Positions 1 through 64,000 of a stretch of 64,000 bases of DNA are shown here, in pieces; within the stretch, counting starts at the first letter, position 1, and each line of letters starts with the position of its first letter. The translations under genes were made by a program, and so were the position numbers. The notes beneath the pieces are model-generated. The model saw only the letters and a program-made list of their open reading frames with translations, did no database searches and was not told the origin of the DNA. The DNA is from Nematopogon swammerdamellus (lineage: Eukaryota > Arthropoda > Insecta > Lepidoptera > Adelidae). The stretch covers positions 22,155,791-22,219,790 of the forward strand of contig OX336344.1 of the NCBI GenBank assembly GCA_946902875.1, written 5' to 3'.

Positions 1-28
1 ACCGCACCACTGAGCTACTGAGGCTGAA
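1..28 (-). mobile_element. SINE-A head fragment
   Basis: Reverse complement of the tRNA-like start of SINE-A: CACTGAGCTACTGAGGCTG is the complement of the A-box region. The element is cut by the window edge. Confidence 0.7.
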
Positions 29-555
29 CTATAGCATTACGTAGCGCAAAGCAACCGCGCACTCGTTATGCGTGCTAGAAGGGAATCGCTACGGAACCCT
101 CTGCGTAAGATTCAATATGGAACAAATTGACTGAACGCAGAAGATTGTCATATCTACAATATTTTTTTTTTTTATATATATTTTTTTCAAATTTGGAAAA
201 ACCAACAGGAATTTACGTTCAGAACACAAGGTATTACAAGATAAAACTGAGTATGTAAAAACCCAGCAACGTTTGTAAGGTGAAGTAAGTAAGAATGCAG
301 AAGGACAGGAATACAGAATACTTGAGACATGAACATGAAACAAACAATCAAACATAAACCTTCAAATAACACAAAGACGAACAGACGGAAAGAAATAAAG
401 GAGAGAAAGAGATATAGAGAGAAACAGATGAAAGAGACATACAGTACACTACGTCTATATGAAACTACTCTTTGGTTTACTTACCTAATGTAAACTATTC
501 AGATTCAGATTCAGATATTTATTTCGCCATAAACAACACACAAGAATAACAATAT
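29..555. other. AT-rich stretch, no gene seen
   Basis: Contains a T-run near 161-190 and a purine-rich AGAGA stretch near 390-435. I see no gene or recognisable repeat. Confidence 0.5.
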
Positions 556-735
556 TACATTGAGACATATGCAAATCGGTACAAATCGGTTCTGCAGATC
601 CTTTCTCCACAGAACCGGCAAACTCTGGAACGCTCTACCTGCCCACATATTTCCCCCCAAGTATAGTCTCGGGTCCTTCAAGAGAGGCGTGAATGGGCAC
701 CTGTCAGGCCGGTATAGCATTCGCAGCCCCCAGCA
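556..735 (+). mobile_element. LINE 3' coding end, truncated
   Basis: Translates to NRFCRSFLHRTGKLWNALP and HIFPPKYSLGSFKRGVNGHL, the characteristic C-terminal tail (R-T-x-x-L-W-N-x-L-P then F-K-R-x-V-N) of jockey/CR1-type non-LTR retrotransposons. 5'-truncated. The same tail recurs at 43200 (-), 55255 (-) and 58603 (+). Confidence 0.75.
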
Positions 736-1038
736 ATTTAATAGTTTGTATTTTTTTAGAGTGATTAGTATAAAATTTCGGAATTGCAAGTAAAAGTAAT
801 TTTGGTAAAAACGTGAACGTACACGAATCAATACAAATAGATTTGATTTTGCTAAAAAACTGGAAAAGCTTTAAACAATCCATCATCGCCTAAAACCGAA
901 GTTTAGTCCAAAACTCATCCGTCAACTCTTCTAACTGATAGGCGGTGAAATTACCCCTTCGGCCGCCTACGTAACCATAGTTTCGTACGTAACCGGTTTC
1001 GTAAGAGGCCTTTTTATTACAACATACCAACAAACCCT

Positions 1039-1281
1039 ACAGCCATACCACACGCTGTATTCCGCGACAATCGGGTTAAGCAGAGTAATAGATGTTGTGC
1101 TGCAAGGAATTGCAGCACAACACCGGCGGCCACGTTTCGCAAAGTATTCGGACAAGACGGACTATGGAAGGACCGCGCCAAGGTGAAATGTGGGTAAGCG
1201 CCGCCTTTGGTCGCCTTTTACTATATGCACGGGGAGAGATGCAGTGGGGCTATTCTCTTTAAGTACCGGCCCCACACGGTA
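1039..1281 (-). mobile_element. Family B repeat, reverse copy
   Basis: Begins CCACACGCTGTATTCC and ends ACCGGCCCCACACGGTAC, the complement of the family B head. It has the paired blocks GTTGTGCTGCAAG and CTTGCAGCACAACAC seen in other copies (15147, 17490, 52523). No coding capacity; probably a non-autonomous retroelement. Confidence 0.65.
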
Positions 1282-1285
1282 CATT

Positions 1286-1470
1286 TCAGTCTGACTGATG
1301 GCTGAGTCCGAGAACCACAATGCTCCGACGACCCAATATTATCCCGAAAAGGTGACATACCGGAGATTTTGGAGTTTAATTGCTGGCTATTACAGAGATC
1401 AGAACACAACCTAGGCTGCTATGCGTTCAGTACGGTGGTATCAACCAACCCAGTCGGCTACAATTAGATT
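1286..1470 (-). mobile_element. SINE-J body fragment
   Basis: A diverged reverse copy of the SINE-J body (compare 44846-45250): CCAATATTA, CATACCGGAGA, TTGCTGGCTAT, CAGTACGGTGG and CCAGTCGGCTACAATT occur in the same order. It lacks the tRNA-like head. Confidence 0.6.
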
Positions 1471-1480
1471 TCATCATGTT

Positions 1481-1646
1481 TAGGGTTCCGTATGCGTCGT
1501 ACGTCGTATGAAGCATTTTAACTAATCGTGAATTTTAACTAATAAGAAGAATCTCATAAAACACGCCATAGATTGTGTGAGTGGCACTGGCGATACGGAA
1601 CCCTCGGTGTGTGAGGTCGACTTGCACTTGGCCGGTTTTTTTTTAA
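1481..1646 (+). mobile_element. Family C element, internally deleted
   Basis: Starts AGGGTTCCGTATGC and ends GATACGGAACCCTCGGTG followed by CACTTGGCCGGTTTTTTTT. The CTGTCTGTCCG tract of full copies is missing, so it is an internal deletion derivative. Confidence 0.7.
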
Positions 1647-2341
1647 TGAGTAGCAGCCTTCATCCGACATCCATATTGCCTACTTTCATCATAATTATTA
1701 TTTTGCCATTTCATATAAAAGTGAAATTTTATCTCTTCACAAATATGACTCTTCTCAAAATGATTCCCATATATCCGTTGGAAAAACTTTTCTCAACCTT
1801 AAAATTAAATATTTGTTACAGAAAATTTAGCAGTTATATTATTATATTTTTAAAATTTCCCTAATTAAAAAAAATTAAAAAACAGTACCTACCTCTGTAA
1901 ATTAATTAGTATTAATTAATTGGATGGCGCAAACTTTTTTCCTGCATTTTGAAGCTTTGGCATTTACTGGTATTTAGTAATTAGTTAAACCTAAGTTGTA
2001 ATGTACCTATAGCTAAAAGGTTTTTAATTGGTCGCATTTATTTTATTTCACCAAAAACTGATTATGTAAGTACAACATATTACTTAGTACGATTATACAG
2101 GTTGTTTTAGAATAGGCCTGAGAAACTTCAGGAATAGAACGTACTCATTATTAGAAGAAAAATAGAAGAAAATAAAAAACACTCAAATCGAAATTCCGTA
2201 TTTTTTTGTTCATACAAAAGTTTAAAATTGTAATAAAAACTCGATGGACAGTGATTATGGGGCGATTTGGCAACAGTGCTGTCTAGGGAATGCAATAATG
2301 TAGTCCAGTCCTTCTTCTTTTGATTTCATTCAAATTTATAT
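1647..2341. other. AT-rich, no gene seen
   Basis: Low-complexity A/T sequence with no convincing open frame or repeat boundary. Confidence 0.4.
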
Positions 2342-2466
2342 TAGCCGACATGAAATGAAGGGAAGCACTGACATGGCACCTAGTTCACCCTGTGTTATGG
2401 GCTGACATCACGGATGTTGTAGGTGATGTAGCCAACCGTGTCAGGTTCCATAAAAAAAAAAATAAA
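2342..2466 (+). mobile_element. SINE-A 3' portion
   Basis: 5'-truncated copy covering the GGCACCTAGTTCACCC and GGGCTGACATCACGGATG blocks and ending TTCCATAAAAAAAAA. The A-rich 3' end fits retrotransposition. Confidence 0.8.
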
Positions 2467-2570
2467 AAAAATTAAGTGTTTGGAATTTAGCTACATACAT
2501 CTACTAGTTAAGAATGCAAGTTAGTTATTTTATTTTTATTTAATAAAGGCGGATGTATATGATGTATGTA

Positions 2571-2752
2571 CGATGAAACGATTTTCACCAAAAAGTACTA
2601 TAAAATTACCAAATCTGGGAAAATGTTTCAGAGCTTTTCATCTTCAAATATGGACCCTTATCGATGAAACGATTTTCACCAAAAAGTACTATAAAATTAC
2701 CAAATCTGGGAAAATGTTTCAGAGCTTTTCATCTTCAAATATGGACCCCTAT
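2571..2752 (+). repeat. 91-bp perfect-phase tandem duplication
   Basis: Two adjacent copies of a 91-bp unit (2571-2661 and 2662-2752), each starting CGATGAAACGATTTTCACC. They differ by about one base, so the duplication is recent. Confidence 0.9.
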
Positions 2753-3698
2753 CGAACCCTGAAGTTACGAAACCCTATCCTGAAACACCCGTACTTTTCA
2801 TATATTTAACATGACCTAACTCCTTAACACCCATCTCACTTAACACTATTCATGTCTCATAATTTCCATTTTTTACATTGTATTACTGATAATATAAATA
2901 TATTCTGTTCTGTTTTAATTTAATTGATTAGTTATTTTAAATTATTATTATTTTTTCTATTTTAACTGTTTATTTATCAGTTTTGATTTGTTTAAATGTA
3001 CTTTTCTTTCTCTTACGCTATATACTTAGTTTTATCTGTAGTGACCTATTAGCGGTGTATGTGTGACCCATTGTATTTTTGTAAATTTTGTGTCGATCAC
3101 ACTGTTGGTTACTCTAAATAAATAAATAAAAATAAATAAATTTATATTTTACAGGTTTTCCTATATACACTTTATATTTTGAAATTTAATAAAAAAATTT
3201 TACATATTATAATTGCTACAACCAACATTCCTTCATTTACACATTTTACACATCTAAAAGTTTGATGTAAGAAATCTCTTCAAGGAATAAGTTCGCCTTT
3301 GCAACTCATGTACATATATGTATTAATAGCTATTTTTCTTGTAAAAATAAAGTCTATCTGTTATTATATTAAACTGTAACATTTTTGATTTATTTATTCT
3401 TTTTGAAAATGTCAAAATTTTAAAGTTTCTCCGCAACTTAGACGATAGTAAATAAAATGAAGTTTATAGAACAGAGGTTTTACAGTTTTAGGTGTAGAAT
3501 TACCTCCTCCCGCACCCACCACCTATTAATGTAACTCACTGTACAAAGTGCGTAGAACACGTGAGACTCTTGGGTACAAGTTTGGAGGGGCGAGCCAGAG
3601 TTTTTGGCCCTTGGGTAATAGAAGGAATGATTGACGAACTCAGACAATTATCTTTTCGACTAAGTTATATATTAAACTATTATTATTATATGTATTGC
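2753..3698. other. LINE-3'UTR-like AT-rich sequence
   Basis: No coding signal. The stretch to about 3140 ends in CTCTAAATAAATAAATAAA, a style typical of lepidopteran LINE tails, but I cannot assign a family. 3330-3370 has another AATAAA-like tail. Confidence 0.35.
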
Positions 3699-4058
3699 TG
3701 GCGTGAAATTCGGATTTAAAAAGGAGAAAGTAAGTAAGCCCGCGGCCGTAATTTTGTTTCGGCGCGCGGAACAATTCGGTTTGTGGGAGAGCCATATCTT
3801 AGCGTAACCGGAACTTAATTTTATTTAGTCTATCCTGTGTCCCATATAGTGAAATGTGCTTGTACTAAGTTTCATAGAATTCGGATGATCGGTTGAAGAG
3901 TTATGGAGGAACATACATACATACATACAGAAAAGATTTCTAAAAATCATCAATTTAGTTTTAGTATCATACATAGAGTCTACAAACGCAGTATCTCATA
4001 AAACAAAGTAACTTACTCCATGATCATCCCTTACAGATTTATTATTAGTATTGATTGA
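3699..4058 (+). mobile_element. Family D repeat
   Basis: Runs from GCGTGAAATTCGGATTTAAA through GGAACAATTCGGTTTG and TTCATAGAATTCGGATGATC to ACAGATTTATTATTAGTATT. Copies at 10927 and 13066 (+) and 19658, 49366 and 61148 (-) share the same order. Non-coding. A GATT/GATGAT microsatellite follows to about 4110. Confidence 0.7.
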
Positions 4059-4504
4059 TTGATGATGATTGATGATGATATTGATATTGATTGATGATGA
4101 TGAATACTAGTGCCACAAACATTTTATAGATAGGTACAGATTGTTTGGATGTGACGCAAAGACTGGCTTGGAATAGAATAGAATAGAAACTCTGTAGTGC
4201 ACACAATGGAAAGAAGAACAGTATACGAGTAGAACAAACATATACAGGAGTGCGCAAAGGCGGACTTATCTGCAAGTGATTTATTACAGTCAGCCTTTGG
4301 GTGATGAGGAATAAAATACAGAGAAAGAAGTATGGGCTTATTCACCGAGCATACCTACGGGAGTGGCAACCGTCGAGCGCTAATATATAGGAAAATTAGC
4401 CGCGTGTTAGAGCATTTGCACTAATATATAGCGCTGCTGCGGGATCGACCGTCAGTGCGCTCGCGACTTGGGAACGAAGAACACATATATGTGCACTACG
4501 CAAA

Positions 4505-4588
4505 ATGGCGATTTGTGCAGTTCGTGCGTGTCGAAAGAGCTCAAGATCATCAGGAATGACAAAAGATGGCGTAACCTTTCATAATTAG
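4505..4588 (+). pseudogene. THAP zinc-finger N-terminal remnant
   Basis: ATG opens a 27-residue frame starting MAICAVRACRKSS and ending DGVTFHN before a stop. The C-x4-C pair at residues 4 and 9 and the G-V-T-F-H motif match the first half of a THAP domain (C2CH zinc finger, DNA binding; found in P-element transposases and host regulators). The second C-H pair is missing, so the finger cannot fold as it stands. The GC-richer flanks (4340-4500, with two TAATATATAG boxes) resemble a promoter carried along with the first coding exon. It may be a non-autonomous derivative of a THAP-bearing transposon or a captured host exon. No other exon is visible. Confidence 0.45.
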
Positions 4589-4899
4589 GTCATTTTAATG
4601 ATAATACAATGCTTAAAGCGTGTAAAATACAAAAATTCCGCGAGCTAGGAGCACGACTGCGCGCCATACTGGGCGCGTACACATGATAGGCAAATTTGAC
4701 AGACTGGAAAGAAATTTGAAATCAATTATTGTATATGGGTGTTGTTAGTTTTTTTATGGCAAGGACATGGATGAATTCAATTTATAATATGTATTGTTAT
4801 TATTTCTTTAATATTACGTTTTCTATTTTTTATAATTATAAAACAAATATACCTATACAAAACTAATATATTGTATATTATGTATTATTATAATAAGTA

Positions 4900-6796
4900 T
4901 TATTATTATCAGTGATAGGAATAGGTAGGACTTATTTACCTAAACTTCGAGGAACAGAGTAAAAAATTGGAGACTTCCTTACGACAATATTTTTTTCCGG
5001 TTTAATAATACCTATTCATGGTATTATAATTTCGCGATTTAAAAAAAGTGGCCGCCATTTTGAACTTTTTAGTAACTGGATAGATTGCTTTCAAAATCGA
5101 CATCTGGGTGTCAGTGAATACGAATCTGTAGTCAAATTTAAAAAAAGTAGCCGCCATTTTGAAATTTTTAGTTACTGGACCGATTGCTTTCAAAATCGAT
5201 ATCTGGGTGTCTATGTAGGCTCTGAATACGAATCCGTTGTCAAAATTTAAAAAAGTGGCCGCCATTTTGAACTTTTTAGTTACTGGACCGATTGCTTTCA
5301 AAATCTATATCTGGGTGTATGTGTGGGCTCTAAATACGAATCTGTAGTGAAAATTAAAAAAAGTGGCCGGCATTTTGAACTTTTTAGTTACTGGACCGAT
5401 TGCTTTCAAAATCGATATCTGGGTGTCTGTGTGGGCTCTGAATACGAATCTGTAGTCAATATTAAAAAAAAGTGGCCGCCATTTTGAACTTTTTAGTTAC
5501 TGGACCGGTTGCTTTCAAAATCGATATCTGGGTGTTTATGTAGGCTCTGAATACGAATCCGTTGTCAAAATTTAAAAAAGTGACCGCCATTTTGAACTTT
5601 TTAGTTACTGGACCGATTACTTTCAAAATCGATATCTGGATGTCTGTGTGGGCTCTGAATACGAATCTGTAATCAAAATTAAAAAAAAGTGGCCGCCATT
5701 TTGAACTTTTTAGTTACTGGACCGATTGCTTTCAAAATCGATATCTGGGTGTATTATGGTAACTAAAAAGTTCAAAATGGCGGTCACTTTTTAAATTTTG
5801 ACAACGGATTCGTATTCAGAGCCCACACAGACACCCAGATATCGATTTTGAAAGCAATCGGTCCAGTAACTAAAAAGTTCAAAATGGCGGCCACTTTTTT
5901 TAAATGTTTACTACAGATTCGTATTCAGAGCCCACACATACACCCAGATATCGATTTTGAAAGCAATCGGTCCAGTAACTAAAAAGTTCAAAATAGCGGC
6001 CACTTTTTTTAAATTTTACAACGGATTCGTATTCAGAGCCCACACAGACACCCAGATATCGATTTTGAAAGCAATCGCTCCAGTAACTAAAAAGTTCAAA
6101 ATGGCGGCCACTTTTTTTAAATGTTTACAACAGATTCTTATTGAGAGCCCACACATACACCCAGATATCGATTTTGAAAGCAATCGGTCCAGTAACTAAA
6201 AAGTTCAAAATGGCGGTCACTTTTTAAATTTTGACAACGGATTCGTATTCAGAGCCTACATAGACACCCAGATATCGATTTTGAAAGAAATCGGTCCAGT
6301 AACTAAAAAGTTCAAAATGGCGGCCACTTCTTTTTTATTTTGACTACAGATTCGTATTCTGAGTCCACACAGACGCCTAGATATCGATTTTGAAAGCAAT
6401 CGGTCGAGTAACTAAAAGTTCAAAATGGCGGCTACTTTTTTTAAATTTTGACTATAGATTCGTATCCAGAGTCCACACAGACGCCCATATATCGATTTTG
6501 AAAGAAATCGGTCCAGTAACTAAAAAGTCCAAAATGGCGGCCACTTTTTTAAATTTTTACTACAGATTCGTATTCAGAGCCCACACTGACACCCAGATAT
6601 CGATTTTGAAAGCAATCGGTCCAGTAACTAAAAAGTTCAAAATGGTGGCCACTTTTTTCAAATCGCGAAATTAAAACACCATGAATATTATTAAACCGGA
6701 AAAAAATATTGTCTTAAGGAAGTCTCCAATCTTTTACTCTGTTCCTCGAAATTTAGGTAAATAAGCCCTACTTATTCCTATCACTGATTATTAGTA
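4900..6796. mobile_element. Foldback element with tandem 108-bp subrepeats
   Basis: A giant inverted repeat. The left arm (4900-5755) has seven copies of a ~108-bp unit with GCCGCCATTTTGAACTTTTT at 5051, 5150, 5258, 5366, 5475, 5583 and 5692. The right arm (5757-6796) has nine copies in the opposite sense. Unique arm ends also mirror each other: ATTATCAGTGATAGGA (left) against TCCTATCACTGATTATTAG (right), and GGAGACTTCCTTA against TTAAGGAAGTCTCC. This is the architecture of Foldback-type DNA elements. Open frames inside merely translate the repeat. A diverged single end lies at 45551-45640. Confidence 0.8.
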
Positions 6797-7189
6797 CAAC
6801 TTTTCAAAAATATTAAAACAACAGTCTTGTTTAATTTTTCAATATTTTTTTTGGATTCAAACAATAATATTCGTTCAGTAAAAACTATTTGAAATAATAT
6901 TACAAATAACAATTTCAAAATTCACAGATATACCGCACCATCATTGTCCGTCAGACTGGCATTCGTAGTGATCCCGTCAAGTTGCCGTCAAGCAAGGCTT
7001 CCGATTGGTCGGACGGTCGGCTCTTACTACCAGATACCCGAGCCAAGCCAGCGATAACAAACCTGTCGCTCGCCTTGCTCGCTCTGTCTCTCTCCATATC
7101 GCGGGGCGCGATATGGGTAACGGAGATAGACAAGTCACGTCATAAAAGATTAAATTGCGATTTCGATTTTCGTAGTAGTAGGAATTTTT
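6797..7189. other. No gene seen; GC-rich block 6930-7140
   Basis: AT-rich to 6920, then a GC-richer block with a CGCGGGGCGCGATATGGG stretch. Frames on both strands are short and unrecognised. Confidence 0.35.
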
Positions 7190-7494
7190 GGCTAGCCGTG
7201 CTCCGATACAAACGCAGTAGCGTTGCGTCTCCCGTAGGTATTCTCCTTGGGGCTTATTATTTGAAGATGTTTTGACATTGAAAATGCCTTTTCGATTGCT
7301 TCAGTATAGTTCCCGATTTCCAGCGAGAGTGTGCATTCGCCCTGGTTTCGTGAGTTTAAAGGTGAATAGGTATTTAGGGTGTCAAATGACGTGTATCGAC
7401 GAGGGCTACAAAATGGTGCCCAAACTGACCCAGTCCCTGGGACTTATTGTTCCTTGGGTAGTCATAAACTGTTTATAATAATAATAATAATAAC
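7190..7494 (+). mobile_element. LINE-like 3' end with (TAA)n tail
   Basis: Ends in TAATAATAATAATAATAA (7477-7494), a microsatellite tail as in several non-LTR clades. The 18 bases at 7447-7464 (TTGTTCCTTGGGTAGTCA) match the reverse strand of 9456-9473 exactly, at the 5' edge of the LINE fragment below. Confidence 0.45.
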
Positions 7495-7813
7495 TGCCGG
7501 ACTGCGCGACGATGTCGCCGTGCAGTCCGGCGGATACGGAGCTCTCCGAGATGGGGGTGGTGGTGGCCTACGTGTCTAGTACCACCACCTATCGCTCGTA
7601 GCTTGCCTCGCGTCGTCTCGGAGAGCTCCGTAGCCACGGCCTGCACCCGCCGGCGTGCTTGGAGGTTTTTCTCCCGCCGCCGGCGGTATGCCGTTTTTGT
7701 TTTTTACTGTTTATATTAATTTTGTATATTTTTAATATTTTTTATTATGTATAAAAATTAATATAAATATTGTAAGATAAAAATGTGAAAATAAAGGTAT
7801 AAAATAATAATAA
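7495..7813 (+). mobile_element. Second LINE-like 3' UTR with hairpins
   Basis: GC-rich start with two inverted pairs: GCCGGACTGC with GCAGTCCGGC, and TACGGAGCTCTCCGAGA with TCTCGGAGAGCTCCGTA. An AT-rich stretch follows, with AATAAA at 7790-7795 and a TAATAATAA tail. It looks like a non-LTR 3' UTR meeting the next LINE tail to tail. Confidence 0.45.
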
Positions 7814-7814
7814 G

Positions 7815-9511
7815 AATCTTTATTTCAGACATAGGTCCATATTACAAAAAACAAAAGGTACAAAGATTACTTAAAACTAACAAACTGTAGGGCAAGATTA
7901 TCTAAACATGTTGATGTTTATACATGTTCTTGCTCCCAGCGTTTAAAGATACTGCTGTTCCAGACCGCCGCACACGCCTGTACAATACTATTATCGGAAC
8001 GGTATATTCTGTGTTTAAAGCTAGCTATTTGTTTTCTAATTAGGGCGAGGAATCCGTCAACTCTGGTTTCAGCGAACATTGCGGATGCACTACAATGTCG
8101 GGGTAATTTAAACAAAGCTCTGAAAATATTATTGTATTGAACTCTAATTTGGTGGAAAGATTGTTTTGTGTAGCTAGACCAGAGTTGACTTGTGTACAGG
8201 CACGTGCAATACGCTTGAAACAGCGTAATCTTCGCAGCATTCGAGCATTGCGCAAACCTTCTAGCGATCATATTGCCTTTGATCGCCAGAGATCTTCGCT
8301 GTCGTTCTATATCGAGGTCGTCTTTCAAATCCTCAGTCACAATGTGTCCGAGGTATTTGAAGGACTTAACGATTTTGAGTGGCAAATTGTTTAGAAGTAT
8401 TGGCGGGACATAGTCTGGCCCCTTGCCAGCTCTAAACACAAGTACTTCACTTTTGTCAACGTTGTATACAAGGCCATGTGTTAGTGCGTATTCCTCGCAA
8501 ATTTGCAAGAGTTTCCTCAGCCCCTTCACTGAGGGGCTCAGAAGCACCATATCGTCTGCATAGCTGATGTTATTGAGGCACTTGCCTCCTATGTGGCATC
8601 CGACACCGGCACTGCTGAGCCTCTCGATGAGTTCATTCATGTACAAATTGAATAAACAAGGCGAAGACATACCACCTTGTCTCACCCCGCACCTCAATCT
8701 GTACCTGTCCGATTCAACTCCTGCCCATCTCACGGTATTACTCTGTCCCTTGTACTAATATTGTAGTAGGGCGAGCACATCTTTCGCGACATTACTATTT
8801 TCTAGCTTATCCCATAAGATCTTATAGTCTACCCTATCGAATGCCTTACTTAGGTCTAAAAAAACATTCATACACATTAGTTTTACGGTCTTTGTAAAAA
8901 TTTACCACCTGTTTGAGAGCCATAATGGCCATATCAGTACCCATAGAAGGCCGAAAACCAAACTGTGCTTCATTAATAATTATCTGTTTGTCTATCCTCG
9001 GATATATCAACCTTTCTAGAGCCTTGGCCAGCACCGTCGCAAGAGATATAGGTCTATAGTTTGATAGTCGTGTCAAGTCACCGTTACGATTCTTTGGTAT
9101 TGGAACTACTATTGTTTTGATGAGTGCGTCAGGGAGATATTCATGTCGGTTGCATAGGTTGTAGAAATGTGTAATAGCTTTAATGAACTCTGGGCCTGCA
9201 TTGTAGATGTGTTCGATGCTAAGTCCGCCATGGCCAGGGGACTTGCCTCGTTTCATTTCTCGAATAACCTCTAGGACTTCATCCTCTGTAAATACGGTTA
9301 TTATTTGATGCGCTAGTTGTTCGTCCATCACAGGTGAAATTTTCTGCGAGTCAGGTCTGTCTAAATTTGGTTTGACTGTAAAATGCTTCTGGAAAAGGTT
9401 GGCTATATATTTTGGCTCCTGATGGTTTTCTACAGAAATTGGAAGTTTTGTTTTGTGACTACCCAAGGAACAAGAACAAAAAAAAATCGTAGTAATTTTT
9501 TTATTATACAA
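7815..9511 (-). pseudogene. Broken non-LTR reverse transcriptase (CR1/jockey-like)
   Basis: The reverse strand encodes the RT in two blocks. 9511-8846 holds the N-terminal part: EMKRGKSPGHGGLSIEHIY, VVPIPKNRNGDLTRLSNYRP (RT motif 1) and EAQFGFRPSMGTDMA (motif 2). 8733-7918 holds CGVRQGGMSSPCLFNLYMN (motif 4), the catalytic ISYADDMVLL (YADD), SFKYLGHIV and a C-terminal region. An extra T in the T-run near 8862 shifts frame before the FLDLSKAFDRVDYKI block, and a TAG replaces a likely Trp codon near 8757. No endonuclease domain is present (5'-truncated). The 3' tail at 7815-7830 reads AATAAAGATTCTTATTATTA in its own sense. Clade assignment is uncertain. Confidence 0.85.
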
Positions 9512-9775
9512 ATCTAACTTGCGTCTTATCTAATATGCCCTGAATGACATTTTCACTGAGTAAAGGTATTATTTAATTCAAATTACCATAGTTATTAAAT
9601 AATTAACTAATCTAAAAATTATATAAAGTAACTTAGGAAATAAACTAACTTAAAAAATAAATTTCATTTAGTGCTTTTGTCCCCGGGATTGTGCCGAGGA
9701 TGCCAGCCGCAGAGGTATTATTTTAAGTTTGCTGTTGTTTAGAAAAAGTAACAAGTATTTCTTTATAAGTATTGA
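9512..9775. other. AT-rich, no gene seen
   Basis: Nothing recognised apart from a short GC-rich piece at 9680-9710. Confidence 0.35.
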
Positions 9776-9890
9776 AGAAATGAAAACAAGCACTGACATG
9801 GCACCTAGTTCACCCGGTGTTATGAGCTGACATCACGGATGTTGTAGGTGATGTAGCCAATCGTGTCAGTTTCCATAAACAAAAATCTAT
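9776..9890 (+). mobile_element. SINE-A 3' portion
   Basis: CACTGACATGGCACCTAG to GTCAGTTTCCATAAAC; 5'-truncated, A-rich end. Confidence 0.75.
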
Positions 9891-10926
9891 GAATATTATT
9901 TACATACATACATAATATGATATATGTATATGGTAACATTTTGGCTACAAATCAAGGTTAAAAACCTACAAATTATAAATTTCGAAATAGTAACCAGCCG
10001 CAGGAATTTAAAGTTGTTGAAAAAACCTTGGTTCCCTGCCAAACTTTTTACTTTAGTTAGTTCAGGAAGCTCCTAAAAATCCTACCTTGTGAAATTCGGC
10101 GTCGCTACATTTCGTCATATAATAAGTGGAAATATGCCTGTAATACGGGGAAAATTTAATACTGGCGTAGTTACCATTTATTTTTGGATTTCCCAACGAA
10201 GGAAGTTTTATTTGAGTTAACTTTTCGTCTACCAGACAGGACATAATTAATATATTTTCAAATTGTGTTTATACGGAATTAAAACCTATCATATATATGG
10301 AATCGAAAATAATAAATAAATAAAATACGTAATTAATTACTAGAGAATTAAAAAAAAATCGATCCGAAAAACTTTTTGATCTAGGAACGAATACATCTCC
10401 CGAAGTAAAGTAATTAGAACAAGGCTGAAGGCCGAACAGAATGCTGTATGATATGATTGATTGATACGGAACCATCCGCGTGCGATTATAACTTACACTT
10501 GACCGTTATTTTTACGGTTAAAACGTCAAATTATGATGAACGATCACAGTGTGATGAACTCGCGAGTTTTGAGAGTGTAGCGACGAATTTCGAACTCTTT
10601 GAACGGATCTCCGAACAGACAGACTGACAGTTAGACAGACACACGACAGACGTTGCCTTTAGTTAGCCTCTTTCAGTTCATGTGGCCCTGGTACCTACTC
10701 TCAGTAAAAATAGTTTAATACTCATTTATTTATTTTTTATTGTAATAAATAACTGTATTTCCTCAGTTGGGGGAACTACGAGCCCCATGAATTACCCATG
10801 TTGTACCACCGACTAGTGGGGCCACGAACCCACAAGATAAAGACAATGTAGGTACCACTGGTGGGTCAAATTAGTGGAACCAAGAATAACACACCAGATG
10901 TAGAAGATGAGAACGTATTTATTTAT
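9891..10926. other. No gene seen; family C scrap at 10464-10510
   Basis: Mostly AT-rich. GATACGGAACCATCCGCGTG plus CACTTGACCG at 10464-10503 is a degenerate family C 3' end. 10590-10660 has CAGACAGACTGACAG-type sequence. Confidence 0.4.
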
Positions 10927-11340
10927 AAAATAGCTTTTGCCCGCGGCTTCGTTCGCGTGAAATTCGTATTTAAAACGAAGAAAGTAAGAAAGTAAGTAAG
11001 TAAGCCCGTTAACGTACCTTTATTTCGGCATGCGGAACAATTCGGTTTGTATGAGAGCCACATCTTAGCGTAACCGGAACTGAATTTTATTTCTATTTCA
11101 TAGTCTATTCTGCGTTCCGTATAATTATATGTGCTTGTACTAAGTTTCATCGAATTCGGATGATCGGTTTAAGAGTTATGGAGGAACGTACATAAATACG
11201 TTGATACAGAAAATATTTCTAAAAATCATTAATTTAGTTTTAGTATCATACATAGAGTCTACAAACGCAGTATCTCATAAAACAAAGTAACTTACTCCAT
11301 GATCATACCTTACAGATTTATTATTAGTATTGATATTGAT
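10927..11340 (+). mobile_element. Family D repeat, near full length
   Basis: Opens GCTTTTGCCCGCGGCTTCGT, continues GTGAAATTCGTATTTAAA and GGAACAATTCGGTTTG, and ends ACAGATTTATTATTAGTATT. Confidence 0.75.
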
Positions 11341-12024
11341 ACGTTCCGTAACGTACCGTTCGTAAGATTGAATGCTAAATGTTAATCTTTAGTGTTTCAC
11401 TGCTCAGCCCTAAGGCTATTTAGCGTGATGGTATATAGCCTATAGTGAACCTCAAGAACTACTCTTTCCACTGGTGCAAACAGCATCAAAATCTGTTCAC
11501 TGGTTCCGGAGTTTACTTGAAACATACATACATACGGACAGACGTTCCCTTTTATAAGAAGTAGAGATTATATTACTATAGGTATATGATGAACAGGACG
11601 GAAACACGGTTTTTCCGAATTTTCGAGAGCCTACGTTGCGATTTTTTTAGATTCAAATTAATCCAATTGCCTTTCAGGCTATTGGTTGGTTAGCAAAGCC
11701 AGTAATTTTTCCTAACATCAAAATTAACGGTTTCTTTACAAGAAACATCAATCGGGAAAAACCGATTTTGGTACTACTGAACCATAATAGGCTTTTCCAT
11801 TTAATTCAAATTTCTAAGTTCAACTAAGGCCCAACCGTTCTTCCTTAAGTAAGTGCCTTCGTCAACAAAACTTTTTTTTTAAACTGACTCGGAGCGTTCT
11901 GGACGTAAGCCTCTTAGCTGTTCTTCAAGATCGAATGGCGCGTCCTTAGTGATGGCCTCCTTCAATTACTTACGGAGGCCTATACGAGTATTATACTGCA
12001 TGTAAGACTACTGTCCATTTTTAT
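11341..12024. other. Repeat L copy and unassigned sequence
   Basis: 11375-11575 (TTTAGCGTGATGGTATATAG, GGTTCCGGAGTTTACTTGAA, then CATACATAC) resembles 29850-30085 in reverse. The rest is unassigned. No gene. Confidence 0.35.
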
Positions 12025-12320
12025 TTTTAACCTCGCCCCCCCCCCCCCACCCGCGCAAACGGAGGGAGTTATATAATAGTTTAACTTGTGTGTGTATGTG
12101 TATGGGTGTGTCTGTCTGTGGCATCGTAGCTCCTAAACAGATGGACCGATTTGGATGCGGTTTTTTTATTAGAAAGCTGGTTTAATCGGGATGGTTCTGA
12201 GCTATGTTTGTAATCAAGTAATTAAGTAATCAAAAGATAATTATCTCAAAAAGTGCACCGACTTGCATGCGTTTTTTTTTAAAAAGCCTGAAATAAAAGT
12301 TAAATTACAAATTTTAAAGA
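12025..12320 (+). repeat. Repeat K, copy 1
   Basis: A C-run then TGTGTGTGTATGTG, TGTCTGTCTGTGGCATCG, GATGGACCGATTTGGATG, TTTAATCGGG and ACTTGCATGCG. The same order occurs at 49075-49345, so it is a dispersed repeat. Confidence 0.65.
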
Positions 12321-12356
12321 CCTCGACCCTTAACGCTTGACAACTTATTTCCGTTT

Positions 12357-12452
12357 ACTTAGTTAAAGTCGGGGGACCGCTAAGTAAATTAAATATAAAA
12401 ACTCAGAGCTGCGAGGGAATTACTTAGAGGTCCCCCGACTCCTTTAAGTAAG
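12357..12452. repeat. Short palindromic repeat
   Basis: CTTAGTTAAAGTCGGGGGAC is mirrored by GTCCCCCGACTCCTTTAAG about 50 bases later; a MITE-sized hairpin. Confidence 0.55.
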
Positions 12453-13065
12453 TACACGGAAATTATTTTTGATTTTTTAAATTTGTAATTTTATATAATT
12501 TATAAGTTCAGGAGAATTCTTCAATACTTGAATGCACATAACACTGGTAGGACAGCCTTTGTTGTCAATTTCAAGTCCAGTGAATCTAGTGATATTTTCA
12601 GACATGATATAAAACATCTTTTCACCCGATCACGAAAGCAAAGGAGTGTCACATGTCTCACTTTGATGTATGCGGGTGGGTGAGTGAGGGAGGAATGCAG
12701 ATGGATTTTATTTATTCCGTCGTAGCTCCAAAATGGCGCAATGGATTTTGATGAAAGACGTGTCCAACTATATTTTGTCATGATTCCGCGAGTAACAATA
12801 GAACTTCGACGACGACAACAAATTTCATTAAATAAGAAAAAATAATAACTAAAACTAAACAAAAAACTAATTGGCGGACACGAGGCGCCATGCTGACAAT
12901 ATTTTGAAATTAAGTTTAACTCAAAATCCATCGGGTATGGCAAAATGTACCTACTCGAGCTCTATGTCCATTTTAAATTATTTTAAACGCCCGACTGCAG
13001 CATTATCTACTCCACTTGTTTTCTTCGTCTTTCGTTGTCGGGTTTTATAACATTTATATTTTGTA
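12453..13065. other. No gene seen
   Basis: A 140-codon reverse frame (12943-12521) has no recognisable domain and biased low-complexity composition; I treat it as chance. Confidence 0.4.
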
Positions 13066-13430
13066 TTAGCTTTTGCTCGCGGCTTCGCTCGCGTGAAGTT
13101 CGTATTTAAAAAGAAGAAAGTATGTAAGTAAGCCCTTTATTTCGGCACGCGGCACAATTCGGTTTGTATGAGAGTCACATCTTTGCGTAACCGGAACTGA
13201 ATTTTAAATAATTTTATAGTTAAAAGTTCCATCGAATACCGGATGATCGATTGAAGAGTTATGGAGGAACATACATACATACACAAAGTATTTCTAAAAA
13301 TCGTCAATTTAGTTTTAGTATCATACATAGACATAGAGTCTACAAACGCAATATCTCATAAAACAAAGCATCTTACTCCATGACCATCCCTTACAGATTT
13401 ATTATAAGTAATATTGATTGATTATCAGTT
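13066..13430 (+). mobile_element. Family D repeat
   Basis: Opens TTAGCTTTTGCTCGCGGCTT, with the same block order as other D copies and a short internal deletion before the GGATGATCGATTGAAGAG block. Ends in the ATTGATTGATT tail. Confidence 0.7.
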
Positions 13431-13826
13431 TTGTTTCCACAATTACATTTTTATTTAAAGAAACGCGTTTTTCGACCCGCATATATGGACAGACAGACAG
13501 CTTGTATACACTCTTATGTATCTATATATGCTTGTCTCCCACGTGAAGATGCTTGAAAAACGTTCCTTCACATTATTTACAGCACAATGTTCTTACCAAT
13601 TTCTTTGATCAAAAATCCAATCTCCTGAACAATGCCTCTGGCCTTTTCACTTAATTATTAGGGTTCACCTCTGAGGCCTTAGTGAGGCGATATAACTATT
13701 TTTGACGTAAAGTAGCCTCTATGTTGACTCACAGGGTTGTCACTTTGCGAAAGTGCTGCGAACGAGGAATTAATTAGTTACTAAGTAATTTTGCGACACG
13801 AGTGGACTTGCTTTCAAATCAGTTTT

Positions 13827-13920
13827 AAGGTTTCCGTATCCCGTACGGAAGCCTATTACGAAGCCTACAACATCTGTCTGTCCGTCCGTCCGTCCGATGG
13901 ATGTTTCTTTAGAACCGTAA
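13827..13920 (+). mobile_element. Family C 5' fragment
   Basis: GGTTTCCGTATCCCGTACGG, CCTATTACGAAGCC and CTGTCTGTCCGTCCGTCCG, then cut at GAACCGTAATAG by the following SINE. Confidence 0.65.
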
Positions 13921-13926
13921 TAGCTT

Positions 13927-14250
13927 GTACCGTGTGGGGCCGGTACTTTAAAAGAATAGTCCCACTGCATCTCTCCCCGTGTATGTCGTAAAAGGCGACT
14001 AAGGGATATGACTCCCTTCTTATATTACTAGGTGGTAGGGTTTAACCCGCCCGGGTTGGTACCACCGCACTGAATGAAAGGTCGATCGAAACGGCTATGT
14101 AAATAGTTTGTGTTTTCCGTCCAGTTCAGTGTAGCCGGCACGACCTAAGGGAGGCACTGACGTGGCACCAAGTTCACCCGGTGTTATGGGCTGACATCAC
14201 GGATGTTGTAGGTGATGTAGCCAACCGTGTCAGTTTAAATAAAACATTTA
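13927..14250 (+). mobile_element. Chimeric SINE: B head on SINE-A body
   Basis: ACCGTGTGGGGCCGGTACTT through GTCGTAAAAGGCGACTAAGG is the family B head. It runs directly into the SINE-A body (ACTAGGTGGTAGGGTTTAAC, GGTTGGTACCACCGCACTG, GGGCTGACATCACGGATG). The same junction (GGGATATGACTCCCTTCTTA) occurs at 25192, so this is a propagating subfamily and not a chance neighbour. Confidence 0.75.
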
Positions 14251-14303
14251 AAAAAAAGCTAGCCGGTTTAAATTTTCACAGAATATGTGTTATTTTGGCA
14301 TAT

Positions 14304-14735
14304 GGACCGTGTGGGGTCGGTACTTAAAAAGAATAGCCCCACTGCATCTCTCCCCGTCGCATGTCGTAAAAGTCGACTAAGGGATCGTCAGCCTCGGCAG
14401 CTCAGTGGTGCGGTCAGTTATTGGATGGGTGACCGCCCGACCGTTGGAGGCTGACCGTGGTTCGGATTCCACGTTAAACTGTAGGTCCCTTCCCTTCTTA
14501 CCTTACTGGGTGGTAGGGTTTATCCCGGCCGGGTTGGTACCACCGCACTGAGCGAAACGTCGGTCGAAACGGCTATGTAAATAGTTCGTGTTTTCCGTCC
14601 AGTTCAGTGTAGCCGGCGCGAAATGAAGGGAAGCACTGACATAGCACCTAGTTCACCCGGTGTTATGGGCTGACATCACGGATGTTGTAGGTGGTGTAGC
14701 CAACCGTGTCAGTTTCCATAAAAAAAAAAAAAATA
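14304..14735 (+). mobile_element. B head joined to complete SINE-A
   Basis: Family B head (14304-14388) followed at 14389 by CGTCAGCCTCGGCAGCTCAG, the SINE-A tRNA-like start. Most of the 5S-like segment is deleted. The body is complete and ends in A-rich sequence. The same B-then-A order is seen in reverse at 35113-35511. Confidence 0.75.
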
Positions 14736-15146
14736 ATAATAAATATATAAATAAATATGGAACCTTAACTAGTGTCAGCGTCTGAGACTCTACCGAATCG
14801 TCAGTGTGGTTTCTTTCCGCGATTATGAGAACGCTCGGTCGAATTTAGGTTCGAATTCAAATTCAAAATTAGAATTCCCATATCCAACGAATTCCACGAG
14901 ATTCAACCGTAAATGTTGAGACAAGTTGACATTCAATTGAACTTATTGGATGGGTCAATCTGACAAGTTTGCGAAGTTATTACAATAGTAGAAATCATTA
15001 CAGCGAAGATTGTGTGAAGTTAGCGCGAAGTAGTAAATAGCTCTCTGTTAATCCTAAGGTGATTTACCCTGCTCATAGCGGTCGGCGAGATTACCATAGT
15101 GAGATTAGAATCTATGGAATTTTTATCGATAAAGTTACATACATAC
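14736..15146. other. No gene seen
   Basis: Unassigned, moderately AT-rich; a CATACATACATACATAC microsatellite lies near 15138. Confidence 0.35.
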
Positions 15147-15830
15147 ATACATACCACACACGCTGTATCCCGACGATCAGGGTAAGCAGAGTAATCGATG
15201 TTGTGCTGCAAGAACACGGCTAAATTACAGCACAATACACTGAAAAACCGGTTAGTCAGTTAGTAACTAAATTTTGTGTACTTAATACATTACAAAACAG
15301 TTTAGTTGCTGTGGTGTGGTGACTACAAAACTAGCAGTTACCACAACTAAACCGAGTTTAGTAAATCAGTTTGGTTGCTTCCTACTTAACTGTTTGTTAT
15401 AGAAAAACTGTTTGTTGCATAACAGCTAATAATAAAAAGATTTGTAATGTATAGCTGAACTTGGGTAGTTGGTTACAAAAGAGGATTTTACTAAATTGTG
15501 GTTAGTTGCCGCAGCTAAACCGGTTTAGGTAACTTTATTTAGTACGTACCAAATTTGAGTAAAATAAAATTTAAAAAAATTAAAAATTTAGTAAAAAAAT
15601 TTTTCTCAGTGTACCGACCGCCACGTTTAGCAAAGTATATGGACAAGATAACTATCAAGCAGCAAGTAAGGCACAAAGACCCACGTGCTGCACGACTCGG
15701 TGGAAGGACCGTGCCAAGGTGAGAGGTGGCAAGCCTGTCGTCCTTTAGCACGGCATCTTGTCCTTATCCCTTAGTCGCCTTTTACCACATGCACGGGGAG
15801 GGATGCAGTGGGGCTATTCTTTTTAAGTAC
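15147..15830 (-). mobile_element. Family B repeat split by a MITE
   Basis: Left part 15147-15239 (ACACGCTGTATCCCGACGAT to CAGCACAATAC); right part 15612-15830 (ACCGACCGCCACGTTTAGCA to the head complement). Joined across 15240-15611 they make one ordinary family B copy. Confidence 0.7.
15240..15611. mobile_element. MITE-like insertion inside family B
   Basis: Ends ACACTGAAAAACC and TTTTTTCTCAGTGT are imperfect inverted repeats. The interior is rich in ACTAAACC / GGTTTAG motifs. It interrupts an otherwise continuous family B copy. Confidence 0.6.
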
Positions 15831-16044
15831 TTACCGATAATATAAACTATTTTGCAAGAACATAGTCGAAAAGTCGAATCCTAATTTGTGGAATTTTCTA
15901 AAGTTTTTCACAATAATTTATAACAGTTTATATAATTTTTTTAACTAATATTTTAATAAAATCAAATTTTAATTCGATTTTAGGCAAGAATAGGTATTTG
16001 TGGATGGCTACACAAATCGCTTACAACACAATGGCTTAGTCTTT

Positions 16045-16330
16045 CTTACAGATACATCACAGACGCTGCTCTGTGGAACTAGCATCCCTTATTCCCTGCC
16101 ACCCGTCCTATCACCGCATGACTCGTCGCAGAGAGACTCAGCACCCTTTTGTTGTTGACATTGGGCTTTTGGGAACCGATCGGTATACTAAAGTGTTTCC
16201 CGAATCTTTTAACCTGGGGTGTCTTCCAACGTCGTATCAACATGCTAGGCCAGCCTAGTAACAGTTCGCAAATCTGCTGGCATGGCGCCTAACTGAGCGT
16301 GGTTTCGCGAGGAGAGGTGATTTTGGCTCT
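16045..16330 (+). mobile_element. LINE 3' coding fragment, second LINE family
   Basis: RYITDAALWN, HPFVVDIGLL and FPESFNLG in shifting frames match the C-terminal tail seen at 62000-62200 and 30395-30605 (HPFVVDRRVLRT; FFNLGVFKRR). A C-run at 16350 follows. Degenerate. Confidence 0.55.
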
Positions 16331-16599
16331 GTCAACTGCCCCTCATGCCCCCCCCCCCCCCCCCCCAACTGCCACGCATGTCTCTCGGCACAGTTGGATT
16401 ACTTAAAAAAATACCCCCCGATGTCAACTCTGAAAATAACTTCTATTTTGTGGAGATAAGATCGTTTCAAAGCCTATTATGGCTAACTTTCCTCACTCTA
16501 AAGCCAATTACAACATAAAATAGGTAGTCTAAACCAGATCACTCGATCCCTGTCTATATTTTGGTCGCTGAAAGCTTGATCATGTACCTGGTGTGTGCT
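16331..16599. other. Homopolymer C-run and unassigned sequence
   Basis: About 16 consecutive C at 16350-16366; otherwise nothing recognised. Confidence 0.4.
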
Positions 16600-17005
16600 A
16601 TTATTGAGAAGGACGTTTAAGGTGATGTGAGACTGCGTCTGACTCGAATTTCAAGAAGTGTACCGCCAATATTACTTACCTGCCAGATTCAGTTTGAATA
16701 TATGTAAAACTGCGTCCGAATGTCCATGGGCGTCGCTAGACACCTTATGGGTGACACGGCGCCACATGTCGCGCTTAGTAAAAAAAAAAAAAAAACTTCA
16801 TCTATCAGCGCAGATCGATAGCTTTTTGAAAACACGATTTGATTAACTTCGCTCGATAAAAAAAAACATGAACATGCCTCTGAATTTAGTTATAAAAACG
16901 TATTTAAGGCAACATGACCAAATCAAGGCTTTGGAAAAAATATATTTTATTTGTTGAATAAACATATATCAAGATCCGTAGCTTTTTACTTCTGGTGTTT
17001 GCTCA
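16600..17005 (+). repeat. Dispersed repeat P, copy 1, with nested LINE tail
   Basis: Matches 57520-57870 in reverse complement: GACTGCGTCTGACTCGAATT, GATAGCTTTTTGAAAACACG, CATGAACATGCCTCTGAATT and ACATGACCAAATCAAGGCTT. A LINE tail (16695-16797, with CATGGGCGTCGCTAGACACC, GGCGCCACATGTCGCGCTTA and an A15 run) interrupts it and is absent from the other copy. Confidence 0.7.
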
Positions 17006-17489
17006 CATATTTTCACGGCTTCGCTTGCTGGACAAGGTTATGCCCTTTCAATCCTTTTTGAATCTTTGATGTCAGTATTATATTTCCGATCCTGCGCATT
17101 TGAAAGGAACACAATATATCTCGAGTGGGGAGTGAAGCGTCGTGTGGTCTGATGGGGATAAGCGTGCTGTTGAAGGCTTAGTGAATTATCTTTAAGGTTT
17201 GAAGTGCAATGACCTTCTTACGGTACAATAGTAAGTGTTTAGGGGGAGTAATGGAGAAAAATTGGAGAGGCGTATGTCCAGCAGTGGACGCGTAAATGCT
17301 CACTGACTGAGGTAATGTATGAAATGTTGCGCTTTCTTTTTTAAGAAAATTTTATAAAGTTATTGTTTGTTTTCGTAAAAGTGGGAATTAAAAAAAAAAA
17401 ACCTAATTCTTTCTAGTTGGACGAAATATTTTACTTGCAGAATAGGTAGGCAAGTAAAATATACCTAATTAAAGTTTGTGTACCTAAAC
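17006..17489. other. No gene seen
   Basis: 17265-17300 (GTATGTCCAGCAGTGGACGC) is a motif common in lepidopteran LINEs. No open frame supports a gene. Confidence 0.35.
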
Positions 17490-17762
17490 ACCGTGTGGGG
17501 CCGGTACTAAGGGATAAGGACAAGATGCCGTGCTAAAGGGCGACAGGCTCGCCACCTCTCACCTTGGCACGGTACTTCCACCGAGTCATGCAGCAGGTGG
17601 GTCTTCGTGCCATACTTGCTGCTTGATCGAATTAATCTTGTTCGAATACTTTGCGAAACGTGGTAGTCGATGTTGTGCTGTAATTGCCCAGAGTTCTTGC
17701 AGCACAACACCGATTACTCTGCTTACCCCGATTGTCGGGATTCAGCTTGTGTGATGTGTATG
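17490..17762 (+). mobile_element. Family B repeat, forward copy
   Basis: ACCGTGTGGGGCCGGTACTA through GACAAGATGCCGTGCTAAAG, CTTGGCACGGTACTTCCACC, GTTGTGCTGTAATTGCC and CTTGCAGCACAACACC to GATTCAGCTTGTGTGATG. Part of the head is deleted. Confidence 0.7.
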
Positions 17763-17833
17763 TATCAAAGTTTAATTATTTTAAATTAGGTTCAATTAAT
17801 TTAATTGTTAAAGCATATTTTTTTCTACATATG

Positions 17834-18331
17834 TTTCACGAGTCATGAGCACAGATGGACAGTGGACTAAGATTGTACGCAAGTGTATAGTAGTCGAACG
17901 ACGCGTGTGAGCCCAATAGCAGGCCTCACGCACTCTATGTACTTGCGCGCGCTAACTACCTACCGCCCGACGGGCCGCCGGCGGTCTTTTTCAGTACAAA
18001 TTCGTCAGCCGCGCCAAGTATACATAGACGCTCGCCCACGCAACTGCGCGCAGCTGCAAAGCAATAAACACTTTACACTCGATCGTTAAGGTACATTTTC
18101 GCCAGCAGCGATTGGCGATGTGAAACAGTAGGCTATTAAAGCCCGAAGGTAGGAACATTTTCTATGGAGTGATTTATCTGTTACGAAGTAACTATTAAGT
18201 AATCCGTGCCAATAGGCGACGAGCGTCGACTGACGCTGACTGACGAACCAATCGCGTGCAGCGTAGGCGCCGTCGACGTCACAACATCCCGTCAAACCGA
18301 CCAATGAAAAGTGTGCTCATGACTCGTGAAA
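17834..18331. mobile_element. DNA transposon, 19-bp perfect terminal inverted repeats
   Basis: TTTCACGAGTCATGAGCAC at 17834 and GTGCTCATGACTCGTGAAA ending at 18331 are exact reverse complements. The 498-bp interior is GC-rich (CGACGGGCCGCCGGCGG near 17970) against AT-rich flanks. No target duplication is obvious and there is no coding sequence. Confidence 0.7.
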
Positions 18332-18541
18332 GCAACTGTAATATATTATAATTAAAATAATGTTATTAAATGAGTTAATAAAATATGTAATGTTTATGAA
18401 ACGAAATTAAAATCATGTTAGTAAGAATTATTTCTTTTATTCGACATTATAAATAGGATGTGGTGAACAACTTCAGAGGAATGACGGAGAAAAAAAAGGC
18501 ACATCTCAGCAATTTCCTAAATGATCAAGGTTATATATTCC

Positions 18542-18808
18542 ATGGTTCGGATTCCACGTTAAACTGTAGGTCCCTTCCCTTCTTACCTTACTAGGTGGTA
18601 GGGTTTATCCCGGCCGGGTTGGTACCACCGCACTGAACGAAACGTCGGTCGAAACGGCTATGTAAATAGTTTGTGTTTTCCGTCCAGTTTAGTGTAGCCG
18701 ACATGAAATGAAGGGAAGCACTGACATGGCACCTTGTGTTATGGGCTGACATCACGGATGTTGTAGGTGATGTAGCCAACCATGTCAGGTTCCATAAAAA
18801 AAAATATA
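18542..18808 (+). mobile_element. SINE-A, 5'-truncated before the B box
   Basis: Starts at GGTTCGGATTCCACG (B box) and runs to TTCCATAAAAAAAA. Followed by TATATATATATA. Confidence 0.8.
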
Positions 18809-18862
18809 TATATATATATAACGTTGTATTATTAATTAATTAATTACAAATTGCGTATAGAA

Positions 18863-19165
18863 ATTTGACAAAGGCTCTTTACACCTGATATACTCAAATA
18901 ATTAATTAGTCTTTGTAGTCAGAACTCTCAATAAAATGGTTAATTTGCTCTCAGGCTGTATTTTCGATAAACGTTAAGCGATGTTATTATGTGGATAGTC
19001 CCTAAAAGATTTGTAATAAATAATTTTTATGAAAAATAAAAATACGAAATTTCCTGCCGGATATTCTTCGTAGGCTTAATTGAACCGGATGGAACAAATT
19101 GTGACAAGTACAGTCTTACTGCCTAACAATGCTCAATCAATACTAATAAAAAAATAACACATCTG
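18863..19165 (+). repeat. Repeat Q, copy 1
   Basis: AGTCTTTGTAGTCAGAACTC, TTTCGATAAACGTTAAGCGA, GATGTTATTATGTGGAT and TCCTGCCGGATATTCTTCG also occur in order at 44225-44545. Non-coding dispersed repeat, possibly a LINE 3' UTR. Confidence 0.6.
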
Positions 19166-19216
19166 TAAGCTATGGTAATAGACTAGGTTTTTTTTTATTT
19201 TATCCGGTATGCATCG

Positions 19217-19478
19217 TCGTCAGCCTCGATAGCTCAGTGGTGCAGACAGTCAACTGTCGCTATTGAATGTTAAGCAACGCTGGGTGCGGTCAGTACTTGG
19301 ATGGGTGACCGCTGACCGTTGGAGGCTGACCGAGGTTCGGATTCCTCGTAAAACTGTAGGTCCCTTCCCTCCTAATCTTACTTGGTGGTAGGGTTTAACC
19401 CGCCCGGGTTGGTACCACCGCACTGAATGAAACGTCGGTCTAAACGGCTATGTAAATAGTTTGTGTTTTCCGACCAGC
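19217..19478 (+). mobile_element. SINE-A with intact composite promoter, 3'-truncated
   Basis: Has the A box (GATAGCTCAGTGGTGC), the 5S-like segment (GTTAAGCAACGCTGGGTGCG then TCAGTACTTGGATGGGTGAC) and the B box (GGTTCGGATTCC). Nearly identical to 41079-41340, so a young subfamily. Ends abruptly at TTTTCCGACCAG. Confidence 0.8.
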
Positions 19479-19557
19479 AGGTCTATTCTTGTAAATTCTG
19501 ACAGCGGACTCAGCGCTGTTGTGGCGCTGAGAGCTACTTTTGGAAGTGGCTCTCATG

Positions 19558-19660
19558 GTGGCGGCGGTACGAGGCTATAATTTGAGCCTACCACCTAGTA
19601 AGGGGCAAGGCAACCTACAGTTTTACATCGGTTCCGAACGGTGAAGCAGCAGGTGTAGGT
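19558..19660 (-). mobile_element. SINE-J core fragment
   Basis: TTTGAGCCTACCACCTAGTA, then TCCGAACGGTGAAGCAGCAG, as in 35512-35705. Confidence 0.6.
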
Positions 19661-20008
19661 ATGCAAGTTACTTTGTTTTATGAGATAACTGCATTTTTAG
19701 ACTACCTATATGTAATGATATTAAAACTAAATTGACGATTTTTAGAAATATTTGCTGTATGTATGTATGTTCCTCCATAACTCTTAAACCGATTACCCGA
19801 ATTTGATGAAAGTTACTACAAGCACATTTAACTATACGTGAAACAGGATAGGTTAAATAAAATTCAGTTCCGGTTACGCTAAGATGTGGCTCTCATACAA
19901 ACTGAATTGTTCCGAGCGCCGAAATAAAGGTACGGTAGCGGGCTTACTTACTTTCTTCTTTTTAAATACGAATTTCACGCGAGCGAAGCCGCGGGTAAAA
20001 GCTAGTAA
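19658..20008 (-). mobile_element. Family D repeat, reverse copy
   Basis: Begins AAGTTACTTTGTTTTATGAG and ends CACGCGAGCGAAGCCGCGGG. Contains GTATGTATGTATG and CTCCATAACTCTTAAACCG. Confidence 0.75.
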
Positions 20009-20566
20009 ACGATAAATGATTAACTAGCAGAGCGACCGCGCCGCCCCTGTATCGAGCCACTCCGCTACAGTGCCGCATGGTGCTGTCTCGCCATTACAGG
20101 TTGTCAACCCTTATAGGTAGGTAGGCTTTAACGCCAACCAATTTAATTAAAACCGCATCCTGTTTCACTTGAATTGTGTCCAGAATTGTACCCATCGAAG
20201 GGTTAAGTTTCTCAAGGATCAGTTTCCTGAGCAACGAAATACCCCACCGTACTAAATACTAGAAGCGGCAAAACGCGATGAAACTGATTATAGCATTGAC
20301 GGCCTAACCTGAGGCGAACACACACACACAAATGCATTAAAGTAAGTATTGTTTTATAACACATTGAGCTGCTTTGTTAATATAACCTAAAATTTGTTTT
20401 CATTGCAACCTTAGTTTCGGGAGGTTATTTGCTCATGTTAATGTGCATTTTAATGTTAGTAATTAATGCTTATACTAGACGACTAATCCAACTACACGAA
20501 TGTCACAACGTGACGTTTCATTTCACTAAGCTGTTTTCAATCATAACGATGTAACTGACACTTCAT
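20009..20566. other. No gene seen
   Basis: Includes CACACACACAC near 20320. No recognised repeat or coding frame. Confidence 0.35.
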
Positions 20567-20803
20567 TGGCGAACAAAACGACGTAATTGACCATTTTCAA
20601 ACAAAACAACGTAATTGAAATTTTGTTTTGCCTGTATCTTTCTTAATATTAAACAAAAAATTTTGTGACAGCATCAGATCGACTTAATAAATTGACAAAA
20701 TTATCATTTTTCAAATTCAAAATTTTGCGTGTAAGTAGGTGTTTTAGTTTTATGGCTCTACTGTAATATTTTGTTAAGCGCAATTACGTCGTTTTGTTCG
20801 CCA
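20567..20803. mobile_element. 237-bp MITE
   Basis: TGGCGAACAAAACGACGTAA at the left and TTACGTCGTTTTGTTCGCCA at the right are exact inverted repeats. A partial internal echo lies at 20603-20630. Non-coding. Confidence 0.75.
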
Positions 20804-21368
20804 GCTCCTCATTTATCTAATACAAATGCTTGACATGCACCTATACATGGCCCGAACACTACTACACTCGCAGAATTTTATGCTCACCGTCATGCGTGAA
20901 TGTATTTGTACGCCTCAGGTTAGAACAAACGACCTATACCTGTCGGTAAACAAATGTGCGTGGCTTCACATGAAATTTGTCATCATGATTACTTTCAAGC
21001 GATCGCATTACAGGCCATCTCATGATATGAATGCGCTAATGCTCCTCACTCGCGTATTTGCGGACATAAGACGATAAGGTGAGCCATATAATATATATAA
21101 CACAAGCATCAGTCATTGTGATAGCAGCTTATAAGCTCCTTTGGTCGATTACATGTTTTTTTCGGGAGTGATGTAAAAAGTTAAAAATTAAGGGGGACTC
21201 CCATACAACAAACGTCCGAAAAATCGATTAGTCACACTATTGAATAATAGATGGCGCCACAGGCTTTTATACATTGCATTGTTAAAAGACAAAAGATAGG
21301 CGGATAATGGCGGATAGATACGGAATCCTCCGTGCGCGAGTAAAACTCGCACTTAACAGATTTTTTAC
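20804..21368. other. No gene seen; family C scrap near 21319-21365
   Basis: An 83-codon frame at 20826-21077 has no recognisable features. GATACGGAATCCTCCGTGCG plus CTCGCACTTAAC marks a family C 3' end. Confidence 0.4.
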
Positions 21369-21660
21369 CCCCCTAAACCTTATCCGATTTTTACAAGTCT
21401 CCTTTTGTTGTAATAAGGACAGTCGAATCTACGTTCCTGTCTTTGTATTTTTTGAATATCTACAGTGATGACTTATTAAAGATTAATGAACTTCATGACA
21501 TCAAAAAATTAAAAATTAGATTTTTTGCGGTCGAAATACAAATTTTTGTCGCCGGTGTTGTAGGTATATTTCGTCTAAACAAAAAAATTTAAAGGAACGT
21601 AGATTGGACTAACCTTAAGACAAGAAAAAAAATTGTAAAAATCGGATAAGGTTTAGGGGG
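21369..21660. mobile_element. MITE with long inverted arms
   Basis: CCCCTAAACCTTATCCGATT is mirrored by AATCGGATAAGGTTTAGGGG, and the inner GTCGAATCTACGTTCCT by AGGAACGTAGATTGGAC. The arms reach about 75 bases each side of an AT-rich centre. Confidence 0.75.
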
Positions 21661-22325
21661 CTAGAAAACATAAATGCCGAAAGACGATTTATGTATGGAG
21701 AAAGGTCTGTCAAGCCCAGCTGGCATTTTCAATACCTATGTATGACGTTTACTTATACATTTTAATGAAATACCTGGCTATTTAGATTTTCAGACAAATT
21801 TAGTAAATCTGCTATATTATCCATATGACAGCAGGACAGCATTAGGCAATTTTTAACATGTTTCCAGAGACAACGTATTTCTAAATTTATTTTGTTTATT
21901 TTTTTTCGCGGTATTATTTCAATGTTTATGATTATTGGAACGTCTGTGTGCGGGCGCCTAAAATATGGTCGCGTGCTACCGGGGGCCCGGGTACTACCGG
22001 TTGGACACAGCTGGTTTAAACCTTCGTTACTGCGATCTGCGTTTCATTCCACCCAACGATATTATAATTCAGATGAAAAAATAAATATAATGTAATTGGA
22101 TACGTCACGAAAGCGTCAGAAAAATGATACAATGCTTATTAATTTGGTATCGAATGTTGGCTAAAAGCATGGAAGTAAATAGCTAGAAGGTGATTCGAAG
22201 AAACAATAAATACCTACAGACGGGGTTAGGGTAGAAAATTTTTCCCAAGAAAGTGTTACCAAATTGTCATAATTCATTTCACTCGATGGCTCCATTCAAC
22301 TTTCTGCGTGTACAGAACAGTACAG
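21661..22325. other. No gene seen
   Basis: Unassigned; a short GC-rich piece at 21945-22000 (GTGCTACCGGGGGCCCGGGT). Confidence 0.35.
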
Positions 22326-22333
22326 GTCATAAC

Positions 22334-24214
22334 TAGGCCTGCCACCCCTCCGGGTTTGACCCGGAGTCTACGGGTTTGAATGGTGTATATCCGGGCTACG
22401 GGTTAACATCGTATATCTCCGGGTTAGGCCGGGCGGGCGGTGCGTCGAGCTGAGCGGTGAATTCGGCTCGGCGTGGGTGGACATCGGACGAATCGGATGC
22501 ATCGTGCGCGTGTGCGCGCGATTATGGGTTCAATTATTATTATTAAAAGTAACAAATTTCACAGAATTACCGAAAATAATTGGAAATTTGTTTCAATACC
22601 GATTATCAATTTGTGCTTTTGTGGAAGGCTTTTTTTCCTGAATGAAAAATGTATGGACAGACGAGGGAAACTGCTTATCAGTCGACATGGTGAAGTCGGA
22701 GTTAATTGTAAATTAATATTATAATATGACCGGTCAAGAAGTATTTGAAAAAGCCAGAGAAAGAAAAGTTTATAAAAAAATTCACAGATTTCGTGCCTTA
22801 CACGACTATCGAGCACATTGAAAATGAATCTATTGAATTCTAAAAAATATTGTCGCTGAGCGACACGAGAAAGACGGGATAAGGAAAAGGTTAGTTGGGT
22901 TCTGATGATGGAGCCGGAAGGAAGCCATAGGAACTCCTAAACTACACATGATAAATCCACCATATTTGGGCTCGTTCGATATAGGAATATAGGTTAGGTT
23001 AAAAGATGCGTCGCGTAGTGAAGCATCTTCTCACCTAACCTATATTCATATCTTCTATATCCTTATATTAAAATTTTATATTTGATATTTATTAATTTGT
23101 TACTTTAGTTAGACATAATGTCAAGCTTATCTCTTTTTCTGTCAAAATTTTAGTTTACATTTTTTAATCTGCTTGTCTTTTTGAAAAATAATAAAAAATA
23201 TATAAATGTAATATTTTTATTTTATTTTTTTGAATTCATTTTCAATGCGACGCATTTCTAACCTAACCAATATTCCTATATTCCTATATCCAACGAGCCC
23301 AAATATGGTGGATTTATCATGTGTGGTTTAGGAGTTCCTATGGCTTCATTCCGGCTCTATCAACAGAACCCTGGACATCATATATGACAAGAGTACTTGC
23401 GAAGACAAATCCAACGAGCCCAAACACGATGGGCTTATCATGTGTAGTTTAGGAGTTTCTATGGCTTCCTTCCGGCTCCATCATCAGACCCCAAATAACC
23501 TTTTCCTTATCCCGTCTTTCTCGTGTCGCTCAGCGACAATATTTTTTCGAATTCCGTAGATTCATTTCCAATGTGCTCGATAGTCGTGTGAGTCTGTGCT
23601 GTGAGGCACGAAATCTGTGAATTTATTTTTTCAAAAAGGTTGAGCTACAGGGCAAACCCTTAACCCGATCGTCTTTGTTTTAGGCTCAAATTGTAGCTGA
23701 CAAAATTGTCCAGAGTAGTTTTTCTCAAATGTTTTATATCATTCTTCGTTTCCAAAATATCGAGCACCAAAATAAAAAATTCTGAAAAAATTTAATTTTT
23801 TTTTCACTATTTCGGCCATAACTTTTTTCGTTTTTACTTTCTCGAATAATTCTTTTTGCGCTGCTGTGATGAATACGCGTCTTTTGAGCCTTTTTTGAAT
23901 ATCATATCTTCACAACTCTCCGAGATATAAGGGGATCGCACTTTTTCGTGAAATCGGGGCCTATACTGGAACGAACGAAAAGACATTTTCAATGTCAAAA
24001 ATCACAAACAAATAAAAAATATGATTTTAAAAATCAAGCTGGTTCTAGCAGCATTGTTTAAATTGTATCGTTAATATAATTATCCGTTTTTAAATTAAAA
24101 TTGTTAATACTTTTTCTTACTAAATGATACATCTGAAAATTTGCATTTTTTTCATGAAAATTTTGAATTTTCTGAATACTCCGGGTCGGCCATTTTCTAA
24201 AGGTGGCAGCCCTA
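22334..24214. mobile_element. hAT-type element with 8-bp target duplication
   Basis: GTCATAAC flanks both sides (22326-22333 and 24215-24222). The ends are TAGGCCTGCCACC and GGTGGCAGCCCTA, imperfect inverted repeats of the TAGGGCTGCCA type seen in hAT elements. The left arm also has GGTTTGACCCGGAG, mirrored by CTCCGGGT at 24180. No transposase is recognisable. The interior contains or was invaded by the palindrome at 22760-23640. Confidence 0.7.
22760..23640. repeat. Long palindrome nested in the hAT element
   Basis: Left arm blocks CACGACTATCGAGCACATTG, TTGTCGCTGAGCGACACGAG, GACGGGATAAGGAAAAGG, GATGGAGCCGGAAGGAAGCC and ATATAGGAATATAGGTTAGG are all mirrored in order in the right arm. The right arm also holds an internal duplicate of the GGAGTTCCTATGGCTTC block. 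A fragment recurs at 47095-47180. Confidence 0.75.
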
Positions 24215-24371
24215 GTCATAACATGCGTCAGTTTTGTAACAACAGAATTTTTGTATTGGAGAGAATGACAATTAATGTCGAGGAGCCGAAGGAAAAATGC
24301 GTAAAAATGCCATTAAAATATCTCTGTCACACTTCTTTACTCACGTATCTTATGTCGGTGTACCAGTTTTG

Positions 24372-24590
24372 TGTCTGTATTTTTATTTGTATTGTGTCCA
24401 TATTTCAGTTTTGTGTCTTTATTTCTGTTTTGATTCTGTATTCCAGTTTTAAGTCTTTATTTCAGCTTTGTATCTGTATTCCACTTCTGTATCTGCATTC
24501 AAGTTTCGTGTCTGTATTAAAGTTTTGTGTCTATATTCCAGTTTGGAATATGTATTCCGGTTTTGTGTCTGTATTCTTATTCTGTATACT
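24372..24590 (+). repeat. 18-bp minisatellite
   Basis: About a dozen degenerate copies of TCTGTATTCCAGTTTTGTG-like units. Open frames on both strands are translations of the repeat. Confidence 0.7.
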
Positions 24591-25191
24591 TTAACCTGGA
24601 TCTCCGGCGCGAGCCTCCAGATCGTTACAGAAATTTTAATAATACGTGTCTTGCTGTCGCATTCTACCATCTAACCCTCTAATACTGAACAAAAGGGACA
24701 TAAAATCGACGAAATCGAGGATTCGTATTACCCGTGTCTTCTCCTCCAAAACTGGATCGATTTTTAACATGTTTTCGTCATCTATATTAGAAGAAAATTG
24801 TATATGTCTGTATAAGTTTTCCTTTTTCTTACAGTCATGAAAGTGGTGGACTGGACGTCTGTCTCCGGCGTTCAATTTTGATAATTTTTGGAGTGTCCCA
24901 GCTCCCTTAAGAACTAATTTATATAAAAAAAAAACTAAACGTGGACACGAGCGTGTGGTTGGTACCAACATCATATTAAAATAATTGCTCTACTACCATA
25001 AGTCAGGGGAAAATAGACCTATGTATGGACAAAGCGAATTGAAAATTAATCGAGAATTTTCTCTAAATCTCGAACTGTTGATCTGTTGTATCTGTCAGGT
25101 CAACGCAAATTTCTGCGTTGTGTCAAATTTGATGATTTTAAATTGAATGTTTCTCTCTCTCACACATTGTCGATTGGCATATCCCTTATAC
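24591..25191. other. No gene seen
   Basis: A 112-codon reverse frame (24974-24636) has no recognisable domain. Nothing else. Confidence 0.35.
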
Positions 25192-25500
25192 CGTGTGGGG
25201 CCTAAAAGAATAGCCCCACTGCATCTTTCCCCGTGTATGTCGTAAAAGGCGACTAAGGGATATGACTCCCTTCTTATATTACTTGGTGGTAGGGTTTAAC
25301 CCTCCCGGGTTGGTACCGCCGCACTGAATGAAAGGTCAGTCGATTCGGCTATGTAAATAGTTTGTGTTCTCCGTCCAGTTCAGTGTAGCCGGCACGACCG
25401 AATGGAAGCACTGACGTGGCACCAAGTTCACCCGGTGTTATGGGCTGACATCACGGATGTTGTAGGTGATGTAGCCAACCGTGTCAGTTTCCATAAAAAA
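25192..25500 (+). mobile_element. Chimeric SINE: B head on SINE-A body, copy 2
   Basis: ACCGTGTGGGGCCTAAAAGA head joined to the SINE-A body at the same GGGATATGACTCCCTTCTTA junction as 13927. Ends TTCCATAAAAAAAAA. Confidence 0.75.
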
Positions 25501-25534
25501 AAATTGGTTGTCTGTAAAGTCGGTTTACGGACGA

Positions 25535-25744
25535 TAGTTTTACGTGATAACTCTGCTGCCCTGGTACTTTAGAACCAGAGAGATAAATGTGTACAAGCCG
25601 ACGCTTGGGCAGATTGTGCCTCTCTATCGCTTGTTACGCGCTCTCGCTTGCACACACAGGCTCAGATGGAACGTGACACTTTTTCGTGCGTGCAGCCGGC
25701 GTTCATCAATTTATAAGACGTGACGTTATCACGTCAAAAAACTT
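25535..25744. mobile_element. MITE-like element
   Basis: AGTTTTACGTGATAAC near the left end and GTTATCACGTCAAAAAACT at the right end are inverted repeats with a 2-base gap. Non-coding. Confidence 0.55.
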
Positions 25745-25992
25745 CTATACTTAATGAAAATTGTGTGTATGCCGACCAACATGCTGGTAACAATGTAAAA
25801 TTAACATAATGTTTGACAATGCCATTCCTGGACAGTTATTCCCATTGCTAAAAGCATTTCGAGAGAGATCAGGAATACCGTAAACAAGCGATGTCATAAA
25901 CTACTGAGTCCGTACGCACGACCGGAATGGGTTTCAGTAACGTTTCGTGTTTCGTTTAGTGAGACACCCAGTCGTTTTGGAGTGGGTGATTT
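25745..25992. other. No gene seen
   Basis: Unassigned. Confidence 0.3.
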
Positions 25993-26090
25993 TTAGGGTT
26001 TTGTGTCCGTCGTACAGGACCCTATTACTAAACCTACGCCGTCTGTCTGTCTGTATGTCTGTATGGCTGTCCGTCTGTTCCGCGATCGCG
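25993..26090 (+). mobile_element. Family C 5' fragment
   Basis: AGGGTTTTGTGTCCGTCGTA, CCCTATTACTAAACCTACGC and CTGTCTGTCTGTATG. Confidence 0.6.
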
Positions 26091-26184
26091 ACGCGGTCCA
26101 CGCACACAACACACACGTCATTACTACAACCAGAGCTAAACTAACTTCGTGAGATAGAACGTCTGTACCGGATTAGATTAAAAA

Positions 26185-26580
26185 AGCACTTTACACATAC
26201 TGTCCGCGCGCGAGCTCCGAGGAATCGGGGGCTGGGGAAGCGGGCGGGTGTACGCCCCTCCCGACCGTCGCTTCACACCCCGCGCGCTCCCAGTACGAGT
26301 GTTGGCCTTGACGCGAGAGAACGCTTATCGATGTTGTAGTCGTAATATGCGCGCGTATTAGTCAATCGTATGTTAATTCGTTACTCTTTAAGTTATTACC
26401 GGACTTAATTTTGTGTGTAAATTTAATATGGATGAAGAAGAAATTGCGAGCACGAGCAATGAGAACAGGGAGAAAATTTATATCGATAACGTAATATCGA
26501 CTAAATCACTGCACTAGGTTATTACGTCAACATTCCTTAAACTTAATCGGAGCTCGCGCGCGGTCTGTACTAGTGTAGTT
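26185..26580. mobile_element. TIR element carrying a promoter-like block and a short frame
   Basis: CCGCGCGCGAGCTCCGA (left) is exactly mirrored by TCGGAGCTCGCGCGCGG (right), with weaker similarity outward (ACACATACTGT against ACTAGTACAGA). A GC-rich left half is followed by ATG at 26429 and a 29-codon frame starting MDEEEIASTSNENREKIY. It looks like a non-autonomous element keeping the 5' end of a parent gene, perhaps its transposase. Confidence 0.55.
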
Positions 26581-27179
26581 TTCTTATGGGTACTCGCGCG
26601 ACGTTTGGTTCTTGCCAAACTTGGAATTGAGCCACCGGTCATATGCATGCATGAATGAACGTAGGCGTAGATGAATTGGATGAAATTATCAAAAATTAAC
26701 TTAGTCGAACCGGAAATAGAATAAATTTGCCATCACCATCCCTTCCCAGCATAGGAAGTACTTGCCGGAAGCAGAGCGACTTCAAAATTTGACAAATTCT
26801 TTGCAGCGAAGTTTCCAAAGGCGAACGACAATAAAATCAATTTGAAAGTCCACATTTTATGCTCGAGTCGTTTGAAAATGGCATTCATTGCTTCTGTGGG
26901 TAATTACGTTTTCTCCAAACGTAAAATCACACAAAAGGCAATTTAATTCCTTTTTTAAACACTTTGCGACTTTCGCTACTGAAAATGGAAATTGTAAAGC
27001 AGGAAATATTGTTTTTTTATTTCATAATATTCCCAGTCACTGCTCTACAGTAGCCATAGCCTACAATTAGGTATATTATATACTAGCGGTGCCCGCGGCT
27101 CCACGGCAAAGTTGGTGAGAACTCTGTGTAAAGAGGTTGAGTAGTTTTCGAGTAAATCGCGTGAAAACGATTTGATTGT
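26581..27179. other. No gene seen; repeat scrap at 27082-27175
   Basis: 27082-27175 (ACTAGCGGTGCCCGCGGCTC, AGAGGTTGAGTAGTTTTCG) is a common lepidopteran-style repeat start. The rest is unassigned. Confidence 0.35.
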
Positions 27180-27550
27180 CAGCCTCGGTAGCTCAGTGGT
27201 GCGGTCGGTCGAATGTTGTTAAGCAACCCTGAGCGCGGCCAGTATACTTGGATGGGTGACCGTTCGACCGTTGGAGGATTACCGTGGTTCGAATTCTACG
27301 TAAAACTGTAGGTCCCTTCCCTTCTTATCTTACTAGGTAGTACTGTTTGTCCCGCCCGGGTTGGTACCACCGTAGTGAATGAAACCTCGGTCGAAACGGC
27401 TATGTTAATAGTTCGTGTTTTCCGTCCTGTTCAGTGTAGCCGACATGGAACGAAGGGAAGCTCTGACGTGGCACCAAGTTCACCTGGTGTTATGGGCTGA
27501 CATCACGGATGTTGTAGGTGATGTAGCCAAACGTGTTAGTTTCCATAACA
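27180..27550 (+). mobile_element. SINE-A, full length
   Basis: CAGCCTCGGTAGCTCAGTGG (A box), GTTAAGCAACCCTGAGCGCG and CTTGGATGGGTGACCG (5S-like), GGTTCGAATTCTACG (B box), then the core and body to TTCCATAACAAAAA. Confidence 0.85.
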
Positions 27551-27723
27551 AAAATAATTAATAATTAAAAAATAGCCTTGTAGGGTATCGCTGCTAGGTA
27601 AACCTAAAAATAGTCATGAAAAAATTTCATTTGATGTCACCTCGGTGTTAAATAAAAAGCTTCTCCATTTACGGCAATCAACCGGCTAGGCGTTTAAAGT
27701 TGGACCTTTAGCCTGGCCACATT

Positions 27724-28122
27724 ATATAAGGTGTTTCGTTAGTCATGTTAAAAATTTCGGGAGGGTTACATACACACTCAAATAAACACTTTACTTAAAA
27801 AAACATATGTTTATAGGAGCATTTTTTCTCCTAACAAAAAAATAAAATCAAATAAGTAGCTGTAAAAACCAATCATAGTGACCTTGTGACTTACTTACAA
27901 CAAACAGCTGTTCTGCGTTTGAACATAGTACGGTCATTGACCCCGTACAATGCAAGTTACCTACTGTTACACACAGGTTAACGTTTAGGTAGCAAACATG
28001 TTTTGTTAAATTTCTCGAAAAGTAATGCTAAAAACATTTAATTTTTTTTTCGTAACGTGTTTATTTGAGTGTGTATGTAACCCTCCCGAAATTTTTGACA
28101 TGACTAACGAAACACCTTATAT
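27724..28122. mobile_element. MITE N, intact copy
   Basis: Ends TATAAGGTGTTTCGTTAGTC and GACTAACGAAACACCTTATA are exact inverted repeats. Further in, TTTCGGGAGGGTTACATACA and CACTCAAATAAACAC are mirrored too, giving arms of about 65 bases. The interior (AACAGCTGTTCTGCGTTTGA, CATAGTACGGTC) recurs in reverse at 48535-48846. Confidence 0.85.
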
Positions 28123-29729
28123 AGCCTGTTTTTTCATCTGCAGAACACCCTCACCTCTCATCTTCAGACACCTTCAGACTCAGCACCACTGGAATTGGGC
28201 TTTTCAGAACTCATCGGTTCTCAGAATCGTTTCTTTGTCGCACCGCTAGGGTATGCAATTATCTTAATATTTTATGATTTACCTACTTTTAATTGACTAC
28301 TGGCTGCTCCTATGGAGACGAAACGGAGCCCATATATTTTTTCCGCCAATTATCTTGGGCCCGAAACGGACCCCATCTTTATTCTCAAATTACGGTCGCA
28401 CGAATTGGTCTATTGCTCTTTCAATCGTTGATGGGGGCTATAAGTGACACCGGCAATTATGAACTAACCATTTTTCTTGTCTCCAAAGACCAATTATGAA
28501 TAATAAAACGAACGCTAGCTGTCAGCTGACAGTTTCTTTGTTCTCATAATTCTCACGAGTTTCGAGGTGACGCACTTCTGCGAAATTATTTATTATAAGT
28601 GTATTCAAGTGCATCTATGAGCTAAAGGTTAGTAAATAGTGTTATTTATTAGTTATTCTACCAATAGAAGATGCATTACGAGTTCGGGTGGCGACAAAAG
28701 TCATATTTTTCGTCGCTCAAAAATGTTTGTTTATTTTTGTATGAAATGTGTAAACAATGACTTTGGGGGCATATTTTTCATGGAAATATAGCTTATTTTT
28801 CCAATTTTCTTCGCATTATTATACAAACATACGATCAGTTGCAAAATAAAAGAAGGTTTAGTTCAAATAATATATTTATAAAATTGGGAAAAAATATCAC
28901 GCGCGTGCCATCTCGGAGTTTACGGAATGTCCCAGGATGTTCATGTTGAACATCCGATTTCGCTGATTTCTGTAAAGAAAACGTATATTATACTTTACTA
29001 TTTCTAAAAGTATGTTTCTTTACGAGTATTCTGATATAAATATTGTAAAGGTATGTTTTGAATTTATTTTATAATGAATTTTTCAAAAAAAAATTGGGAT
29101 TTTTTTTTCTACCTAAAATATCTGGTACTTCTAAACAAGGTAAGCCTCACTGTTTCACATGGATTTTAGGAAATTTTCTAGGCTTTCTAGGACAGAAGAG
29201 TTTATAGATCTAACTTTATTAGTTTCCGAAATATCTGCGTTTATGTCGAGGTCGGCGCTCATGTGCGCGCGCGCCGTCCGCGGGCCACGCCCATGCGGGA
29301 GTCTGGGGGCTGTAGACATATTATAACGCGGGAGCGTACAGGTAAATGTTTAATATTTTACTTTTGACAATTTTTATTTAACTTGCCCACTGATATTATT
29401 ACATTTTGTTTTATATTTAACATGAATAATGTAATAGACTCATATAACTAAACATCTTTTATGTACTTAAGTTTAGTTTTAAGCATCAACTAAGATAAGT
29501 GTAGTTTTGTAGTTAGTACACAACAGTGTAAGTTTCCTGTTCGCTGTAAACCACAGCATTATTGAAAAAAAATTTTTTTTTTCAATTTCTGTATTGGACG
29601 AAGGTTTTTTTTGCTCGATATGCACGCCACAACACCACATCACCCTAATCTTAAAAAATATTCCTAAATTTTATACATACACTACGACTTGTCTAAGTGT
29701 GCACCGACGCCTAATCGATGTATTATAAA
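28123..29729. other. Unassigned; two promoter/donor-like spots
   Basis: No coding gene. 28600-28640 ends CTATGAGCTAAAG/GTTAGT and 29320-29340 ends GGGAGCGTACAG/GTAAAT. Both look like untranslated first exons with donor sites next to GC-rich or CpG-bearing sequence (29240-29335). One of them could be an upstream NPF leader exon, but nothing here proves it. Confidence 0.2.
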
Positions 29730-29826
29730 AAACCGGCCAAATGCGAGTCGAACTCGCGCACCGAGGGTTTCGTATCGCCATGTCATGGTTAGCGCCACTC
29801 ACGCCATCTATGGCGTGTTATGAAAT
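29730..29826 (-). mobile_element. Family C 3' end, reverse
   Basis: AACCGGCCAAATGCGAGTCG, GCGCACCGAGGGTTTCGTAT and ACTCACGCCATCTATGGCGT. Confidence 0.75.
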
Positions 29827-29849
29827 CCTTCCTTCCTTATCCTTACCTT

Positions 29850-30085
29850 TAATAAAATCCAACGTCTGCTTTCTGTCTGAGTGTCTGAGTGTCTGAGTGT
29901 ATGTCTGTCTGTCCGCTTATAACTCGAGAACCACTGAACCGATTTTAATAAAAAAAAAAATCTACGGTAGCTTGATTCTTCCCATCAACTATAGGCTACT
30001 TACTATCACGCTAAATGGCTTATGAGGTTAGCAGTGAAGTGAAATATGAGAGCGGGCGGAGCCGCGGGCACAGCTAGTGCTTCAT
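29850..30085 (-). repeat. Repeat L with (GTCTGAGT)n stretch
   Basis: GTCTGAGTGTCTGAGTGTC, CGAGAACCACTGAACCGATT, CACGCTAAATGGCTTATGAG and CGGAGCCGCGGGCACAGCTA; partly shared with 11375-11575. Confidence 0.5.
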
Positions 30086-30104
30086 AATAGTTAAAATTCA
30101 TGAT

Positions 30105-30392
30105 TAGTTAAAATGCTTCGTACTCTGTTCGGGATGGCGCGCGCGCATACACTTTTTGGTTTCTTCTATGGGAACCTCCAGCATTTTTTACTTTTTCTTA
30201 TTTTTATTATTTTGTTGTTATATCGGCACATATTCTGCACATATACATATTCTGTGAAAATTTCAAAGCGCTACCTATTACGGTTGAAGAGATACAGCCC
30301 TCGGACAGACGGACGGACGGACAGACAGACAGATAGACGGCGCGGCGTAGGCTTAGTAATAGGGTCCCGTACCGGATACGGAACCCTAAAAA
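30105..30392 (-). mobile_element. Family C, reverse, 5' two-thirds
   Basis: Reverse copy from GCGCGCGCATACACTTTTTG through GACAGACGGACGGACGGACA to GATACGGAACCCTAAAA at 30375-30387. Confidence 0.75.
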
Positions 30393-30394
30393 TA

Positions 30395-30605
30395 AAAAAT
30401 AAAATATGGAACTGTCTTCCGACGAGTATGCTTCCCGAATTCTTTAACCTGGGTGTTTTCAAACGTCGTAATAGCAGGCTAGACAGCCTAGCAACAGTCC
30501 GCAAATCTGCTGGCATGGCACCTAACTGAGCGTGGTTTCGCGAGGAGAGGTGGCTCTGTCGACTGCAACATTGGTCCCTCGGCAGAGTCACCAATGTTGG
30601 CTTAC
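30395..30605 (+). mobile_element. LINE 3' coding end, second family
   Basis: WNCLPTSMLPEFFNLGVFKR is a typical non-LTR C-terminus. It is followed by a 3' UTR with GAGCGTGGTTTCGCGAGGAG (also at 16295) and an A-rich end. It adjoins the family C copy directly. Confidence 0.65.
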
Positions 30606-30864
30606 AAAATAAAAAAAAATATAAGTGACGCTTGTTTTCAAAATTTGCGACTGGACCACAAAAATATGAATAAATAACTAAGCATCATGTATTTTGCCAA
30701 ACGTGTGGTGTCTGTATGACTGGCAAAACTACCAAAGAATATTTATCACTAATTTATCCCTCCGCAAAACTTAACTAATATAAATTAAACCTAATAAACA
30801 TAACGTTACATTAAAAAAAATCCTCCAATTCGACCGTCGTCATCTCCCCAGCGGTACCTAGCGC

Positions 30865-31012
30865 CAAGAACGTTAGAAGAGGTAGGGACGTCGGACTGTC
30901 CAATGCTTGTATGAGAACTAGCGTCGCCGAGCTCCGCGGGTAGCGGAGGGGACGGCGCGCGCTCTGATTGGGTGGTATCGGGAAGGTCCGACGGCCTCTT
31001 CTAACGTTCTTG
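30865..31012. mobile_element. 148-bp hAT MITE with 8-bp target duplication
   Basis: CCTAGCGC is duplicated at 30857-30864 and 31013-31020. The ends CAAGAACGTTAGAAGAGG and CCTCTTCTAACGTTCTTG are perfect 18-bp inverted repeats. Non-coding, GC-rich centre. Confidence 0.85.
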
Positions 31013-31020
31013 CCTAGCGC

Positions 31021-31347
31021 ACTGGCTGCGTTGCTCCTCTGAATTTCGAGGCTAATATAATAACTAACAATGCACTTAAAATAATACGAATTTAAAAATA
31101 GAATAATTTTATTCATTGTATGAAATGCGACTTACCTACCAGACAATGCTGAACAAGGATACCGCATACGTTACTCCATTTTGTTCCTAAATAACTTTGA
31201 AGCGTGTGGCAGTTAATTTTATTTTCTGACCGAGGTTGTTTGCTAAATAATTTGTTTCGCGTAGAGAGTTCCCAGCTGACTCCGTGCGGCGTTATTGAGG
31301 GCAGAGGAGAGAGATAATAACATACCTACAGTTTCCACTTATTTTTT
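31021..31347. other. No gene seen
   Basis: Unassigned. Confidence 0.3.
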
Positions 31348-31757
31348 AGGGTTCCGTATCCGGTATGGGACCCTATTACTAAGCCTACGCCGCCGTCTGT
31401 CTGTCCGTCCGTCCGTCCGTCCTTCCGTCCGTCCGAGGGCTGTATCTCTTGATACGTAATAGATAGCCCGTTGAAATTTTCACAGAATATGTGTTATTAT
31501 TTATTAACTTATTATGGCCGATATAACAACAAAGAATAAATAAAAAATTCATGGGGGTTTCCATAGAAGAAACCAAAAAGCGTATGCGCGCGCGCCATCT
31601 ACCGAATAGAGTACGAAGCATTTTAACTAATCATGAATTTTAACTAATATGAAGCATTTCATAACACTACTTAGATGGCGTGAGTGGAGCTAACCATGAC
31701 ATAGAGATACGGCACCCTCGGTGCGCGAGTTCGAATCGCACTTGGCCGTTTTTTTTC
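31348..31757 (+). mobile_element. Family C, full length
   Basis: AGGGTTCCGTATCCGG start, CTGTCTGTCCGTCCGTCCG, CACAGAATATGTGTTATTAT, GCGCGCGCGCCATCTACCGA and GATACGGCACCCTCGGTGCG, then CACTTGGCCGTTTTTTTT. Confidence 0.8.
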
Positions 31758-32055
31758 ACAAAGAATTTTGATAGATTTTGATCTACTTTTGTATATATAT
31801 TTTATTTCAATAATAGGTGGAAAAAAAAAATACCAGGCCAAGTTCGAGTAGGACTAGCGCACCGAGATTCAGTACCAAAGTACCAACACGTAGTTCGCCG
31901 GGTTTGGTTTAGTTTTATTATTTGTTGAACATTTTGGCTGTTACGTCTCTCCCCTTATTAGCTTTCATATCTTACTGCGAACACCCTGCATACACAGACT
32001 ATCTTTTTATTAGAATTTTTTTGGACATTCAATTGTTTTATTTTTATTCATTCTG
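31758..32055. other. Unassigned with a family C scrap
   Basis: 31838-31890 (CAAGTTCGAGTAGGACTAGC, GCACCGAGATTCAGTACC) is a degenerate reverse family C 3' end. Confidence 0.35.
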
Positions 32056-32080
32056 AAACGGTTGGCTACATCACCTACAA

Positions 32081-32639
32081 CAAGGGTCTTCAACCCGCGG
32101 CCCGCGGGCCGCTTGCGGCCCGCGGTTGCGTCCTTGGCGGCCCGACATTAGATTGACAAAATTTAATTCACATGTCTACAAATTATACCTATTTACAGAC
32201 AGAGAAGAAGTTCAGATGGAATTGATAGAATTACAGTGCAACTACTTTGAAGGACAAATTCAATTTAGGTTTGATCGAGTTTTACTCAAAATACATCCCT
32301 ATTTCAGATTTTCCTAAAATTAGAGATCATGCACTGAAAATGACATCTCTGTTTGGCACCTCATATCTTTGCGAACAATTATTTTCTCGAATGAAAAACG
32401 TAAAATCGAAGGCAAGAACTAGAATCACCGATGTTAATGTTAATTAATTTTACGTTAACTAACGTTAATTACGTAATCATTCTAGTTTGTAAAATTACGT
32501 AATAAATAAGTTTAATGATTATATTATTGCTTTTTAATTACTTTTAGTTTACAATGTAATGTCTTTCTTATGTTGTGGCCCGCCAAACCAATATCAGAGT
32601 ATACTAGGCCCTTGACTTCAGAAAGGTTGAAGACCCTTG
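32081..32639 (+). mobile_element. hAT element, 559 bp, intact ends
   Basis: CAAGGGTCTTCAACC (left) and GGTTGAAGACCCTTG (right) are perfect 15-bp inverted repeats. The target ACCTACAA is duplicated at 32073-32080 and 32640-32647. It keeps only the C-terminal part of a transposase (next entry), so it is an internal-deletion derivative needing a helper. Confidence 0.9.
32186..32447 (+). pseudogene. hAT transposase C-terminal (dimerisation) fragment
   Basis: Frame 1 reads EEVQMELIELQCN, then a shift at about 32240 leads into LKDKFNLGLIEFYSKYIPIS, FPKIRDHALKM, SLFGTSYLCEQLFSRMK and SKARTRITD. This matches the C-terminal hATC dimerisation region of hAT transposases related to ZMYM/GTF2IRD2-type domesticated proteins. 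The catalytic DDE residues are absent (N-terminal and central parts deleted), and the frameshift makes even the fragment non-functional. Confidence 0.8.
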
Positions 32640-32745
32640 ACCTACAACATCCGTGATGTCATCCCATAACACCGGGTATAAGACTTGTATTAGGAGGAAT
32701 TATAACTATAAATTATTGAGGTTATTTTGGTTCTTTTAATAATAA

Positions 32746-34270
32746 CTAGCTGAGCCCGCGGCTCCGCTCGCGTGAAATTCGTATTCCAAAGAAGAATGTA
32801 AGTCACTAAGGGCGAGGCCGAAGGCCGAGCTGTGTTCAGGTAATCGATAAACCTTCTTAAAGAAAGTAACTAACTAAGGGCGAGGCCGAAGGCCGAGCTG
32901 CTTTCAGGTAAACGATAAACCTTTCTCAAATAAAGGAAGTAAGTAAGGGCGAGGCCGAAGGCCGAGCTGCGTTCAGGAAGACGATAAACCTTCTGGAAGA
33001 AAGGAAGGAACTAAGTGCGAGGCCGAAGGCCGAGCTGCGTTCAGGTAAACCAAAAACCCTCTTCCGCCTTCGGGCCTCGCCCTTAAAGACTTCCTTTCTT
33101 CGATAGAATATAATATCGTTTACTCAATCTATTTATTTCATAAAAATAAAAAAGTAATATTAATAACTAAAGAATTAAACCTACCTAAGAAACATTAAAA
33201 TAACTATAAAAACGGGCATTTTCAAATGTTCTTAGAACACTTGCGGCATTACCCCGCTGGCTTACCCTTTGAATGAAGTACATAAGCCCTTGATGGCGGG
33301 ACACCAGTTGCGTCAACCAGCTCAAGCCTCTTTTGGCTTCACTGCTCCACGGACCGAGGGTTTCAACCGCAAACGCAACAAATTCGAAATCTTGAATTAT
33401 ATTTCTATATTTGCTGCGTTTGAGGCTCTCCGCCCCAGCCTCGGACGCGCCAGCCGCTCTTGAAGATGTCCTAACGTGACTTGGAGCCAATGTGAGAACA
33501 AAAGTGGCGTCCCACATCAAAGAACTACCCTTAGTCCATGGCACTAAGGTGATAGCATCGGGCCTCTTGCCATCCAGCCGGGAATAACCGCGAGGTTCTA
33601 GGATGCACGGTATATTTGCCGTTAGAAGCGTGGACTTTATAATAAAATTTAAATTAAATTAACTCAATCTTAATATTTATTAACTTTATTCGAGATGGTT
33701 TAGCTTCTTCCTGAACGCAGCTCGGCCTTCGGCCTCGCCCTTAGTTACTTGCTTTCTTCGAGATGGTTTATCATTTGTCAGAACGTAGCTCGGCCTTCGG
33801 CCTCGCCTTAGTTACTTACTTTCTTCAAGATGGTTTAGCTTCTTCCTGAACGCAGCTCGGCCTTCGGCCTCGCCCGTTACTTGCTTTCTTCGAGATGGTT
33901 TTTCAATTATCCGAACGTAGCTCGGCCTTCGGCCTCGCCTTAGTTACTTACTTTCTTCAAGATGGTTTAGCTTCTTCCTGAACGCAGCTCGGCCTGCGGC
34001 CTCGCCCATAGTTACTTACTTTCTTCGAGAAGGTTTATGGTCTTCCAGAATAGAGCTCGGCCTTCGGCCTCGCCCTTAGTTACTTACTTTCTTCAAGAAT
34101 GTTTTTCTTCTTCCTGAACTCAGCTCCGCCTTCCGCCTCGCACTTAGTTACTTTCATCGAGAAAGAATATCGTTTACGTGAGCGCAGATCCGCCTTCGGG
34201 CCCGCCTTTAGTTACTTACTTTCTTTTTTTTAAATACGAATTTCACGCGAGCGAAGTCGCGGGCAACAGA
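32746..34270. mobile_element. Foldback element with captured coding fragment
   Basis: The ends are inverted: CCGCGGCTCCGCTCGCGTGA (32755) against TCACGCGAGCGAAGTCGCGG (34242-34261). Left arm: four ~68-bp units with GGCGAGGCCGAAGGCCGAG at 32811, 32879, 32948 and 33016. Right arm: about eight units in the opposite sense from 33706 to 34225. The centre (33120-33700) is unique and holds the reverse-strand fragment described next. The terminal sequence is shared with family D, suggesting D and this foldback use the same ends. Confidence 0.75.
33185..33640 (-). pseudogene. Captured retroelement-associated C-terminal domain
   Basis: The reverse strand reads KRPDAITLVPW, WDATFVLTLAPSHV, AGAESLKRSKY, FVAFAVETLGPWSSEAKR and QRGNAASVLRT and runs to a stop at 33185; the frame is open upstream to about 33640. 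I recognise the pattern (RPD..T..PW, WD.T...T.A.SH, AE..K..KY, F.P.A.ETLG, QRGNA) from C-terminal regions of reverse-transcriptase-bearing ORFs and stand-alone genes in many invertebrates. No RT domain is here. It sits between inverted satellite arrays, so it was probably picked up by the foldback. Family naming is from memory and moderate. Confidence 0.55.
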
Positions 34271-35112
34271 TATATAAATTTTATTGCACCAATGACAGCG
34301 ACATAACTTCGACTTTTAATTATTATTTTTATTTATCAAACAAATTGTCACCGGCCAGCTCACGTCGAGATGACAGTTCTCCGTTGTCAACATGACATTT
34401 AAATTGTTTTTTACCTTTAATTTTTATTATATTTTTTAATTATTATGTTCATCCGGGATATACACTGTCACTATAAAAAGTTTCGTCAAATTCCGTTCAG
34501 TGGTTTTTGCGAGATGCGCGTACAAATAGACATTTTTGCATTTACGATTTTATGATATGTATAGAAAGAATAGATATGTATAGACTATTGTGTTCAAGTT
34601 ATAAAAAAAAGAAGAACTGTCATTTTCGTTGTATCTACTTATTTTTAAATTTCGAATGAATATTTTATTCAAATTGTATTTGCTGCCAGTTCTCAAGGTA
34701 TAATTATGTACTTTGGACTACGTGATTTTAAACGCGCAATAATGTTTATAATTGTTAATTTTTTTTTATTTTTGTTATTTTTTTTTACGTATTATGTTAA
34801 CCCGGCATATAAACTGCCACTATACAAAGTTTCGTCTAATTCCGTTCAGTGGTTTTTGCGTGATGCGCGTACAGACAAACAAACAAACAAACAAAAATTT
34901 TAAAAACTGTTCTAACATGTTCAGTATCACATTTTAAGCCACCCTGGATAGTTTTTTTCCGAATGCATTCAATGTACAGACTTTCTTACCTCTACGATTT
35001 TATTATATGTATAGATAATTGGACATGGGTTATGTTCTTCTCGTATATTTTGTTCAGCTAATATTAATTATGAACGATTTCAGAGATGAAGTTTATTTAT
35101 GGTTGTACTAGC
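34271..35112. repeat. Two copies of repeat M in AT-rich sequence
   Basis: 34440-34560 and 34790-34890 share CACTATAAAAAGTTTCGTC / CACTATACAAAGTTTCGTC, AATTCCGTTCAGTGGTTTTT and GATGCGCGTACA. Non-coding. Confidence 0.55.
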
Positions 35113-35418
35113 TAGGTGCCATGTCAGTGCATCCCTTCATTTCATGTCGGCTACACACTGAACTGGGCGGAAAACACGAACTATTTACATAGCCGTTTCG
35201 ACCGACGTTTCGTTCAGTGCGGTTGTACTAATCCAGGCGGGATATACCCTACCACCTAGTAAGGTAAGAAGGGAAGGGACCTACAGTTTAACGTGGAATC
35301 CGAACCACGGTCAGCCTCCAACGGTCGAGCGGTCACCCATCCAATCACTGACCGCGCTCAGCGTTGCTTAATAACAGTTGACTAACCAACCGGCGCGCCA
35401 CTGAGCTACCGAGGCTGC
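35113..35418 (-). mobile_element. SINE-A, reverse, with head
   Basis: From GGTGCCATGTCAGTGCATCC back to CACTGAGCTACCGAGGCTG; includes the complements of the 5S-like segment (TTGCTTAATAAC) and the B box (GGAATCCGAACC). Confidence 0.8.
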
Positions 35419-35427
35419 CGAATTTTC

Positions 35428-35511
35428 TTATCCCTTAGTCGACTTTTACGACATGCGACGGGGAGAGATGCAGTGGGGCTATTCTTTTTAAGTACCGACC
35501 CCACACGGTAC
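35428..35511 (-). mobile_element. Family B head next to SINE-A
   Basis: ATCCCTTAGTCGACTTTTAC to ACCGACCCCACACGGTA, in the same order relative to SINE-A as at 14304. Confidence 0.7.
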
Positions 35512-35705
35512 AAATTTGAGCCTACCACCTAGTAAGGGGCAAGGGAAAGGGACCTACAGTTTTACACCGGCTCCGAACGGTGAAGCAGCAGGTGTAGGTA
35601 TGCACGTAAATTTTTTCGTTAGAAAAAACTCATTGGTACTCGCCGACCAGATTCGAACCTCGGACCTCTCGCATGAGAAACCGATGCCCAAACCAATGCG
35701 TCACG
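35512..35705 (-). mobile_element. SINE-J with tRNA-like head, truncated body
   Basis: The reverse strand has a B box (GGTTCGAATCTGG) after CATCGGTTTCTCATGCGAG, resembling tRNA-Leu/Ser with a long variable arm. The core CCTACCACCTAGTAAGGGGC follows. Compare the fuller copy at 44846. Confidence 0.7.
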
Positions 35706-35861
35706 CACCGCTTTGTGTGTAAAGAAGGTTGAATTATTAAGCAGTAGGTACCTACATCGAGATATATTACTACGGAGAGGACTACCTACATAGGTACATA
35801 CAAAGAAATTTTCAATCAAATCATATCCCCACAACCAGGCATGCGACACCCCCTGTACGTT
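35706..35861. other. Unassigned
   Basis: Nothing recognised. Confidence 0.3.
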
Positions 35862-36060
35862 GTTGGGTTGGTACCACCGCACTGAATGAAACGTCGGTCG
35901 AACGGCTATGTCAATTCGTTCGTGTTTTCCGTCCAGTTCAGTGTAGCCGGCACGACCGAAGGGAAGCACGGCACCTAGTTCACCCGGTGTTATGGGCTGT
36001 CATCACGGATGTTGTAAGTGATGTTGATGTAGCCAACCATGTCAGTTTCCATAAAAAAAA
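35862..36060 (+). mobile_element. SINE-A, 5'-truncated
   Basis: GGTTGGTACCACCGCACTGA to TTCCATAAAAAAAA. Confidence 0.8.
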
Positions 36061-36082
36061 AGTACCTTACGTTAGTAATATA

Positions 36083-36338
36083 CAGGGTGTATTTGAATTA
36101 ACTGCGTTCCTTTCAGGGGGTTGATTTGTATACTAAACTGAGTAACTTTTGTTCTACAGCTTTTGGAAATTGGAAAAAAAAATTCTCTTTCTCCATACAT
36201 AGGCCAGACCTAACCTCCAAATGTATGGGGAACGTGTTTTTTTTTTTGGAAATTCCAAAAGTTGTATAACAAAAGTTGCTCAGCTTAAGATACAGAACAA
36301 CCCCCTAAAAGGAACGGAGTTATTTCAAATACACCCTG
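36083..36338. mobile_element. 256-bp palindromic MITE
   Basis: CAGGGTGTATTTGAA and TTCAAATACACCCTG end the element. TTCCTTTCAGGGGGTTG mirrors CAACCCCCTAAAAGGAA. The arms extend to ACTTTTGTTCTACAGCTTTT / AAAAGTTGTATAACAAAAGT. Confidence 0.8.
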
Positions 36339-36821
36339 GATATTCGGTGCCACAACTAATGTATGAGGGAATGAATTGGGGTGGCCCAAATCTCAATGAA
36401 TGGAAGCGGCGTTTGAGGTGCGCGGTGCTATTAGCGATACTAGCGATGTTGGCAAATCGCGAACGACTAACTCAGGTGCGGCTAGCTGTCTTCAACTCGG
36501 CGGAACACGCGCGCTGCACGATTGCACTGTCTAGCGAGAAGTACATACTTAGATCTTGATGAGTAGGAATGGAGGAAATGTGGAATTCGTAAGTTCTAGT
36601 CCTTTAGGCAGTGTTGACTTAGGGGCCATGGATATATTACGTAATTTGAAATTAGGGGGGAGGTGAGTCTTTTCTTCAGTTGGTGGTAATATATATGACG
36701 AAGAGGGTGGGGGGGGGGCAGCTTTTGTTCTTCTGCTAATCAATATTGTTGCTTTGCGATTTTGCGAGGGGGGGGGGGGAGGGTTAATTAGATAATGACG
36801 ATAGGATGATAGTAAAATTCT
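36339..36821. other. No recognised gene; G-runs
   Basis: An open frame at 36221-36559 spans the MITE edge and is unrecognised. G-runs of 9-12 at 36653, 36708 and 36770 could form G-quadruplexes. Confidence 0.35.
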
Positions 36822-37044
36822 GTCAGCCTCGGTAGCTCGGCAAATTCAGGGTACCTACCAGTGGTGTGGTCGGTCGACTGTAGTTAAGCACACCTGGGCG
36901 CGGTCTGTACTTGGATGGGTGCCCGCTCTTACTAGGTGGTAGGGCTTATCTCGCCCGGGTTGCTGCCACGCACTGAATGAAACGTCGTCGGTCGAAACGG
37001 CTATGTAAATAGTTCTTGTTTTCCGTTCACTGCAGCCTACATGA
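36822..37044 (+). mobile_element. SINE-A, internally deleted
   Basis: Head with a 21-base interruption inside the A-box region (GGTAGCTCGGCAAATTCAGG), an intact 5S-like CTTGGATGGGTGCCCG, then a jump to CTTACTAGGTGGTAGGG. Followed by a TATATAATATATATA stretch. Confidence 0.7.
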
Positions 37045-37104
37045 AATAAAATATATAATATATATAGGATTATATATAATATATATAAAATATATAATAT
37101 ATAT

Positions 37105-37310
37105 AAGATTGTAGGAGTGGGGAATATCTTTCCCCACTCCTACAATCCACGGATCTTCAAATCGCGGGTAAATAGCCTTTCCCCAGCGACATTAGTCGAC
37201 CTCCAAGCCGGACTGGCACCTCCTCGGGGGTGATATTGGCTGCGCCTGAGGCTTCGACCTCGGACACAGCCAGCTAGTTCGGAAACAATAAAAAAAAAAA
37301 AAAAAAAAAA
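37105..37310 (+). mobile_element. LINE 3' tail with long poly(A)
   Basis: GGGGAATATCTTTCCCC, CCTACAATCCACGGATCTTC, AATCGCGGGTAAATAGCC and AAGCCGGACTGGCACCTCC match 62190-62330. Ends in about 26 A, directly followed by a SINE-A tail. Confidence 0.65.
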
Positions 37311-37313
37311 AAA

Positions 37314-37412
37314 AAGGAAGCACTGACGTGGCACCAAGTTCACCCGGTGTTATGGGTTGACATCACGGATGTTGTAGGTGATGTAGCCAACCGTGTCAGT
37401 TTCCATAAAAAA
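37314..37412 (+). mobile_element. SINE-A 3' portion
   Basis: GGAAGCACTGACGTGGCACC to TTCCATAAAAAAAAA. Confidence 0.8.
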
Positions 37413-37784
37413 AAAATATTAAAGGCGGGGTCGAAAAACGGCAAAAATATTATGACGTAATAATGTGTGGACGACCCCTAGTGATACGTGGCGGTGCGGT
37501 GTACGTAGTGAGTTGAGATCATTAGATATTAATAACTTAATTAATGAATACAGCGCATAATATTGTAATGATGTTTAAGACGTGTATTGTACAGGGATGT
37601 AATGTGCGGTTAGGTGGCATAATAGTGTCCCTCGGGAGATGAGATGTAATAATTCCAAATATCTTCAACGAACGACGCAGTATGTATGGATAATATAGAT
37701 AAATATATCTATACCATAGTAAATGGTGACTGTTTAAATTATGTCTATACCATAGGCACAATAAACTGGTTTGTTTGAACCTGA
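37413..37784. other. No gene seen
   Basis: Unassigned AT-rich sequence. Confidence 0.3.
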
Positions 37785-37900
37785 TGTGAAATGAAGGGGA
37801 GCACTGACATGGCACCTAGTTCACCCGGTGTTATGGGCTGACATCACGGATGTTGTAGGTGATGTAGCCAACCGTGTCAGTTTCCATAAAAAAAAAACCT
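37785..37900 (+). mobile_element. SINE-A 3' portion
   Basis: AAATGAAGGGGAGCACTGAC to TTCCATAAAAAAAAAA. Confidence 0.8.
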
Positions 37901-37956
37901 AGAATACAAATTTGAAAAAGTATTAATTACCTACTTAATATATGTAAAAATAATAT

Positions 37957-38060
37957 CGGTCGGTGTTGTGCTGTAATTTGCCAGAGTTCTTACAGCACAA
38001 CACCAATTACTCTGCGTACCCCGATTTTTGGGATTCAGCGTGTGTGATATGTATGTACGT
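37957..38060 (+). mobile_element. Family B 3' part
   Basis: GTTGTGCTGTAATTTGCCAG, CTTACAGCACAACACC and GATTCAGCGTGTGTGATATG. Confidence 0.65.
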
Positions 38061-38903
38061 AATATAAAATAAAAAAAATTGAAATAAAGGATATAAGACT
38101 TAAAACTAAGAAATAATTATTATTATACATTGGAATTTCCATTTACTTTGATTTAAAACCCCACTCGACGGGTTTTGAAAATTTTAAAATTGGTAAAAAA
38201 AAAAATTGGTAAAAAAAATATTCATTCATACATTCTATACAATACATACATAGGTACATACTTGATAAAAACATAACCCTCCTTTTTGCTACGCGCAGTC
38301 GGGTAAAAAGATAGCTTACCCATAGGGGCAATATTTCTTATTGACATTAATTTAGGTACCCACATTTGGGGATTTTTCCTAGTACTTAAATAAAAAAAAT
38401 TCAAAGGCCAATCGCGTCTGAAAGCTTTCTTACAAAGCATTGAAGGAGGGCTTTCTGTTCTAAATCGCGTAAGGGTTGTTCAGAGTTAAGGGTAATTCGA
38501 TTCAGGCCGGACATCCCCAGTGCCTTACTTAGGTTTTCCTTCACACGTTCACGCTCAAAAAATCTGTAAAAAGCTCTTAAGTAAGAAATAGGTCGCAGTA
38601 CATTTTTGGCTAGTCCTAACTCGTAAGTATAATGTCCTAAATTACATTTAGAAAATCATGATTTTAGTATATTTTCGATTTGGGCGATAGATTAGTGAAA
38701 AAAATAAAACCTATGAGAGACGCTAAAATATGCTTTGGCAATAACACCTTTATTGCACCACATATTCAGCGCTCAAAGAAAGTTTTGCTTTGCGCAGATA
38801 ATTCTTGGCGGCAGATTTTTCAAACGGGCACACCGTTTGAAAAATCTCATAACACCCTAGCAGATTGTTTTTCATATTTTAAAGAGTAATGCACCCGTCC
38901 ACA
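38061..38903 (+). other. Sequence upstream of the NPF coding exon
   Basis: No gene seen. GCACCCGTCCACAG at 38891-38903 is pyrimidine-rich and ends in CAG, so the ATG exon may start at 38904 after an upstream intron. The first untranslated exon and promoter are not identified. Confidence 0.35.
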
Positions 38904-38919
38904 GACTTGAGGAGTAAAG

Positions 38920-39065
38920 ATGGTACGCAAGCTGACAATCCTGGCGGTGGTGCTGGTGGTGGCTGCGCTGGCCGAGGGCAGAGCCTTCCAGGAGGAGGCG
39001 CAGGACGACCCTTACCAGATGCTGGAGCAACTCGAGAAGTTCTACTCGCAGGCCGGCAGACCGAG
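38920..39065 (+). CDS. NPF: NPF exon 1: signal peptide and first RPR core
   Basis: ATG at 38920 opens MVRKLTILAVVLVVAALAEG, a short basic start followed by a hydrophobic core: a clear signal peptide with cleavage near A-L-A/E-G or E-G/R-A. The mature part follows (AFQEEAQDD, then PYQMLEQLEKFYSQAGRPR). L-x-x-L-x-x-F-Y and the final RPR are NPF hallmarks. The exon ends with AG of a split Arg codon at a strong donor (GAG/GTAAGT). The core here is about 30 residues, a little short of the usual 36. GC-rich codon use stands out from the AT-rich surroundings. The start has AAAG before the ATG, an acceptable context, and no upstream in-frame ATG fits. Confidence 0.9.
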
Positions 39066-42000
39066 GTAAGTTATACCGATTCACTTGCCAATTGACAAGC
39101 TTACCAATTGACTTGCCAACTGACAAGCTTTCCAATTGACTTGCCAACTGACAAGCTTACCAATTGATTTGCCAACTGACAAGCTTACCAATTGACTTAC
39201 GAACTGACAAGCTTACCAATTGACTTGCCAACTGACAAGCTTACCAATTGATTTGCCAACTGACAAGCTTACTAATTGACTTGCCAACTGACAAGCTTAC
39301 CAATTAACTTGCCATCTGAGAAGCTTACCAATTGACTTGCTATCTGACAAGCTTATCAATTGACTTGCCAACTGACAAGCTTACCAATTGACTTGCCACC
39401 TTACAAGCTTACCAATTGACTTGCCAGCTGACAAGCTTACAGTTGACTTGCCAACTGACAAGCTTACCAATTGACTTGCCAACTGATAAGCTTACCAATT
39501 GACCTGCCAACTGACAAGCTTACCAATTGACCTGCCATCTGACAAGCTTACCAATTGACTTGCCAACTGACAAGCTTACCAATTGACTTGCCAACTGACA
39601 AGCATGCCAATTGACTTGCCAACTGACAAGCATGCCAACTGACTTGCCAATTCATAAGCTACAAGTACATGCGTAAAATAGTTTTCAAAATGTATTGAAC
39701 ATGTGACATTTACTTTTCATAGAACTATAAACGCGCAAGTACAAACTTTACTGCAAGGCAAAGTCAGCTCGGACGTCCAAAAGCCTCCCCGAAAATGAAA
39801 ATATAGTAATGCTGTAGCATCATCGTGCCAAAGTCACGAGACTACTCAATATCTAAACAACTATCTAAGAACTTTCTTTTTCGGCTTTTTGCGTTACATT
39901 TTACTCTGTTCGCTGTTAATTTTTCTCTACGAGTATTTATATATTATTTTCAAAATAACATTAGAAGTAACATTTTGTAATATTTTGCCAGCCTCGACAG
40001 CTCAGCGGTGCAGACAGACGACTGTTGCTATTGATTGTTAAAAGCAACGCTGGGCGCGGTCAGTACTTGGATGGGTGACCGCTCGACCGTTGGAGGCTGA
40101 CCGCGGTTCGGATACCACGTAAAACTGTAGGCCCCTTCCCTTCCTACCTTACTCGGTGGTAGGGTTCAACCCAACCGGATTGGTACCACCGCACTGAATG
40201 AAACGTCGGTCGAAACGGCTATGTAAATAGTTTGTGTTTTCCGTCCAGTTCAGTGTAGATCGATCGATCGAAGGGAAACACTGACATGGCACCTAGTTAA
40301 CCCGGTGTTATGGGCTGACATCAGGGATGTTGTAGGTGATGTAGCCAACCGTGCCAGTTTCCATAAAAAACAATTAACTAACAATACAAGAAACATAATA
40401 AAGCTATAAAAAAAATTATAAAATAAAATATAATAATGAAAATCTTCCATCGTGTTCCCCCGGTGGCATTGTCCCCATGATGGATGCCGCCTTCCCCTCG
40501 TCATCACTTGCTGGCAATTGGATATATGGCGAGAAGGTAAGAAGGGAAAGGATCAAGTTTTACGTGTAATACGAACCACGGTCAGCCTCCAACAACGGTT
40601 GGTCAGTTCGACTGTTGGAGGCTTCAAAATTGTCGTTCTGCTATGCTTTACTTTCGCAAATAAAGTTTAAAAAAGCCAGCGTACGGTTCCCACAATAGAC
40701 GTCATGACTCCCAGGGCGCTTCGCAGGAAGAACCTCGTTAAATTCCAAAATTACTGGCCCGGGAACCGTGATTTTCGAACTGCAGTCGATTATTGCTCGT
40801 AAATAGACCTAGGCTACGGGACTGCAACAAGAAGCGCTAGAGGTGTGCTAATTTGAAATGTTTCACCAATCGATACTTGGAATCGTCTAAACATTGTAGG
40901 TACCGATATATTATATTCGATTCACTGACGTGATATTAAAAAATATCGTATACGCATATATTAATTTAGTGGTGAGTTAATGATCAGGTCAATTAATGGT
41001 CAGCAAGTCTGTCATTCAGTCGGGATCAATAAGAATAAAGCTTGCGCTACAAATTAGGTATTTATTCATTTTCAGTACTTGTCAGCCTCGATAGCTCAGT
41101 GGTGCAGACAGTCAATTGTCGCTATTGAATGTTAAGCAACGCTGGGTGCGGTCAGTACTTGGATGGGTGACCGCTGACCGTTGGAGGCTGACCGAGGTTC
41201 GGATTCCTCGTAAAACTGTAGGTCCCTTCCCTCCTAATCTTACTTGGTGGTAGGGTTTAACCCGCCCGGGTTGGTACCACCGCACTGAATGAAACGTCGG
41301 TCCAAACGGCTATGTAAATAGTTTGTGTTTTCCGACCAGTTCAGTGTAGCCGGCACGATCAAAGGGGGAAGCACTGACATGGCACCTAGTTCACCCGGTG
41401 TTATGGGCTGACATCACGGACGTTGTAGGTGATGTAGCCAACCGTGTCAGGTTCCATAAAAAAAAAAATAACTTTTTAAAAATGGAAGCTGACGCCAGCC
41501 CATTTCCACCTAGTTGCTGTACCTGCCCCAACCTGTCAGTTTGTCCGCCACTACGTCAAAATTTAAATCAATCCAAATGAAAAATTAAATCATAATAGTG
41601 TTTATTATTCAGGCTCAGTTTAAAAATAAAAATGCATGACGCATCATGACCAATTTTTCGTATCTAAGGATGTACACTGTAGCCGCGAGAACGAACATTT
41701 TAATACAGAACGCCGTAAATTATAATGGAAAAAATATTATTTTCAATCGATGACAAGCATGAGAGTGACGTTTATCAATTGCCAGAAAGTCGTCGGAGTT
41801 CGGTCTAAAATTTTAATGATGAATGAAAGAAATTCAATCGCATTCCAAAATAAAAATAACTGGATTTATACAATCGATTGAATAATTTTTCGAATGCGTA
41901 CATCACTAGCTGCCCAGGCCTTGCGTCCACTACAATAGTCGTGTAGCCGTGACGGAAGGGAGCGGGCAGTAATTTTGAAGCAACTTTGAACATTCACAGA

Positions 42001-42428
42001 CTCTTGTACAGACGAACCGAAAGGTTGTTGTTTGAAACTTGTTACATTCACTAGTGCCTTTTGGGGGCCACCCGTTGCCCTTTAGCACGACCTCTCGTCC
42101 GGTCACATTTTTTTTTTCAAAGTAAAAATATATAAATTTTACCGCATTTTAAATATTTTCAGGTAATGAAAAATACCAAATTTTAAAGAAAACATATTTT
42201 TTATAGCGTTAACGGGTGTTTTTTTTTCCTTGGAACATCAAAAGAATATTTTGTGAAAGACCTACGTCCACATACGAGCCACGACATAACGTAATATGAT
42301 CTGTCACTTATGTAATAGTAATTTTAAACAGGGTTATGCGGCTGGACCAAATCTCGTGTTGTTAAAATGCTCACAAGTATTTTTAGGGTTCCGTATCCGA
42401 TACGGGACCCTTATTACTAAGCCTAGGC

Positions 42429-42476
<48 letters not shown>

Positions 42477-45400
42477 CGTCCGTCCGTCTGTCCGAGGACT
42501 GTATCTCTGGAACCGTAACAGGTAGCCCGTTGAAATTTTCACAGAAAATGTATTATTATGGTCGATATAACAACAAATAATAAAAAAATAAGAAAAAGTA
42601 AAAAAATGGGGTTTCCCATAGAAGAAACAAAAAAGTGTATGCGCGCGCGCCATCTACCGAATAGATTATGAAGCATTTTGACTAATCATGACATTTAACT
42701 AATATGAAGCATTTCATAACACGCCATCTAGATGTCGTGAGTGGCGCTAGCCGTAACATGGCGATACGGAACCCTCGGTGCGCGAGTTCGACTCGCACTT
42801 GGCCGGTTATTGTGAAAGCGTTCACCAAAATGCACAAAAATATAAAATTAAATAAAATAGAAATCTTATATTTTCGTTAACTTGAATTTGACATTCACGT
42901 ACCATCACGCTATTTCTTATAGGGCCGCAGTAGTATGGTCGAACGTAATCGTAATTTGAGAAAATAAAGTGCACCTACGAAATTGTATATAATTCAAACC
43001 ATAATCTAGCTCTTTCATTATTCCACTGTTAAACATCTACCTTCCGAAACATGTTTATTTCGTTGAATATGTAATACATAGATTTTTCTAAACTGGCATT
43101 GTCCAACAATAATGGGGTTCAGGAAGAAGGAAGAAATCAAGCTAAATACATTAAAAATTGTTTTATTGAAATCACGACATATGGCTCCGAGCCATCCATA
43201 AGGTGTCTAACGACGCCCATGGACATTCGGTCGTATACGGTTGCGTATGCCATGCCGGCCTGACAAGTGCCAATTCACGCCCCTATTGAAGGATCCGAGA
43301 CTGTACTTGGGCGGAAATATATGAGCAGGGAGAGCGTTCCAGAGTTTACCGGTTCTGTAGAGGAAAGATCTGGAGAATCGATTGGTTCGCATCCGCGGTA
43401 AGTCCAGCATGTAGGGATGTTATCCCTGCCCAGTGCGCGTGGTACGGAGATGGAAAGGGGATGGCGGGATCGCATTAAACAGCTCCTCCGAGCACTCCCC
43501 ATGGAATAAGCGATAGATGCTATGTGTGTATCTATGTAGGGGCGTACGAATGACGCCGTGTCGTCGCGGCTACTTCGACAGGTTTTTAGAATGGCCACGA
43601 TACAATTAATTGTTATATGGATACTGACACAGTTGTCAACATCACCTACAACATCCGGGATGTCAGCCCATAACACCTTGGTGAACTAGGTGTCATGTCA
43701 GTGCTTCCCTTCATTTCATGTCGGCTACACTGAACTGGACGGAAGACATGAACTATTTACATCTTAGCCATTTTGACCGAGACGTTACGGTGGTATCAAC
43801 CGGGCGGGATGAACCCTACCACCTAGTAATGTAAGAAGGGAAGGGACCTACAGTTTTACGTGGAATCCGAACCACGCTCAGCCTCCGAGACGGTCGAGCG
43901 GTCACCCATCCAAGTACTGACCGCGCCCAGGTGTGCTTAACAGCAGTCGACCGACCGCACCACTGAACTACCGAGGCTGACATACTTATTATCTCCGTGT
44001 TTCGAAACTAATTTATACGATAAGTAAAATTTGCCACTTCAGTGTTCACCTACCAATTCGTTGTTGAATTAAAGGATTATGAACTTTGTTCCACCCCAAA
44101 CTGTTATGATTAGATAAGGAATTTAATAAAAATCACTAATCGTTTGGAACATTGAGAAATCTTTGCCTAAGTACCAGACCGTGTATGTGTGACAGTACTT
44201 GAGTGGATACAAATTACGTATCAAAATCTTACAAAGACTTTTTACACCCGATACACTTAATTAACAAGTCTTTGTAGTCAGAACTCTCAGCAAAATTATT
44301 AATCTTGCTCTCAAGGTGTGTTTTCGATAAACCGTAAGCGATGTTATTATGTGGATGGATAGGTTAATAAAATACTTCTAATAATATTGATGAAAAAAAA
44401 AAACACTACTTTGCGAAGTTTCTTGCCGTTTCTTCTTCGTGGGTGTAGTCGAACTGTATAGAACAAAGTGACAAGTTCGAGCGCAGTCTTACTGCCTTAC
44501 GAATGCTCAATACAATAAACAACAGGTGTAGCTGTTTACTAGTTTAATCGCAACAGGACAATCCTCGTAATAATTTCAGAAAAAAAAGTGGTCAAAAAAT
44601 TAACCATGTCCACGTGCCGAGGGTCCCATAACCGCTGCTACGATTTCATCTAATTATATTTTTTATTGGGGGGGTGCGGTCAGGCTTTGAATGTGTGACC
44701 GTACGACAGCGTTGAAGTTGGCAGTGATTCGGATTCCTGTTTCCTGGTCCCTTTTTTCGAATTTTGCGACGGGACCCTAATTATCTAAAGTGTCTAGTTT
44801 CCGAGGTATTAATTTTGAAAGTGTCCGCTTTCGCCCAATATAAAGAACGTGCCGCGGGGAAGCGCATTTTTTTATGTAATGCGATATGGGTGGCTGAGTC
44901 GGAAGGGCCAAAGCGCATGCTCCGATCAGCCAATATCACCACCGAGAATGTAGGTGCCATACCGGAGACTTCCCTGCATTGCTGGCTATACTGGACCGAG
45001 GCTGCTATGCGGCCATCTTGCATCCAGTACGGTGGTACCAACCCAGTCGGCTACAATTTGAGCCTACCACCTAGTAAGGGGCAAGGGAAGGGACCTACAG
45101 TTTTACACCGGTTCCGAACGGTGAAACAGCAGGTGTAGTATGCACGTAATTTTTTTCGTTAGAAAAAACTCATTGGTACACGCCGACCGGATTTGAACCG
45201 CGGACCTCTCGCATGAGAAGCCGATGCCGAAACCACTCGGCCACCCGCCGCATGACACCGAGCGGCACACTGCGTATGACGGCGAGCGACGCTCACTGTT
45301 CGTTCGCGTCCAAGTAGATCACTTGAACGCGCGGTTGGTCGCACGCAAAATGAGCGCGCAACAAGGTGCACCTGCACTTCGACATGTTTCTTGTATGGGA

Positions 45401-48400
45401 ACCTCTCTTAATTTTTTAGTTTTTTTTTATTATCTATTTGTTTGGATATCCGCCATAATAACACATTATTATGTGAAAAGCCATTGAGACATAGTCATAG
45501 ACATAGACATAGACACACCAGGGGATAAATAAATTTTTTCATTCATTTAGTATTATTATCAGCGATAGGAAAATCGGATACATATTTACCTAAATTTGAG
45601 AGGTTGGATAAGTATGGGAAGACACTTTTTAATTTTTTCCTGGGATTGACGTATTTTATTGTAACCGTAAATTTTGGTGTTAAGTAACTTGTCACATCTT
45701 TATTAACACATATTCTTAAAACTAATTTTGTACATATTCAAAACCTAACATAAAAAACATATACAAAATTAACCTTAAAAAATGGAGTTTCCACCACCGG
45801 CGGCGGGGCGAGCCCAAGCTACCGATGATCGGGTCCCAAAGAGAGGAACCTCCGGACGATGCGTGCAGTGTCGAGCAGGGCTGCCTTCTGGATCTGGCCC
45901 TTGACCCAACCACTCAGCGAGAGCCTCTTATTTATTGTTTTCTTACATTAATATTTGATCCACGTATGCATAATACAAATTATGTTGGTGCTTCACTAAA
46001 ACTGATATACATAATAATAAAATCAGCTAATTATGTATAGGTTCCTGGTAAAACGTGGGCCAAAATGATTTTTGTAATCTCAATCCCGAAAAGTAGCTTT
46101 ATGTACTTAGTGACGCATAAATATTATCGCGAACGAAGTCGGGGGTGAACGCTAGTATGATAAAAGCGTATTAAGAACATTTATTTTGAATTGATATACT
46201 AAGTGTTATAGTATAGGTGAAGTAGTAGGTAGTAATTCCCGGGAATCCCAGGAATTATTTAAATAAATAAATTTTTCAAGAAGCCACTTCCATATTTTTT
46301 AGCATTTAGGCAAATATGACGTATCCGATTATATCTCTAATTAGTAATTACATATTATGTATGTTCCTTTATAAGGTGCTTCGTTATTAACCGACTTCCA
46401 AAAAAGGAGGAGGTTCTCAATTCGTCTGTATGTTTTTTTTTTTTTATTTTTTTTTTTATTTTTTTGTATGTTTGTAACACGATTTCTCCGTCAATTGAGG
46501 GCCGATTTAGAAAATTCTTTTTTTTTTAGTTAGGTCATACTTCCGAGGTGGTCCCATTTCAATTTTATCGAAATTGGTTCAGTGGTTTTCGAAAAATCAG
46601 CATAATACTATGGTGTGTGGTTACCTTCAGCAAAACTTGTGATGTGGTCGTTTTCGGCAATTTTCAGTTTGATAAATTAGTATGGTGTGTGGTTACCTTC
46701 AGCAAAACATTTGTGATGTGGACTTATTCAGCAATTTGCAGTCTGACACATATGGCGAATAATTCTGTACCACTTCAATCGATTTCGATTATTCGATTTC
46801 GATTATTCTTTTTTATGTAATATTACTAAAAAGAATGAAATAAAAACTGTTTTAAAAAATATTAAACCGATTTCCAAAAAACAAAAAAAAAAAAACTAAA
46901 AAAGTATTAAATACCTAATATTTTGAAATTTTCTCTGTCCTGTTGAAATACATGAATCGATATACTAGTGATACATATTCGGACCCTTGTTTCATGAATA
47001 TTCTAAATTTGAAATTTTTTATCTTTTCCGACCGGCGCTTAATTTATTATGGTACCTGGCCAGTACCTACTGTACCGAGTACCATCGAGCTGGTTTGATG
47101 ATGGAGACAGAAGGTGGCCATAGGAACTCCTAAACTACACATGATAAACCCATCGTGTTTGGGCTTGTTGCATTTGTCTTCACGAGAAATTTACTTTAGA
47201 CCTAAAAGATTCTCAATTCGACGGTATGTTTTCTTTTTTTGGATGTTTGTTACGCGATTACTCCGTCAATTGTGGGCCGATTTTGAAAATTCTTTTTTTT
47301 TTATTTGAAAGGGGATAACCCTGAGGTTTTTGAAGTGAAAACTTCTTTAGCGGCTCTTGGCACTTTTTTAGGTGGGTAAAAATGTATAACTCGCGACATC
47401 GCGTCAGCGTCATTTTTAAAATGAAACCTTAAGTCATTGCGTTAAGGGTTAAGTTAGAGTGGCACGGGATCTGCCGGCACTCCCGGAGTGCAACTGTTAA
47501 GTAGGGTTCCGTAACACGTTTATGTCTGTCCATTCTACTAAGTTCTGCAAAATGAATGTAGGGTTCCGTAACATATGCATGTCTATCCGTTCTACTAAAT
47601 TTTACAATTTTCAACCAAGGTCCTCCGACGGTTATTTTATAATAAAAGTAGGCTTCCGTAACACGTTTATGTCTGTCCATTCTACTAAGTTCTGCAACAT
47701 CACCTACAACGTCCGTGATGTCAGCCCATAACACCAGTGCCATGTCAGTGCTTCCCCCTTTGATCGTGCTGACTACACTGAACTGGTCGGAAAACACAAA
47801 CTATTTACATAGCCGTTTCGACCGACGTTTAATTCAGTGCGGTGGTACCAACCCGGGAAGGTTAAACCCTACCACCAAGTAAGATTACGAGGGAAGGGAC
47901 TTACAGTTTTACGAGGAATCCGAACCTTGGTCAGCCTCCAACGGTCAGCGGTCACCCATCTAAGTACTGACCGCACCCAGCGTTGCTTAAAATTCAATAG
48001 CGACAGTTGACTGTCTGCACCACTGAGCTATCGAAGCTGACGTGGTCCTATTTTAATTGGGTCAAGATCGGATTGGAAAGCGAGGCGGAATCGCGAGGCC
48101 GAAGGCCGAGCGATTCCGCCGAGTACATTAATAGCAAAAATTACTAAAAAAAACTGTGAAATAAAAAAAAAGTTTTAAAAAACATAAAACCGACTTCCTA
48201 AAAAAAGTAGAACTAAAAAACTATTTAAAATAAAAATATAAAAACCGCCTTCAAAAATATATGAAATAAAAACCTAAAAAAATAAAACGAACCCTAGAGT
48301 TGAAGGCGGTGCTAAAGCAAGCAAAAATGATGCATGAAAGAAAACATGAGCGGATGATAATATCCTTTGTGATTTGTGTAGCCTTTTTAGCACCGCATTC

Positions 48401-51400
48401 AACTCTAGGGTTCGTTTTTTTTTTTTAGGTTTTTATTTCATATATTTTTGAAGGCGGTTTTTATATTTTTATTTTAAATAGTTTTTTAGTTCTACTTTTT
48501 TTAGGAAGTCGGTTTTATGTTTTTTTTTATGTCAAACATTTCGGGAGGGTTACATAGACACTCAAATAAACACGCTACGCAAAAAATATATGTTTTGTGT
48601 AACAGTAGATCACTTGCATTGTACGGGTTCAAAGACCGTACTATGTTCAAACGCAGAACAACTGTTTGTTGTAAAGTCACAAGGTCACTATGATTGGTTT
48701 TTACAGCTACTTATTTGATTTTATTTTTTGTTAGGAGAAAAAATGCTCCTATAAACATATGTTTTCTTCTTACGTAAAGTGTTTATTTGAGTGCGTATGT
48801 AACCCTCCCGAAATTTTTGACATAAATAACGAAGCATCTTGTATACAATTGCATATGTAAAAATATCGGGTTATTTGTATAACTCCACGTGCAAGGCGCA
48901 ATCTGTCTCCACGTGACTCCTAGTTCGGAACAATAGTTTTTTTTGGCTCCATTTCAAGAAAATAAAAGGTTTTTATTCGCTGAACAAAAACATTTGCAAC
49001 AAGTCAAAAGTTCGAATGGAGAAACGTGCTGAACAAAAACAAGCGTCGTTGCGTATATAGATGCGTTTATTTTTAACACCCGACGAAAAAAGAGCGGTGT
49101 TATAAGTGTGTGTGTAGGTGTGCATGTGAGGGTGGGTGTATGGGTGTATGTGTGTAAGGGAGTGTCTGTCTGTGGCATCAAGCTCCCAATTGGATGGACC
49201 GATTTGGATGTGGTTTTTTTTATTGGAAAGCCGGTTTAATCGGGCTGGTTGTTAGTAATAAAGTAATAAAAAAATTACCGGACCGATTTACATGCGGGGT
49301 TTTTTTAAAAAGCTTGAAATAAAAGTTAAATTACAATTTTAAACTCTATCTAAGACTTTATGTATGATCCTAAAACGAAATTTACGATTTTAGATTTTTT
49401 TTTGTATGTATGTATGTTCCTCTATAACTCTTAAACTGATCATCCGAATTCGATGAAACTTAGTACAAGCACATTTTACTATACGGGACACAGGATAGGC
49501 TAAACAAATTTAAGTTCCGGTTACTCTAAGATGTGGCTCTCATAACAAACCGAATTGTTCCGCGCGCCGAAATAAAGGCACGGTAGCGGGATTACTTACT
49601 TTCTTCTTTTTAAACACGAATTTGACGCGAGCGAAGCCGCGGGCAAAAGCTAGTTATTTGATAAAACAAAATAAATTACTCCATGACCGCGATGGTCACA
49701 GATTTACACAGGGTTACAGACGGACTTAGTGAGATAGAATATCTGTACGAGTACCTGTTACTTGTAATCCTATGTAATTATAACTTTAAAATACTTCACA
49801 CGCGGCTTCAATGCGACTGAAAAGAAGGTCCTATGTATAAACTATCGATAGAGATACGAGGGTGGACCGTGGATCCAAAACGTCTAAGCCCGACAATGAA
49901 ATTAAAAGAAAAGTGGGTCCAAATCAATTTTATTGTTCGAAATAGTCTCCATCAAGGTCAATGCACTTTTTCCACCTGACCTGCAACTTGTATATACCTT
50001 CGAAAAAAAAATTATTCCGGAAGGTCGTCAAAATACTCATATACTGCGGCTAAAATTTCGAAAATTTCGAGCCACCTAAGTGTATTTTTTTTATTTGGAA
50101 AAAGGTGGTAATCCGGGGGGGCTAAATCCGGCGAATAAGGTGCGTGGGGCAATAATTCATAGCCGCAATTATGGATTTCAGACACTGATTCAGCCGAAGT
50201 GAACCCGGGCGTTGTCTTGATGGAACAACACTTTCTTCGGCAGCAACCCTGGCCTTTTTTCTTTGATTTCTTCTCGAAGTCTTCGCAAAAGGTTGCAATA
50301 ATATTTTGAATTTATAGTTTCGCCTTTTGGTAAATACATAATCCACGAAAATAATCCCCTTCGCATCCCAGAAAACTGAAGCCATGACTTTGTTGGTCGA
50401 CAAAACGACCTTAGCATTCTTCGGAGTGGGTGAGCCAGATCTTTTCCACTGCTTCGATTGGTGTTTCGATTCAGGAGTATGTTGGTGAACCCAGCTTTCA
50501 TTCATGGTAACGAAACGGCACAAAATATTCTCGGGATCTGCCTCAAAAAGTTCTAAACAATCGCGGGAATTGTGAAGCGAACTCGTTTTTGTTCAGCTGA
50601 AAGCAATCTTGGGACATAATGAGCAGAAACCTTATGGAACCCCAATTCTTCCGATATAATGGTTTGTACCCGGCCATAACTAATGCCTGTGATCTCAGCT
50701 ATATTATTGATAGTCAATCTTCGGTCACTTAGTATCAGATCACATATTTTATGGACGTTTTCCTTCGTGGTAGAGGTCGAAAGCCTTCCGCTCCTAGGGT
50801 CATCTGAAATGCTCTCACGACCCCGCTTAAACTCAGCTACCCACTTTTTGACACTGGAATAAGATGGAGCAGACTCCCCCAATGTGCTCACCATATCTTG
50901 ATGGATATCTTTTGGTGACATGCCTTTTTTATGAAGGTACTTCATCAATGCTCGATGTTCAATTTTCTCCATGAATAAAAATTTTGTCAGATAGCGTTTT
51001 AAACAAATTATGACGAAAAAAATATGGCTCGCAGTATCGGAACCAAACTTCGCACATTTATTACTGAAGAATCGTACTAACAAATGAGGGTAGATTTAAA
51101 AAAAATGTCATGGCTCTTTCTATGTTAGGCCACGAACTTTAGGATCTACCTCGTACATTATTTATTACTAACAAAAATATGGAAAACTTTAAGCGTAAAA
51201 TTTTCAACGAGAGAGTTGATTATGATCAAATGATACATACAAAATTATTTAAATAGACATGGGTCACTCGAGTATGACGGGTCGTACGTAGTGTCCGACC
51301 GAAAGTGTACTTTCACTTTCGGCCGAAAGCCGTAGCCGAATTTCGGCAAAATTCTACTTTCGGCAGAAAGCCGAAAGCCGAAGCCGAAAGCCGAAACCGA

Positions 51401-54400
51401 AAGCCGTAGCTGAAAGTATCTATGTATGGTATTTAAGTATTAAGGCAGTGTGTGCCTGCGCGCCGGCCGCCAAATCCGCCAATCGCGTAATCGCGTTGCG
51501 GCGTTCGCGTCGCGTCGCGTGCGCGCGGTCGGTCGGTTTGTCTGTCTAACAACTTTCGGTTGGGCCGAAAGTGACCACTACTTTCGGCCGAAACCGTAAG
51601 TTTGCCGAATGTTGCAAATATTGGCCGAAAGGCCGAAAGCCGAAAGCCGAAACCGAATATTCGGTCGGACACTAGTCGTACGTAAGTAGTAATATAGCCC
51701 AGAAATGAGTATATCGATATCGATATCGATATATCATTCTGACTAACCGCGAGAGTATTAAATGAAAGAGTTGATTATATCGATATATCACACTGACTAA
51801 CCTCGAGAGTATTAAATGAACGAGTTGATTATATCGATATCGATATATCACACTGACTAACCCGAGAGTATTCAATGAAAGGGTTGATTATATCGATATA
51901 TCACACTGACTAACCCCGAGAGTATTCAATGAAAGAGTTGATTATATCGATATCGATATCGGCAGGGTGGGGCGGCGAGGCGAGGTCCCCCGCATGGACC
52001 CGGAGGTTATGCGCAACACACTACAGCTGTTGCAGCTTCGCACGATCACAGACCTCTACAAGTCGCGACCAAGGTAGGCGGACGTCGCATTGTACATAAT
52101 ATGGGATTAGGGTTCCGTATCCGGCACGGGACCCTATTACTGAGCCTACGCCGTCTGTCTGTCTGTCCGTTCGTCTGTCTTTCCGTCCGTCCGTCCGTCT
52201 GTCCGAGGGCTGTATCTCTTGAACCGTAATAGGTAGCCCGTTGACATTTTCACAGAATATGTGTTATTATGTCTGATATAACAATATAAAAGTAAGAAAA
52301 AGTAACAAATTCACGGGGTTCCCATAGAATAAACCAAAAAGTGTATGCGCGCGCGCCATCTACCGAATAGATTATTAAGCATTTTAACTAATCATGACTA
52401 ATATGAAGCATTTCATAACACGCCATGTAGATGGCGTGAGTTGCGCTAGCCATGACATGGCGATACGGAACCCTCGGTGCGGGAGTTCGACTTGCACTTG
52501 TTTAACATTATACATACATGCATACCACACGCCGTATCCCGAGAATCGGGGTAAGCAGAGTAATTAGTGTTGTGCCGCAAGTACTCTTGTAAATTACAGC
52601 ACAACACCGACCACCACGTTCAGCAAAGTATTAGGACAAGATAACTATCAAGCAGCAACAAGGCCGGAAGACACCTGCTACACGACTCGGTGGAATGACC
52701 GTCCCAAAGTGAGAAGTGGCCAGCCTGTCGCCCTCTAGCACGGCACCTTGTCCTTATCCCTTAGTCGCCTTTTACGACATGCACGGGGAGAGATGCAGTG
52801 GGGCTATTCTTTTTAATTACCGGCCCCACACGGTATAATTTTCTGTATAGTATACTTACTTATATATCATTTTCTGATATCTCTCCTCCTATGTTTCTAA
52901 GGCTAAAATTTTGATTTTAATAGAGTTAGTTGATATTAAGCGATGCGTTACAGGAAAACTGCAGGTATTTTCGACAATGTAATAGTTGCGGCAAAAAAAG
53001 TATTTTTTATGTTTTAAATACAAGAAGCAATGGATTGCCTGACAGTCCAACTATTGCTGTAGATTTTTTAGGCGTTTCATTATTTTCGAAAACACTATTG
53101 TTTTGGTAAACACACAAATATATTGTGTGGTGGTACGGAACCCTCGGTGCGCGAGTGCGACGCGCACTTGGCGGATTTTTTTAGATTTATTGAGCTTTAT
53201 GTTCTGGAATAATTACATCGTAATGTAAGCTTCGAAATATCTTTCAATCGATGTACATATCGAACTGTTAAATGTTCTTTTATTTACAACTTTGCGGCCC
53301 ATGTTAATAAAAGTTGAGGACGATAAAAATCTATAAACACTCCAAATTCTAAGAAAAATAGCTCAAAGCTACAGGCTGTGATAGTCAGACGAACGGACAG
53401 ACGGACTGACACATGACTGGTATAAGCGCCCCTGCCTGCATCGCTGGCTAAGGAATGCTACAAAAACGGTATGAGCACTCATAAAAAAACAAATAGTGAT
53501 GTGAGAATTAAAAATTAAAAATATCGATAAATTTATAAAGTATCGATATCGACAGGATCGACCGCCGCGGAGTACCCGAGGACACGCGGGCGGACTCCGA
53601 GCGATTTGAGAATGCGCTTCGGCTGTTGCAGCTTTCGACCATAGATCGCTATTTGCTTCAGCGCCCGAGGTACGACAGCACTGTCTATCGATGTCGTAAT
53701 ACCTTGAGTGAGTGCCGAAACGAATACGCAATATGGTGCTGCATGCAGGCGAGGTCGTATTTTGCATGTTACATATAGGCGAATTCAATAATTACTACCA
53801 ACATTTTAAGGGCTAATTCAATAGGTCAAACTAACGACTTTGACTTTTGAATTTTTTTTCAAAATTTCTAAGAAATGTTCATGATCTCCATATATTTTTC
53901 TAATTTACTGCAACAAAAATGTATGGATCACGATAGTTTTAATAGTTTTTGAACCAAATTATAAATACTAAAATTGTTCATTAATTTGAGCTCAAGAACA
54001 TCGCCTAAAATTTTGGTATTGATTGCTGACTAATTCTGTAAGGGTTTTTAATACAGTCAGTGCTACCGTCGCTAATATTTTCAAAAAATTAAACTGTTTT
54101 ACTCACGCTGCTGGTTTTCCGAGCGATGTAACTCGATGTTTCAGGCCGAAAGTGTGTCCCATCACTATAGACAGAGTTGATTCTGGCGTCAGAAGTGCTC
54201 ATGAGGATGGATAGGCGACACGTTTGGCTTGAAACGTGAAGCCACATAGCTCGTTAAATGACCATGATTAAAAACGCAAATGTTTTAACACTGCAATTTG
54301 CACGTTAGGTACATGTTTGAAACACAAATAATAATTTAATTTTATAATTTACTATTTGAAAATTTCGTTAACAAAAAAATTTTAAATACCTAAAATATTC

Positions 54401-57400
54401 TAAAAACTTCACCTACTAGATATTAAGTACCTATATTATTTTATAAATAACTGACTATGATTTTTTAAGTAATATATTTCTAAATTATAAACGTGTTTTG
54501 TGATTTTTTGCAAAATTCACATTTTGCAACTTACCAACTCGTACGATTATTAAAAACCAATTAATATTTTAACCTTCATAACTTAGCCACATAGTCTACA
54601 AACTTTCAAAGTTGTGATTTCAGTAACTTCTTAAGAGAGTTGAAACCTGCTAAAATTTACACCTCGAAATTGCGTTAAATATATTTCTTGTAAAAACCGA
54701 CTTTGAAAATAAAATCACTCAAATTTTTAAATAGATGTTTCTTGGTTATTGTTATGAGAAGGTTTGTAAATTTTAATTGCGCTTGGCATGATTGAAGATA
54801 ACGTTTTGAAATTAAAGCAACTTTGCAGATATGGAAACTTCGGGTAATTATTTTTGATTATAAACTCTGAGATACACATACTCTTTATACAGAATGATTG
54901 ATAATTTTCCTTGATATTAAACTAGGATACTATGAGGTGGGGGTCCGAAGCGCACCGAGGGTTCAGTACCAATCACCACACGACACGATATATTTTTTGT
55001 GTTATGTGTTTACCAAAATATAAGTATTTTCTAAAATAACGAAACGCCTAAATAAAAACTACAGCAATGGTTTGACTGTTAGGCAAACCATTGCTTCTTG
55101 TATTTAAAATATAAAAAATACTTTTTTTTTTAGCTTTATTAGGACCACTGAACTTAAAATTGTAAAAAAAAATATTTTTAGAATCCTTACAGTTAGCTCT
55201 TTCAAATTATCATTCACACGATGTGTTTTTTTTAATGATACGCGAGACACTTTGCGCCGTCAGCATGGATTGTTGAGCCGACGACGCCCAAAAGCATTCA
55301 TTTTAGAACGGGAGCTGCGAATGCCGTGCCGGCGTGACAGATGCCTTTTTATGCGTCTCTTAAAAGATCCTAAGTCATACATAGAAGGAAACACATCGGG
55401 AGGAAGTGCATTCCAGAGTTTCGCAGTGCGGAAGATGAAAGAAATACTGGAGCGCTTAGTCCGCACTTTAGGCAGCTCTACAGTATAGGGATGCATTCCC
55501 TGTCTGTTACGCGTGGACCTATGGTGAAATGGTGAAGCCGGAATCGTTTCGAACAGCTCCTCAGAGCATTTACCGTTGAACAGTCGATAGAACACACTTA
55601 GTGACCCTATGTCTCTACGGAGCTGCAAGGGTTCAAGTTTGCAGGAAACTTTAATTTAAACTTTTTTTTATAGATACCAAACCAACCCCCCATATTAATA
55701 ATCTAAATTATTTTTTTCTAGCTCATGAGCGATATGTGTGCTCGTCATCAAGATCTATCATTCGGCCAAATTTCCACTTCTCACTTAGTTTTCGAGAAAA
55801 ACCTCTGACAGACGGACAGACACGGGAGTTGACGGGAGTGATAAGTTGAAAGCGACACCCTTTGTCTTCTAACTTAACAGATTTTTAGGTTTCCGCACCC
55901 CGTACGGAAGTCTATTACTAAGTCTGTCTGTCTGTCTGTTCCTCCGGCCGTTCGTCCGATGACTGTATCTTTGGAACCGTCATTTTGGCGGATACAACAA
56001 GAAATATTAAAAACATGAAAAACATGAAAAAGGAAAATGAAGGGGGTCCCCATACAAGAAATAAAGTTTTTTTTTTCAAAGTGTTTTCTGTGGTATGGTA
56101 ACCTCGGTGCGCGAGTCCGTCTCGCACTTGGCCGGTTTTTCTATAGTGATTCAGGACCATTGGCTGGCCCATACAGAATATTAAAGGACGACTGGTCCTT
56201 GGAGAGCAGCCTAGGCTCGTTGGGATCAGAAAAGTTAATTTGAATTTTCTTCTACGGTGATAATTTTTTCATTGTATAAATTTTAAAACAGGAAAATTTA
56301 ACATAATCTCTGTTTCTGTTGTCGGCAGGTACGGGAAGCGCTCCGATGCTTTCTCGAGCTGGATCAAGAACTCCGGAGACGTAAGTGAGAGCAATATTTA
56401 GCGTTGTAAAAGTGAATGAAACTTTGGAACTGACCTATATTTAAATTATAAATCCACGTAATTAATCTGCGCACGATATACAGACAAAATATATGAACGA
56501 ATTTTTGCAAGGTGATCGAGTAAAATTATCATATTTAAATTATTATTTCAATTTTTTTTCTCGTTCGATAAATCATACATATATAAGTACGTACCATGTT
56601 ACAATAAATAAAAAAAAAATAGAAAGAAAATTGAAAAAGAATAACGCAACATTTTTTTTATTTTGAATCTCAATGCTTTTTTTTATGGAAACTCAATGCT
56701 TTTTTTTATGTCAGCCCATAACACCGGCTTAACTAGGTGCCATGTCAGTGCTTCCTTTCATTTCATGTCGGCTACACTGAACTGGACGGAAAACATGAAC
56801 TATTTATATAGCCGTTTCGACCGACGTTTCATTCAGTGCGGTGGTACCAACCCGACCGGGATGAACCCTATCACCTAGTAAGCTAAGAAGGGAAGGGACC
56901 TACAGTTTAACGTGGAATCCGAATCACGGTCAGCCTCCAACGATCAAGCGGTCACCCATCAAAGTACTGACCGCCCTCAGGGTTGCTTAACAACAGTCGA
57001 CCGACCGCACCACTGAGCTACCGAGGCTGCCAAGGTAGGTTGGAACTCGACAATTTATACTAGAGGCACTGCGGGCACTGTTTGTTGTGTGTCGAAAAAA
57101 TATATCTTATTAACATTTTTCAAAATATTTTTTCCCCGCCCTCGTTAACTGTATCATTCGAAATTAAATCTTTTGATAAAATAATGAGATTAAATAATCT
57201 TACTAATAAGCGAGATTGAGCATCATCAAAGGCATTTTCCGAGTAATACCTGTCTAATTGTCGACACTGTTGACTTTGTCCTTAACAAAGTCTGTTAATT
57301 TTCCAAAAAAAAAAAATAATAATAAATAAAAGTACGGGACCAATTTCTCTATGAAATCTAAAATGTCAGCTCTATTATAAAATATTGTTTACCTAATTAA

Positions 57401-60400
57401 GGCCCTGTCAACCCGTATTCACTCGTACTCCTCTTTCAAGGCGCGCCGCTTTCGCTGGTTGGAGTAGGCAATCAATCAAACATTAGGTTTTTATTTTTTT
57501 ATTCCAAAACTACGGATCGAAACAAAAAAGTGAAAAGCTACTGATTTAGATATATATTCAACAAATAAAATAGTTTTTTTCCAAAGCCTTGATTTGGTCA
57601 TGTTGCCTTAAATACGTTTTTATAACTAAATTCAGAGGCATGTTCATGATTTTTTTCTATCGAGCGAAGTTAATCAAATCGTGTTTTCAAAAAGCTATCG
57701 ATCTGCACTAATAAATGAAGTACATATTACATATATTAAAACTGAATCTGTCAGGTGAGTAATAAAGGTGGTAAACTTCTTGAAATTCGAGTCAGACGCA
57801 GCCTCACGTCCTGCTAAGCTACCTACACTACAGTCAGCGTGTACGCGTCCATTGCTTGACATACGCCTCCAAGTTTCCTCCAGTTCTTCCCTTGCCCCTT
57901 ACTAGGTGGTAGGCTCAAATTGTGGCCGACTAGGTTGGTACCGCCGCCGTACTGGATGTAAGATGGCCGCATTGTTGTGTTCTCCTGTAGTCCAGTATAG
58001 CCAGCAATCTAGAGGAAGGCTCCGGCATGGCACCTATGCCTTCTCGGAGGTGATATTGGCTGGTTGGAGCATGTGCATTTGGCCCCTCTAAGACTCAGTG
58101 TCAGCTGTCCATACCGGATTAAATAAAATAAAACATTTAAAGTGCATGTCAGATGGATCAACCAGTGAGCTAATATGGCTGACTGAACGAACAGTTCCTT
58201 GATGTAAAAGGCTCAGTTCACCGCCCTACATGAAAAGTTGTATACGACACCTAGAAAAAAGATAATAAGGGTCGGTAATACCCTTTTTGGTACTGATCTT
58301 TAAAAAATCTTTATATAAAAAGTGATAATAATAGCAAGATCAACTGCATATTTTTACAACCACGAGATTTCAGCTACAACAATTTTGATTACTTATATTT
58401 TTTTTAGTTATAGTTTTTATATTTTCAAAGATTTTCTGCGGCAAGGTGGACTGACAAGAGCGCCCCGTGATGCAATGAAAATGCATGGAACTCAAATGTT
58501 ATTTTCATCTATTTTGAACGCTGAAATCATTGAGATTATTGTGAAATTTTCGGTTTGAGTTCCATCGAATAATATATAAGAAAAAAAATATTGCATGTAT
58601 GTATATCGCTTATTCCATGGGGAATGCTCGGAGGAGCTATTTAACGCGATCCCGCCGTCCTCTTTCCACCTCCGCACAACGCGCACTGGGCAGGGATTGC
58701 ATTTCTATACCCTGGACTTACAACAGATGCGTACCAATCGTTCTGCAGATCTTTACTCCACAGAACTGGTAAACTCTGGAACGCTCTCCCTGCCCACATA
58801 TTTCCCCCCAAGTATAGTGTCGGGTCCTTCAAGAGAGGCATGAATAGGCACCTGTCAGGCCGGCATGGCATTCGCAGCCCCCGCGTACAACCCAATGTCC
58901 ATGGACACCTTAGTTAGACAACTTATATCGGTGGCTCGGCGCCACATGTCGCGCTAAATATAGAAAAACATCCTTAGTTTCAATAGTTTCATTAGTTTCA
59001 TTCATGTCATTCGTTTCGTTCGTTTCATTAGTTTCACTAGTTACATTCGTTTCATTAGTTTCATTCCTTTCATTAGTTTCATTCGTTTCATTAGTTTCAT
59101 TAGTTTCATTATTTTCACTAGTTTCATTAGTTTCATTTCTTTCATTAGTTTCATTCGTTTCATTAGTTTCATTCGTTTCATTAGTTTCATTAGTTTCATT
59201 TCTTTCATTAGTTTCATTCGTTTCATTAATTTCATTCGTTTCATTAGTTTCATTAGTTTCATTTCTTTCATTAGTTTCATTCGTTTCACTTCTTTCATTA
59301 GTTTCATTCAATTCTTTCATTTCATTTCATTATATTTCAAAGAGCGCTCTTGAGGTGACCCACCTTACCGCAAAAAAATTGAGAAAACTAAAAAACTGTC
59401 AATAAAAATTTATAATAACCATTTTTGTAGCTTAATAGCTAAGGAATCGCGTTGTGACAATATTACGCGATTGATCTGCGACACCTGTATAGAAAAACCA
59501 TTCGAAACGTTATTATATCAATCTAAAAAACGCCCATCACTGAATTTGAATACAGGCCTACCCACGAACATATTTTCTTGCATACCCGCGTATCTCATAT
59601 CGACACTACAAAGTCGCCCGTGCCGATATTAAAATTGAATATGCAATGGGGCAATATCTAAAGGGATATGGCTATCTCGGGTTCTTGCCGAGATAGCCAT
59701 CGAATTGCTATTGGCTTGACGGACGCTAAGCTCGAAGATTGACGTGGGATCCGCGATCGTATTCTGCAACTTTGTGCGATATCAACGCGTAAGTATGACG
59801 TTAATTAAAATAGTGTCCGCGTTGGGCGGTTTTATCGAGATTTGTAGTGATTTTTAACTTTTAACCGACTCTGTGAAGCAAAAAGGAGGATAATGTTTTT
59901 TAGGGTCTGGTACGGGACCCTATTACTAAGCCTACGCCGCCGTCTGTCTGTCCGTCTATCTGTCCGAGGGCTGTATCTCTTGAACCGTAATAGGTAGCCC
60001 GTTGAAATTTTCACAGAATATGTGTTATTATGGCCGATGTAACGACAAATAATAAAAATAAGAAAAAGTAAAAAAAATCACGGGGGTTCCCATAGAAGAA
60101 ACCAAAAAGTGTATGCGCGCGCGCCACATACCGAATAGAGTGTGAAGCATTTTAACTAATATATAACATTTAATTAATATGAAGCATTTCATAATACGCC
60201 ATAGATGGCGTGAGTGGCGCTAACCATGACATGGCGATACGGAACCCTCGGTACGCGAGTTCGACTCGCACTTGGCCGGTTTTTTTTTATTTAACATGAC
60301 ACGGTTGGCTACGTCACCTACTACACCCACGATGTCAGCCCATAACGCCGTTTGGTGAAATAGGTGCCGTGTCAGTGCTTTCCTTTGGTCGCGGCGGCCA

Positions 60401-62485
60401 CACTGAACTGGATAGAAAAAAAACGAATTAGTTACATATAGCCGCTATATTAGTTCGTCATTGCCGTCCAATTCAGTGTAGTTGTCATAGAATAGAATGG
60501 AATAGAATGGAATAGAATAGAAAATATACTTTAATGCTTTCATATATTAATTTGACAAAAGGTGGACCTAATACCTAAGAAAATTTCTGCCAGTGAAACT
60601 GTATTTTTTTTATAATCATAAATATAAAAATAGGGTAGCAACAAAGTAGTGAAGAATGAAACAAACTTAATACTAATGAAAGTTTATTAATAAACGGTAT
60701 GACTAAAAAAAAATAATAAATGGAAGCACTGACATGGCACTTAGTTCACCAAGGTGTGATTGGCTGACACCACAGGTAGTAGGTGATGTCGGCAACCATG
60801 CCAGTTCCCATAAATAAAGGAGCATCGATTGAGCCGTTTTTGAGTTAAAAGCAAATAGACAGACAGACCTCGGGCCTTATCTAGAAATAGAGGAGGTGGT
60901 TTATTTCTATCACATAAAAAATAAAAATAATATAAAAACAATTCTTCATTTTATACGTCACGTTAGGGTCTCAGTAAAAAAATACTTTATAGGATGAGGC
61001 GCGCGAGGCCTTCACATTTATTTTCAAGTGTCGACGTGTATGTACGTAAAAGGTTGGAGATTTACGTAAAGTCGTTAAATACGTCATATTTTGGAGGATA
61101 ATAAGGTTTTGTGATTTTACATTTATTAAAATGGCAAAGAATACTTTGTCAATACTAATAATAAATCTGAAGGGATGGCCATGGAGTAAGTTACTTTGTT
61201 TTATTGAGATATTGCGTTTGTAGGCTCTATATATGATACTAAAACTAAATTGACGATTTTTATAAATATTTTTTGTATGTCTGTATGTTCCTCCATAACT
61301 CTTAAACCGATCATCCGAATTCGATGAAACTTAGTAGTTAGTACCAACAAGCACATTTAGCTAATGAAATTCGTTTTCGGTTATGCTAAGATGTGGCTCT
61401 CATACAAACCGAATTGATCCGCACGCTGAAATAAAGGTACGGTAACGGGCTTACTTACTTTCTTCTTATTTAAATACGAATTTCACGCGAGCGAAGCCGC
61501 GGGCAAAAGCTATTTTAAATAAAATACCTACTTAAAAATAATTAAATCTACACCTAAAAATACTAAATTAACTATAAAAATAAATTTAGGTAACTCTATA
61601 TAACAATAATTGTCCATAGGGACGATTATTGATACAAGAAACAAATAATTAAATTTAATAGCCAGTTATTGTGAGCGAAATTACTTTCATCCTTTTAAAT
61701 ATGTACTACCTGAGAATGTAAATGACACAATTTTAGAGAGAGTTTAATATTGTGACGAATTCTCACAAATTAATTCCAGAGGCATTTATTAAATTGGAAA
61801 TGTAGATTACAAATAATTTCGCCCCTCCAGATCCTGTAAGACGGCTATCGCCAGGGCTAAATTTGAACACATCGGCAGAATCGGCGATAGACTGAACCGT
61901 CATCCAACTGGGAGCCGCGAGTTCTGGTCTCTCGCCAATTGGTGACTCTGTACTCACAAAGGACCTTCAAACTCTAAAGCACAGACGTATCGTTGGGTCA
62001 TTGAGCCTATTTTATCGGTACTACTATGGCCGCTGCTCTGACGAACTTGCTTCCCTTATCCATCCTCGTCCTGTTCGCCTTCGCCAAACCCACCATACTC
62101 TCGCGGAACACCCTTTTGTAGTCGACAGAAGAGTTCTTCGAACTGCACGATTCTCTAAATCGTTTTTGTGCCGCACTGCAAAGGTGTAGAACGGGTTCCC
62201 GGGGAATATCTTTCCCTGCTCCTACAATCCACGGATCTTTAAATCGCGGGTTAATAGCCTTTCCCCAGTGACATTAGTCCACCTCCAAGCCGGACTGGCA
62301 CGTCCTCGGCGGTGAAATTGGCTGCGCCTGTGAATGGGCTGACATCACGGATGTTGTAGGTGATGTAGCCAACCGTATCAGTTTCCATAAAAAAAAGGTT
62401 ACACCCGAACTGATGAAAATATATTTTGTTCCAGAACATCCCGGACGACGCGCCCTCCTGGCTGACGTACTCCCGAAGAAGATGA
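38920..62485 (+). CDS. NPF: Neuropeptide F precursor gene (all coding exons)
   Basis: Secreted, amidated NPY-family neuropeptide precursor. NPF acts through a G-protein-coupled receptor on feeding, growth and reproduction in insects. The coding exons I support are 38920-39065, 51966-52073 (optional), 53556-53669 (optional), 56329-56380 and 62435-62485. All have GT..AG borders, and all junctions before 56329 are phase 2. The minimal message encodes 82 residues: signal peptide, a core ending RPR+Y, G (amide donor), KR (cleavage) and a C-terminal tail ending in RRR. Adding the first, second or both optional exons gives 118, 120 or 156 residues. In lepidopterans one extra exon distinguishes NPF1b from NPF1a; here there are two. 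The introns are full of transposons, which explains the 23.5-kb span. Assignment to NPF1 is by memory of the RPRY/F-GKR pattern. Confidence 0.88.
39083..39658 (+). repeat. 28-bp minisatellite just after the exon 1 donor
   Basis: About 20 copies of a 28-bp unit ACTTGCCAACTGACAAGCTT + ACCAATTG, beginning 17 bases inside intron 1. Each unit carries a CAATTG palindrome and most carry AAGCTT. Frames through it are repeat translations. Confidence 0.95.
39659..39987. other. Intronic, nothing recognised
   Basis: Unassigned AT-rich intron sequence. Confidence 0.3.
39988..40372 (+). mobile_element. SINE-A, full length
   Basis: CCAGCCTCGACAGCTCAGCG, GCAACGCTGGGCGCGGTCAG, CTTGGATGGGTGACCG and GGTTCGGATACCACG (B box), with the body ending TTCCATAAAAAACAA. 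A GATCGATCGATCG oddity at 40258 replaces the usual GCCGGCACGACC. Confidence 0.85.
40528..40625 (-). mobile_element. SINE-A fragment, reverse
   Basis: TTACGTGTAATACGAACCAC and GGTCAGCCTCCAACAACGGT. Confidence 0.5.
40626..41078. other. Intronic, nothing recognised
   Basis: No gene or clear repeat. Confidence 0.3.
41079..41470 (+). mobile_element. SINE-A, full length, young subfamily
   Basis: Head nearly identical to 19217 (GATAGCTCAGTGGTGCAGAC, GCAACGCTGGGTGCGGTCAG, GGTTCGGATTCCTCG), with a complete body and an A-rich end. Confidence 0.85.
41471..42383. other. Intronic, nothing recognised
   Basis: Frames at 41805-42051 (-) are short and unrecognised. Confidence 0.3.
42385..42810 (+). mobile_element. 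Family C, full length
   Basis: AGGGTTCCGTATC at 42385 and GATACGGAACCCT at 42763 are exact inverted repeats. CTGTC/CCGTC tract at 42430-42495; tail CTCGCACTTGGCCGGTTAT. Confidence 0.85.
42811..43199. other. Intronic, nothing recognised
   Basis: Unassigned. Confidence 0.3.
43200..43525 (-). mobile_element. LINE 3' coding end, reverse
   Basis: The reverse strand encodes MRTNRFSRSFLYRTGKLWNA and IFPPKYSLGSFNRGVNWHL. Upstream, in another frame, SMGSARRSCLMRSRHPLSIS shows a frameshift. The tail matches 58603-58965. Confidence 0.75.
43627..43982 (-). mobile_element. SINE-A, full length, reverse
   Basis: From CATCACCTACAACATCCGGG back to CACTGAACTACCGAGGCTG, with the complements of the 5S-like and B-box blocks. 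Confidence 0.85.
44225..44545 (+). repeat. Repeat Q, copy 2
   Basis: Shares AGTCTTTGTAGTCAGAACTC, GATGTTATTATGTGGATG, TTTCTTGCCGTTTCTTCTTC and CAGTCTTACTGCCTTACGAA with 18863-19165. Confidence 0.6.
44846..45250 (-). mobile_element. SINE-J, near full length, reverse
   Basis: The reverse strand starts GTGGCCGAGTGGTTTCGGCA (A box), then CTTCTCATGCGAGAGG and GGTTCAAATCCGG (B box). It continues through the core shared with SINE-A (TGTAGGTCCCTTCCCTTGCC, TTACTAGGTGGTAGG, GGTTGGTACCACCGTACTGG) to CATTACATAAAAAAATGCGC. Confidence 0.8.
45251..45550. other. Intronic, nothing recognised
   Basis: CATAGACATAGACATAGACA microsatellite near 45495. Confidence 0.35.
45551..45640 (+). mobile_element. Solitary end of the 4900 foldback family
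   Basis: TATTATCAGCGATAGGAAAA, CATATTTACCTAAATTTGAG and GGGAAGACAC parallel the left end at 4905-4985. Confidence 0.55.
45645..45945 (-). mobile_element. LINE 3' coding end with AATAAA
   Basis: The reverse strand encodes WVKGQIQKAALLDTARIVRR and FLSLGPDHR, then a stop: the final residues of a non-LTR ORF. A short 3' UTR follows, containing TAATAAAGATGTGACAAG. Confidence 0.6.
47503..47700 (+). repeat. Three tandem family C-like units
   Basis: GTAGGGTTCCGTAACACGTT with CTGTCCATTCTACTAAGTTC, repeated at 47503, 47560 and 47648. The reverse-strand frame here is repeat translation. Confidence 0.65.
47695..48041 (-). mobile_element. SINE-A, full length, reverse
   Basis: CATCACCTACAACGTCCGTG to GAGCTATCGAAGCTGACG; young-subfamily head (compare 41079). 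Confidence 0.85.
48172..48530. repeat. Near-perfect palindrome, ~140-bp arms
   Basis: AACGAACCCTAGAGTTGAAG mirrors CTTCAACTCTAGGGTTCGTT after allowing one mismatch. CCGCCTTCAAAAATATATGA mirrors TCATATATTTTTGAAGGCGG. AACCGACTTCC mirrors GGAAGTCGGTT. The loop is about 80 bases. Confidence 0.85.
49075..49345 (+). repeat. Repeat K, copy 2
   Basis: TGTGTGTGTAGGTGTGC, TGTCTGTCTGTGGCATCA, GATGGACCGATTTGGATGTG and AGCTTGAAATAAAAGTTAAA; matches 12025-12320. Confidence 0.65.
49366..49654 (-). mobile_element. Family D repeat, reverse copy
   Basis: GTATGTATGTATGTTCCTCT, TAACTCTTAAACTGATCATC, ACCGAATTGTTCCGCGCGCC and GCGAGCGAAGCCGCGGGC. Confidence 0.75.
49857..51153 (-). mobile_element. mariner element, 1297 bp, inactive
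   Basis: TA flanks both ends (49855-49856, 51154-51155). The ends CGAGGGTGGACC and GGATCTACCTCG are imperfect inverted repeats. The length is typical for mariner. The transposase lies on the reverse strand (next entry). Confidence 0.85.
50010..50980 (-). pseudogene. mariner transposase, frameshifted, catalytic D lost
   Basis: The reverse strand starts near 50980-50970 with MEKIEHRALMKYLHKKGMS and continues through the HTH region (SYSSVKKWVAEFKRG, DDPRSGRLSTST) and the second HTH (LTINNIAEITGISYGRVQTI). The catalytic block then reads VTMNESWVHQHTPES where the family has T-M-D-E: an AAT codon replaces the first metal-binding Asp. A frameshift between FVDYV and LPKGETINSKYY (near 50330) leads to KRPGLLPKKVLFHQDNA, which keeps the second Asp. 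The C-terminal third is degenerate, with stops. A further break lies near 50555. It cannot be active. It sits in NPF intron 1, antisense to the gene. Confidence 0.88.
51289..51674. mobile_element. 386-bp hAT MITE full of CCGAAAG motifs
   Basis: Target GTCGTACG is duplicated at 51281-51288 and 51675-51682. The ends TAGTGTCCGACCGAA and TTCGGTCGGACACTA are perfect inverted repeats. Arms carry many CGAAAGCCGAAAG units in both senses. Confidence 0.9.
51713..51958 (+). repeat. Tandem repeat next to the NPF cassette exon
   Basis: Four copies of a 54-63-bp unit: ATATCGATATATCACACTGA, CTAACC.CGAGAGTATT and AATGAA.GAGTTGATT, varying by 6-bp ATATCG blocks. A fifth partial unit supplies the 3' splice site (ATATCGATATCGGCAG) of exon 51966. 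Each unit carries CTGACTAAC, an excellent branch-point match. Confidence 0.85.
51966..52073 (+). CDS. NPF: NPF cassette exon 2a
   Basis: 108 bases, phase 2 at both ends, so it can be included or skipped without changing frame. After completing the split Arg it reads VGRRGEVPRMDPEVMRN, then TLQLLQLRTITDLYKSRPR. GRR right after RPR-V supplies an amide donor and a dibasic site. A new peptide starts at G-E-V-P and ends KSRPR + Y from the common exon: 33 residues, close to the 36 usual for NPF, with an early Pro and an amphipathic L-x-L-L-x-L helix. Acceptor ATATCGGCAG/G, donor AAG/GTAGGC (moderate). Paralogous to exon 2b. Alternative: a decayed exon, but the open frame, phase and RPR end argue for function. 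Confidence 0.82.
52109..52500 (+). mobile_element. Family C, full length
   Basis: AGGGTTCCGTATC at 52109 and GATACGGAACCCT at 52462. It begins only 36 bases after cassette exon 2a. The usual GGCCGG tail is cut to CACTTG. Confidence 0.8.
52523..52836 (-). mobile_element. Family B repeat, reverse, near full length
   Basis: CCACACGCCGTATCCCGAGA, GTTGTGCCGCAAG, AAATTACAGCACAACACCG and TGCACGGGGAGAGATGCAGT to ACCGGCCCCACACGGTA. Confidence 0.75.
52837..53555. other. Intron between cassettes; family C 3' scrap
   Basis: 53133-53182 (GGTACGGAACCCTCGGTGCG, CGCGCACTTGGCGG) is a family C 3' end. The rest is unassigned AT-rich sequence. Confidence 0.4.
53556..53669 (+). CDS. NPF: NPF cassette exon 2b
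   Basis: 114 bases, phase 2 at both ends. After completing the split Arg it reads IDRRGVPEDTRADSE, then RFENALRLLQL, then STIDRYLLQRPR. RR at residues 3-4 gives a dibasic site (no Gly before it, so the upstream peptide would end non-amidated in RPR-I-D). The released peptide G-V-P to RPR + Y is 35 residues. It is the best match to canonical NPF here: A-L-x-L-L-x-L then I-D-x-Y before RPR-Y. Acceptor ATATCGACAG/G, donor GAG/GTACGA (weak). It shares the I/V-x-R-R-G start, the LLQL helix, the T-I motif and the 3' splice-site sequence with exon 2a, so the two arose by duplication. A reverse-strand frame overlapping it is chance. Confidence 0.82.
53670..55254. other. Intron, nothing recognised
   Basis: AT-rich. 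54946-54975 (GCGCACCGAGGGTTCAGTAC) is a scrap of reverse family C. No further RPR-ending cassette exon was found here by eye. Confidence 0.4.
55255..55640 (-). mobile_element. LINE 3' coding end, reverse
   Basis: The reverse strand encodes LQLRRDIGSLSVFYRLFNGK, CSEELFETIPASPFHHRSTR, SSISFIFRTAKLWNALPPDV and MYDLGSFKRRIKRHL in one open frame of about 120 codons: the C-terminus of a non-LTR ORF, better preserved than its relatives. Confidence 0.75.
55886..56140 (+). mobile_element. Family C, shortened
   Basis: AGGTTTCCGCACCCCGTACG start, CTGTCTGTCTGTCTG, and GGTAACCTCGGTGCGCGAGT with CTCGCACTTGGCCGG end. Confidence 0.7.
56329..56380 (+). CDS. NPF: NPF common exon: Y-GKR amidation and cleavage site
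   Basis: 52 bases. The first G completes Arg, then YGKRSDAFSSWIKNSGD. It supplies the last residue (Tyr) of whichever RPR core precedes it, Gly as amide donor and KR for convertase cleavage. The rest starts the C-terminal flanking peptide. Acceptor GTTGTCGGCAG/G after a T-rich tract (strong); donor GAC/GTAAGT (strong); phase 2 in, phase 0 out. It is required in every isoform. Confidence 0.9.
56381..56710. other. Intron, nothing recognised
   Basis: AT-rich; small duplicate TCAATGCTTTTTTTTATG at 56671 and 56692. Confidence 0.35.
56711..57032 (-). mobile_element. SINE-A, reverse, with head
   Basis: GTCAGCCCATAACACCGGCT to CACTGAGCTACCGAGGCTG; the far tail is missing. Confidence 0.8.
57033..57519. 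other. Intron, nothing recognised
   Basis: Unassigned; an A-rich run near 57306. Confidence 0.3.
57520..57870 (-). repeat. Dispersed repeat P, copy 2
   Basis: Reverse of 16600-17005 without the nested LINE tail: AAGCCTTGATTTGGTCATGT, AATTCAGAGGCATGTTCATG, CGTGTTTTCAAAAAGCTATC and AATTCGAGTCAGACGCAG. Confidence 0.7.
57895..58130 (+). mobile_element. SINE-J body, forward
   Basis: CCCCTTACTAGGTGGTAGGC, TTGGTACCGCCGCCGTACTG, CCAGTATAGCCAGCAATCTA and GGTGATATTGGCTGGTTGGA. It lacks the head. Confidence 0.7.
58131..58602. other. Intron, nothing recognised
   Basis: Unassigned. Confidence 0.3.
58603..58965 (+). mobile_element. LINE 3' coding end plus 3' UTR
   Basis: TCGCTTATTCCATGGGGAAT, CGTTCTGCAGATCTTTACTC and CCACATATTTCCCCCCAAGT (as at 556), then GTCCATGGACACCTTAGTTA and GGCGCCACATGTCGCGCTAA, the 3' tail also seen at 16695. 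Confidence 0.75.
58975..59335 (+). repeat. 9-bp minisatellite (TTTCATTAG)n
   Basis: About 38 copies of TTTCATTAG / TTTCATTCG directly after a LINE tail. Frames encode V-S-L/V-S-F or N-E-T triplets and are repeat translation. Confidence 0.9.
59336..59901. other. Intron; 13-bp perfect hairpin at 59668-59700
   Basis: ATGGCTATCTCGG, loop GTTCTTG, CCGAGATAGCCAT. Otherwise unassigned. Confidence 0.5.
59902..60290 (+). mobile_element. Family C, near full length
   Basis: AGGGTCTGGTACGGGACCC start (partly deleted), GATACGGAACCCTCGGTACG near the end, and CTCGCACTTGGCCGGTTTTT. Confidence 0.8.
60298..60488 (-). mobile_element. SINE-A tail, reverse, diverged
   Basis: ACACGGTTGGCTACGTCACC, GATGTCAGCCCATAACGCC and CACACTGAACTGGATAG. 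A stray GTCCAATTCAGTGTAG at 60465 is in the other sense. Confidence 0.6.
60720..60825 (+). mobile_element. SINE-A 3' portion, diverged
   Basis: GGAAGCACTGACATGGCACT to CAGTTCCCATAAATAAA. Confidence 0.65.
60826..61147. other. Intron, nothing recognised
   Basis: Unassigned AT-rich sequence. Confidence 0.3.
61148..61512 (-). mobile_element. Family D repeat, reverse copy
   Basis: AATACTAATAATAAATCTGA, GGAGTAAGTTACTTTGTTTT, CTCTTAAACCGATCATCCG and CACGCGAGCGAAGCCGCGGG. Confidence 0.75.
61800..62335 (+). mobile_element. LINE with RT domain deleted
   Basis: CKTAIARAKFEHIGRIGDRL and HPTGSREFWSLA (the linker between endonuclease and RT in non-LTR ORFs) run within about 100 bases into LFYRYYYGRCSDELASLIHP, FVVDRRVLRTARFSKSFLCR and TAKV (the C-terminus). 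The whole RT is missing. The 3' UTR matches 37105-37310. Confidence 0.7.
62336..62398 (+). mobile_element. SINE-A tail scrap
   Basis: GGGCTGACATCACGGATGTT to TTCCATAAAAAAAA, 36 bases before the last NPF exon. Confidence 0.75.
62435..62485 (+). CDS. NPF: NPF last exon: C-terminal flanking peptide and stop
   Basis: Acceptor TATTTTGTTCCAG/A has a good T-rich tract. It reads NIPDDAPSWLTYSRRR then TGA (62483-62485). Together with SDAFSSWIKNSGD of the previous exon it forms an acidic-then-basic tail with two S-W dipeptides, released after KR cleavage; its function is unknown. It enters in phase 0, consistent with the previous donor. Confidence 0.88.
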   Translation, partial: NIPDDAPSWLTYSRRR

Positions 62486-62640
62486 GATTTGAGTCACCGC
62501 GCCGGACCGCACTAGACTAACCTAACCAACGTTTTCCAAGCCACACCACACTAGCGAACATACTTTATTATCTCTAAGATGTTGCGTTAATATAGCAGCT
62601 GTCCACTTTATAATTTGTCAAATGTTGCTGCAACTAAAAT
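62486..62640 (+). other. NPF 3' untranslated start
   Basis: GC-rich for about 60 bases after the stop (ACCGCGCCGGACCGCACTAG), then AT-rich; probably 3' UTR. Confidence 0.5.
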
Positions 62641-63200
62641 GAGGCGTTTTGAAAATATTTTTATCTTGCGTTGCCCATGTTGCAGCAAATAAGCACGCCA
62701 TGTATGTTGCAGCAACATACCACTATGTTGCAGCAATATTGCGAGCACGTCTTGCGCTTCTTCTCTGACAATGAACAAGCACGTAGTTCTGGTGACAGGA
62801 AATACTGCAACGTGCAACATGCACAAGTAAGCGTATTACTTGTATATGTTGCAGAAATATGCTACGTTTGATTGCTGCAATATTCTGAATGCATCTTGCG
62901 ATGCATCTTTTGCAACAAAGAAAACAATGAAACACTCACTGTGTTGCAGTAAAATGCTACGCTTTTACTCGTTGTTACAACATTGCGATTACCTTTTTGT
63001 TTCTCCTCTTTATGGAAGAAGCACAATGTGAAATGTGTAAGTTGTTGCAATGTGTTACGCTCAGTTGCTGCAACATGTTAGACTCAGTTGCTGCAACATG
63101 TTACGCTCATTTGATGCAAAATGTTATGATCAGTTGCTGCAACATGTTATGCTCAGTTGCTGCAACATGTTACGCTAAGTTGCTGCAACATGTTACGCTC
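62641..63200 (+). repeat. Opposed GTTGCAGCAAC / GTTGCTGCAAC repeat block
   Basis: The left half has ATGTTGCAGCAA units (62678, 62706, 62723). The right half has a regular 23-bp array CTCAGTTGCTGCAACATGTT + A.. (63060-63190, six units), the reverse complement motif. The two halves could pair if transcribed. It lies 155-715 bases past the NPF stop. Confidence 0.8.
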
Positions 63201-64000
63201 GCCTTGATTTTTTATAAAGAAGTGAGTGCATTTTAAACCGATAATATTTTAGAAGCAAACAAGAAAATTTATACGATTGTAACCTTTGTAAATCACAATT
63301 TCTTCTGTAAAGTTGACAGCTGTCTAGTGAATCTAGTAGAGTAATTTTGTAACGGGAATATGTACGAGATTTCAATATTATTATTTCATATTATACAGCG
63401 AGTATCTGTGAGCGTGGAGAGATTTAGACGCTCTAGTATTAAAATTATTTTCAACAATGAGAAAAATATATACGATTTTTTTAATTTGAAATAGTGGAAT
63501 AAAATAAAATAAAATATGTTCTTGTTAATATTTCTAAAATTAACTGTTGAGATGACGTAACTATTCCTGTTCTAGCGATGTTAAAATTTTTAAATGTCGT
63601 GTCATAAAATTAACTAAAAAAAAATAAATTAATGTCTTGAATGCGTTTTGCAATTAGTAGGTTGACTTTTATTTCAAAAAATTTTGTGCGACTTTCAAAA
63701 TTAAATATTACCACATTCTATTGCTTAACAAGGAATGCATATCTTGTGTGGATGTCGGTACATAATAATATGTAATTTCATAAAATTGGTTATAGTGTTT
63801 TTTTTTTAATTAAAAAAAATAAAAACAATACATGTATACTTTTTCGAAATACTATTAAAACGGCTGCAACAGCGGCAGCCTTATGTAAAATGGTAAATTT
63901 AATGTTAATAAATATTAGCACATGAAAAATACTTGAAACTACTGTTTTATTTACCAAACACTTTCCATTTCTTGTACTATGTATGTTCGCTCGACCGTTG
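63201..64000. other. Downstream AT-rich sequence; possible poly(A) signals
   Basis: AATAAA at 63498-63503 (within AATAAAATAAAATAAAA) and near 63626 are candidate NPF polyadenylation signals. No other gene is seen. Confidence 0.35.

Follow-up and report, generated by a model that had tools for sequence, protein, structure and literature searches.

A probable tandem duplication of the optional exon in an NPF1 gene of the moth Nematopogon swammerdamellus

Layout of the gene and its splice junctions

The window, i.e., the entire 64,000-nucleotide stretch of Nematopogon swammerdamellus DNA analyzed here, contains a neuropeptide gene of the NPF family whose coding exons we re-read and spliced by script, thereby confirming the gene structure set out in Table 1. 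Exon 1 opens with a hydrophobic N-terminus, MVRKLTILAVVLVVAALA (judged by eye), and its 3′ end reads ...AGA CCG AG/GTAAGT, whereas those of exons 2a and 2b read ...CGA CCA AG/GTAGGC and ...CGC CCG AG/GTACGA, respectively. Exon 3 begins with CAG/G TAC GGG AAG and ends at 56380 with GGAGAC/GTAAGT, the residue at its junction with exon 4 being D. An AG/G split codon is thus common to the ends of exons 1, 2a and 2b, which is the arrangement described in the accessible text on NPF genes, where a phase 2 intron lies in the last Arg codon. The optional sequence enters the ORF at nucleotide 146/147 of 249. In-frame alternatives to the tabulated acceptors occur at 51921 and 51936 for 2a and at 53541 for 2b; we prefer 51966 and 53556, the points from which the two exons can be aligned with each other. 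The exons have a GC content of 0.57-0.64 (GC3 of 0.71-0.85) versus 0.32-0.45 in their flanks.

Table 1. Exons and 3′ splice regions of the putative NPF1 gene, in window coordinates
Feature	Position	Strand	Description
Exon 1 (coding part)	38920-39065	+	Translation start and hydrophobic N-terminus, plus the NPF1a body (...FYSQAGRPR); last Arg codon split, AG/GT
Candidate optional exon 2a	51966-52073	+	108 bp, phase 2-2, VGRRGEVPRMDPEVMRNTLQLLQLRTITDLYKSRPR
Candidate optional exon 2b	53556-53669	+	114 bp, phase 2-2, IDRRGVPEDTRADSERFENALRLLQLSTIDRYLLQRPR
Exon 3	56329-56380	+	Gives the C-terminal Tyr and the predicted G-KR amidation/cleavage signal to any preceding exon
Exon 4	62435-62485	+	C-terminal flanking peptide, then stop codon
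3′ splice region of 2a	51951-51965	+	TATCGATATCGGCAG, closes a ~54-bp tandem array
3′ splice region of 2b	53541-53555	+	TATCGATATCGACAG, contains the 2a 11-mer, equally spaced from the acceptor

These junctions bear directly on a first-pass annotation of the locus. As it had stated, exons 1, 2a and 2b each end in RPR with a split AG, and the G-TAC-GGG-AAG exon that it took to be shared fits all three of these ends by sequence. Its claim that every combination keeps the frame was reproduced by the script: since 2a and 2b are both symmetric (phase 2-2), all four exon combinations are in frame, giving precursors of 82, 118, 120 and 156 residues, each with RPRYGKR, in line with the RxRF/Y C-terminus, then Gly and a dibasic site, that characterizes insect NPF1. 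The description of the three exons as interchangeable was wrong, in that exon 1, as the source of both the start codon and the hydrophobic N-terminus, is needed in every product, 2a and 2b being optional inserts. Likewise, the proposed total of up to three RPRY-amides holds for the gene as a whole; each precursor would yield only one, because the Tyr reaches only the exon that is joined to exon 3.

Several repeats and mobile-element remnants accompany the gene. A 28-bp tandem repeat (39074-39650; ~21 copies, 92% matches) begins 8 bases past the exon 1 donor, and intron 1 also holds a mariner/Mos1-type transposase in two pieces (50122-51083, reverse strand; Pfam HTH_48 and Transposase_1). Pieces of a reverse transcriptase, probably of a LINE, lie at 7918-9511 on the reverse strand (Pfam RVT_1; one above and one below the cut-off). 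An interspersed element of ~400 bp, which we take to be a common lepidopteran repeat, begins ~30 bases after 2a (52107-52500) and recurs at 42383-42801, 31346-31744, 59906-60274 and elsewhere, the three named copies being 83-85% alike. Outside the window, the genome contains two gloverin matches above the cut-off, ~14 kb apart (C28:10476156-10490272), with none in 14 control genomes; one of the two has 3 in-frame stops, so that either a defective copy or an intervening intron is possible. Gloverins are a lepidopteran family, and these matches speak for a lepidopteran genome.

Relationship to known NPF genes and the likelihood of a chance origin

A search of the protein collection with the 156-residue precursor returned no match at E <=0.01 (73 candidates), and as this collection yielded no homologue, our comparisons rely on peptide sequences printed in papers (24 shuffle comparisons in all, P uncorrected). 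The exon 1 body, MLEQLEKFYSQAGRPR, scores 45 against two crustacean NPF1 peptides (0/5000 shuffles) and 30 and 31 against NPF2-class peptides (13/5000 and 0/5000, respectively); exon 1 thus appears to fit NPF1 better, although the NPF2 class matches too. The NPF1 body sequence resembles ...LQELDRYYSQVARPRF in the part of the source available (PMC7179676). In the three isoforms scanned with Pfam Hormone_3 (PF00159; 82, 118 and 120 residues), the domain stayed below its curated cut-off, with at best 20 bits versus 28.7 (E of 0.00073 for the 82-residue form, then 0.0073 and 0.05); we do not treat this score as defining an insect NPF, yet we count it as a miss.

With 36 codons in 2a and 38 in 2b, both in frame and ending in RPR, the two exons have the layout of the NPF1b optional exon, which measures about 38-40 codons and lies between the body exon and the Tyr/Phe exon. 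Exon 2a scores 47 and 39 against the inserts of two crustaceans, Euphausia and Macrobrachium (0/5000 shuffles each). Among 2882 six-frame pieces of the window, it is the top match (E 0.005) to a profile built from three crustacean inserts, and each of these inserts finds it in tblastn (E 0.024, 0.002 and 0.009). The corresponding values for 2b are scores of 36 and 27 (4/5000 shuffles for Euphausia and 103/5000 for Macrobrachium), rank 9 among the 18 pieces listed for the same profile (E 6.3) and a single tblastn match (E 0.13). These crustacean inserts suggest that 2a is probably the orthologue of the ancient NPF1b exon, and 2b, because of its own profile E of 6.3, counts as an exon of the NPF1b type via 2a, not alone. 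Neither 2a nor 2b, compared without the RPR, matches exon 1 beyond chance (P 0.21 and 0.75). The greater closeness of the crustacean exon to 2a in all three comparisons also speaks for an alternative in which one copy, likeliest 2a, works as the NPF1b exon, while 2b is an open relic that is no longer spliced in; we return to it with the splice sites below.

A further alternative is that 2a and 2b are chance open frames or exons derived from transposons within a repeat-rich intron. Scanning both strands of the window for RPR/GT sites (codons for R and P plus a split AG, then GT), we recovered three on the forward strand, namely the ends of exons 1, 2a and 2b, with 147, 156 and 123 open bases upstream, and one on the reverse strand, preceded by 6 open bases and lacking an acceptor. 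In 60 first-order Markov sequences, such sites occurred at a mean of 0.53 per strand, and those preceded by 100 or more open bases with an acceptor in frame at a mean of 0.033 per strand (maximum 1). Genome-wide, the same pattern was uninformative (871 and 833 matches versus 997 and 975 in the reversed control). Repeats do abound in these introns, as tandem arrays, mariner-type transposase pieces and copies of the interspersed element, and the end of a tandem array coincides with the 2a acceptor. Against this, queries with exons 1, 2a and 2b, unlike repeats, each matched only themselves across the 699 Mb assembly (39 contigs), in a search coarse enough that the 2a query missed 2b and vice versa; moreover, 2a and 2b are homologous to each other and 2a is homologous to the crustacean inserts, with the correct phase, place and RPR end. 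Such an origin, strongly disfavored by the shuffle and neutral-placement tests, is in our view extremely improbable.

Probing the window by tblastn with five exon peptides and five published peptides, and with the crustacean-insert profile described above, did not reveal a credible fourth exon of this kind. One candidate on the reverse strand (57272-57231, tblastn E 0.85) was dropped, as it is without RPR in three frames and has a stop upstream.

Homology, age and constraint of exons 2a and 2b

The local alignment of 2a and 2b scores 64, whereas none of 2000 shuffles exceeds 47, and without the RPR end it still scores 59, a value reached by 0/5000 shuffles. Along with the frames, this homology supports the earlier view of one NPF gene with two paralogous optional exons. 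In the codon alignment, which covers 36 codons and leaves out 2 codons of 2b facing a gap, 58/108 bases and 18/36 residues agree, with identities of 22/36, 23/36 and 13/36 at codon positions 1, 2 and 3, respectively (positions 1 and 2 versus 3, Fisher p 0.014). The NG86 estimates are dN 0.57 and dS 1.47, for 36 codons only and with dS near saturation; over the last 26 codons they are 0.71 and 1.34, and the dN/dS of this part shows that constraint is looser there. When the 50 DNA differences were placed at random (n=20000), the mean number of shared residues was 9.5 and the maximum 17, the observed 18 being reached in 0/20000 placements; this test takes 2a and 2b as a pair, so that the duration of constraint on each copy is not separable. 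As 38% of the neutral placements were free of stops, the open frame of the two exons is weak evidence by itself. The shared residues and the distribution of changes over codon positions show that protein-level constraint acts on the pair.

When both exons were compared by blastn together with 800 flanking bases at either end, the exon match ran from 15 bases before the acceptor into the first 73 bases of 2a, with 67% identity (E 0.03). Stronger matches come from 118 bases present in both stretches and from simple or interspersed repeats; the others are short pieces. The duplication is old, the adjoining introns being no longer alike, and a pair so old would be expected in related moths. From the closeness to crustacean inserts described above, 2a would be nearer the ancestral optional exon and 2b its diverged tandem copy.

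An 11-mer, TATCGATATCG, stands at an equal offset before the 2a and 2b acceptors; of its 6 starts on the forward strand, 5 lie in 51712-51951 and 1 before 2b, and 3 more are on the reverse strand. The 2a and 2b acceptors are poor in pyrimidines (fractions of 0.47 and 0.41, respectively) next to those of exons 3 (0.71) and 4 (0.53), and the donors match the consensus at 8/9 (exon 1), 7/9 (2a), 6/9 (2b) and 7/9 (exon 3) positions. Weak sites of this sort would suit cassette exons that are often skipped, and equally exons that are decaying. Among the sites compared, those of 2b are the weakest as donor and the lowest in pyrimidines, which makes 2b the copy to which the second description might apply, and its open frame is uninformative in this respect, given the share of neutral placements without a stop. 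Nevertheless, 2b retains not only that frame but also the symmetric phase, the RPR end, both splice dinucleotides (GT and AG) and the RR site, together with a GC3 of 0.71 and a residue identity to 2a that neutral placement never attained; we accordingly hold it unlikely that 2b is a relic and only one copy is in use. The reading that we favor, and consider probable, is that of a lepidopteran NPF1 gene in which an ancient optional NPF1b exon was tandemly duplicated long ago, with both copies kept coding. Judging from their sequences, both 2a and 2b are likely used in mRNA, and the argument from frame suggests that the locus may be spliced combinatorially.

Mutually exclusive use of 2a and 2b could be enforced by spacing, frame or RNA pairing; the two exons are both in frame and 1482 bases apart, and local RNA folds at their acceptors were not significant (z -0.70 and -1.25). 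The ~54-bp tandem array (51723-51953) ends just upstream of the 2a acceptor, and its unit includes CTGAC/CTAAC, which resemble branch-point sequences, such that this acceptor may have several branch points. An inverted repeat (52993-53152 and 54950-55128) flanks exon 2b with a 1.8 kb loop that could favor skipping or circularization; we set it aside as a loop-out device, since 27% of the window is inside similar loops.

Predicted peptides, known systems and implications

Precursor cleavage was predicted by script at dibasic sites, with the start assumed after residue 18. Since the final Arg codon is interrupted by a phase-2 intron, any exon ending in RPR would receive Tyr-Gly-Lys-Arg from exon 3. 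Exon 1 would begin every precursor, and skipping of both 2a and 2b would give NPF1a, i.e., a 32-residue RPRY-amide from the 1-3-4 precursor. Inclusion of 2a is predicted to yield a 32-residue RPRV-amide and a 33-residue NPF1b, ...LYKSRPRY-amide; inclusion of 2b, a 33-residue RPRID peptide lacking an amide and a 35-residue third form, ...YLLQRPRY-amide; and inclusion of both, the RPRV-amide together with the 35-residue RPRY-amide and an RPRID peptide of 34 residues. A 27-residue flanking peptide would be released from every precursor. The RPRV-amide, overlooked in the first-pass annotation, would arise because the V-G-R-R that 2a supplies after the RPR of exon 1 forms a putative amidation and cleavage signal. 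Among the predicted amidated peptides are GEVPRMDPEVMRNTLQLLQLRTITDLYKSRPRY-amide, GVPEDTRADSERFENALRLLQLSTIDRYLLQRPRY-amide and ...FYSQAGRPRV-amide. A dibasic RR is present near the start of both 2a and 2b and would sever the exon 1 peptide, so that splicing would swap the amidated peptide instead of lengthening it. Cleavage, amidation and receptor action are all predictions from the encoded sequences.

If the 2a and 2b peptides folded like NPY, an amphipathic helix would be expected in them. Exon 1 shows one (P 0.006), and none was detected in 2a (P 0.59), in 2b (P 0.99) or in the Macrobrachium insert (P 0.97); therefore, the 2a and 2b peptides may be inactive or may have an action unlike that of NPF1a.

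Two further proposals concern how the copies would be combined. In one, 2a and 2b form a fixed pair that is always included together, producing a single 156-residue precursor. The frame permits this, and the 1482-base intron between them is long enough for splicing, but 2a would then become ...RPRID-RR without an amide and its RPR end would be useless, making such a pair very doubtful. In the other, which we raise only tentatively and as less probable than not by a wide measure, the locus is a three-way switch: splicing would pick, tissue by tissue, which of three NPF1 peptides is amidated, and the choice of 2a would also turn NPF1a into the RPRV-amide, a ligand without a C-terminal aromatic residue that might serve as an antagonist or as a ligand of another receptor, giving a combinatorial locus with four amidated products.

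The favored reading, a duplicated optional exon, extends a familiar layout. An optional NPF1b exon is described in the accessible text of Veenstra (PMC4237046) for a termite, a locust, Bombyx, Daphnia and other insects, and in the termite, Bombyx and Daphnia it sits between the two others; the available part of another paper treats the longer NPF transcript as a basic trait of winged insects (PMC7179676). Thus, the extra exon is indeed known in moths, as the earlier annotation had it, but it is reported across winged insects and crustaceans and is not a moth trait. According to excerpts of the respective papers, the Ostrinia NPF has a 120-bp insert at nucleotide 153/154 of a 246-base ORF (predicted peptides of 30 and 37 residues), that of Helicoverpa a 120-bp insert at 135/136 (30 and 10 residues), Chilo has forms of 83 and 123 residues, 40 apart, and in the beetle Holotrichia a 114-bp second exon is optional (28 and 66 residues). 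The published cDNAs of Helicoverpa, Ostrinia and Chilo have a single insert each in these excerpts, which speaks against a pair as old as the one favored here. The insect NPF1a/NPF1b genes therefore share with the present gene the in-frame optional insert and differ from it in having one such exon where there are two paralogous ones here. The 37-residue insert form of Ostrinia, set beside the 33 and 35 residues predicted here, suggests a similar cut at RR in another moth, whereas the predictions for Helicoverpa (10) and Holotrichia (66) differ from this split, and a cut at RR is thus not general. Crustacean NPF-I/NPF-II (Macrobrachium, Euphausia and Lysmata) have a homologous insert, ...TLKFLQLQELGKLY...RPRF; as printed in the text available, these inserts are without a dibasic site near the start and the product is presented as one peptide of ~70 residues, whereas the RR would split the product here.

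Exon duplication combined with alternative splicing also produces paralogous hormones from one gene in beetle DH37/DH47 (PMC6585902), although, as far as the accessible text goes, that case involves another peptide family and a first exon that joins one of two later exons, in contrast to the internal cassettes before a shared exon seen here. Similarly, splicing varies the related peptides carried in lepidopteran allatotropin (PMC6381147, PMC6585902) and in the exon duplication of beetle sNPF (PMC6585902), where, in the portions available, the related peptides stand side by side in one precursor, whereas one RPRY-amide per transcript is predicted here. Further comparison literature, likewise available in part, comprises PMC4926255, PMC11121805, PMC5349583, PMC5067616, PMC11766081, PMC6389622, PMC13295887, PMC4449106, PMC3749230, PMC7212414 and PMC4244043.

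In the literature searched, which left most subscription papers outside its reach, we found no report of an NPF gene with two optional exons, and a search for named third or fourth forms (NPF1c, NPF1d) gave, in the text available, only a two-form description. One optional NPF exon is already known, and what is new here is the presence of two diverged copies; exon duplication with alternative splicing being known from beetle DH37/DH47 and sNPF, the finding is less of a surprise. NPF controls insect feeding. In two pest moths, feeding drops on knockdown of an alternatively spliced npf, according to excerpts of that work, and the accessible part of the Holotrichia paper regards it as unclear whether the two NPF isoforms differ in function. 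If both copies in N. swammerdamellus have been kept at the protein level, this would argue for a function of the peptide that the optional exon itself encodes, and a single receptor could be tried with three natural ligands.
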